Positions 1 to 30,168 of a stretch of DNA of 30,168 nucleotides are shown one piece after another. The translations under genes and the position numbers were made by a program. Origin of the DNA: a virus. Every line of letters starts with the position of its first letter. Within the stretch, counting starts at the first letter, position 1. The notes beneath the pieces are model-generated. The model made no database searches. It was not told where the DNA came from and saw only the letters and a program-made list of their open reading frames with translations. The stretch is taken from IMG/VR virus record IMGVR_UViG_3300006026_002941, positions 1 through 30,168 of that record; one strand, written 5' to 3'.

Positions 1-130
1 CGGAGAGGGCCGGAGAGCGACGGAGAGGGCCGGAGAGGGCCGGAGAGGGCCGGAGAGGGCCGGAGAGGGCCGGAGAGGGCCGGAGAGCGACGGAGAGGGC
101 CGGAGAGGGCCGGAGAGGGCCGGAGAGAGC
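1..130. repeat. Tandem decamer array (13 units of 10 bp)
   Basis: Thirteen consecutive 10-bp units. Ten are exactly CGGAGAGGGC, units 2 and 9 are CGGAGAGCGA, and unit 13 is degenerate (CGGAGAGAGC). The variant recurs seven units apart, which suggests an older 70-bp higher-order duplication. The 10-bp period puts every copy on one face of the helix, as in iteron-like protein-binding arrays. The array may continue beyond the window start. No open frame with a plausible start crosses it. It could be part of a replication origin or partition site, a packaging-related repeat, or an assembly-edge artefact; the sequence alone does not decide. Confidence 0.9.
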
Positions 131-150
131 GCACCCACACGCACCCACAC
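131..150. repeat. Two copies of a second decamer (GCACCCACAC)
   Basis: Two identical adjacent decamers follow the first array directly and keep its 10-bp register. A related stretch (cgcacccccacac) occurs again near 210-222. The pair bridges the decamer array and the 25-bp hairpin repeats, so the whole 1-200 block reads as one composite repeat region. Confidence 0.75.
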
Positions 151-200
151 CGAACACATGTTCGGACATGCCGAACGAACACATGTTCGGACATGCCGAA
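151..200. repeat. 25-bp direct repeat, two exact copies, each with two small inverted repeats
   Basis: Positions 151-175 and 176-200 are identical and abut. Each copy holds CGAAC-acat-GTTCG and, overlapping it, TTCGG-acatg-CCGAA, giving two alternative 5-bp-stem hairpins or dyad binding sites. Paired dyads next to an iteron-like array are typical of origins, partition sites or operators. No gene overlaps them. The helicase gene ends at 268 and points towards this block. Confidence 0.85.
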
Positions 201-267
201 CTTTTTCGACGCACCCCCACACGGGCGCGAGTTGTGTGTTGGTGTTTTGGGTGTTTGTTGGTTTGTA

Positions 268-2157
268 TTATGTGGGTTTGGTGTTGAGGATGTTTTGTAT
301 TTGGGTGGGGGTGATGGCTGGTTGTGTTTTTTGGGTTTTGTTGTGGAGTGTGTTGTGGATGTGGGTGTCGATTGTGGTGGGGTTGATGAGGTTGTGGATG
401 GTGGCGGGTTTGGTTTGTCCGATTCGGTGGATTCGGGCGCAGGTTTGGTGGTATTTGGCGGGGGTCCAGGGTGCTTCGAGGAATAGCATGTTGTTGGAGG
501 CGGTGAGGGTGTGTCCGTGTGCGGCTGCGTCTATTGAGATGATGATGTTTTGGCAGTTTGTGTTATTCATGAATTCTTGTTTGGCGTTTTCGGTTGTTTG
601 GGGGGTTTGGCCTCCGATGATCATTGGGGCGTTGAGTTCGTTGGCTAGGGTTTGTACTATGTGGCGGTGGTGTGCTGCGATTACGATTTTTTGGCCGGAG
701 TTGTTGGCGTTTTGGATCCATTCTAGGGCGTGGGGTATTTTGGATTGGGCGGTGATTTTTCTGAGTTCTGTGAGTTGGATGAGGGTTTCGTGGTTTTGGG
801 TGGCGTAGTGTGCTCGGATTCGGGCGGCGGTTGGGTTGGTGCCTTCTTGTTGGGCTAGTTGTTCTTGTTGTTGTGTGTACCATTGTTGTAGGTTGTTGAG
901 GGCGTGGTTGTACATGGTTTGGTGTTTTTTGTCCATTGTGGTGTGGATGGTGTTGTAGGTGATTGGTGGGAGGTCGGTGAGGACGTGTTGTTTTTCTCTG
1001 CGGATGTAGCAGAGGGTTTGGAGTTTGTTTCGGAGTTCGGTGGTGTTGGTGGCTCCGTGGGTTTGCCAGTGTCCCCAGTTGTCTTTGTATGCGCCGCAGT
1101 ATCGTTTGTAGAAGTTCCAGCGGCCTCCGAATTTGTCGATGTGTCCGAGGATTTCGAGTTGTGGGGCGTATTCGGCTGGCATGTTGGTGATTGGTGTGCC
1201 GGTGAGGAGGAGGATGTTGCCGTTTGTGGGGATGGTTTTTGCGATGTGTTTGGCGGCTTTGGTGCGTTGTGCGTCGGGGTTTTTGCAGTAGTGGGATTCG
1301 TCTAGGATGAGGGTTTGGTGTTTTTGGTTTTTGAGGTGTTGTTTTTGGGTGTGGATGTTGGGGTAGCCGATGATGGTGTAGTCGGTTTTGGTCAGTGTGG
1401 GGGTTTTGCGGCCTTGGATGATTTGGGTGGTGCGGTGGGGTAGGGCTTGTTGGATTTTTGTTTTCCAGTCTTCGGTGAGGCTGGTTGGGCAGATGATGAG
1501 GGCGGGGTATTGGTTTGTGTGTTCTGTGGTTGCGAGGGCTTGGAGTGATTTGCCGAGGCCCATTTCGTCTGCGATGAAGGTGCGTTGTTTTTCGGTGGCG
1601 TAGGCGACGCCTGCTTTTTGGTATGGGTAGAGTTCGAGTTGGAGGGTTGGGATGTTGATGTTGGCGGTTGTGGCGTGTGCGAGGGTGTGGTGGTGTTGTT
1701 GTTTTTTGGTTTCGATTTCGTGTTGTTGTTGGATGTGGTCGGGGATGGGGATGTGGTGGTGGTTGGCCCATTTAATAATGTCGGGGAGTGAGGTGGTTGG
1801 GGCGTGCCATTTTTTGGTGGTTGGGTTCCATTTGGTGCCGGGGATGGTTTTGAGTTGGTTGACGGGTACGGGGTCGTAGGGGATGGTGATTTGGATTGTG
1901 TCGTTGTTGAGGGTGATGTTTGTTTCTCCGATTGGGTGGTCGGGCATGGTGATGTGGAGGAGTTGGTCGTCTATGGTGATGTTCCAGTCGTTGGCGAATC
2001 GGATTGAGCGTTTGAGGTTGGCGATGGGTAGGGTCCAGTGTTTGTTGAGTTTGTCCCATCGGGCGTGGGGGAAGCTGTTTTTGAGCGCGTCGATTTCGTT
2101 TTGGTCGTAGGGGGTTTTGAGGATGAGTTTGTTGTTTTCTAGGTAGAGTTTTTTCAT
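268..2157 (-). CDS. SNF2-family helicase/translocase with N-terminal HARP-like repeats (SMARCAL1-like)
   Basis: A 629-residue SF2 ATPase of the SNF2 group. The N-terminus has two HARP-like repeats (about residues 12-60 and 88-135; TPYDQNEIDAL..FPHARWD and IPYDPVPVNQL..IPGTKWNP), the module that binds forked DNA in SMARCAL1. The ATPase core shows motif I DEMGLGKS (187-194), motif II DESH (286-289), motif III TGTP (319-322) and the late HRIGQ motif (577-581). In this family ATP hydrolysis drives translocation on double-stranded DNA or annealing of strands, so fork remodelling during phage replication is a reasonable inference. The protein is unusually rich in His, Thr, Asn and Gln because its coding strand is almost all A and C. 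The ATG overlaps the stop of the upstream 54-aa gene (ATGA), indicating translational coupling. Confidence 0.9.
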   Translation of the reverse strand: MKKLYLENNKLILKTPYDQNEIDALKNSFPHARWDKLNKHWTLPIANLKRSIRFANDWNITIDDQLLHITMPDHPIGETNITLNNDTIQITIPYDPVPVNQLKTIPGTKWNPTTKKWHAPTTSLPDIIKWANHHHIPIPDHIQQQHEIETKKQQHHHTLAHATTANINIPTLQLELYPYQKAGVAYATEKQRTFIADEMGLGKSLQALATTEHTNQYPALIICPTSLTEDWKTKIQQALPHRTTQIIQGRKTPTLTKTDYTIIGYPNIHTQKQHLKNQKHQTLILDESHYCKNPDAQRTKAAKHIAKTIPTNGNILLLTGTPITNMPAEYAPQLEILGHIDKFGGRWNFYKRYCGAYKDNWGHWQTHGATNTTELRNKLQTLCYIRREKQHVLTDLPPITYNTIHTTMDKKHQTMYNHALNNLQQWYTQQQEQLAQQEGTNPTAARIRAHYATQNHETLIQLTELRKITAQSKIPHALEWIQNANNSGQKIVIAAHHRHIVQTLANELNAPMIIGGQTPQTTENAKQEFMNNTNCQNIIISIDAAAHGHTLTASNNMLFLEAPWTPAKYHQTCARIHRIGQTKPATIHNLINPTTIDTHIHNTLHNKTQKTQPAITPTQIQNILNTKPT

Positions 2158-2318
2158 GTTGTGTTTTTGATGTATTGGATTGCTTCTTCGGTTGGGAGTA
2201 GGAGGAGGAGGGTGTTGGAGTGGTTGATGATGTATTGGCAGTCGTGTTTGGTTCCGCTGTAGAGTACGAATCGTTCGTGGGGGTCTAGGACTGCCCAGTT
2301 GTGGTCTTTTTCGGTCAT
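2154..2318 (-). CDS. Small phage protein, 54 aa, unknown function
   Basis: An open frame of 54 codons (MTEKDHNWAVLDPHERF...) packed between its neighbours. It starts one base after the stop of the upstream 104-aa gene (TAA at 2320-2322) and its TGA overlaps the helicase ATG by 4 nt. It shares the A/C-rich codon use of the flanking genes. It contains a Leu run (LLLLL, residues 37-41) too short for a membrane span. No family is recognised; the tight packing on both sides is the main support. Confidence 0.7.
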   Translation of the reverse strand: MTEKDHNWAVLDPHERFVLYSGTKHDCQYIINHSNTLLLLLPTEEAIQYIKNTT

Positions 2319-2319
2319 G

Positions 2320-2634
2320 TTAGAGTTCGTACATGTCTTCGGGGAGTACGGGTGGTAGGGGGTTGTGTTTGTGCCATGCGAAGGTGTCTACGTACATTGG
2401 TGTTCCTTCGCCTATCCACGCACAGTAGATGTTGAATTCTGCGTATTCGATGGCTTCGTCGTCGGTGAGGCCGTCGTTGGTCAGGATTTGGTGTACGGCG
2501 GCTTTTTCGTAGACGGCGATGGTGTGGCCTTTTCGTTCGGTTATGCCGATGAGGGCTTCGTCTAGTCCGTCTGCGATCATCGTGTCGGGGTAGATTTCTT
2601 CTAGTTCTTTAAGGATCTTCTTGTACTTGAGCAT
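2320..2634 (-). CDS. Conserved small actinophage-type protein, 104 aa, unknown function
   Basis: The start chosen is the ATG at 2634 (MLKYKKILKELEEIYP...). A longer open frame runs to 2775, but a consensus promoter lies exactly in front of 2634, leaving only 6 nt between the -10 box and the ATG, so the message is probably leaderless. The segment around residues 70-90 (DEAIEYAEFN..CAWIGEGTPMYVD) resembles a motif I recall from many small actinobacteriophage proteins of unknown role; that is memory, not a search. It is acidic, with no membrane segment. The gene leads a minus-strand operon with the 54-aa protein and the SNF2 helicase. Confidence 0.8.
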   Translation of the reverse strand: MLKYKKILKELEEIYPDTMIADGLDEALIGITERKGHTIAVYEKAAVHQILTNDGLTDDEAIEYAEFNIYCAWIGEGTPMYVDTFAWHKHNPLPPVLPEDMYEL

Positions 2635-2640
2635 GTTTCT

Positions 2641-2669
2641 ATGATAGGTGGGGGTGTGCTTTTTGTCAA
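2641..2669 (-). promoter_or_regulatory. Promoter, leaderless type, for the 104-aa gene
   Basis: On the minus strand TTGACA (2664-2669), a 17-nt spacer, TATCAT (2641-2646), then 6 nt to the ATG at 2634. The transcription start would fall on or next to the start codon. Confidence 0.8.
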
Positions 2670-2938
2670 GGTGTGGTTTCGAACGTTTGTCTGAAAAGGT
2701 CGTAGCGTTTTGGTATCCATCGGAAGAGGTGTGCGGTGAGGTAGAACCAGAAGGTGATGAGGGCTGGTTGCCCAATTTTTGATTGGGAGAATTTGTAGAA
2801 CGCTGCGGACAGGGTAGGGTTTTTGGTTTTCATCGCAACGATGTCGTATGCGGCGATGTATGCGATTAATCCTATCCACGCTATTTCACCGGTTTTTGGT
2901 GGTTTGTTTGTTTGGGGTGTTGTTTGTGTAGGTACCAT
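2666..2938 (-). CDS. Small membrane protein, 90 aa
   Basis: Starts at the ATG at 2938 (MVPTQTTPQTNKPPKTGEI...). A Pro/Thr/Lys-rich head is followed by a hydrophobic span at about residues 18-35 (EIAWIGLIAYIAAYDIVA) and a second at about 58-73 (PALITFWFYLTAHLF), then a short basic/aromatic tail. Two-pass topology is likely. A -10-like TAAGAT lies 6 nt before the ATG, so it may be leaderless. The 3' end reaches the -35 box of the next gene. Small proteins of this layout are frequent in actinophages; the function is unknown. Confidence 0.75.
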   Translation of the reverse strand: MVPTQTTPQTNKPPKTGEIAWIGLIAYIAAYDIVAMKTKNPTLSAAFYKFSQSKIGQPALITFWFYLTAHLFRWIPKRYDLFRQTFETTP

Positions 2939-2944
2939 AGTTGT

Positions 2945-2950
2945 ATCTTA
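2945..2950 (-). promoter_or_regulatory. -10 box (TAAGAT) before the 90-aa membrane protein
   Basis: TAAGAT on the minus strand with 6 nt to the ATG at 2938, the same spacing as the stronger leaderless promoters of this window. No good -35 box is seen 16-18 nt upstream. Confidence 0.45.
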
Positions 2951-2978
2951 CTACACTTTTTGATAGGAGTTTTTGTCT

Positions 2979-3128
2979 GTGAGCTACCGTAATCATACTT
3001 CTTCTGGTTATGTTAAACGTTTCAAAGTTATGAAGGGTTCGCAGGGGGAGGTGAGTAAGGGTTTTAAGAAGGCGGGTAAGAAGCGTGATGACGTGGTTAG
3101 GTGTAAACAGAAAAACCCTCCCGCTTAG
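2979..3128 (+). CDS. Small basic protein, 49 aa
   Basis: A GTG-started frame (MSYRNHTSSGYVKRFKV...) preceded by AGGAG at about 2966-2970, 9 nt before the GTG. The product is strongly basic (many Lys/Arg), probably disordered and possibly nucleic-acid binding. Its TAG stop lies inside the loop of a strong terminator hairpin, supporting a real single-gene transcript. It is a plus-strand gene inside a mostly minus-strand block. No family recognised. Confidence 0.7.
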   Translation: MSYRNHTSSGYVKRFKVMKGSQGEVSKGFKKAGKKRDDVVRCKQKNPPA

Positions 3129-3139
3129 GGGAGGGTTTT
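3112..3139. terminator. Bidirectional rho-independent terminator
   Basis: AAAACCCTCCC (3112-3122), a 6-nt loop, and GGGAGGGTTTT (3129-3139) form an 11-bp perfect stem. It ends in a T run on both strands. It serves the 49-aa gene on the plus strand and the 44-aa/43-aa pair coming from the other side on the minus strand. Confidence 0.9.
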
Positions 3140-3143
3140 GTCT

Positions 3144-3278
3144 TTATGGGCGTCCTTGCCCTCTGTAGCGTTTGCTGTAGTGTTTGGAATTCTTGTTTCG
3201 GGACTGCTTGTTTTTTGAGTGCTGCCCTTTTCGGCTGATGTTCTTCGGATTGTATGTGTTGCTTCCTAGCTTAGCCAT
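3144..3278 (-). CDS. Small very basic protein, 44 aa
   Basis: ATG at 3278 (MAKLGSNTYNPKNISRKG...) preceded by an AAAGGAAAAAGAAA purine stretch suited to ribosome binding. The frame stays open upstream to 3350, but that part overlaps the 43-aa zinc-ribbon gene, so the inner ATG is preferred. The product is Lys/Arg/Asn/Ser rich and low complexity, probably disordered. It overlaps the preceding gene by 8 nt and ends beside the bidirectional terminator, so the two form a mini-operon. Function unknown. Confidence 0.6.
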   Translation of the reverse strand: MAKLGSNTYNPKNISRKGQHSKNKQSRNKNSKHYSKRYRGQGRP

Positions 3279-3402
3279 TTTCTTTTTCCTTTTTTTGTGG
3301 CGGCATCTTGTGACCTTTGGGGCATGTTGCTTTTGCGCCGGGAGGCCCACCTATTGAGATGTCGCATTTTTCGCATCTGTATGTGATCATTGTGTCGTTC
3401 AT
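3271..3402 (-). CDS. Small zinc-ribbon protein, 43 aa
   Basis: ATG at 3402 (MNDTMITYRCEKCDISIGG...) with AAGGA 7 nt upstream. Cys10-x2-Cys13 and a second knuckle CPKGH (Cys27, His31) give a CxxC...C/H zinc-ribbon pattern, followed by a basic Pro/Lys tail. A TATAAT box lies at 3426-3431. It overlaps the 44-aa gene by 8 nt. The function is not known; such short ribbons are often nucleic-acid binding. Confidence 0.7.
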   Translation of the reverse strand: MNDTMITYRCEKCDISIGGPPGAKATCPKGHKMPPQKKEKENG

Positions 3403-3425
3403 GGCCGTTCCTTGAGTCGGTGTTT

Positions 3426-3431
3426 ATTATA
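3426..3431 (-). promoter_or_regulatory. -10 box (TATAAT) for the zinc-ribbon mini-operon
   Basis: A perfect TATAAT on the minus strand, 23 nt before the ATG at 3402, leaving room for a short leader holding the AAGGA ribosome-binding site. No clear -35 box. Confidence 0.6.
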
Positions 3432-3443
3432 GCACTGTTTTTA

Positions 3444-3473
3444 TTGAGTGTTGTTACTCGTTGAGTTTATGCT
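3444..3473 (+). promoter_or_regulatory. Leaderless-type promoter for the 46-aa gene
   Basis: TTGAGT (3444-3449), an 18-nt spacer and TATGCT (3468-3473), then exactly 6 nt to the ATG at 3480. Weaker than consensus, but the -10-to-ATG distance matches the others. Confidence 0.5.
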
Positions 3474-3479
3474 ATTTGT

Positions 3480-3620
3480 ATGACTGATAAGGATCGTATT
3501 ATTGCATCTTTGTTTTTGATTGAGCAGTGTTCTCCTGATGTGTTTTGGGAGAAGGCGGCGTATTTGCTGCGCTCCGGTTTGTCTAGTAAACCTTTTGACG
3601 TTTCTCAGCTTGTGTCTTAA
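3480..3620 (+). CDS. Small protein, 46 aa, unknown function
   Basis: ATG at 3480 (MTDKDRIIASLFLIEQCSPD...). It reads like a compact helical protein (FWEKAAYLLRSG, FDVSQLVS). There is no Shine-Dalgarno sequence, but a -10-like TATGCT sits 6 nt before the ATG. It converges on thyX and overlaps it tail to tail by 4 nt. No family recognised. Confidence 0.6.
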   Translation: MTDKDRIIASLFLIEQCSPDVFWEKAAYLLRSGLSSKPFDVSQLVS

Positions 3621-4294
3621 GGGGCTACTCGCCCATTGTCGATAAAGTGGCCGTATGTGATAGGCATGGCTGCTTGGAAGAATTGTTCTAGCCCGTCTGC
3701 GTACTGTCGGATTTCCCATTGAGCGGTTTCGTCACCTCGGAGGTTGATGAAGTTCATCAGTGCCCGTGCGTTGGTCGTGGCGTAGAACTCACTGTAGGTA
3801 GCTACTGGGAGTACCATGCGTGCTACTTCTTTTGCCACGCCTTCTTCTAGGAGCTTCTCATATGCGTAAAAGCTTCTGTTGTAGGCGGTCTTGATTTGCT
3901 CCATGGAAGGCTTGTAGTCGTCCATCGGCTCGAATGTGTACGCTCCGGGCTTTCCTACCTGTGTCCGCATTTGTTCTGCGTCAGGAATATACGCTTCAGT
4001 CGTCATCTGGGAGTACCGGCCCGAGTATTCGTTGTAGGACCAGCCGATGCGGTGACGGAACCATTCTCGCACTACGAAGATGGGTGCCTTGATGTGGAAC
4101 CTGAAGAAGTTGTGTTCAAACGGGGTTCCGTGCTTTTCTCGCATCAGGAAACCGATGAGGCCCTTGTCTCGTTCGCTGAGTTGTTCGGTTTGGATTCCGA
4201 AGCTGACTCGTGCGGCGTTGACTACGCTTAGGTCGTCGGCGCAGGCTGCGTCAAGACGGATGAACCCGTTGTCTAGGATCGGGATTTCCGTCAT
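3617..4294 (-). CDS. thyX: Flavin-dependent thymidylate synthase ThyX
   Basis: 225 residues from the ATG at 4294, chosen because it overlaps the stop of the upstream dehydratase gene as ATGA; a start four codons earlier exists but lacks this coupling. ThyX converts dUMP to dTMP using FAD, NADPH and methylene-tetrahydrofolate. The ThyX signature is clear: HGTPFEHNFFRFHI (about 55-68) and RHR (80-82) leading to a conserved NEYSGRY block (88-94). The distance from RHR to the Ser is eight residues here, one more than the usual RHRx7S. The operon pairs dTMP synthesis with a dTDP-sugar enzyme. Length is normal for the family. Confidence 0.95.
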   Translation of the reverse strand: MTEIPILDNGFIRLDAACADDLSVVNAARVSFGIQTEQLSERDKGLIGFLMREKHGTPFEHNFFRFHIKAPIFVVREWFRHRIGWSYNEYSGRYSQMTTEAYIPDAEQMRTQVGKPGAYTFEPMDDYKPSMEQIKTAYNRSFYAYEKLLEEGVAKEVARMVLPVATYSEFYATTNARALMNFINLRGDETAQWEIRQYADGLEQFFQAAMPITYGHFIDNGRVAP

Positions 4295-5322
4295 TCGGTT
4301 AGCCACTCCTTGTGCGCCATGGTCCAGAGCACAGTTCGCTTGAATGATTCTTCTAGCCCGATCGGAGCGGTCCAGCCGTGCTCCTTGAGCTTGCTGCCGT
4401 CTAGAGAGTAGCGCAGGTCATGACCGGGACGGCTGGTGTGGTAATCTACCATCTCGTACTTTGGTGTGGTATTAAGAATATCACCGATCATCTTTACGAT
4501 CTCTAGGTTGTTGATCTCCTGCTCACCTGCAACGTTGAATCGCTGAATGTCCGGTGTGAATTCAGCGTCGCTGTACATTATGGGGTCTACGTTTTCCAAC
4601 AGGTACTGAACGGCATCGGCGTGGTTTCGTGCGTGGAGCCACACTCTTGATCCAATGTCCCATGCCCACTCGTCGCCGTCTCCGGGGCGTCCGTGGACGT
4701 GAATGGTTTCGTTGTTGACGATTCGACGGATCACCATCGGCACATACTTCTCGGGGTGCTGACGTTCACCAAAGTTGTTCATGGTGTTGGTGATAGTGAT
4801 TGGGACACCGTAGGTGCGCCAGTAAGAGTAGGCGATTGCTTCCTGCGCCGCCTTAGATGCCGAGTACGGGTTGGAGGGGCGGTGTGGTTCCCCTTCAACA
4901 TGGTCGTGCCCTAGCGGGGCGGGGCCGTACACTTCATCGGTTGATACTTGAATAAACTTTTCTGGCTCAACGTAACGGGCGTACTCTAACATGTTGAGAA
5001 CGAGGTTTACGTTGTTTTGTACAAAGTCAACCGGGTGAGTGATGGACCGGTCTACGTGAGAGTCCGATGCCATATTTACTATGTAGTCGATGTCACCTAG
5101 CTTTTCGATGAGCTGGGAGTGCACTGGTGATCGAAGGTCATGCCAGACGACTTCTACCCGTTTCGGGTCGTAGCCGTCCATGTCAGTTAACCTTTCAATA
5201 CGGCCTGAGAACCGCAAGGCGTCCATTACTACAATGTCCCAGTCGGTGTTCTTCAGCCAATGTTCAACGGTGTGTGATCCGATGAAACCTAAGCCACCGG
5301 TTAGTAGTACTCGCTTGCTCAT
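4291..5322 (-). CDS. rmlB: dTDP-glucose 4,6-dehydratase-like SDR enzyme (RmlB family)
   Basis: 343 residues. The N-terminal Rossmann motif TGGLGFIGS (8-16) binds NAD. STDEVYG carries the Thr-Asp-Glu triad typical of RmlB, YSASK is the SDR Tyr/Lys catalytic pair, and NNFGERQHPEKYVP matches the conserved substrate-binding loop. The family converts dTDP-glucose to dTDP-4-keto-6-deoxyglucose, the precursor of rhamnose and other deoxysugars; related NDP-sugars are possible substrates. No RmlA, C or D is in the window, so the phage probably uses host enzymes for the other steps. AAAGGA precedes the ATG by 6 nt. A consensus promoter and a leader of roughly 100 nt with a stem-loop lie upstream, unlike the leaderless genes. 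Confidence 0.9.
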   Translation of the reverse strand: MSKRVLLTGGLGFIGSHTVEHWLKNTDWDIVVMDALRFSGRIERLTDMDGYDPKRVEVVWHDLRSPVHSQLIEKLGDIDYIVNMASDSHVDRSITHPVDFVQNNVNLVLNMLEYARYVEPEKFIQVSTDEVYGPAPLGHDHVEGEPHRPSNPYSASKAAQEAIAYSYWRTYGVPITITNTMNNFGERQHPEKYVPMVIRRIVNNETIHVHGRPGDGDEWAWDIGSRVWLHARNHADAVQYLLENVDPIMYSDAEFTPDIQRFNVAGEQEINNLEIVKMIGDILNTTPKYEMVDYHTSRPGHDLRYSLDGSKLKEHGWTAPIGLEESFKRTVLWTMAHKEWLTE

Positions 5323-5345
5323 ATTTTCCTTTGTGTTAGTTCGTT

Positions 5346-5374
5346 GGGGATCAGCCCCGTTTGGGACTGACCCC
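5346..5374 (-). promoter_or_regulatory. Leader hairpin upstream of the rmlB-thyX operon
   Basis: On the minus strand GGGGTCAGTCCC, loop AAAC, then GGGGCTGATCCCC. This gives about 12 pairs with one bulged T and one G-T pair. It lies in the transcribed leader between the promoter and the rmlB ribosome-binding site. It has no T run after it, so it looks more like an mRNA structure (stability or control element) than a terminator. Confidence 0.6.
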
Positions 5375-5432
5375 CTGCTTTTGAAAATACCCGTTTGTGT
5401 GTTTACTTTTGTATTTTTAAAAGCGTGTTTTT

Positions 5433-5461
5433 ACTATATGCGATGTGTTTGAAAGTGTCAA
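5433..5461 (-). promoter_or_regulatory. Consensus promoter of the rmlB-thyX operon
   Basis: TTGACA (5456-5461), a 17-nt spacer and TATAGT (5433-5438) on the minus strand. It sits directly after the stop codon of the primase-helicase gene (5463). Transcription would start near 5426, about 100 nt before the rmlB ATG. Confidence 0.85.
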
Positions 5462-5462
5462 G

Positions 5463-7259
5463 TCACCAGGGCGTGACATCATCATCAAAGTCGTCGTTTT
5501 CCAACGCTTCGTTGAGTTCTTCATCGCTGCGGGTCTGTTGCGAATCGTTGTACTGCGAGAATTCGACAACCTCAAACGGCCATGTGGTGCCTCGCTTGCA
5601 GAGTGCAGGCCACTCTCGTGCTTCGCGCTGACCACGGTAATGCTTGAATTCGATCAGTTCAGGATCGGTAGGGTCCGGTGCTAGCGCAATACCAAACTCG
5701 GACCAGCGGGACCAGACGGCTGAGCCGAACGGACGCAAGTCTCGTTGACCGCCTGATCCTAGTGGGGCGTGATGTTCAATCCATAGTGCACAGTTGTAGG
5801 TGTGCCGGATGTAGTCTAGGAACTTTGCGATTTCGATTGAGACTGATTCTGCTGTACGCCCACCGGGGTCAATGAATGCCTTGTAGAGCGGACCGAAGAA
5901 CACAATGTCGGGTTCGATCGTGGCCACATATTCTTCGACTAGAGAGCGGTCGCTTGCGGTCAGCAAGTTTACTCCATCCGGCTTCATCATCAGATGGGCG
6001 TCCATGCTTTCGTGCTTGTCATACCACTTGATCTTGTCGTAGATACGCATAGACGTTCTACGGATAATGCGTTCAGGGTTTTCAAGGTCGATCATGAGTG
6101 TGCGTGCGGGCTTCATTGCGTCCCGCCGGAACGGGTGAATACCTGCGGCAGACATGAGCGCTACCTGTCGTGCGAGTGTTGTTTTACCTGCGCCTTCGGC
6201 AGCTACAACGATGACTCGCTCTTGGCGTTCTAGGACGTTAGGAATAACCCAATCGTAAGATAGGTCTACGTCTGTTTCTAGGAACGGCGTCCATTCAACA
6301 AGGCTGCCCTTGTCACGGTTTTCGGATTCTCCGTCTGACAGGAACGCATCTAGGCTTGAGTTGATTTTGCCCAACACTAGCGATTCTGACAGCTTGTCTT
6401 CTTCGATCGAAGAAAGGTCAGTAATTAGCTTTTGGAGAGCGCTAGGCTCAGCGCTGGCTTCTTCGGTTCCCTCGTAGCTTTCACTATCGAACGGCACTAG
6501 TGATTCGGCTAGCGTTTCTCCAGCAGCTAGCAGATCAGCTACGTCCTTGTGCTTTCCTGGCTTAAAAACCTTTACGTTGCATCCAGCATCGGTTAGCTGC
6601 TTATTGACAGACCTGGCGTGAATGTAACCGGCGTGGTCGTTATCGCAAATGATGATTACGTTGCCGCCAGCTAGAGCTTCAGTGTGGTGAGGCATCCACT
6701 TGTTCTGACCTTCAGCTCCAGCGCCACCAGGGTTAGTGGTTGCAACCTTACCTACAGATTCCAAAGCGTGTACGTCCTTCTCGCCCTCTACGACGTATAC
6801 CGGAATACCTTCTGCTTTAGCTGCGATTACTTGAGGAAGTCGATACAGCGGCTTCTTCAGCTTGGACGTGCTCCAATTCCATCCGCCCTGATTATCGGGC
6901 TGGCGTTGACGGAACGTCTTCTTTCCGTTTTCGTCCACGAAACGCAGCACTTCCATGATGAGACTGCCGTCTTCATCAAAGTACTTGTAAGTGTCCTGTA
7001 GTTCTAGCTTTGCTTTTTTCGGCGGCTTAGTGTCTTTTGGAAAAAGATCACCGATCTCTACGCCGATCTCGGAACAGATCTGGTCTAGCTCACAACCTCC
7101 GCCCCTGAGGCACTTCATAAGTACCTGTCCCTGCTTGCCAACAGAGACTCGGAGAGATGGGTTGTCGTCATCGTTTCTACACGGGCATGTAGCGTCCCAC
7201 TGGTTCTTGCCCGCCTTTTTGTGGTTGATACGTGACAGTACGTTATCAATTGGCTCCAT
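5463..7259 (-). CDS. Bifunctional primase-helicase: zinc finger, Toprim and RecA-like ATPase
   Basis: 598 residues. N-terminal zinc site with Cys25, Cys27, Cys50 and Cys56 (CHC2-like, slightly unusual C-x-C first pair). Toprim domain with EGEKD (158-162) and DND (206-208), the metal-binding acidic residues of primases. An acidic linker (about 255-325) precedes a RepA/DnaB-like RecA-fold ATPase with Walker A AAEGAGKT (353-360) and LMIDLENP (388-395). Phage proteins of this order prime the lagging strand and unwind the fork. AAAGG precedes the ATG by 7 nt. It overlaps the upstream putative loader gene by 14 nt, so the pair is co-translated. The acidic end (DDFDDDVTPW) may be a protein-contact tail. 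No separate DnaB or DNA polymerase is in the window. Confidence 0.9.
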   Translation of the reverse strand: MEPIDNVLSRINHKKAGKNQWDATCPCRNDDDNPSLRVSVGKQGQVLMKCLRGGGCELDQICSEIGVEIGDLFPKDTKPPKKAKLELQDTYKYFDEDGSLIMEVLRFVDENGKKTFRQRQPDNQGGWNWSTSKLKKPLYRLPQVIAAKAEGIPVYVVEGEKDVHALESVGKVATTNPGGAGAEGQNKWMPHHTEALAGGNVIIICDNDHAGYIHARSVNKQLTDAGCNVKVFKPGKHKDVADLLAAGETLAESLVPFDSESYEGTEEASAEPSALQKLITDLSSIEEDKLSESLVLGKINSSLDAFLSDGESENRDKGSLVEWTPFLETDVDLSYDWVIPNVLERQERVIVVAAEGAGKTTLARQVALMSAAGIHPFRRDAMKPARTLMIDLENPERIIRRTSMRIYDKIKWYDKHESMDAHLMMKPDGVNLLTASDRSLVEEYVATIEPDIVFFGPLYKAFIDPGGRTAESVSIEIAKFLDYIRHTYNCALWIEHHAPLGSGGQRDLRPFGSAVWSRWSEFGIALAPDPTDPELIEFKHYRGQREAREWPALCKRGTTWPFEVVEFSQYNDSQQTRSDEELNEALENDDFDDDVTPW

Positions 7260-7713
7260 GGCCGTACCTTTCTAGAATGTAAGCCTCACGTGTCTTTTCG
7301 TAGAGCGACGTAAACATAGCACGGTCGGAGTTGGTTGTCAACGCCGTGGCGTTAGATCCTAACTTTTTGATTGTTTCTGTCAGCACCGGATGAGGCTTTT
7401 CGTAATCGTATGTGCCGCTGTAAATTTTTTGCCCGATTGCTTGAAGGATAGTCCATGCTTGTTCAGGCTCCGGAGGGAGTTCTTCTGAACGCATGTTCGC
7501 TAGGACAAGAATACGAAGCTCGCCTGGGCGTGGCATCCATTTTCGGCCAGCAAGCCCAAGTTCTTTGACTCTGCTCTTCGTTTCTTCATATGGGAGATCT
7601 GAGATGTACTCCCAGAAACCTCGTGACCGTACAAGCAGGGTGTTGTTGTCAATGGGCTTGTCCCATGTGACGCTCAGTAGCTCTACGATCTCTTTACACT
7701 CGCTCTTTTCCAT
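7246..7713 (-). CDS. Putative helicase loader / replisome organiser (G39P-like)
   Basis: 155 residues, all alpha-looking. The pattern WDKPIDNNTLLVRSRGFWEYISDLPYEETKSRVKELG...RKWMPRPGELR resembles the phage G39P/DnaI-type loaders, where a short helical domain ends in a Pro-rich P-x-P-GEL(R) motif. Known members load the replicative helicase onto origin DNA bound by an initiator. The position directly upstream of, and overlapping, the primase-helicase gene supports this role. The gene has a leaderless-type promoter with only 6 nt before the ATG and no Shine-Dalgarno sequence. The assignment rests on motif resemblance and context only. Confidence 0.6.
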   Translation of the reverse strand: MEKSECKEIVELLSVTWDKPIDNNTLLVRSRGFWEYISDLPYEETKSRVKELGLAGRKWMPRPGELRILVLANMRSEELPPEPEQAWTILQAIGQKIYSGTYDYEKPHPVLTETIKKLGSNATALTTNSDRAMFTSLYEKTREAYILERYGHGAN

Positions 7714-7719
7714 AGTTAC

Positions 7720-7748
7720 AGGTTATCTCGCTTTGGTGAGGATGTCAA
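7720..7748 (-). promoter_or_regulatory. Leaderless-type promoter of the loader/primase-helicase operon
   Basis: TTGACA (7743-7748), a 17-nt spacer, TAACCT (7720-7725), then 6 nt to the ATG at 7713, on the minus strand. Confidence 0.75.
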
Positions 7749-7759
7749 TACGATAAAGC

Positions 7760-7782
7760 AAAAAGCCCCCCTTTCGGGGGGC
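7760..7782 (-). terminator. Rho-independent terminator after ssb
   Basis: GCCCCCC (plus 7765-7771), loop TTTC, GGGGGGC (7776-7782): a 7-bp all-G/C stem. Read on the minus strand it is followed by TTTTTGCTTT. It lies 43 nt beyond the ssb stop and just before the promoter of the next operon, cleanly separating the two units. Confidence 0.9.
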
Positions 7783-7824
7783 CTTTCACCGCTCAATGAT
7801 TAGCCATCACTCTACTATTAAGCT

Positions 7825-8277
7825 CTAAAAGTCTTCGAATGGGTCGTTGGACGGGAAGCCTCCACCTGCGGCTGCAGGCGTCGGCTGATTCTGGACTCGC
7901 TGACCGCCACCGCCAGAAGCCCCACCACGCTGACGCTCAAGCGAAGCAATACCGTACGAGTTCACCGCAATCGTGTCGGCAATAACCTCAACAGTTGACC
8001 GCTTCTGGCCAGTCTCCTTGTCTTCCCAAGAGCGCTGCTCAAGGCGACCCTTGATGACGACAGGTAGTCCCTTCTCTAGAACACGTGCGCCATGCTCGGC
8101 GGTGTTCCGCCAAGCGACCACGTTGAAGAAAGAAGTTTCTTCCTGCCACTCTCCGTTAACTTGATAGCGGCGGTTCGATGCGATTGAGAAAGTCAATCGG
8201 GCTGCACCGTTACTCGCATGCTTGACTTCTGGGTCAGAAGTCAGGTTACCTGTAATTACTGTGTCTGCATTGCTCAT
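7825..8277 (-). CDS. ssb: Single-stranded DNA-binding protein
   Basis: 150 residues from the ATG at 8277, supported by AGGAG 6 nt upstream; the frame continues to 8517 but that part has no start signal. The OB-fold core is typical (VITGNLTSDPEV, ARLTFSIASNRR, ETSFFNVVAWRNTAEHGARVLEKGLPVVIKGRLEQRSWEDKETGQKRS). A Gly/Gln/Pro-rich linker follows, ending in the acidic tip DPFEDF, the tail that recruits partner proteins in bacterial SSBs. It protects ssDNA at the phage fork. It has its own leader, ribosome-binding site and terminator, so it is a single-gene unit. Confidence 0.95.
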   Translation of the reverse strand: MSNADTVITGNLTSDPEVKHASNGAARLTFSIASNRRYQVNGEWQEETSFFNVVAWRNTAEHGARVLEKGLPVVIKGRLEQRSWEDKETGQKRSTVEVIADTIAVNSYGIASLERQRGGASGGGGQRVQNQPTPAAAGGGFPSNDPFEDF

Positions 8278-8317
8278 GTTCGTCTCCTTAGATCGGTAGT
8301 GTTTAGCAGATATTGAT

Positions 8318-8346
8318 AGATTATAGTGGTTGACGTGGTTTGTCAA
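8318..8346 (-). promoter_or_regulatory. ssb promoter
   Basis: TTGACA at 8341-8346 on the minus strand. A perfect TATAAT (8320-8325) is 15 nt away and an overlapping TAATCT (8318-8323) is 17 nt away; either may act as the -10 box. The leader to the ATG at 8277 is about 35 nt. Confidence 0.7.
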
Positions 8347-8392
8347 GACCAGTTTGTGGAATTTTGTTTTTCTGTGGTGTAGACTATCTGTT

Positions 8393-8590
8393 ATGAGTCC
8401 TGAAAAAGCCCAAGAGGCATTGCACGCATATTTTGTAGACACGCTGGTTGATCTAGCTGATCCGTCGCCGTCCGAGGAAGAAAACGTTCGTGGCGACATG
8501 GAAGGCGTCATGAACATTATTTTTGAGGGTCTCGGTGTTGAGGTTGTTTCGTCAGATGCGAATCAGGTTTTATTTTCTGTAACGTTTTGA
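8393..8590 (+). CDS. Small acidic protein, 65 aa
   Basis: ATG at 8393 (MSPEKAQEALHAYFVDTL...). The open frame extends upstream to 8330, but no start signal supports that part. A -10-like TAGACT (8380-8385) lies 7 nt before the ATG and there is no Shine-Dalgarno sequence, consistent with a leaderless message. The product is acidic, mixed helix and strand. It is divergent from ssb and overlaps the end of the thymidine kinase gene by 21 nt, tail to tail. Function unknown. Confidence 0.6.
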   Translation: MSPEKAQEALHAYFVDTLVDLADPSPSEEENVRGDMEGVMNIIFEGLGVEVVSSDANQVLFSVTF

Positions 8591-9181
8591 TTGAAACGAG
8601 ATGTGTTCTAGAAAGTGGCGTCTGCACATAACGTGGTAGTCAACGAGTTCGGTGTTGTCTACGATTGTGTCACTTCCGGTATTTGCTTCTTCTCCACCGA
8701 TAAACAGTCCGTTGTGGGTGGCGGGTTTGCCACACCAACATCTCATTCCGTTTTTTAGATGGTGAACATTGTCAGCGAGTTCGATTAGACGCTTAGAGGC
8801 AGGGAACATCTCACCTTTGTACGTAGTGAGTAGGCCATATGCGTACACGTTGACTCCGCGGATATCTGCTAAGAAAGCAAGTTCTTCCACCTGTTCTATT
8901 GTCAGGAATTGTGCTTCATCGACAAAGATGTATTTGATTGTTTCGCTGGTGCTTTGTTCCTGACTGTCAATGAGGTCAGAAATGTACTGATCGTCTCTAA
9001 TGTTGATGGCCCATGCTCTTTGACCGAGCCTGCTGGTGCATACAGAGTCGCCTTCTCTGTCGTTTTTGCTCAATAGTATGGTTTGATAGGGGAAGGCGTT
9101 ATCAATGTTGAAATGGGCTTGCAGTAGGTGGGTTGTTTTGCCCGACGCCATGGTCCCTGTCATAAATACTAGCTCACCCAT
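8570..9181 (-). CDS. tdk: Thymidine kinase
   Basis: 203 residues of the TK1-like (type II) family, which phosphorylates thymidine to dTMP using ATP. P-loop GTMASGKT (9-16), Walker B-type VDEAQF (87-92), the substrate lasso region VYAYGLLTTYKGEMFPASKRLIELAD, and a structural zinc site with Cys-Trp-Cys-Gly (GMRCWCGKPATHNG) and a later CRRH. AGAGAGG lies 4 nt before the ATG. It complements ThyX in supplying thymidylate. The 3' end overlaps a small convergent gene. Length and motif order are normal. Confidence 0.95.
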   Translation of the reverse strand: MGELVFMTGTMASGKTTHLLQAHFNIDNAFPYQTILLSKNDREGDSVCTSRLGQRAWAINIRDDQYISDLIDSQEQSTSETIKYIFVDEAQFLTIEQVEELAFLADIRGVNVYAYGLLTTYKGEMFPASKRLIELADNVHHLKNGMRCWCGKPATHNGLFIGGEEANTGSDTIVDNTELVDYHVMCRRHFLEHISFQSKRYRK

Positions 9182-9216
9182 GTTGCCTCTCTTTTGTAAG
9201 TTAAGGTTATTTTACC

Positions 9217-9435
9217 TTATTCTTGCTGAGCAGAGTTCCACACCGCTGAACGGTTGGGGTTGTAGTTGGGGCTTACTGTTGCGGGGGTGGGGGTGAATCC
9301 CGAGATGCCCGGGGCGCTGTAGACCTTTTTTACTGAATCGCCGCATGTTGGACACTCCGTCAAGGAGTCTTCGGACATGTTTTGAAACTTTTCGAAGTGC
9401 CCGCATTGAGGGCAAGAGTAATTGTATGTAGGCAT
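9217..9435 (-). CDS. FmdB-type zinc-ribbon protein, 72 aa
   Basis: Start at the ATG at 9435 (MPTYNYSCPQCGHFEKFQNMSED...). Two CxxC knuckles, CPQC (8-11) and CPTC (about 30-33), with the FmdB/CxxC-CxxC-SSSS pattern MPxYxYxCxxCG...F. A Pro/Asn-rich tail follows. The family is annotated as regulatory from one methanogen/Methylophilus member, but most members have no proven role. A leaderless-type promoter precedes it. It is divergent from the secreted poly-Thr protein and sits 35 nt upstream of tdk. Confidence 0.8.
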   Translation of the reverse strand: MPTYNYSCPQCGHFEKFQNMSEDSLTECPTCGDSVKKVYSAPGISGFTPTPATVSPNYNPNRSAVWNSAQQE

Positions 9436-9442
9436 AAACGTT

Positions 9443-9470
9443 ATTATAGCGAATCTCTCAGAAAGGTCAA
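9443..9470 (-). promoter_or_regulatory. Promoter of the FmdB-type gene
   Basis: TTGACC (9465-9470), a 16-nt spacer and a perfect TATAAT (9443-9448), then 7 nt to the ATG at 9435, on the minus strand. Confidence 0.75.
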
Positions 9471-9529
9471 ACGGAGGCCAGATACAATAAGTGTAGTGTG
9501 TTTTACTTTTTGTATTTGGGCGGTCGGCT

Positions 9530-11794
9530 GTGTTGAAAAAATTTTCAAAGTCATTTAAACGTATGGCTAAAGCTTCTTTTGCGCTACTTTTAATCACAGC
9601 ATGGATGGCTCCGGTGCCAGCAGCAGCAGCGACATACACAGTCACCGAAGAATCTGACTGGTATTTCGAAGTTTCGCAGGACAATACCGATGTCGTTATC
9701 TACGGTAACTCCAACCGGTCCTGTACGGAATCCGGTGCTGATCCATATTTATGGGTGTACGACCTGTCGGGAACCCTTCTAGCCAACAATGACGACGGCA
9801 ATCACAACAGCACAGATCAGTGTGTTTCGTCAAAGATCGACACCACGCTGGATGCAGGCGTTTATCGACTTCGAGCGGGATATTGCTGTAGTCAGGTGAC
9901 TTTGGGATACGACGGATACGACTACGGACTTATCACTGACCTGACGCTTGCAACAAACTTCAGCACCTACAACGGTGTCCGCTTCACTTATACGCCCGCA
10001 TATATTGAGCAGACTATTAACGTTTCTTCATACGCAGGAGAGATTGATTCAATTATTGTTACCCCTCTTGTTAAACGGTCCTACGATGTGAATGACTACG
10101 TTGCGACACAATATGCCGCATACGATTCTGCTGGGAACGTGCTTCAGGGCAACATAACTTCGTCTGCTCCAACATCTTGGGTTGAGGTTCCTTCCTTTTG
10201 GTTCTCAGCGTCTACCTCTACGAATGTGCAAGATTCAACATCGTGGGACACAGTAAAGATTCGTATCTGGGCAAAAGATGGCGAAGGTTGGGGAGGGAAC
10301 TACGGAACCGAAATCAAAGAAGTCGCTTTCAAAGCAAAACTTGATGGGAGCACCGAATGGACAGACCTCACCAACCTGCTCACTAATCCTCAGTTCAACT
10401 CTATTAACAGTAACTCTGCCCCGAATGGCTGGTCGTCTAATGCTTCGTGGGACACATGCCAAGGTTTGGATTCTTCTACACTTTGTGGTTTTGTTCAAAA
10501 CACTTGGACGTGGGCTACACCAGTAACCACAACAACGACCACAACTACAACTACAACTACCACAACAGTTCCGCAATCAATCGGCCCACCTATGAATCTA
10601 ACCGGTGAAATTACTGCAGATGGAGTGTTTCTAGATTGGGACGCACCCGACACCGGTAATGTTGACCCTGAGCGTTACGCTATTTCGTTTAGAATCCCAC
10701 CTGACGCTGGATGGGGTGTCGCAACAGGGAACGTGGGGGATGAGAATGCCCTTAATACGGAATACACACTTCCTTTTAGCCTCTTTGAGCAGACGGGCGG
10801 TCTTGGTGAAGATTATGTGTTTGACGTTCGATCTGACAATGACACGCTTGCACTTTATTCAGGATGGTCTACTCAAGTAACACTTACTGTTTCAGAACCC
10901 GTTCCGCCTACAACAACTACCACGGCCACAACCACCACTACTACCACAACAACGTTGCCTCCGACGACAACAACTACTACTACAATACCTGTAACGACAA
11001 CAACGACGTTGCCGCCTACAACTACGACGACGGTAGCGCCTACAACTACAACGACGGAGGCACCGCCATCTACCACTACGACGACAACATCAACGACTAC
11101 AACCCTACCGCCTACGACGACTACGGTAACCCCAACTACGAGTACTTCTTCAACGACAAGTACCACAACTACCACAAGCACGACAACAACGCTGCCGCCA
11201 ACGCCGACAACGACGACGCTGCCGGTAATAACGACCATTCCACCGACACCTGAAGAAGAAAAAGCCGCTGAAACTAAAGTGGAGTTTGAGGAACTCGGTA
11301 TTGATACTCAAGGCGTTGAATTGCTTGAGGTTGATGAAGCAGAAGTCAAAGTTGTGGAACAACTAGACGAGCTTGATGAGAAACTTGCGGAAGATTTCTT
11401 GAATGTCGTTGACGGTGAAATCACCACGGAAGAAATCGAAAGCCTTGTCACTGACGAAAACTTTGACAACATCTCTGACGATGCCAAAGTTGTTCTCGTC
11501 GCTGCCGTTAACGAAGCCGACGACGAAGTAAAGGCAGAGTTTGAAGAGACTGTAGATATCTTTGACGATGAAGCTTTTAACGAATATGTCGCTGAGGGGT
11601 CTGTAGTCGATACGGAAACTCGGCGTACCGTTGTTGCGGCTGCCGCAGCGGTATCTGTAGCCGCTGCTGCGACATCTGCTGGTCCTGCTGGTGGAGGTGG
11701 TGGCTCTTCCGGTGGGGGAGGTGGAGGAGGCCCAGGCGGTGACTCTGGTGGCGGTAAAGGTAAAAAGGGTAATTCTAGAAGAAGGTCTCGGTGA
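9530..11794 (+). CDS. Large secreted protein with poly-Thr linkers, PPC-like and Fn3-like domains
   Basis: 754 residues. The start is uncertain: GTG at 9530, TTG at 9533 or ATG at 9563; none has a strong ribosome-binding site, but all keep the signal peptide (Lys/Arg head, FALLLITAWMAPV core, AAA cleavage site near residue 34). A PPC-like beta domain follows (DPYLWVYDLSGTLLANNDDG, LDAGVYRLRAG; about 35-115), then more beta sequence to about 330. Poly-Thr tract 1 (about 335-348), an Fn3-like domain (about 350-458), Thr/Pro tract 2 (about 459-575), an acidic helical domain (about 576-700), an Ala/Gly-rich stretch and a basic end (KGKKGNSRRRSR). Such tracts are common in secreted Acidimicrobiia proteins. 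It may be a surface adhesin, virion decoration or superinfection factor; the role is not known. It leads into the small membrane protein genes. Confidence 0.85.
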   Translation: MLKKFSKSFKRMAKASFALLLITAWMAPVPAAAATYTVTEESDWYFEVSQDNTDVVIYGNSNRSCTESGADPYLWVYDLSGTLLANNDDGNHNSTDQCVSSKIDTTLDAGVYRLRAGYCCSQVTLGYDGYDYGLITDLTLATNFSTYNGVRFTYTPAYIEQTINVSSYAGEIDSIIVTPLVKRSYDVNDYVATQYAAYDSAGNVLQGNITSSAPTSWVEVPSFWFSASTSTNVQDSTSWDTVKIRIWAKDGEGWGGNYGTEIKEVAFKAKLDGSTEWTDLTNLLTNPQFNSINSNSAPNGWSSNASWDTCQGLDSSTLCGFVQNTWTWATPVTTTTTTTTTTTTTTVPQSIGPPMNLTGEITADGVFLDWDAPDTGNVDPERYAISFRIPPDAGWGVATGNVGDENALNTEYTLPFSLFEQTGGLGEDYVFDVRSDNDTLALYSGWSTQVTLTVSEPVPPTTTTTATTTTTTTTTLPPTTTTTTTIPVTTTTTLPPTTTTTVAPTTTTTEAPPSTTTTTTSTTTTLPPTTTTVTPTTSTSSTTSTTTTTSTTTTLPPTPTTTTLPVITTIPPTPEEEKAAETKVEFEELGIDTQGVELLEVDEAEVKVVEQLDELDEKLAEDFLNVVDGEITTEEIESLVTDENFDNISDDAKVVLVAAVNEADDEVKAEFEETVDIFDDEAFNEYVAEGSVVDTETRRTVVAAAAAVSVAAAATSAGPAGGGGGSSGGGGGGGPGGDSGGGKGKKGNSRRRSR

Positions 11795-11805
11795 AAGGAG
11801 GCACC

Positions 11806-12027
11806 ATGAAAAACATAATCAAAGTAACAGTAGGGGCCGTCCGTCGTATGGGTAGAGAAATGCTCTATCTTGGGTGGACTTTAGCAGGCACCGGGTTGGT
11901 GCTAATCACTTTGTCATCAACCACGTTAACGCAGGGAATATATATTTCTCTTGCCGGTCTTGCACTACATTTGATGGGTACTGTATTAGACTATGTGGAT
12001 GATGAGAGAGAAAATGAAAGCAACTAA
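11806..12027 (+). CDS. Small two-span membrane protein, 73 aa (holin-like)
   Basis: The ATG at 11806 is preceded by AAAGGAGG, a near-perfect ribosome-binding site lying over the stop of the preceding gene; an in-frame GTG at 11791 is less likely. A basic head (KNIIKVTVGAVRRMGRE) precedes two hydrophobic segments at about residues 22-40 and 48-66, and the tail is charged (DDERENESN). Size and topology suit a holin or a partner of one. It overlaps the following gene by about 14 nt. Assignment as lysis-related rests on topology and neighbours. Confidence 0.7.
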   Translation: MKNIIKVTVGAVRRMGREMLYLGWTLAGTGLVLITLSSTTLTQGIYISLAGLALHLMGTVLDYVDDERENESN

Positions 12028-12268
12028 TCAACTTGTGTGGAACACGGTAGGCCGTATTGCTGCAGTGTTCTGTATGAATGCTATGGCTATTGTTGGTAGC
12101 TCTAGTCTTATTGGTGGTATTGATCCGTGGAAGGCTGCCGTGTTGGCGGGCGCTACGTCGGCTGCGACTGTTATTCAGAAGCTCGCAGCAGCGTATGCTG
12201 ATGACGGAAAGGTTACTGCTGATGAGATTGATGCAGCATTTAGCATGACACAGCCTAAGAAACACTAA
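12014..12268 (+). CDS. Small phage membrane protein, 84 aa (holin-like)
   Basis: The ATG at 12014 is chosen because a GAGAGA purine run lies 3-8 nt upstream; earlier in-frame ATGs at 11993, 11999 and 12002 are possible. Hydrophobic segments at about residues 13-30 (AAVFCMNAMAIVGSSSLI) and 36-55 (PWKAAVLAGATSAATVIQKL) are followed by AYADDGKVTADEIDAAF, an EF-hand-like acidic end I recall from small actinophage holin-like proteins. Its position between another small membrane protein and an r1t-type holin supports a lysis cassette. Confidence 0.7.
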   Translation: MKATNQLVWNTVGRIAAVFCMNAMAIVGSSSLIGGIDPWKAAVLAGATSAATVIQKLAAAYADDGKVTADEIDAAFSMTQPKKH

Positions 12269-12326
12269 GGTAACGTTTACATAAATCTGCATCTGAGCGC
12301 CAAAAGATTATGCAGTACAATATATG

Positions 12327-12344
12327 TAGAAGGAATTCCTTCTA
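12327..12344. promoter_or_regulatory. 18-bp perfect palindrome before the holin gene
   Basis: TAGAAGGAATTCCTTCTA is a perfect inverted repeat. It begins 5 nt after a -10-like TACAAT (12316-12321) and 30 nt before the holin ATG. It would sit at the start of the transcript, either as an operator or as a 5'-end hairpin. The -35 region (CTGAGC) is poor. Confidence 0.6.
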
Positions 12345-12373
12345 AAACTATTCCCTAATAAGGAGAAATGTAA

Positions 12374-12571
12374 ATGGATATGAACATGTACAAGCAGGTT
12401 GCAGAACGTGCCGCTATGACATTCATTCAGACTTTTGTCTCAATGTTTGTTGTTACCGACATGGCCTCAGCCAAAGGTGCTGCGACTGCCGGTGTGGCTG
12501 CCGCACTTTCAGTACTGAAGTCATTTGTCGCCACCAAGGTTGGCGACAAGTCCTCTGCTTCACTCGTCTGA
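12374..12571 (+). CDS. Holin, r1t-type
   Basis: 65 residues from the ATG at 12374 with AAGGAG 8 nt upstream. The sequence follows the r1t-type phage holin pattern: AERAAMTFIQTFVSMFVVTD (first membrane segment), then KGAATAGVAAALSVLKSFVATKVGDKSSASLV, where the Ala-rich second segment ends in the recurrent (V)GD-x-x-SASLV tail. Such holins form lesions in the host membrane to time lysis. No endolysin is in the window. A palindrome and probable promoter lie upstream and a terminator downstream, so it can be expressed separately from the two membrane proteins before it. Confidence 0.85.
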   Translation: MDMNMYKQVAERAAMTFIQTFVSMFVVTDMASAKGAATAGVAAALSVLKSFVATKVGDKSSASLV

Positions 12572-12662
12572 AAGTAGACAGCACCGCTTGACGGAGCTAT
12601 CTAGCAGGTGTTAATATAGATAAAGTTGAGCGGTAAGTTTTTAGCTCCTTTTGTACTTATCC

Positions 12663-12983
12663 TTAACGAGTGGAGGTCCCCGGCTTTTTGGTCGGGGACT
12701 TCTTCTTTGTGCGTCGCTTAGGAATGTGCTTGATCCGCTCCACGGGCAGCGAACGATATTGTTCACGCCCGTAGGAGCCGCCGTACACATCAACCCATTC
12801 TGAGATCGGGTTAAACTTGGTGTTGACGACGTGGCGTTTGAACGTGAAGACTCCGCGCTCGCCCCTCACCCTGCACTTGTCGCCAGAGTACAACGTGACC
12901 TGAGGAGAGATGGTGAAATGATTTTCAATCACCCATCCCTCTGGCGGCTGGACCGGAACCTTTGCTTTCTTAACTTTAGGCAT
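12663..12983 (-). CDS. Conserved phage protein, 106 aa, unknown function
   Basis: ATG at 12983 with AGGAG about 8 nt upstream. A compact beta-looking core (VTLYSGDKCRVRGERGVFTF, EWVDVYGG, REQYRSLPVERIKHI) sits between basic ends; the C-terminus is very Lys/Arg/Thr rich and includes codons from the convergent terminator stem. The core resembles small SH3-like proteins I recall in many actinophages, with no known function. A -10-like TATACA lies upstream, 60 nt beyond the recA stop; read-through from recA is also possible. Confidence 0.75.
   Translation of the reverse strand: MPKVKKAKVPVQPPEGWVIENHFTISPQVTLYSGDKCRVRGERGVFTFKRHVVNTKFNPISEWVDVYGGSYGREQYRSLPVERIKHIPKRRTKKKSPTKKPGTSTR
12676..12710 (+). 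terminator. Rho-independent terminator after the holin gene
   Basis: GTCCCCG (12676-12682), a 10-nt T-rich loop, CGGGGAC (12693-12699), then TTCTTCTTTGT on the plus strand. It lies inside the 3' end of the convergent minus-strand gene; on that strand it is not followed by a T run. Confidence 0.75.
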
Positions 12984-13043
12984 GTTGCTATCTCCTTTTC
13001 GTAATACGTAGTGTATAGCGAAAGAAGGTAAACACCAATCTGT

Positions 13044-14033
13044 CTAGGAAATATTTGGAAGAGCAGAGTAGATTGTGTCTGCAATCGTTTCTCTAACATC
13101 GGGGTTTTCATCAAGGTACGTCTTGGTGTTGGCTCGACCCTGGCCGATGTTTTCGCCCTTGTATGCGTACCATGCGCCCTTCTTGTCGATGATTCCCATC
13201 TCTGTGGCGATGTCAACGATGTCGCCGGTACGGTTGATTCCTTCGCCGTAGGTGATTTCAAATTCGGCCTGACGGAACGGGGGAGCAACCTTGTTTTTGA
13301 CAACTTTTACTCGGGTCTTATTTCCGGATGCTTCGCCACCGTCTTTGAGAGTTTCAATGCGTCGAATATCCAAACGGACTGACGCATAAAACTTCAGCGC
13401 CTTGCCGCCTGTCGTAACTTCTGGGGACCCGAACATGACACCAATTTTTTCACGCAGCTGATTGATCATAATCAGGATGGTGTTTGAATGGTTTAGGTTT
13501 GCGACAATCTTACGCATGGCCTGAGACATAAGGCGGGCGTGAAGACCAACGTGGCTGTCGCCCATCTCTCCTTCGATCTCGGCTCGGGGAGTAAGGGCCG
13601 CAACTGAGTCAACGACGACCACATCTAGAGCACCTGACTCAATAAGCTTGTTTGTAATTGTAAGGGCTTGCTCGCCGGTATCTGGCTGGCTAACCAAGAG
13701 GTTGTCTACGTCGCATCCAATAGCTTTAGCATAGATCGGGTCTAGTGCGTGTTCTGCGTCAATGAAAGCGCACTTGCCTCCAAGCTTCTGCGCTTCTGCG
13801 ATAACATGCAGAGCAATAGTGGTCTTGCCTGATGACTCTGGACCGTAAATTTCAGTGACTCGTCCCTTGGGCAGCCCGCCTGCGCCTAGTGCAAGGTCTA
13901 GGGCAATGGAGCCAGTTGAGACGGTTTCGATTTCCATAGATGCTGCGTCGCCTAGGCGCATTACTGTGCCAGCACCGAACTGTTTTTCAATTTGCCCTAA
14001 GGCATCTTCTAAAAGTTTTTCTCTATCTACCAT
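13044..14033 (-). CDS. recA: RecA recombinase
   Basis: 329 residues starting [20 protein letters not shown] at 14033. The frame is open to 14108, but a leaderless promoter with 6 nt before the inner ATG fixes the start. Walker A GPESSGKT (64-71), the Walker B region ([13 protein letters not shown]), DNA-binding loop 1 ([18 protein letters not shown]) and loop 2 ([28 protein letters not shown]) are all intact. It forms filaments on ssDNA and catalyses strand exchange. It lacks the long acidic tail of bacterial RecA. Its promoter faces that of the divergent 14090 gene. A full RecA beside a Rad52-like annealing protein in one phage is notable. Confidence 0.97.
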
Positions 14034-14039
14034 GTTTCT

Positions 14040-14068
14040 ATTGTATGTGTCTAGTGGATGCACGTCAA
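14040..14068 (-). promoter_or_regulatory. Leaderless-type recA promoter
   Basis: TTGACG (14063-14068), a 17-nt spacer, TACAAT (14040-14045), then AGAAAC and the ATG at 14033, on the minus strand. The AGAAAC-ATG junction is identical to that of the 104-aa gene at 2634. Confidence 0.8.
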
Positions 14069-14077
14069 GTGTGCTTG

Positions 14078-14083
14078 TAGAAT
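14078..14083 (+). promoter_or_regulatory. -10 box (TAGAAT), leaderless type, for the 14090 gene
   Basis: TAGAAT with exactly 6 nt to the ATG at 14090. A weak -35 (TGGATG, 14055-14060) would lie 17 nt upstream and inside the recA promoter spacer, so the two divergent promoters interleave. Confidence 0.6.
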
Positions 14084-14089
14084 AAATGT

Positions 14090-14449
14090 ATGGAGAAACG
14101 CGGCCCAAAGCGACTTGTCAAAGATGCGATCCGTGTCGGTGAGTATGGTGATACTCATTGGCGCTTAGTGCTGTCGTGTTCTCATGAGCTAGATAGTAAA
14201 CGGAAGCCGAAGGTGGGTGAAGACAAAGTTTGCTGCAAGAAGTGTATTTCCTCTGAATCACTTGCTGTTGTAACGGCTCCCGCAGAGCTTGTCTATGATT
14301 TACTTGATCCTGAAGATCCTATGGCAGAGTTGAAGGCAAAGGCCACGATTGCTTCGCATTTTGATGTGTCTTTGGACCAGATTGAGCTGAGGGGCAGTAC
14401 TGCGACTATATTTATTGATGCTCAACAGTTGAGGAATATTTTGAGATGA
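14090..14449 (+). CDS. Possible zinc-binding protein, 119 aa, unknown function
   Basis: Starts [20 protein letters not shown]... at 14090. A Cys-x-His pair (CSH, about 30-32) and a Cys-Cys-x2-Cys group (CCKKC, about 48-52) could bind zinc. The C-terminal half ([49 protein letters not shown]) reads as a small alpha/beta domain. There is no Shine-Dalgarno sequence; a TAGAAT box lies 6 nt upstream. The stop overlaps the next ATG (ATGA), so it is co-translated with the ATP-grasp-like gene. No family recognised. Confidence 0.7.
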
Positions 14450-15168
14450 CTGATTTTTTACCTGTTGAGGAAGATGAGGACTTTGCAACTTGGGAGCGAT
14501 TTAGGGATAACCCGGAAGTTCGTTGGGTGTTCAATAAGTTGGAAGTCGCTTTACGTCAAGGGCTGGAAGCTGGACCGGCTGGATGTGCTCCACGGTATGA
14601 AGGTTTTTACATTCATCGCCCTGTTTACAATTTATTTGGTATGGGTATTGAAGCATCAAAGTTTGTTTATGAGTCGCAGATGGAGGAAGACTTTTTGAAC
14701 AATGCCGTAGTACCTCCCGGTAGCTTTTGGTGTGAGTGGCTAGAGGGTCCACACCTATCTATTGACTTTCAAAAGGACTCCCAGGGTGATTGGCATACAG
14801 TGTCGGTATGGGAAGGATTCCATTCGAGCGATGATAACTTAACTAGGTTTAGTCATTGGGAAAGACTTCCCGAAACAGATGTTCCTGATATTAACCAATG
14901 CTCACATTTCATAAATCTTGTTGATTTGCCTGTCAACGGTATCAATATTGAAACTCGGGAAGGCTTTATTACTGAGATTCATTTACGCCATGGCAACGAC
15001 CCGTTTGAAACTCTTCCGGTCGGTACACGAATTACGCCTATTTGGCAGGACATGGATATTCCTGAAGGTGGCGTGTTTATGCCGAACCTGCATGAAGACT
15101 TAGAAAAGTACTCTGCGCATGGTCATTTGTCGGATGTGCGTCGAGGGTTTGTCATAGAGACGCCTTGA
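14446..15168 (+). CDS. ATP-grasp-like phage protein, 240 aa (tentative)
   Basis: The order of motifs resembles ATP-grasp-like proteins I recall from phages: RPVYNLFGMGIEASKF (about 58-73), PPGSFWCEWLEGPHLSIDF (about 90-108), then HFINLVDLPVNGINIETREGFITEIHLRHGNDPF (about 154-187), where IE and EIHLR would correspond to the metal-binding end of the ATP site. ATP-grasp enzymes ligate a carboxylate to an amine or thiol through an acyl-phosphate. The substrate is unknown. It is coupled to the preceding 119-aa gene by ATGA. It meets the glycosyltransferase gene tail to tail with 3 nt between. The assignment is by motif memory only. Confidence 0.5.
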   Translation: MTDFLPVEEDEDFATWERFRDNPEVRWVFNKLEVALRQGLEAGPAGCAPRYEGFYIHRPVYNLFGMGIEASKFVYESQMEEDFLNNAVVPPGSFWCEWLEGPHLSIDFQKDSQGDWHTVSVWEGFHSSDDNLTRFSHWERLPETDVPDINQCSHFINLVDLPVNGINIETREGFITEIHLRHGNDPFETLPVGTRITPIWQDMDIPEGGVFMPNLHEDLEKYSAHGHLSDVRRGFVIETP

Positions 15169-15171
15169 CAG

Positions 15172-15792
15172 TTAAATTTTGCAGTCGATAAAGTTTTCTC
15201 GGTGCCTGCGGTAATACAGTAGAGGTTCAGGCACATTTGATACCGTAGCCCCGAGGGCTAGCATCCTGTCCCACAGCGCCCAATCTTCACATGCGGCGTT
15301 GCCTACAGCGAACTGCTCGTGTGCCACGTAGCCTGCTTCTTGACCGATAGATGTACGATACATCATTGATCCGTGGTGACCTTCCCACCGCCAGTAGACA
15401 TCTCCTTGTCTCATAACATCTGGAAGCTTTGCGTCTCGATGACCCATCTTGTGTTCACCAGTCACCATAATGTGATACGTGACAATATCTGTATCTTGCT
15501 TCAGTAATGTTTCCACTGCGTCTGAACGTAGCCAGTTGTCTGCACCGATGAACATGGTGTATTCGGTGTCTACTTTCATCAACATGTCTTGAAAGTTGTC
15601 TACGGTGCCGAGGTTTTTCTCTCGTAGGGTGTATTCGACTTCAGGGTAAACAGCGGGCAGGTGCTTGCAGTCGCCTACGCCGTCGTCTACAAATAGGATC
15701 TTTGCAGGCTGAACTGTCTGGGACAGAATGCTTTCGATACAATGAGCGGCTAAGTGCCCATAATAATATGATGCGATTACTACAGTTAACAT
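15172..15792 (-). CDS. Family 2 glycosyltransferase
   Basis: 206 residues. GT-A fold start MLTVVIASYYYGHLAAHCIESILSQT with VDDG (35-38) in the nucleotide-binding site, a variant DxD as GADNW (metal and sugar nucleotide), and EDW near residue 165, the usual place of the catalytic acid. It transfers a sugar from an NDP-sugar to an unknown acceptor. No membrane segment, so it is probably cytoplasmic. It is the last gene of a four-gene minus-strand operon, starting one base after the stop of the PhyH gene. An RmlB-like enzyme elsewhere in the window could supply a deoxysugar donor. Confidence 0.88.
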   Translation of the reverse strand: MLTVVIASYYYGHLAAHCIESILSQTVQPAKILFVDDGVGDCKHLPAVYPEVEYTLREKNLGTVDNFQDMLMKVDTEYTMFIGADNWLRSDAVETLLKQDTDIVTYHIMVTGEHKMGHRDAKLPDVMRQGDVYWRWEGHHGSMMYRTSIGQEAGYVAHEQFAVGNAACEDWALWDRMLALGATVSNVPEPLLYYRRHRENFIDCKI

Positions 15793-15793
15793 A

Positions 15794-16543
15794 TTAGGGA
15801 ATCCTAGTTGGGTCGATTTGTTCTACAACACTTCCATCTGACAGATAGTCAGGGTAGTCTTTTACACTATCAGATTTACAGAAGCCGTTCATGTACGTCA
15901 TTCTTGGACTATCTGAAACATTAGCCTCGCTGCCGTGAACAATTTTTACTGACCAGATTAGCACGTCACCTTTATTTGCCGTGTACTTAGTTCCTGAAAG
16001 GTTTCCGCGCTCAAACTGACGTAAGTCTGGTGGGCGATCAAACTCCGGCCAAAGATGTGAGCCTTCTATAAACTCCACGGCCCCGTTAGTCTCTGTTATG
16101 TCATCTACGGCAATAACGGTTTGTAAGTAATCAGTTTCCACCGTCTTTGCAAACTGTGAGCTTTCGCGGAAGATCGTATCTCTATGCCAAGCAAAAGTAT
16201 CTTTGTCTCCGGCTTCCCTGAAGTAAACTTGATTGTTGATTTGTCTAACGTTCCGACCTAAAAGCTCTTTTACAAGCGATACCATTCTCGGGTCAATGCG
16301 GATAGAGTTTAAGTAATCGCTAGCTAATGCCGGAAAGAAGATTAATGACTTTTTGTTGTGTGCCTGTTCGCTAGGAACGTGGGGATAGCCGGATGATTGT
16401 ATCTGCTCATCTGAAACAGCATACGCTGCGCTCTTAATAGCATCGCACTCTGCGGGCGTGAACACAGAAGGGATTTTGACAATACCCTTTTCGTATAATT
16501 CACCCTTTTCGTATAATTCGTTTAACCTAGTCGAACGATACAT
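15794..16543 (-). CDS. Phytanoyl-CoA dioxygenase (PhyH) family protein, copy 1
   Basis: 249 residues from the ATG at 16543, which overlaps the end of the deacetylase gene by 17 nt. Fe(II)/2-oxoglutarate dioxygenase with HxD as WHRD (His120, Asp122), distal His203 (IVHGSE) and the 2-oxoglutarate-binding Arg214 (SPRMTY), so the active site is complete. The family hydroxylates varied small molecules, lipids or glycan parts; the substrate is unknown. Residues 9-14 and 15-20 are an exact repeat (ELYEKG) from an 18-bp tandem duplication. Placed between a deacetylase and a glycosyltransferase, it most likely modifies a sugar or lipid carrier. Confidence 0.88.
   Translation of the reverse strand: MYRSTRLNELYEKGELYEKGIVKIPSVFTPAECDAIKSAAYAVSDEQIQSSGYPHVPSEQAHNKKSLIFFPALASDYLNSIRIDPRMVSLVKELLGRNVRQINNQVYFREAGDKDTFAWHRDTIFRESSQFAKTVETDYLQTVIAVDDITETNGAVEFIEGSHLWPEFDRPPDLRQFERGNLSGTKYTANKGDVLIWSVKIVHGSEANVSDSPRMTYMNGFCKSDSVKDYPDYLSDGSVVEQIDPTRIP
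16484..16519. repeat. 18-bp exact tandem duplication inside the PhyH gene
   Basis: Two identical abutting copies of acccttttcgtataattc (plus strand) at 16484-16501 and 16502-16519. The duplication is in frame and repeats six residues near the N-terminus of the dioxygenase, leaving the protein intact. Confidence 0.95.
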
Positions 16544-17048
16544 AGTCACTGTAAATTTTGTAATCGGCGTCTTCAGCAAATTCGTTACGGACACCCTGCG
16601 TTACGGAATACGCTTTCTCATAGCCTGCAGCTTTCACAAGGGCTACAACTCTGTCATCGTACTCGCCGTAAGGATACCTCAAATATTTTGTAGGAAAGGG
16701 TGCGGTAATTTCTTTGATGATATCTCGATCGGAAAGCTTCGTCAAGTCTCTATGCGACCACGTATGCCAACCAATCTCAAAGTTGTACAAAGAACACAAC
16801 TGCTTCACTTGAGATAGTGTGCAGTACCTCTCTAGCTTTGGTACATGTTCTAGGTCGAAAGTGTTATCTTTCCCCATTTCGTTTCCCATTACGAACATGA
16901 TCCCTGACTTGCCTTCTAAAATGTCTTGGTTTTCAAAAACGTTTAAGTATACGCCGTCGAAACCGATCGGTTCACCGCACGCCAGGATTTGCTCCCGTGT
17001 GTGATAGTTAGAGTGCTTTTCTGTCCCAATGTTGTGGGCAAGTCTCAT
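16527..17048 (-). CDS. Polysaccharide deacetylase (NodB-like)
   Basis: 173 residues from the ATG at 17048, which overlaps the methyltransferase stop as ATGA. NodB/carbohydrate esterase 4 motifs: motif 2 HTWSH (95-99, metal-binding His pair), motif 3 RYPYGEYDD (124-132). Motif 1, usually TFDDG, is reduced to GFDG (29-32), keeping one Asp. The family removes N-acetyl groups from GlcNAc-type sugars with a metal ion. No signal peptide, so it would act in the cytoplasm, on an activated sugar or lipid-linked precursor, unlike secreted peptidoglycan deacetylases. The degenerate motif 1 leaves activity uncertain. Confidence 0.8.
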   Translation of the reverse strand: MRLAHNIGTEKHSNYHTREQILACGEPIGFDGVYLNVFENQDILEGKSGIMFVMGNEMGKDNTFDLEHVPKLERYCTLSQVKQLCSLYNFEIGWHTWSHRDLTKLSDRDIIKEITAPFPTKYLRYPYGEYDDRVVALVKAAGYEKAYSVTQGVRNEFAEDADYKIYSDYVSFD

Positions 17049-17539
17049 CGGTACTCCCAAATATCAATTACATGTAAGTATTCACGGTACTGAATTTCAA
17101 AGTGACGTATGCGGGTGCCAAAGTTGTAAGGTTTCAACCAGCTTTTGATTCCGGCAATCATGACCAACGTTTCGTGCGTGTCGGACGCTGCTTCATGAAT
17201 CAAGTTAGCCATCGCCGCATGATCATACTGCTCGTAGAGAACACCTGTAGCAATAACCAGATCGTACTTGCTGTCGATTTCTGTTACCCGTTCTACCCCG
17301 TCAGGAAGACGCTTGGCAGCAGCGTCGCTTATTTCAAAAGCGTGCTTTTCGATCGCTGGAAGGTCCTTGGTTATCCAGCCTTCTCCAGCCCCAATATCAA
17401 GTGCTCGGCTAAAGACTGGGCCTACGTCTTCTAGGACGGCCATATAGAAGTTCTTACGGTAAAGATCTTCGGGGTCTTGCTGGTAGTTCCAGGGGTCACT
17501 GTCTTCGTACCAGTTTTCGAGTTCTTGCTTAGTCTGCAT
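17045..17539 (-). CDS. SAM-dependent methyltransferase (NodS-like)
   Basis: 164 residues. The class I motif I is ALDIGAGEGWIT (about 46-57), with acidic motif II FEIS and motif IV-like YDLVIATGVLYEQ. The N-terminus WYEDSDPWNYQQDPEDLYRKNFYMAVL resembles the NodS group, which N-methylates deacetylated amino-sugars. It is followed by a NodB-like deacetylase, matching the nodB-nodS logic (deacetylate, then N-methylate), though gene order here is methyltransferase first. It begins the minus-strand operon and has a leaderless promoter. The NodS likeness is from motif reading; another small-molecule methyltransferase is possible. Confidence 0.8.
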   Translation of the reverse strand: MQTKQELENWYEDSDPWNYQQDPEDLYRKNFYMAVLEDVGPVFSRALDIGAGEGWITKDLPAIEKHAFEISDAAAKRLPDGVERVTEIDSKYDLVIATGVLYEQYDHAAMANLIHEAASDTHETLVMIAGIKSWLKPYNFGTRIRHFEIQYREYLHVIDIWEYR

Positions 17540-17545
17540 GGTCTT

Positions 17546-17574
17546 ATTGTATCCTGGGGGCTGTATTTAGGCAA
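17546..17574 (-). promoter_or_regulatory. Leaderless-type promoter of the methyltransferase-deacetylase-PhyH-GT2 operon
   Basis: TTGCCT (17569-17574), a 17-nt spacer, TACAAT (17546-17551), then 6 nt to the ATG at 17539, on the minus strand. Confidence 0.7.
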
Positions 17575-17659
17575 TAAGGTCCCTCCCGTTCGTGTGGTAG
17601 TTGCTGCTACTCACAAACGGCATAGGCGAACCCGTATCTTCATTCTCAGGTCTGTTCAC
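17567..17659 (-). CDS. Tentative small ORF, 30 aa
   Basis: A GTG-started frame (MNRPENEDTGSPMPF...) that ends inside the -35 region of the methyltransferase operon promoter. An earlier GTG at 17677 would give 36 residues. The ribosome-binding site is weak (TTGGGG, 8 nt upstream). It is listed because the gap otherwise has no gene and the frame follows the better-supported 42-aa ORF on the same strand. It may be chance. Confidence 0.3.
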   Translation of the reverse strand: MNRPENEDTGSPMPFVSSSNYHTNGRDLIA

Positions 17660-17719
17660 TGCATCGACCCCAAGCACCGCCTATTTTTTCAGCGATGCCC
17701 ACTCTCCCTAGATATGGCT

Positions 17720-17848
17720 CTAGTAGCCCGTGTGCCGGAACCGCATGGGCGTTTGCTTGTTCCGAACCTGTTCCTCAAGGCTTGATGTTCTACGTGCAGG
17801 GACTGGCGTACTAGCAGGTACGGGGTTCCAGTTTATCGTGTGATCCAT
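17720..17848 (-). CDS. Small protein, 42 aa, unknown function
   Basis: ATG at 17848 (MDHTINWNPVPASTPVPARR...) with AAAGAGGA 5 nt upstream, a good ribosome-binding site. The product is Pro/Thr/Arg rich, with a short charged helix-like part (SLEEQVRNKQ), and no membrane segment. A GGGCA/TGCCC hairpin lies in its leader. No family recognised; support comes from the ribosome-binding site and the absence of any competing gene. Confidence 0.5.
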   Translation of the reverse strand: MDHTINWNPVPASTPVPARRTSSLEEQVRNKQTPMRFRHTGY

Positions 17849-18104
17849 ATCGTTCCTCTTTGGGCAGGCGTGCCCTCTTTTTCTTAAGTGTTAGTACCAG
17901 TTGCGTAACGAGTGTAACCCACCGGTCCTGTAGTGAACGTTTATGTCATCGGGATTTCCCGGCGTCAGTCTTGTGGCGTGAGGCTCCTTCTGTAGTTTGC
18001 AGGTAGCCTACCGTTCTGGTTGGTGTCGGTCAAGCCACGTTTCTTCTGGTTTGCTTGACACGAAACATTTATAATATTTTTGTTACTGATCGAAAAGGAG
18101 TCGA
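17849..18104. other. Intergenic stretch between divergent units, no convincing gene
   Basis: About 250 nt between the 42-aa gene (minus) and the WhiB-like gene (plus). It has several short dyads (CGGGATTTCCCG near 17950, GGTAGCCTACC near 18002) and no open frame with a good start. A minus-strand frame around 17889-17951 reads M-T-stop-TFTTGPVGYTRYATGTNT, so a short gene interrupted by a TAA codon is conceivable. TTGACA (18055-18060) and TATAAT (18070-18075) precede whiB but are only 9 nt apart. It could hold a regulatory region or a small RNA; neither is shown. Confidence 0.5.
17862..17885 (+). terminator. Terminator-like hairpin, plus strand
   Basis: GGGCA, loop GGCG, TGCCC (17862-17875), followed by TCTTTTTCTT. 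The stem is short (5 bp) but the T run is good. No plus-strand gene leads into it, so it may end antisense transcription, or act on the minus strand as a leader hairpin of the 42-aa gene. Confidence 0.45.
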
Positions 18105-18341
18105 ATGTTTTCAGTTAAGTCACCGTATTGGTTCAAAAATTCTCCGTGTTCTGGGCAAGATCGTTTATTTTTCTCAAGTAAGTCCTCGAATCGGCGTCTT
18201 GCTGTCAAGGTATGTAATTCTGAATGCGATAATCGTTCTGAGTGTCTGAAGTTTGCGGTTTCAGAAGGAATTACCATCGGTGTTTGGGGAGGTAAAACAG
18301 GACCGGAGTTAGCAAGGCTGGTGGAACATGATGCTGGATGA
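18105..18341 (+). CDS. WhiB-like iron-sulfur transcription factor
   Basis: 78 residues from the ATG at 18105 with AAGGAG 6 nt upstream. Four Cys at 15, 37, 41 and 47 and the GVWGG turn (59-63) match the Wbl family, found in Actinobacteria and their phages, where a 4Fe-4S cluster and the G(V/I)WGG turn mediate binding to the housekeeping sigma factor. The two middle Cys are spaced C-x3-C instead of the usual C-x2-C. The usual long basic DNA-binding tail is short here. It heads a plus-strand run and could reprogram host transcription or switch phage gene sets. It overlaps the next gene by 14 nt. Confidence 0.85.
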   Translation: MFSVKSPYWFKNSPCSGQDRLFFSSKSSNRRLAVKVCNSECDNRSECLKFAVSEGITIGVWGGKTGPELARLVEHDAG

Positions 18342-18720
18342 CGAGGCTATTTCCCACGATACTTTAGCCGTGCTTGAACGCAGCGGCACCAGAATCCAGT
18401 TTGTTGTCAGCAAAGCTGTTACTCTTGATAGCAAAGATTACAAAGTGTTGTTGTGGGACGAAGATTACATGCTGATTGGTCTTGCTGACGAGTTTTTAAA
18501 TTCAGAGTTTGATTCAAAAATTGTTTCGGACATCATTCGGGAGCTTGATGAGCTAGAACCCAACCAAGTCGATCAAAAAGAGTATGTTCGTGAACGTTCT
18601 AAAGAGTTATTGATTGAAGCTTTAGAAAACATTATTGATGCTTTGATACTTGCAGAAGATGCCCCTACAGAGACCACCAACATTGACATTTTGATTGACA
18701 AGCTCTTGGAAGAAGACTAA
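18328..18720 (+). CDS. Acidic protein, 130 aa, unknown function
   Basis: Starts at the ATG at 18328 (or the next codon, also ATG), overlapping the end of the WhiB-like gene, so it is coupled to it. An alpha/beta-looking first half (IQFVVSKAVTLDSKDYKVLLWDEDYMLIGLADEFL) is followed by a long acidic helical part (VSDIIRELDELEPNQVDQKEYVRERSKELLIEALENIIDALILAED). The 3' end contains a consensus promoter for the next operon. No family recognised; the overlap suggests it works with the WhiB-like protein. Confidence 0.75.
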   Translation: MMLDDEAISHDTLAVLERSGTRIQFVVSKAVTLDSKDYKVLLWDEDYMLIGLADEFLNSEFDSKIVSDIIRELDELEPNQVDQKEYVRERSKELLIEALENIIDALILAEDAPTETTNIDILIDKLLEED

Positions 18721-18723
18721 AAT
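18695..18723 (+). promoter_or_regulatory. Consensus promoter of the recombination operon
   Basis: TTGACA (18695-18700), a 17-nt spacer and TAAAAT (18718-18723). It lies across the 3' end of the upstream gene. Transcription would start near 18730, inside the 20-bp tandem repeat, about 44 nt before the ATG at 18774. Confidence 0.85.
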
Positions 18724-18762
18724 AGGCTTGTTACTATTTACTTAGGCTTGTTACTATTTACT
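18723..18762. repeat. 20-bp exact tandem duplication in the leader of the recombination operon
   Basis: Two identical abutting copies of TAGGCTTGTTACTATTTACT at 18723-18742 and 18743-18762. They start at the last base of the -10 box and end at the AAGGA ribosome-binding site (18763-18767) of the 172-aa gene. They span the transcription start, so they may be a duplicated operator, or a chance duplication that lengthened the leader. Confidence 0.95.
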
Positions 18763-18773
18763 AAGGAAACATA

Positions 18774-19292
18774 ATGTCTGTATTAGAGAATCCGACGCAC
18801 TCACTGCAAGAAGCTTTCACGGCATTGCGAAGTTTTGAGAGCGACATCCGAGAGATGGGTGGCATCTCAAACTTGGATTACGCATCTGTTGAAGAGATGA
18901 TGCAGCTTGCTAGCGACGCTCACCTAGTTAAGTCGTACGCTACTGAGTTGTTTAATGAGCTTCAGTCTATGCTGACTGAAAAGATTGGCAGTCTACCAAC
19001 TCCCGTGACCGTTGATGGGGGCACGGTAGAGATTAAGTCTGGTTCTGCTCGCAAAACGTGGGATCATAAGGCGCTGATGAACGAAGTTAGTCGCCGGATC
19101 GTTGATAAGAGTGTGGATATGGAGACCGGCGAAATTACCATGTCGTCGCAGGAAATGATTCAGCACGCTATGGAGTACATGGGTGTTTCTTATTGGAAGG
19201 TCGGTAACTTGAAAGATCTCCACATTGACGCAGACGACTACTGCGAAGTTGGAGAACCGAAGAAGAGTCTAGTTATTAGGAGAGATAAGTGA
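18774..19292 (+). CDS. Phage protein of the recombination operon, 172 aa, unknown function
   Basis: ATG at 18774 with AAGGA 6 nt upstream. A helical N-terminal half (SLQEAFTALRSFESDIREMGG, VEEMMQLASDAHLVKSYATELFNELQSMLTEKIG) is followed by a beta-rich part (VTVDGGTVEIKSGSARKTWDHKALMNEVSRRIVDKS) and a C-terminus VSYWKVGNLKDLHIDADDYCEVGEPKKSLVIRR. Proteins of this build sit next to annealing recombinases in many actinophages, to my knowledge without a proven role. The stop overlaps the start of the Rad52-like gene (GTGA), so they are coupled. Confidence 0.75.
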   Translation: MSVLENPTHSLQEAFTALRSFESDIREMGGISNLDYASVEEMMQLASDAHLVKSYATELFNELQSMLTEKIGSLPTPVTVDGGTVEIKSGSARKTWDHKALMNEVSRRIVDKSVDMETGEITMSSQEMIQHAMEYMGVSYWKVGNLKDLHIDADDYCEVGEPKKSLVIRRDK

Positions 19293-19930
19293 GTATTTTG
19301 CAAGCATTGTCGGAGCCTTTTCCGCGAGAAGTTGAGCGCCAGCTAAAGAAGGGCGGCGCTTCTCTAACATACATCCCGGTTAGTGAAGTCATCACGCGCC
19401 TAAACAAGGTACTGGGTGTAGACATGTGGTCGTATGAGGTTGTCTCTTGTGCGAGAGACTCACTAGACCCTGACTATATTGTGGCTCATGTCCGTCTGAC
19501 GACCACGTTTGTTCCCACAGACAGCGCTCCTGCCCTTACCGTCGTCAAGGACGGCATCGGTGGGCAGAAGATTAAGCGCACACGGGCTGGAGACATTGTT
19601 GATCTGGGCGACGAAATGAAAGGTGCCGTTTCCGACGCCCTCAAGAAAGCGGCGCAGCATCTCGGCGTCGGCATTTATCTCGCACGTTCTGAAGAGGCAA
19701 TGAATCTCGAATACGTTGAAGAGATGTCTGATCAGCCTGTGGCGGAAGAGCATTTTACAAAGCTACGAGAACTTCTTAACTCACTAGATCAGGAACATGC
19801 TGCAAAGTGCAAGGAATATTGGGCGACCATTTCGGAAGGCAAAGAGTTTGTGAACGAAAACGTCACCAACGATCTTCTTCAGAAGATTTTGGTTTTTGTA
19901 AAGTCGCTACGTAACGCTGAAGCACAATGA
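19289..19930 (+). CDS. Rad52/Rad22-like single-strand annealing protein (Sak type)
   Basis: 213 residues from a GTG at 19289, with AGGAG 6 nt upstream and a GTGA overlap with the previous stop. The N-terminal Rad52_Rad22 pattern is clear: LSEPFPREVERQLKKGGASLTYIPVSEVITRLNKVLGVDMWSYEVV (7-52), then VAHVRLTT..., RAGDIVDLGDEMKGAVSDALKKAAQHLGVGIYLAR. These proteins form rings that anneal complementary single strands and drive phage recombination. The C-terminal 60 residues are helical and may contact SSB or the nuclease. The next gene, coupled by ATGA, is a Cas4/RecB-like nuclease, an expected partner. Confidence 0.9.
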   Translation: MSILQALSEPFPREVERQLKKGGASLTYIPVSEVITRLNKVLGVDMWSYEVVSCARDSLDPDYIVAHVRLTTTFVPTDSAPALTVVKDGIGGQKIKRTRAGDIVDLGDEMKGAVSDALKKAAQHLGVGIYLARSEEAMNLEYVEEMSDQPVAEEHFTKLRELLNSLDQEHAAKCKEYWATISEGKEFVNENVTNDLLQKILVFVKSLRNAEAQ

Positions 19931-20721
19931 TGCAGAGTCCTCTACCGATTGATCCGGTACCTTATGAGTTCCCGAAGTATATGTCGCCAAGTTCGATTAG
20001 TACCTTTCAGCAGTGTCCTCTGAAGTACAAGTATGCCAAGCTAGACAAACTCCCAAGTGTTTCCACAGAACCTCAAGTCCTTGGCTCTTTTGTGCATGAG
20101 GTGCTAGAGGAGTTATTTAAGCTTCCTGCGGAAGAGCGGACGGAAAAAGCTGCGAGCAGCCTTGCGAAGAGCTTGTGGGAGTCGAAGTGGGCTGATGAGT
20201 ATTTTGGATTAGATGACCGTGACGATGATCCCAACAACTTCAAGTGGAAGGCGTGGTGGTGCATCGAAAACTACTTCGGTATGGAAGATCCCACGAAGTT
20301 TGACGCTGAAGGCATTGAAGCCAAGATGGACGGCGATATTGACGGTGTACCCATCTTTGGCATCATTGACCGTTACACGATTGAGGACGGCAAGCTAGTA
20401 ATCTCGGATTACAAGACAGGTAAGAAGCCTCGCAAGCAGTACGAGTGGGAGAAGAAGATGCAGATCACGATCTACAGCATTCTTCTCAAAGAGATGACAG
20501 GTATGGACGTTAAACGTGCAGAGTTGCTTTATGTCAAATCTGGCCAGTTTGCACGGTATGATGTAGACGAAGAGCTTGAGAACGCTGTTCGTGTTGAGGT
20601 TCGTAACACATGGGATCAAGTAAAGTCCATGTGTGAGTCGGGCGAGTTTGAAACCCGGACTGGCCCTCTTTGCAACTGGTGTGATTATCAGCATATCTGT
20701 CCTGAGTTTGGAGGCATCTGA
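19927..20721 (+). CDS. RecB/Cas4-like PD-(D/E)XK exonuclease with Fe-S cluster
   Basis: 264 residues. SPSSISTFQQCPLKYKY is the usual RecB-nuclease start with Cys30. His57 (SFVHEVLEELF), Asp148 (GIIDRY), Asp161 and Lys163 (ISDYKTGK), and Gln179 make the PD-(D/E)XK active site. Cys249, Cys252 and Cys258 (LCNWCDYQHIC) complete the four-Cys iron-sulfur pattern together with Cys30, as in Cas4 and AddB. It likely resects dsDNA ends to make single strands for the annealing protein. The ATG overlaps the previous stop by 4 nt. No CRISPR locus is present, so a Cas4 adaptation role is not suggested. Confidence 0.9.
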   Translation: MMQSPLPIDPVPYEFPKYMSPSSISTFQQCPLKYKYAKLDKLPSVSTEPQVLGSFVHEVLEELFKLPAEERTEKAASSLAKSLWESKWADEYFGLDDRDDDPNNFKWKAWWCIENYFGMEDPTKFDAEGIEAKMDGDIDGVPIFGIIDRYTIEDGKLVISDYKTGKKPRKQYEWEKKMQITIYSILLKEMTGMDVKRAELLYVKSGQFARYDVDEELENAVRVEVRNTWDQVKSMCESGEFETRTGPLCNWCDYQHICPEFGGI

Positions 20722-20724
20722 GTC

Positions 20725-21183
20725 ATGTCGCAGACCGATAACTTTGCAATGTTGGTGTCTGAAGACATCAAGAACAACGCTTCTCAGCAGGATAAAGATT
20801 TTCTTCGCCTCCCAGAGAATCAGGTAAAATGGAGAGATGCACTAATCACTATCGTTGAGACGGTCACTGCAAAGATCGCAAGTCTAGACGAAGAGATTTC
20901 TCGCCTTCGTGGAACATATACTACCTTCACGATCGACCCTGCTGCGGGGTTAGAAGAACAGCGCTACAAAGCAGCACGGTTTCGGTTTTATGCGGAAAAG
21001 CGTTTGGTCGAAGTAGACAGGTTGCTTACCCTCGGAGAAGAAGCCGACCCTGAACTGTCGCTTGCCACGTTTTTGCGAAATGCAATTGTAGCCCACAAGC
21101 AGTGGCATATAGATAACGACATGGTTAATTCAGAAGGCGATGATTGCTTGTATAAAGCTTTAGACGGGGTTTGGGGTTTCTAA
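20725..21183 (+). CDS. Phage protein with coiled-coil, 152 aa, unknown function
   Basis: ATG at 20725, 3 nt after the nuclease stop. A helical N-terminal half (DKDFLRLPENQVKWRDALITIVETVTAKIASLDEEISRLRGTYT) is followed by EEQRYKAARFRFYAEKRLVEVDRLL, a motif resembling conserved actinophage proteins of unknown role. The C-terminus is mixed (FLRNAIVAHKQWHIDNDMV). It may assist recombination or replication by position. The stop overlaps the start of the GT4 gene (TAATG). Confidence 0.7.
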   Translation: MSQTDNFAMLVSEDIKNNASQQDKDFLRLPENQVKWRDALITIVETVTAKIASLDEEISRLRGTYTTFTIDPAAGLEEQRYKAARFRFYAEKRLVEVDRLLTLGEEADPELSLATFLRNAIVAHKQWHIDNDMVNSEGDDCLYKALDGVWGF

Positions 21184-22280
21184 TGAAGATTGGGTTTGCT
21201 ACGAACGACTGGTCTCGTAGTGCTACGGATGCTATGGGTCATCCCGTGATTGGCGGTTCTGGTTTTATTCGCATCGGTCAGTACATTAAGCCTTTGCGTG
21301 AAGCTGGTTATAATGTCGTGATTGGCATTTTGGCACAGAACAAGTTGACCGGAACGTTCGGTGTTCATTCGTGGGATGGTGTTGACTCATTTGATTGTGA
21401 TGTGATTGTTATGCAACGTTACATGCACATGCAGGTGCTTCCTGACATGAAACGTGCGCAGGCTGCAGGTCAGATCATTTTGAATGATGTAGATGACTGG
21501 TACTGGGGTCTTAGTGATAAGAATCAGGCCAAGTCGGCGTCAGATCCTGAGGTGAACAAGAGCGAAAACGTTTTGTGGTATAAGAACATTTTGGAGCAGT
21601 GTGACGGAATCATTACGTCTACTCCATTTCTTCATCAAAAAATGAAGGAGTGGAATCCAAATACTATGCTGCATGGTAACTATGTGAATCGTTCAAAGTA
21701 CACCACTCGTCGCATTCATGAAATACATAGCGGTAAGATGGTTGTAGGGTGGATGGGGTCCACTGCTCATAGAAGCGGTGATTTGGAGATTCTTCAGCCT
21801 TATTCAGATGCTATTAGCAAGTTTGCTACGTGGCATCACACTGGACACATGCAGGCTCCTAATATTCCTTTGTTCCATAAGGAAATTAAAGTTAGTGCGG
21901 GCTGTGTGACGACCCATCCCTTCTTAGCTCCTTATGAGCTGGAGAAGGGGTTCCTCTTTGATGTAGGGATCGTGCCGCTTACAAACATTCCTTTCAACCA
22001 TGCCAAGTCTTATATCAAAGGTCTGGAGTATGCTTGTGGCGGCGTTCCATTTGTTGCTTCTTGGTCACCCCAGTATGAAGAGCTAGCGGAAGAGCACGGC
22101 ATCGGTGAGATTGCTCGTGACCCGAAGGATTTCGTAAAGCTTTTAAAGAAGTACCAAGACGTTGATTATCGACAAGAAATTTCAGATTTGAATTGGAAGC
22201 GGGTCAAGAAATTTGATGTAAAAATTGGGGCGACTCGTCTTATCAAGACGATCAAGAACCTAGTGAAGCGTGCGAGATGA
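21183..22280 (+). CDS. GT-B glycosyltransferase (GT4-like)
   Basis: 365 residues from the ATG at 21183, one base after which lies the previous stop. GT-B fold: an N-terminal Rossmann-like domain (MKIGFATNDWSRS, FIRIGQYIKPLREAGYNVVIG, CDVIVMQRYMHMQVLPDMKRAQAAGQIILNDVDDWYWGL) and a C-terminal donor domain with VVGWMGSTAHRSGDLEIL, DVGIVPLTNIPFNHAKSYIKGLEYACGGVPFVASW, where the conserved Lys/Glu (KSYIKGLEYA) bind the NDP-sugar. The target is unknown; a virion or surface glycan is the simplest guess. It is coupled at both ends to neighbours, within a recombination-rich operon. Confidence 0.88.
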   Translation: MKIGFATNDWSRSATDAMGHPVIGGSGFIRIGQYIKPLREAGYNVVIGILAQNKLTGTFGVHSWDGVDSFDCDVIVMQRYMHMQVLPDMKRAQAAGQIILNDVDDWYWGLSDKNQAKSASDPEVNKSENVLWYKNILEQCDGIITSTPFLHQKMKEWNPNTMLHGNYVNRSKYTTRRIHEIHSGKMVVGWMGSTAHRSGDLEILQPYSDAISKFATWHHTGHMQAPNIPLFHKEIKVSAGCVTTHPFLAPYELEKGFLFDVGIVPLTNIPFNHAKSYIKGLEYACGGVPFVASWSPQYEELAEEHGIGEIARDPKDFVKLLKKYQDVDYRQEISDLNWKRVKKFDVKIGATRLIKTIKNLVKRAR

Positions 22281-22753
22281 AGCGAGGTAAGCCTCTAAAG
22301 AGAACACCGTTGAAGCGTGGTAGTAGTCAGTTGAAGAGAACTCCTTTAAAGAAGCGTTCCGATAAGATGTCGGAAAAGTATGTGGGCCGTCGAAGCATTG
22401 TTAAGCAACTTCTGTCTGAACGCCCGCATTGTGAAGCTTGTTTGGTGTGGGCTTCTTACGATTATCAGACCGGCAATAGTGATTCTCTTTTCGTTAAGCA
22501 TAATAAAAGTAAAGACATTCACGAACTTGTGAATAGGTCACAAGGCGGAAGCATCTTGGAGTATGAGAATCTACTGGCTGTGTGCAGGCCATGTCACAGT
22601 AGAATAACTACAGAACCTTTAATTTCTGAAATGCTTGGCCTTCATTTAAAAAGCACGTCAAACAAAATGTCGCATTTCCTCGAAGCAGAAAGGGTAAGAA
22701 ATGCCTGGAAAAACGGAACTCCTGCAGAACCTTATTGGTTCAGCTCTAACTGA
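22277..22753 (+). CDS. HNH endonuclease, copy 1
   Basis: 158 residues starting at the ATG that overlaps the GT4 stop (ATGA). A basic head with the repeated KRTPLKR motif (residues 8-14 and 20-26) likely binds DNA. The HNH core is CEAC (about 52-55), IHELVNRSQGGSILEYENLLAVCRPCHSRIT (about 81-111), with the paired CxxC zinc knuckles and a His at IHE as the catalytic candidate. Such proteins nick DNA in packaging, recombination or homing. It overlaps the next gene by 53 nt in another frame, which is long for a neighbour overlap. Confidence 0.85.
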   Translation: MKRGKPLKRTPLKRGSSQLKRTPLKKRSDKMSEKYVGRRSIVKQLLSERPHCEACLVWASYDYQTGNSDSLFVKHNKSKDIHELVNRSQGGSILEYENLLAVCRPCHSRITTEPLISEMLGLHLKSTSNKMSHFLEAERVRNAWKNGTPAEPYWFSSN

Positions 22754-23600
22754 GCATCCCGATCTACTAGACGAAATCAACAGCCTATCTGGAGGGTTCG
22801 CTGATAGCGATCTTCCATTTTTAGATAGAGAGGAAGTTAACGAATCGTTTCTTTCTGATATCCAGAAGGGATGGAGGCATAACGGTGTTGTAATTGTTGA
22901 CTCGTTGATTCCCGACGACATGATTGAAGCATACCGTCAAGACTGGATTCAGCATAATCGTGTCAACCATGATCGTCCTTTGGGCTACCCTGGCGAGTGT
23001 GCTTACTTTCAGGTAGAAAGTCTAATGAATATCGCTACCTATGCTCCATTAAGTAATATCCTTGAGCATCTTATTGGCGATCAGATGGGTATTCATTTGA
23101 ACTTGACTGGTTGGAAGTCCACAGAACGGAACTGGCACCAAGACGGGTATTTGAATCCTGACACGAATAAGGATCATTACTTGGCTGTGTGGGTTGCATT
23201 GGATGATGTGCATGAAGATGCTGGCCCATTTGAGTATGTTCCGGGTAGTCATGTTCTTCCGGTTATTACGCAAGATGCAACAAAGTCTAGGTTAGAGCCT
23301 CATGAGCGAGATGATCCTAACTGGCCTAAGTACTCGGAGCGCTTCCTTACTCCCATGTTTGAAGACATCTTACATCGTGGCAACCTTTCGACTGAAAAGT
23401 TTATCGCCAAGAAGGGTGATGTATTAATTTGGCATGCACGCTTGATGCATCGAGGCGCAATTCCAAACAATCCAGACTTGTGGAGAGAGACAGCAATTCT
23501 CCACTATTCAGGTGTGAATCATCGTCCCGATATGCCACAAGGGTACCAGTATCAGGACGGTGGATGGTTCTTCCCAATCAATCAAAACATTCCTTTGTGA
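22701..23600 (+). CDS. Phytanoyl-CoA dioxygenase (PhyH) family protein, copy 2
   Basis: 299 residues from the ATG at 22701 (AAAGGGTAAGA upstream). HxD as WHQD (His146, Asp148), distal His240 (RLMHRGA) and Arg252 (WRET) give a full Fe(II)/2-oxoglutarate site. The core ALDDVHEDAGPFEYVPGSH is classic PhyH. It differs clearly from copy 1 at 15794-16543, so it is not a recent duplicate. It sits between two HNH genes and near a glycosyltransferase and methyltransferase. Substrate unknown. The start is inside the HNH gene; the first 45 residues are not essential for the fold, so a later start cannot be excluded. Confidence 0.88.
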   Translation: MPGKTELLQNLIGSALTEHPDLLDEINSLSGGFADSDLPFLDREEVNESFLSDIQKGWRHNGVVIVDSLIPDDMIEAYRQDWIQHNRVNHDRPLGYPGECAYFQVESLMNIATYAPLSNILEHLIGDQMGIHLNLTGWKSTERNWHQDGYLNPDTNKDHYLAVWVALDDVHEDAGPFEYVPGSHVLPVITQDATKSRLEPHERDDPNWPKYSERFLTPMFEDILHRGNLSTEKFIAKKGDVLIWHARLMHRGAIPNNPDLWRETAILHYSGVNHRPDMPQGYQYQDGGWFFPINQNIPL

Positions 23601-23601
23601 G

Positions 23602-23982
23602 ATGGCTGCCAATTACGGGACAGCGGCTAAAGCTAAAGCCACAAAGTTACACAGTCTACTTGTGAGGACTCGTGATGGGTTTCGCTGTCGCTGGTGCGGG
23701 GTTCACAAAGATGACGGCAAGCAGATACAGTGCGCTCATATAATCAGTCGGTCTATCTCGGCTACTAGGACTGATGAAAAGAATGCGGTTGCCTTGTGTG
23801 CGTCGTGCCATTGGAAGCAGTCTAAAAACCCGCTGGTTTGGGCGAGATGGCTTGAAGATGAGCTAGGTAGAGAGCATTTAGACGATCTGCTGGAACGTGG
23901 CGTTTCGGGGGTGAAGGTTGACTGGGGCAGTGAAGCCGAACGCCTACAGTCTATTATTGACGAGATGAATGGAAATGGATAG
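23602..23982 (+). CDS. HNH endonuclease, copy 2
   Basis: 126 residues from the ATG at 23602 (MAANYGTAAKAKATKLHSL...), one base after the PhyH stop. The HNH/zinc core is CRWCG (about 30-34), IQCAHIISRSISATRTDEKNAVALCASCHWK (about 43-73): CxxC pairs bind zinc, and AHIISR...NA...CH is the beta-beta-alpha-metal site. The acidic C-terminus resembles phage recombination-type HNH proteins. Its 3' end contains a consensus leaderless promoter for the next gene. It could act as a structure-specific nuclease beside the Rad52-like system. Confidence 0.85.
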   Translation: MAANYGTAAKAKATKLHSLLVRTRDGFRCRWCGVHKDDGKQIQCAHIISRSISATRTDEKNAVALCASCHWKQSKNPLVWARWLEDELGREHLDDLLERGVSGVKVDWGSEAERLQSIIDEMNGNG

Positions 23983-23985
23983 AAT
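23957..23985 (+). promoter_or_regulatory. Leaderless-type promoter inside the second HNH gene
   Basis: TTGACG (23957-23962), a 17-nt spacer, TAGAAT (23980-23985), then 6 nt to the ATG at 23992. It starts a new transcription unit within the long plus-strand run. Confidence 0.8.
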
Positions 23986-23991
23986 AGCGAC

Positions 23992-24342
23992 ATGAATAGT
24001 ACGAGAACTGCGCCAATCAGTCAGGTTGAAGTTGAGTCTGAACTTGTCCGCTTGATTGGTGAAATTGAGCAAGAAACTGAAGCATTTGAGATCCTGTGCA
24101 AGGATCATGCCCAAAAAGAAGCGTCTTACAAGAGCGCTTGGTATAAGGAATATCTAGCAGCGGAAGGTGCCGTGAAGCAGAAAGAAAGCTGGGCGGGTTA
24201 CAAGACAAGCGATCTTCAGTACGATTCTATGATCGCTGAAGCGTTGGTTAAAGCGAAGCGTGAACGTCTTCATTCATTACGCACTGCCTGCGATGCCTTG
24301 CGCACGATTGCAGCAAATGTCAGATCGCAAGTAAAGTTTTAG
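23992..24342 (+). CDS. Coiled-coil phage protein, 116 aa, unknown function
   Basis: ATG at 23992 without a Shine-Dalgarno sequence but with a consensus promoter whose -10 box ends 6 nt before it. Nearly all helical (VEVESELVRLIGEIEQETEAFEILCKDHAQKEASYKSAWYKEYL... AKRERLHSLRTACDALRTIAANVRSQ). The C-terminal LRTxxDxLRTIAANVRxQ is a motif I recall from many small actinophage proteins near recombination genes. No enzymatic motif is seen. Confidence 0.75.
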   Translation: MNSTRTAPISQVEVESELVRLIGEIEQETEAFEILCKDHAQKEASYKSAWYKEYLAAEGAVKQKESWAGYKTSDLQYDSMIAEALVKAKRERLHSLRTACDALRTIAANVRSQVKF

Positions 24343-24351
24343 GAGAACACT

Positions 24352-24975
24352 ATGGAAAAGCAGTTACTCAATGTGGGGTGCGGTACCCACTATATCGACG
24401 GATGGGTCAACACAGATGTGTGGGAAGATCATTCCACAACACCTGATGTTTTGGTAAAGATGGATGAACCGTATCCGTTTGAGGATGACACATTTGATGC
24501 GATCTATCTCGGCCATGTGCTTGAGCATATTGCGTGGCCGAAGCTGGGTGTCTTTTTGACAGATATGGTTCGCATCGCTAAGCCGGGTGCCCCGGTCCTT
24601 GCTGTCGGTCCTGATGTTCATAAGTGTATTAAGCGGTGGGCTGAGAAACTAGAGCCTTGGGACATGGTTGTTTCTACGATGGAGCATCAGGATGTTGACT
24701 CGCAAATTTATCACATGTCCGACGATGGTCAATATCTTACTAAGACTCCGCCGGAGTGGTGGGATGGAGCAGCGCACCATTGGAATTGCTATGAAGATCG
24801 CTTAGAGCTGGTCATGAATACACACTTCGAGAATGTACAGGTTTACTCTCCTTACATTGAGCGGGACCTACCCGGCAACCGACATGATTGGTATGACTCA
24901 CGCACAAACATGCGCTGGCCTACGGTCGGGTACTGGTGGTGGCAATGTGCAGTTATGGGGTATGCGCCGTCATGA
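24352..24975 (+). CDS. SAM-dependent methyltransferase (type 11)
   Basis: 207 residues from the ATG at 24352 with AGGAG 6 nt upstream. Motif I LLNVGCGTHYIDGWVNTD (5-22), FDAIYLGHVLEHI (about 47-59) is the post-I/IV region of type 11 methyltransferases, and RIAKPGAPVLAVGPD matches motif V. The family methylates small molecules, sugars or lipids; the WWWQC-rich C-terminus is not diagnostic. It is coupled by ATGA to the ParB-like gene, so it may belong to the ParB/PAPS-reductase cassette or to the glycan genes. Confidence 0.8.
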   Translation: MEKQLLNVGCGTHYIDGWVNTDVWEDHSTTPDVLVKMDEPYPFEDDTFDAIYLGHVLEHIAWPKLGVFLTDMVRIAKPGAPVLAVGPDVHKCIKRWAEKLEPWDMVVSTMEHQDVDSQIYHMSDDGQYLTKTPPEWWDGAAHHWNCYEDRLELVMNTHFENVQVYSPYIERDLPGNRHDWYDSRTNMRWPTVGYWWWQCAVMGYAPS

Positions 24976-25754
24976 TCCATAACATCGCTTCAAATATTCA
25001 GTCGTTGGCTGTAGACATTGAGCTACTGAAGCCTCTTGAGGTTAACGCACGTCGTGGTAATGTTGATGCAATCATGGCGTCTTACAACAAGTTTGGACAA
25101 GTGAAGCCCATTGTGGCCGTAGAGGATGGCGATAAACTTTTAGTTATCGCTGGCAATCATCAGTTAGAAGCTGCTAAGCGTTTAGGTTGGCAAGAAATTG
25201 CTGTGTCCATCGTTGATTTAGATTCAGAAGACGCTCTTGCTTTCTCGCTGGCAGACAATAGGATTTCTGAGCTTGGTGAGACTGATGAAAGCGCTCTTAT
25301 CGACTTGCTATCGGATGCTGTTAGCTTGGACGAAGATTTTTACAGCACCCTTGGTTGGGACGATTTTTCGATTGCCACGATTGAAAACAATGTAATTTCT
25401 TCGCAGGTATCAAGTGCGCCTAATGACGGTTGGACTGCCCCAGAGATCACGGTAAACAGGGTTCCTGAAGAGAACAACGTTCCTGCTTTCGTGAGTGACA
25501 GTACAGATGAGGCCCCAACTCAAACGTTCAACCCTGAAGGTGTAAGCACTGATACGATTGTGACTCAAGGAAGCACCACAGTCGGTGCGGCTGGTAGCAA
25601 GAACGTCGCTATTCAGTTTACTCTTGTTTTCGAGAACACCGATCAACAGGCGGGCTGGTACCGCATTCTTCACAAGTTGAAGGAGAGTCCTGTGTACGAA
25701 GGCGCTACAACGACAGAACTTTTGTTTGATTTCTTTGACCAGCATCTGGAGTAA
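24972..25754 (+). CDS. ParB-like nuclease-domain protein, copy 1 (IbrB-like)
   Basis: 260 residues from the ATG at 24972, overlapping the methyltransferase stop. The ParB/Srx fold is seen in VDIELLKPLEVNARRGNVDAIMASYNKFGQVKPIVAV (14-50), VIAGNHQLEAAKRLGWQEIAVSIVDLDSEDALAFSLADNRISELG (58-102). The C-terminal half is Thr/Asn rich and ends in a separate alpha/beta piece (VAIQFTLVFENTDQQAGWYRIL). No helix-turn-helix of plasmid ParB is seen, so partition is unlikely. It is followed by a PAPS-reductase-like gene and a second ParB-like gene, the IbrB/IbrA pairing. Confidence 0.85.
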   Translation: MIHNIASNIQSLAVDIELLKPLEVNARRGNVDAIMASYNKFGQVKPIVAVEDGDKLLVIAGNHQLEAAKRLGWQEIAVSIVDLDSEDALAFSLADNRISELGETDESALIDLLSDAVSLDEDFYSTLGWDDFSIATIENNVISSQVSSAPNDGWTAPEITVNRVPEENNVPAFVSDSTDEAPTQTFNPEGVSTDTIVTQGSTTVGAAGSKNVAIQFTLVFENTDQQAGWYRILHKLKESPVYEGATTTELLFDFFDQHLE

Positions 25755-25759
25755 GTCTC

Positions 25760-26929
25760 GTGCCTCGTAAGCAAATGTATTTGGATATAAATTGTGTAGA
25801 GGCTGCTAGGCAGCGAATTCGTCACGTTTATGATATCTTTGATACAGTTTGCGTTCAGTTTAGTGGCGGTAAAGACAGTACGGCTGCGCTGTATCTTGCG
25901 AAAGAGGTTCATGAAGAGCGTGGGCTTGGACCTGTCAAAACGATTTTCCGTGACGAAGAGATCATTTCTCCTGCAGCAGAAGAGTTTGTTACTGAAGTAA
26001 GTAACTACGATTGGGTTGACATGGAATGGTACTGTCTCCCTCAGCTGCAAGAAGTTTGGTCCATGGGTACCCGTGAGCTAGTTTTGTTGTGGTCGGCGTT
26101 TAGGGAAGAGTGTGGCTTGCTGGTCCGGGACTTTCCGCCAAACTCTATTCGGGCCGAGCATTTTGGATTGTCTGGTAATCTACCCCTCCCTAAACGAATA
26201 GATGAGTATACAATGCAGGGCAAGCGTGGCCGAACTGCGTTTATTACCGGAGTAAGGGCGAATGAGTCAATGGTCCGGTACCGATCTGTTACTCAGAAGC
26301 TTCACGAAAATTACATCAATCGTCCTCAGGGTTTACCCAAGTCAATTCCACTACGGTTTGCAAAAGTTCTATACGATTGGACTTCTGATGATGTTCTTAA
26401 GTTTATCACAGAAGAGCATGGTGCTCCTTATTGCAAGTACTATGATTACGCTATGTTGGGTGGAGCAAATCAACGAGTTGGTACGCCCTTGTTTTCTACT
26501 GCAGCTAGAAGGTTGACTGACGTAATCAAGACCGAGCCAGAGTTTTACGATCGGCTAGTTGAAACGTTCCCTGAGATAGATACTCAGCGTCAGCTCTGGG
26601 GAGAGTACGATATAGAAGCGCTCATAGATGATTTTGTTGCAGATGGGTGGGATGGCGTTAAGGAATGTATCGAAATGCATTTTATTGATGCCGACTATAA
26701 GCGTCTAGCTTTTTCTTTTGCAGATAAGTTTAGAACATCACATAAGAAAGACCCTTTTGCATATCCGATTGATCATCTAGTTCGAACCTTGCTTCTGAAT
26801 TCCGTTGTGGGGAACCCTTCCCCAGTTGGTCCGCAAACGATTGCACACAAGAAGAGGATGCAGGCTCTCTATCAAGATATAGCTGATGCCGATAGCCTTG
26901 ACTTGCACGACGATTTTAGGTTAAGTTAA
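25760..26929 (+). CDS. PAPS reductase-like PP-loop protein (IbrA-like)
   Basis: 389 residues from a GTG at 25760 with GGAG about 9 nt upstream; an ATG five codons later is possible. The PP-loop SGGKDST (35-41) binds ATP and adenylates substrates. The IbrA-type middle VLYDWTSDDVLKFITEEHGAPYCKYYDYAMLGGANQRVGTPLFSTAARRL and the long C-terminal domain separate it from assimilatory CysH. In E. coli prophages IbrA with IbrB (ParB-like) controls expression of immunoglobulin-binding proteins by an unknown reaction. The PP-loop fold is shared with DndC, which puts sulfur into DNA, but no other Dnd gene is here. Confidence 0.88.
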   Translation: MPRKQMYLDINCVEAARQRIRHVYDIFDTVCVQFSGGKDSTAALYLAKEVHEERGLGPVKTIFRDEEIISPAAEEFVTEVSNYDWVDMEWYCLPQLQEVWSMGTRELVLLWSAFREECGLLVRDFPPNSIRAEHFGLSGNLPLPKRIDEYTMQGKRGRTAFITGVRANESMVRYRSVTQKLHENYINRPQGLPKSIPLRFAKVLYDWTSDDVLKFITEEHGAPYCKYYDYAMLGGANQRVGTPLFSTAARRLTDVIKTEPEFYDRLVETFPEIDTQRQLWGEYDIEALIDDFVADGWDGVKECIEMHFIDADYKRLAFSFADKFRTSHKKDPFAYPIDHLVRTLLLNSVVGNPSPVGPQTIAHKKRMQALYQDIADADSLDLHDDFRLS

Positions 26930-26933
26930 GTAA

Positions 26934-27461
26934 ATGTACATTTCAGTTTCTCCAAATAAATTGCAGCCTTCTTTTTGGGGTTCAGTGAACTATGTTGTTT
27001 CACCGGACTTCAATAGATTGCGTACCTCTGTTGAAAAGTTTGGCATACTTCAACCAATTGTATGTCAAGCATCTACTGCATGTATCATTGATGGGTTCCA
27101 TCGTTGGGAGATTGCTAAGCTTCTAGAGCTAGAAGAAGTCCCTATTGTAAAGGTAGACGTGGATGATGTTGAGGCAGCGATACTCCACGTGAACCTGAAC
27201 CGGAACCGTGGCGTTGTAGTCAATAAGTTCTTGTCAGAGCTTTTGCGAGAGTTGTTTTTAGATAACGATATTGATGGTGAAGATTTCCAAGATCAGCTAG
27301 GCTTAGATGATGATGAGTTTATGTTGCTCATGGAAGGTTCTTTAATCAAGATGCGTAAGATTAAAGCACATAAGTATTCGCCTGCCTGGGTGCCGATTGA
27401 ATCGGCAACAGGAGAGAGCGTTAAGATTGAGCGACCGACGGGCGATCCCGAGTCGCTGTGA
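26934..27461 (+). CDS. ParB-like nuclease-domain protein, copy 2 (IbrB-like)
   Basis: 175 residues, 4 nt after the PAPS-reductase stop. The ParB core is VVSPDFNRLRTSVEKFGILQPIV (21-43), ACIIDGFHRWEIAKLLELEEVPIVKVDVDDVEAAILHVNLNRNRG (49-93), where DG-x-HRW and the N-x-N-R-x-RG end match the IbrB type more closely than copy 1. A short helical tail follows. It and copy 1 flank the PP-loop enzyme, suggesting that the three work together, with ParB domains giving DNA or nucleotide binding. Confidence 0.85.
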   Translation: MYISVSPNKLQPSFWGSVNYVVSPDFNRLRTSVEKFGILQPIVCQASTACIIDGFHRWEIAKLLELEEVPIVKVDVDDVEAAILHVNLNRNRGVVVNKFLSELLRELFLDNDIDGEDFQDQLGLDDDEFMLLMEGSLIKMRKIKAHKYSPAWVPIESATGESVKIERPTGDPESL

Positions 27462-27472
27462 CAGGAGATAAA

Positions 27473-27808
27473 ATGGGAATGGAATTTAATGCGTATCAGG
27501 TTGGTGCTAAGACGACCGCTATTTATCCGAAGGAATCAGCGGTTGAGTACCTGACTCTTGGTCTCGCTAGCGAAGCAGGCGAAGTTGCTGACAAGGTAAA
27601 GAAGCACATTAGAGACAGTGACGGGGACTATACTGATTCGGTATTCCGCTCTGCTATCAGTAAAGAAATCGGTGATGTGCTTTGGTATGCTGCCGTGCTC
27701 GCCTGGGAGCTTGGTATTGATCTCAACGACATTGCTAAAGAAAATATCGAAAAGCTTTTTGACCGATACGATCGGAACGTGATTCAGGGGTCCGGGGATG
27801 AGCGATAA
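27473..27808 (+). CDS. MazG-like nucleotide pyrophosphohydrolase
   Basis: 111 residues from the ATG at 27473, preceded by AGGAG; an in-frame GTG at 27458 is less likely. The all-helical MazG core shows E-x2-E in GLASEAGEVADKVKKHIRD (about 30-48) and E-x2-D in KEIGDVLWYAAVLAWELGIDLNDIAKENIEKL (about 65-96), the magnesium-binding residues. The family hydrolyses NTPs or dNTPs to monophosphates; phage MazG has been linked to nucleotide pools and host starvation signals. Its last codons lie in the first copy of a 61-bp tandem duplication. Confidence 0.9.
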   Translation: MGMEFNAYQVGAKTTAIYPKESAVEYLTLGLASEAGEVADKVKKHIRDSDGDYTDSVFRSAISKEIGDVLWYAAVLAWELGIDLNDIAKENIEKLFDRYDRNVIQGSGDER

Positions 27809-27907
27809 GTCATGGCTTGACCTTGGGACTAGGATTTCGTCTGAGCCGGGGTCCGGATATGAGCGATAAGTCATGGCTTGACCTTGGGACTAGGATTTCG
27901 TCTGAGC
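27787..27907. repeat. 61-bp tandem duplication at the mazG / DUF932 gene junction
   Basis: Positions 27787-27846 recur at 27848-27907 with only two mismatches (GG against AT just before the ATG). The unit contains the end of mazG and the start of the DUF932 gene. As 61 is not a multiple of 3, the first ATG now reads a 23-codon mini-ORF, while the second ATG opens the full gene. Confidence 0.97.
27798..27869 (+). CDS. Mini-ORF, 23 aa, made by the duplication (relict start of the DUF932 gene)
   Basis: ATG at 27798 opens MSDKSWLDLGTRISSE, identical to the start of the DUF932 protein, then runs in a shifted frame through the second copy to a TAA at 27867-27869. It overlaps the mazG stop by 11 nt, and its own stop overlaps the true DUF932 ATG (27859) by the same 11 nt. 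It may therefore relay ribosomes from mazG to the DUF932 gene. The peptide itself probably has no function. Confidence 0.6.
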   Translation: MSDKSWLDLGTRISSEPGSGYER

Positions 27908-28800
27908 AATCGAACAACGAGATTTTACTCAAGTCCAAAGGCGACTATACTGTTACACTAAGCCCGGTCTTGATGCATGACGACGTTATGGGCAAGATCG
28001 CCACGTTCCCTAACCGCTTTATCATTAACCGAGTTAGTTTGGATCAGACTCACCGCATCATGTGGGAGGTCGTGAAAGAACGTTACTCGGTTGTACCCAA
28101 CTCTAGCATTTTAGATAGAGCTAGAGATATCGTGGCAAAAGCAAACGGCGCAGCCTCTTTGCATAGTTGCGGGGTGCTTGAGGAAGGTCGTAAGTTTTTC
28201 GTGGCCGTTAAGCATAGTAGCACAAAGATCCTGTCTACCATGGGTGAGGATTCTGTAGATAACTATATCGTTGTCATTACTTCCCACGATGGCAGTATCC
28301 CTATTTGCTATTACAACCTAGATGTTCGGGCTGAAACAAATTCTGTTTATCGTTTTTCTGCTGATGCAGATTTTAGTTTGCGTAAGCGACACACACCGAA
28401 TGAGACGATTGATCCTATGGATGCGACAGAAGCTCTCACGATGCGTCAGATTTGGTCGGAGAAGCTTGACCTTATCATCAGCGAGTTTACATCTTCTCAC
28501 ATGTCTGCTGATAAAATGTTCAAGGTGATGGAAAAGTTCTGGTCCACTCAAGGAGCTTCTTCTGCTAAGAAGCGTTCCAACGCTGAAGATGTGCACGAGA
28601 AGATCAATACTATTTACCGTCAGCCTCATAATCTTGGCCGGTTCGGTGAAACGAAGTGGGCGGCGTATAACGCTATTACGGAATACATAGATTTCCACAG
28701 AGATATTCCACCGATTGAAGCAGCACAGCACTCGTTAGAGTTAGACAACTTCAGTCATCGGCTTAAAGTAAATGTCTTTAATGCGGTAAGAGACGCTTAG
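27859..28800 (+). CDS. DUF932 / phage-plasmid-like protein (TIGR03299 type)
   Basis: 313 residues from the ATG at 27859, the second duplicated start; the frame is open to 27817 without a start signal. The DUF932 pattern is RYSVVPNSSILDRARDIVAKANGAASLHSCGVLEEGRKFFVAVKHSS (about 75-122), then DSVDNYIVVITSHDGSIPICYYNLDVRAETN. The family is widespread on phages and plasmids, often beside recombination or ParB-like genes, with no settled function. No Shine-Dalgarno sequence is present, so it depends on translational coupling. It ends directly against the terminase stop, tail to tail, with no spacer and no terminator. Confidence 0.85.
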   Translation: MSDKSWLDLGTRISSEQSNNEILLKSKGDYTVTLSPVLMHDDVMGKIATFPNRFIINRVSLDQTHRIMWEVVKERYSVVPNSSILDRARDIVAKANGAASLHSCGVLEEGRKFFVAVKHSSTKILSTMGEDSVDNYIVVITSHDGSIPICYYNLDVRAETNSVYRFSADADFSLRKRHTPNETIDPMDATEALTMRQIWSEKLDLIISEFTSSHMSADKMFKVMEKFWSTQGASSAKKRSNAEDVHEKINTIYRQPHNLGRFGETKWAAYNAITEYIDFHRDIPPIEAAQHSLELDNFSHRLKVNVFNAVRDA

Positions 28801-30117
28801 TCAGATTATAATCTCAATCTTTTTGCGACGCCCCATACCAAGTCCTGCACAATAGTTGAAAGCGTGTACTGCAGCGTCAACTTGATCGTCGTGTACTCGT
28901 GCTTCCGGGAACGAAGAGATTTCGTCCAAAAAGTCTGTGTTCCACTCTGCCATCATAAGGCGAACATTTCCGTTGGCTACAGCTGCCGCAAGTGGCTTGG
29001 CTCTGGTGACTTTATCACCAGTAGCGCGTTGGCCTTTGAAGTCATAGCCGGGTAGCACATATCTAGCGTATTGGTCAATAAGGTTTTTACCTGCAGACCC
29101 TGGCTCTTGCTCCATCATGATCGGGATTTCGGGACCATCTTCCGCAGCGGTGGCTCTAATGAACTTTTCAACTTTATCGCCCTTCGCCCTAATTCTACGG
29201 ATATCCAAGATATAGAACACGCCATTGTCAAACGCTCCGAGACAGCCAACGGTCCAGTCAGGGTCCGGGTTTGATTGTGTTGGTTCTGAGCCAGCGAGGT
29301 CCCAGAATCTGACGATTTGTGTATCGTTCGAGAATGATGGGATCTCGTTATGGTCGATAACCTCAAAACTTTCACGGTTGAAAAGTGATCCTAAAGCAGT
29401 TGACCACCAGTCACCAAACTCCAAACGTTTTCTTTCAACAGGATCTAGCTCCTGCAAAACTGCACGGTAAGAAGCCGGATCAATACCAGGGTTATCGGTC
29501 AGCATCGAAGGAATAAAGATTCGTCCACGATTTTTTCCTTCAACAAGGAATCGCTGTCTGACCCAGTTAGGTGCAGGGTTTGTAGCTGCCCGCATTCTCA
29601 GCGGTACTTGAGCTAGCGGTCCTGATGCTGGACGACGAAGACGAGAGAACATGTAACGGTAGTCAGATTCTCTAATTTCTGTTACCTCGTCCATTCCGAT
29701 GAATTGGAATTCCGAACCCTTGTATCTGAGGTAGTCGTTGACGTTGTTGAGGTAACCGAATGTGACTCTTGCACCGCTAGGGAAAGTTGCTGTGTAGCTG
29801 TTGGCATTCCAGTGAACGTCGTCGTATTGCATAGTCCAGTCTCTGAAGCGGTCCATGAGGGCGCCGGGTAGTGCAAGGTCAGCGTATGTACGCCTAAACA
29901 GGATTGCGCTGTAACCGGGTACGTCTACGTATTGTAGGGCTGCCATGATTAGAGCACTAGATTTTCCACCGCCTGCGGCTCCACCGAAGAGAACTTCTTG
30001 TGCAGTGCTTTTTAGGAAGACTTTTTGTGTCATCGACGGTTCTTCGATCCAATATTCGGAACGTTTTGGTTCTAGGTATTGCCGAATTTTGTTCCAGTCT
30101 GGAGCTTCGTTAGACAT
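28801..30117 (-). CDS. terL: Terminase large subunit
   Basis: 438 residues. Walker A GGAAGGGKSS (45-54), Walker B FIGMDE (139-144), and the RNase H-type nuclease with FWDLAGSE (first Asp, about 269), MMEQEPGSAG and HDDQVDAA (409-416). It cuts and pumps phage DNA into the prohead. Length is within the normal range though short. AAGGA lies 12 nt before the ATG, and a TATACT box stands further upstream. No small terminase gene is seen; it would lie past the window end. TerL points away from the plus-strand block, so the structural genes probably continue beyond 30168 on the other side. Confidence 0.95.
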   Translation of the reverse strand: MSNEAPDWNKIRQYLEPKRSEYWIEEPSMTQKVFLKSTAQEVLFGGAAGGGKSSALIMAALQYVDVPGYSAILFRRTYADLALPGALMDRFRDWTMQYDDVHWNANSYTATFPSGARVTFGYLNNVNDYLRYKGSEFQFIGMDEVTEIRESDYRYMFSRLRRPASGPLAQVPLRMRAATNPAPNWVRQRFLVEGKNRGRIFIPSMLTDNPGIDPASYRAVLQELDPVERKRLEFGDWWSTALGSLFNRESFEVIDHNEIPSFSNDTQIVRFWDLAGSEPTQSNPDPDWTVGCLGAFDNGVFYILDIRRIRAKGDKVEKFIRATAAEDGPEIPIMMEQEPGSAGKNLIDQYARYVLPGYDFKGQRATGDKVTRAKPLAAAVANGNVRLMMAEWNTDFLDEISSFPEARVHDDQVDAAVHAFNYCAGLGMGRRKKIEIII

Positions 30118-30168
30118 ATCTGCTTGAATCCTTGACTATTTAGCTGTAAAGTATAAACATGATGAATT
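30118..30168 (-). promoter_or_regulatory. Upstream region of terL
   Basis: On the minus strand, TATACT at about 30149-30154 could be a -10 box, followed by a leader of roughly 30 nt with AAGGA at about 30130-30134. A -35 box would be at the window edge and is not seen. No other gene fits here. Confidence 0.4.

Follow-up and report, generated by a model that had tools for sequence, protein, structure and literature searches.

According to PMC3160421, a TANNNT motif some 12 bp ahead of the start codon marks the leaderless genes of Actinobacteria, which average 19.2% of genes, and PMC4633059 reports that in mycobacteria an RTG at +1 is necessary and sufficient, with C favoured at -1. In the three predicted SigA promoters that PMC4351075 names for Cluster O mycobacteriophages (PL1, PR2 and PL2), the start codon begins at the predicted +1, and PL1 and PR2 diverge from one intergenic region. 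A systematic leaderless class has also been described for the Thermus phage phiYS40, where it is tied to the middle/late time class (PMC3594737). Two further systems are related to the present case, namely Cluster K mycobacteriophages, in which a conserved 13-bp start-associated sequence recurs 3-9 bp before many start codons (PMC11373665), and the pseudo-symmetrical bidirectional promoters of bacteria, in which binding in one orientation blocks the other (PMC12825309).

The DNA analysed in this study, referred to below as the window, is the 30,168-nt stretch comprising positions 1 to 30,168 of IMG/VR record IMGVR_UViG_3300006026_002941, from an uncultured virus whose host is probably an actinobacterium. 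Its predicted leaderless genes resemble those described in PMC3160421 and PMC4633059 (a TANNNT box some 12 bp before the start, absence of a Shine-Dalgarno site, minority status, orthologs that can switch initiation class), but they belong to uncultured viruses, have near-consensus -35 boxes, and include some intra-operon promoters and one interlocked pair. This pair is divergent, like PL1 and PR2; whereas PMC4351075 names three promoters, here seven records of 61-128 kb contain 8-19 leaderless genes each, with conservation among orthologs. Like the phiYS40 class, the present one is systematic, but it crosses gene modules. In the interlocked pair, binding in one orientation would likewise block the other; however, it consists of two separate -35/-10 promoters, and for each gene the first transcribed base is predicted to be that of the start codon. 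As in Cluster K, an element recurs just before many start codons, but here it comprises promoter boxes only, with no 13-bp sequence. Leaderless promoters have already been described in actinobacteria and are predicted for actinophages, and the virus studied here is a well-supported additional example.

Results

The preliminary description of this DNA had proposed a recurring layout of -35 box, N17, TANNNT, N6 and ATG, and the ten ATGs that it cited were inspected on both strands. The layout was confirmed, and the evidence for it is stronger than had been claimed. The boxes, N17 spacers and N6 distances quoted for five full cases were all correct. Four of these lie on the minus strand: a gene of 104 aa (2320..2669; phrog_13182, function unknown; ATG 2634, -10 TATCAT 2641-2646, -35 TTGACA 2664-2669), a gene of 155 aa immediately before the primase/helicase (7246..7748; ATG 7713, -10 TAACCT 7720-7725, -35 TTGACA 7743-7748), recA (13044..14068; ATG 14033, -10 TACAAT 14040-14045, -35 TTGACG 14063-14068) and a methyltransferase-like gene with weak Pfam matches below the cut-off (17045..17574; ATG 17539, -10 TACAAT 17546-17551, -35 TTGCCT 17569-17574). 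The fifth, on the plus strand, encodes a 116-aa protein of phrog_1389 (23957..24342; -35 TTGACG 23957-23962, -10 TAGAAT 23980-23985, ATG 23992). The junction AGAAAC-ATG is indeed common to two starts, 2634 and 14033.

The list of starts said to have a -10 box only was correct in part. TANNNT is present at N6 for 2938 (minus strand, 2666..2950; 90 aa, DUF7427; TAAGAT 2945-2950, weak -35), 3480 (plus strand, 3444..3620; small ORF of 46 aa; TATGCT 3468-3473, with TTGAGT at N18, 3444-3449) and 14090 (plus strand, 14055..14449; 119 aa, unknown function, conserved Cys/His; TAGAAT 14078-14083, with a weak TGGATG at N17, 14055-14060), and at N7 for 8393 (plus strand, 8357..8590; 65 aa; TAGACT 8380-8385, -35-like TGGAAT 8357-8362). 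The start at 9435, however, that of a 72-aa Zn_ribbon_8/FmdB-like zinc-ribbon protein (minus strand, 9217..9470), has a full promoter, TTGACC-N16-TATAAT-N7-ATG (-35 9465-9470, -10 9443-9448). A further full case had been overlooked: the ParB-like gene on the plus strand (26898..27461), with TTGACT (26898-26903), N18, TAAGTT (26922-26927), N6 and ATG 26934. Overall, TTGAC stands at 17+/-1 from the -10 box, and this element is weak at 2938, 8393 and 14090.

The strict pattern (TTGAC, spacer of 16-18, TANNNT, N6 or N7, ATG) was counted 6 times in the window, where 1000 shuffles gave a mean of 0.11 and at most 2; in 17 related records it was counted 100 times, compared with 3 for the reversed pattern. 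When the -35 box is left out, the -10 box plus ATG is only mildly enriched in the window (39 vs 25.0 in shuffles; sd 4.9, maximum 42), and the cases with a -10 box only therefore require comparative support. The TANNNT motif lies at a fixed distance, about 12 bp before the start codon, with a sharp peak at N6 and a smaller shoulder at N7. Three related records gave 8, 14 and 13 matches at N6/7 and 1, 0 and 3 at the control spacing N11/12; among 756 predicted genes (-35 matching at least 4/5), N6 was found 72 times and N7 12 times, and the 98 remaining offsets gave 0-11 each. In a test free of gene prediction, 65 of 254 promoter-like sites were followed by an ATG exactly at N6 (other offsets 0-10), and 61 of these 65 open at least 40 codons; a further count gave 258 sites at N6 and 73 at N7. 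Among the matches listed in a wider collection, at least 60 codons were opened by 86/132 at N6 vs 42/116 at N9.

Thirteen named comparison phages yielded 11 strict matches vs 2 reversed. Six of the 11 lie in Gordonia phage Huffy, and BruhMoment, Tank, Rakim, Hyperion and Firecracker contribute a single match apiece; none was present in Beagle, Kumao, Hanem, Cantare, a Salinibacter phage, lambda or HTVC010P. The cI mRNA of lambda is leaderless, and the strict pattern therefore overlooks non-consensus promoters.

Sequence and comparison lend strong support both to the leaderless-promoter reading and to the earlier proposal of two translation classes. An SD-like 4-mer precedes 8/84 leaderless starts and 296/672 other starts, with a background of 221/3149 at internal ATGs. 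A pyrimidine occupies position -1 at 89% of the leaderless starts (n=106), as against 50% of the other ATG starts (n=524) and 54% of internal ATGs (n=3149), and this excess fits, as expected, a transcription start at the A of the ATG. Purine-rich Shine-Dalgarno-like sites are present, as had been claimed, at rmlB, ssb and tdk, and TANNNT at N5-8 is absent from ssb in 41/41 loci. Switches of class between relatives were found for rmlB (L006, L007 and L009) and thyX (L017). The information content at -5 to -2 is 0.02-0.08 bit (91 unique sites), a profile that rules out a shared start-associated sequence.

Judged from its promoters, leaderless status is gene-specific, and the same design is held at the same genes in related viruses. 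Ortholog persistence amounted to 206 leaderless pairs vs a mean of 39 and a maximum of 68 in 2000 shuffles, and five ortholog groups (recA, 14090, 7713, 23992 and 26934) are leaderless in 8/8 genomes. The cases with a -10 box only do have comparative support. In the counts by locus, which include the window and its near-copies, a -10 box at N6/N7 was found for 2634 in 11/14 matching loci (8 of these at 38-46% identity; none in the orthologs of L017, L020 and L023) and for 8393 in 25/27; TANNNT at N6 was found for 2938 in 5/5 loci, and an N6 -10 box for 3480 in 5/5. For 17539, 2/3 ortholog-bearing genomes are leaderless. A -10 box at N6 with 5/5 TTGAC precedes 7713 in 30/33 loci, and its orthologs in L017, L024 and L032 are not leaderless. 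The invariant columns of 15 aligned orthologous 7713 promoters are TTGAC and TA...T; GGAG stands just upstream of the -10 box in 9/15, and could act as a distant Shine-Dalgarno site if transcription also began further upstream. In the four most distant records searched (43-49% primase identity, 34-145 kb), strict matches number 3, 3, 1 and 1, and the class was not seen to extend far. Leaderless genes appear, from their promoter sequences, to be a sizeable minority in this virus.

The start codons of recA and 14090 are separated by 56 bp (14034..14089), which hold two interlocked divergent promoters, predicted to be leaderless, with each -35 box within the spacer of the other. This gap measures 56 bp in 16/20 distinct upstream sequences, and both -10 boxes and the recA -35 box are invariant in 13 aligned sequences. 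In the distant L032 (58% identity), recA is not leaderless and GGAG precedes its ATG. The 14090 protein of the window matched no Pfam or PHROG family, and a scan of 16 members gave stray matches only (E 0.025 or worse, one member each); its AlphaFold2 model is of modest quality (pLDDT 75.9, pTM 0.40). An extreme version of the design was noted in other viral contigs, where 10-20 short ORFs follow one another and every ORF has a predicted leaderless promoter to itself.

Discussion

We consider it highly probable, from the sequences, that these are host sigma-A type promoters positioned for transcription to start at, or within one base of, the A of the ATG, yielding leaderless mRNA. The host housekeeping polymerase (sigma-A type) would bind TTGACA and TANNNT(A) across a spacer of 17+/-1, and transcription would begin seven bases past the -10 box. 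The resulting mRNA would have no 5' UTR or Shine-Dalgarno site, and ribosomes would load at the 5'-terminal AUG, which is reported to be efficient for mycobacterial ribosomes. Each promoter would be a self-contained start of expression, at the head of an operon, within an operon or in an interlocked pair (recA and 14090), while other genes (ssb, rmlB and tdk in this record) would rely on leaders carrying Shine-Dalgarno sites. From the observed sequence, spacing, enrichment, conservation, absence of Shine-Dalgarno sites and -1 pyrimidine we infer which sigma factor acts, where the 5' ends actually lie, and that leaderless mRNA is translated; efficient leaderless translation in the host is assumed. 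As to this host, scans of genome contigs with primase and RmlB-like queries found no relative; of 130 named phage records that gave a primase match, 97 belong to phages of Gordonia, Microbacterium or Arthrobacter, with identities that all stay under 60%. The description of the leaderless genes as first genes follows from the mechanism, because only the first gene of a transcript can be leaderless. Two of the starts, 23992 and 26934, lie within an operon: the promoter of the former overlaps the end of the gene before it, and that of the latter is embedded in the 3' end of its own upstream gene.

AT-rich bases before start codons might by chance imitate -10 boxes, and the mild excess of TANNNT-N6/7-ATG over shuffles in the window would agree with this. 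Nevertheless, such an artefact is extremely improbable, and is refuted by the offset profile (peak at N6, shoulder at N7) and ortholog conservation, as well as by the shuffles, the reversed patterns and the second spacing; once the -35 box is included the enrichment is large in both the window and the relatives, and the conserved columns are the promoter boxes. It is also quite improbable that genuine promoters direct transcription from a site one or more bases off the A, giving very short leaders of 1-5 nt. The N7 cases (8393 and 9435, and the 73 N7 sites beside 258 at N6) predict a one-base leader or a start lying one base further from the -10 box; against this, the pyrimidine preference (88-89%) falls on the base directly before the ATG, and N6 exceeds N7 by 72 to 12 when a -35 box is present.

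The suggestion that the class could be a timing device found no support, since leaderless genes span modules (54/283 in the window-like module, 44/428 elsewhere). A temporal device would involve one time class, selectively translated upon a change of initiation factors (higher IF2/IF3). It has a precedent in phiYS40, for which PMC3594737 reports that most middle/late mRNAs are leaderless, IF2 rises and IF3 falls, and the gene-specific, conserved status of the present class would suit it. The higher density in the window-like module (odds ratio 2.1, p=0.001, uncorrected for long structural operons) also points that way, and recA and the replication genes could be middle genes, leaving a middle-plus-late class compatible with gene content. 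However, besides replication and recombination genes the class takes in a tail assembly chaperone and an HTH gene that matches late activators, while ssb is without such a promoter at every locus and rmlB and thyX change class among relatives. Early genes are not distinguishable from middle ones by gene content; an early-only class is not supported by it (recA, the gene before primase and structural-side genes are all included), and we regard a temporal device as unlikely. Equally unlikely is the idea that the leaderless set forms a phage regulon bypassing the Shine-Dalgarno route, with core genes (recA, the gene ahead of primase, the ParB-like gene, 14090 and 23992) kept in translation while the host impairs or denies canonical initiation, and with recA/14090 as a conserved, mutually exclusive switch on which two polymerases could not fit at once.

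Conclusions

The reading as host-type promoters placed at the start codon presents leaderless initiation as a stable, gene-specific trait of an uncultured virus group, supported by comparative statistics rather than by single examples. The design would be precise to about one base, and persists even as the stretches separating the boxes diverge. It is also of practical use, as a promoter followed by its ATG pins start codons that gene finders may misplace; a simple gene predictor put the starts of recA and 2634 at upstream TTG codons. Finally, the interlocked 56-bp recA/14090 promoter region, together with the promoter runs of other contigs, offers designs, open to testing, in which genes are controlled without 5' UTRs.

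Promoters placed at start codons

The window takes in the full length, 30,168 bases, of an IMG/VR virus record. Each start cited in the preliminary description was read on both strands, and the five full cases proposed there (ATGs at 2634, 7713, 14033, 17539 and 23992) all fit the described layout, i.e. a -35 box TTGAC or a near match, an N17 spacer, a -10 box TANNNT, six further bases (N6) and the ATG. Four of the five lie on the minus strand, strand being absent from the original coordinates. A scan of the window starts added 26934 on the plus strand (genes are named by ATG position), with TTGACT-N18-TAAGTT-N6-ATG, and 9435 (minus strand), listed as having only a -10 box, is in fact complete, with spacings of N16 and N7. 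The strict pattern (TTGAC, a hexamer spacer of 16-18, TANNNT, N6 or N7, ATG) bore out the proposed comparison with shuffled sequence, occurring 6 times in the window versus 0.11 on average, and at most 2, in 1000 dinucleotide shuffles. A -10 box and ATG without the -35 box means little (39 in the window; shuffles 25.0, sd 4.9, maximum 42), and since this is only mildly above the shuffles, the remaining "-10 only" cases, on both strands, depend on comparison with relatives. Hand reading gave 11 leaderless starts, with promoters placed so that the mRNA would begin at the ATG, among approximately 42 window genes (a denominator set by judgement); when the window was pooled with seven related records, automatic criteria classed 106 of the 756 genes as leaderless.

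The suggested division into two classes of start was upheld: Shine-Dalgarno-like 4-mers stand before 8 of the 84 leaderless starts versus 296 of 672 other predicted starts (background, 221 of 3149 internal ATGs). The share of starts with a pyrimidine at -1 is 89% for the leaderless ones (n = 106), 50% for the other ATG starts (n = 524) and 54% for internal ATGs (n = 3149), an excess predicted if transcription starts at the A of the ATG; M. tuberculosis favours C at this position (PMC4633059). The 91 unique N6 sites yielded the consensus TTGACa-N17-TAnaAT-A, and 63% of them have G at -14.

Occurrence and conservation in related viruses

The primase/helicase (5463-7259) matched 52 loci in viral contigs, at 42-100% identity. 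When 17 of these loci were searched over their entire records, the strict pattern had 100 matches versus 3 for the backwards pattern, with at least one match in every record, although the 17 are not independent (G013 and G015 nearly duplicate the window, G007 and G008 have matches in common, and G004 and G009 closely resemble each other). Only 3, 3, 1 and 1 matches fell in L031, L034, L045 and L050, the most distant four (primase 43-49%), and the class is therefore demonstrated for the nearer group. The spacing is specific: N11/12 gave 1, 0 and 3 matches in G001, G003 and G005, where N6/7 gave 8, 14 and 13. Of 1721 candidate starts in 909 predicted genes (52 loci and the window), 258 had TANNNT at N6 and 73 at N7, versus 7-52 at other offsets; when the -35 box was also required, the counts were 99, 35 and 0-14. 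For the 756 genes of the seven whole records and the window, they were 72 and 12 (with -35), each of the other 98 offsets giving 0-11. A count free of gene prediction took in 254 TTGAC...TANNNT sites from these eight sequences; an ATG stands at exactly N6 after 65 of them (61 of which open at least 40 codons), and each other offset from 0 to 40 accounts for 0-10.

In the window and the seven records (66-84% primase identity), five ortholog groups, namely recA, 14090, 7713, 23992 and 26934, are leaderless in 8/8 genomes. Over 76 ortholog groups with at least four members each, 206 pairs were leaderless in both members, versus 39 on average, and never more than 68, in 2000 label shuffles. Orthologs of 7713, directly ahead of the primase/helicase, retained TANNNT at N6 and 5/5 TTGAC in 30 of 33 loci (those of L017, L024 and L032 lack the promoter), and in 15 aligned orthologs TTGAC and TA...T were the invariant columns. 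GGAG occurs near the spacer 3' end, directly before the -10 box, in 9 of these 15 promoters. No leaderless promoter was found ahead of ssb in 41/41 loci, and recA of L032 also lacks one. Besides these orthologs of 7713 and recA, other genes differ in class between relatives: among 16 loci rmlB is leaderless in the near-copies L006, L007 and L009, and thyX in L017 among 24. An AhpC/TSA (peroxiredoxin-like) gene is leaderless in G002 (17466-17978, minus strand), its group having members in four genomes, leaderless in three.

The interlocked recA/14090 promoters

The most distinctive part of the leaderless architecture is the interlocked promoter between recA (minus strand, 14033) and its divergent neighbour 14090 (plus strand). 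Their 56 bp gap is filled by both promoters, and the -35 box of each sits within the other's spacer. That distance recurs in 16 of the 20 distinct upstream sequences; the remaining gaps are 57 (G009), 2845 (G004) and 74 (L026, where taking the nearest ATG was probably a mistake), L032 having no gap value. Across the 13 of these 16 that were aligned (mean pairwise identity 62%), the recA -35 box and the two -10 boxes do not vary, and the 14090 -35 box is weaker and variable. The two promoters may exclude each other. The 14090 product has conserved Cys and His residues that may form a metal site.

Other features of the window and of promoter-bearing contigs

A promoter-like TTGACG-N18-TAATAT at 12588-12617 (plus strand), directed antisense into 12663-12983, has no ATG at N6/N7; it is identical in the window near-copies L025 and L027 and was not found in L005, L028 or L029. 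In the SNF2-type helicase gene (268-2157, minus strand), C fills 63% of third codon positions, A 33%, G 4% and T 0%, with a GC skew of approximately 0.5 around the gene. A 61-bp direct tandem duplication (27787-27907, 96% matches) spans the junction of an ORF that ends at 27808 with one that starts at 27817, and the extreme end of the record (1-127) carries 12.7 copies of the 10-bp tandem repeat CGGAGAGGGC.

Runs of short ORFs, each following TTGAC-...-TANNNT-N6/7-ATG, occur in four virus contigs found by the promoter pattern (L179, L359, L375 and G023), with 20 sites opening at least 40 codons in L179 (133-145 kb of record G018), 17 in L359 (68-75 kb of G019) and 10 in L375 (11-17 kb of G020). 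G018 and G019 have a GC content of 26-43% over most of their length and 50-57% in the run-bearing stretch; an assembly chimera is less likely, because two records share the same layout.

Timing, host and known cases

The proposal that leaderless starts act as a timing device, for which the phage phiYS40 offers a precedent in linking leaderless mRNAs to time (PMC3594737), found no support. Leaderless genes are denser in the window-like module of the seven records (54/283 versus 44/428 elsewhere; odds ratio 2.1, p=0.001), which is no evidence for an early class, because long structural operons are expected to hold few promoters of any kind. They also occur outside the module: a tail assembly chaperone group (phrog_5088) is leaderless in 4/5 genomes, and a gene with helicase-associated, sigma-region-4 and late-activator matches in 6/6. 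Sequence by itself does not separate early from middle genes.

Records from phages of Gordonia, Microbacterium and Arthrobacter account for 97 of 130 from named phages with a related primase, which, together with the promoter type, suggests an actinobacterial host. In Actinobacteria, TANNNT approximately 12 bp upstream marks leaderless genes, on average 19.2% of genes (PMC3160421). Three leaderless SigA promoters, two of them divergent, have been predicted in Cluster O mycobacteriophages (PMC4351075) and one in Adephagia, at gene 90 (PMC11373665). Among the papers listed, none treats a genome-wide class of leaderless genes in uncultured actinophages, which is weak evidence of absence since most subscription journals lay outside the scope of the search. 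Gordonia phage Huffy (KY471268.1) has six strict matches, at 0.7-2.2 kb and 25.6 kb; the ATG is the annotated start in four (genes 2, 3, 6 and 36), lies 6 nt inside gene 5 in another and falls within gene 6 in the last. The six have spacers partly in common. In Arthrobacter phages BruhMoment (gene 70) and Tank (gene 61) the pattern falls exactly on annotated recombinase starts.

To conclude, the promoter-to-ATG architecture is real, systematic and conserved within the nearer group of viruses, and it is very likely that these promoters produce leaderless mRNAs.
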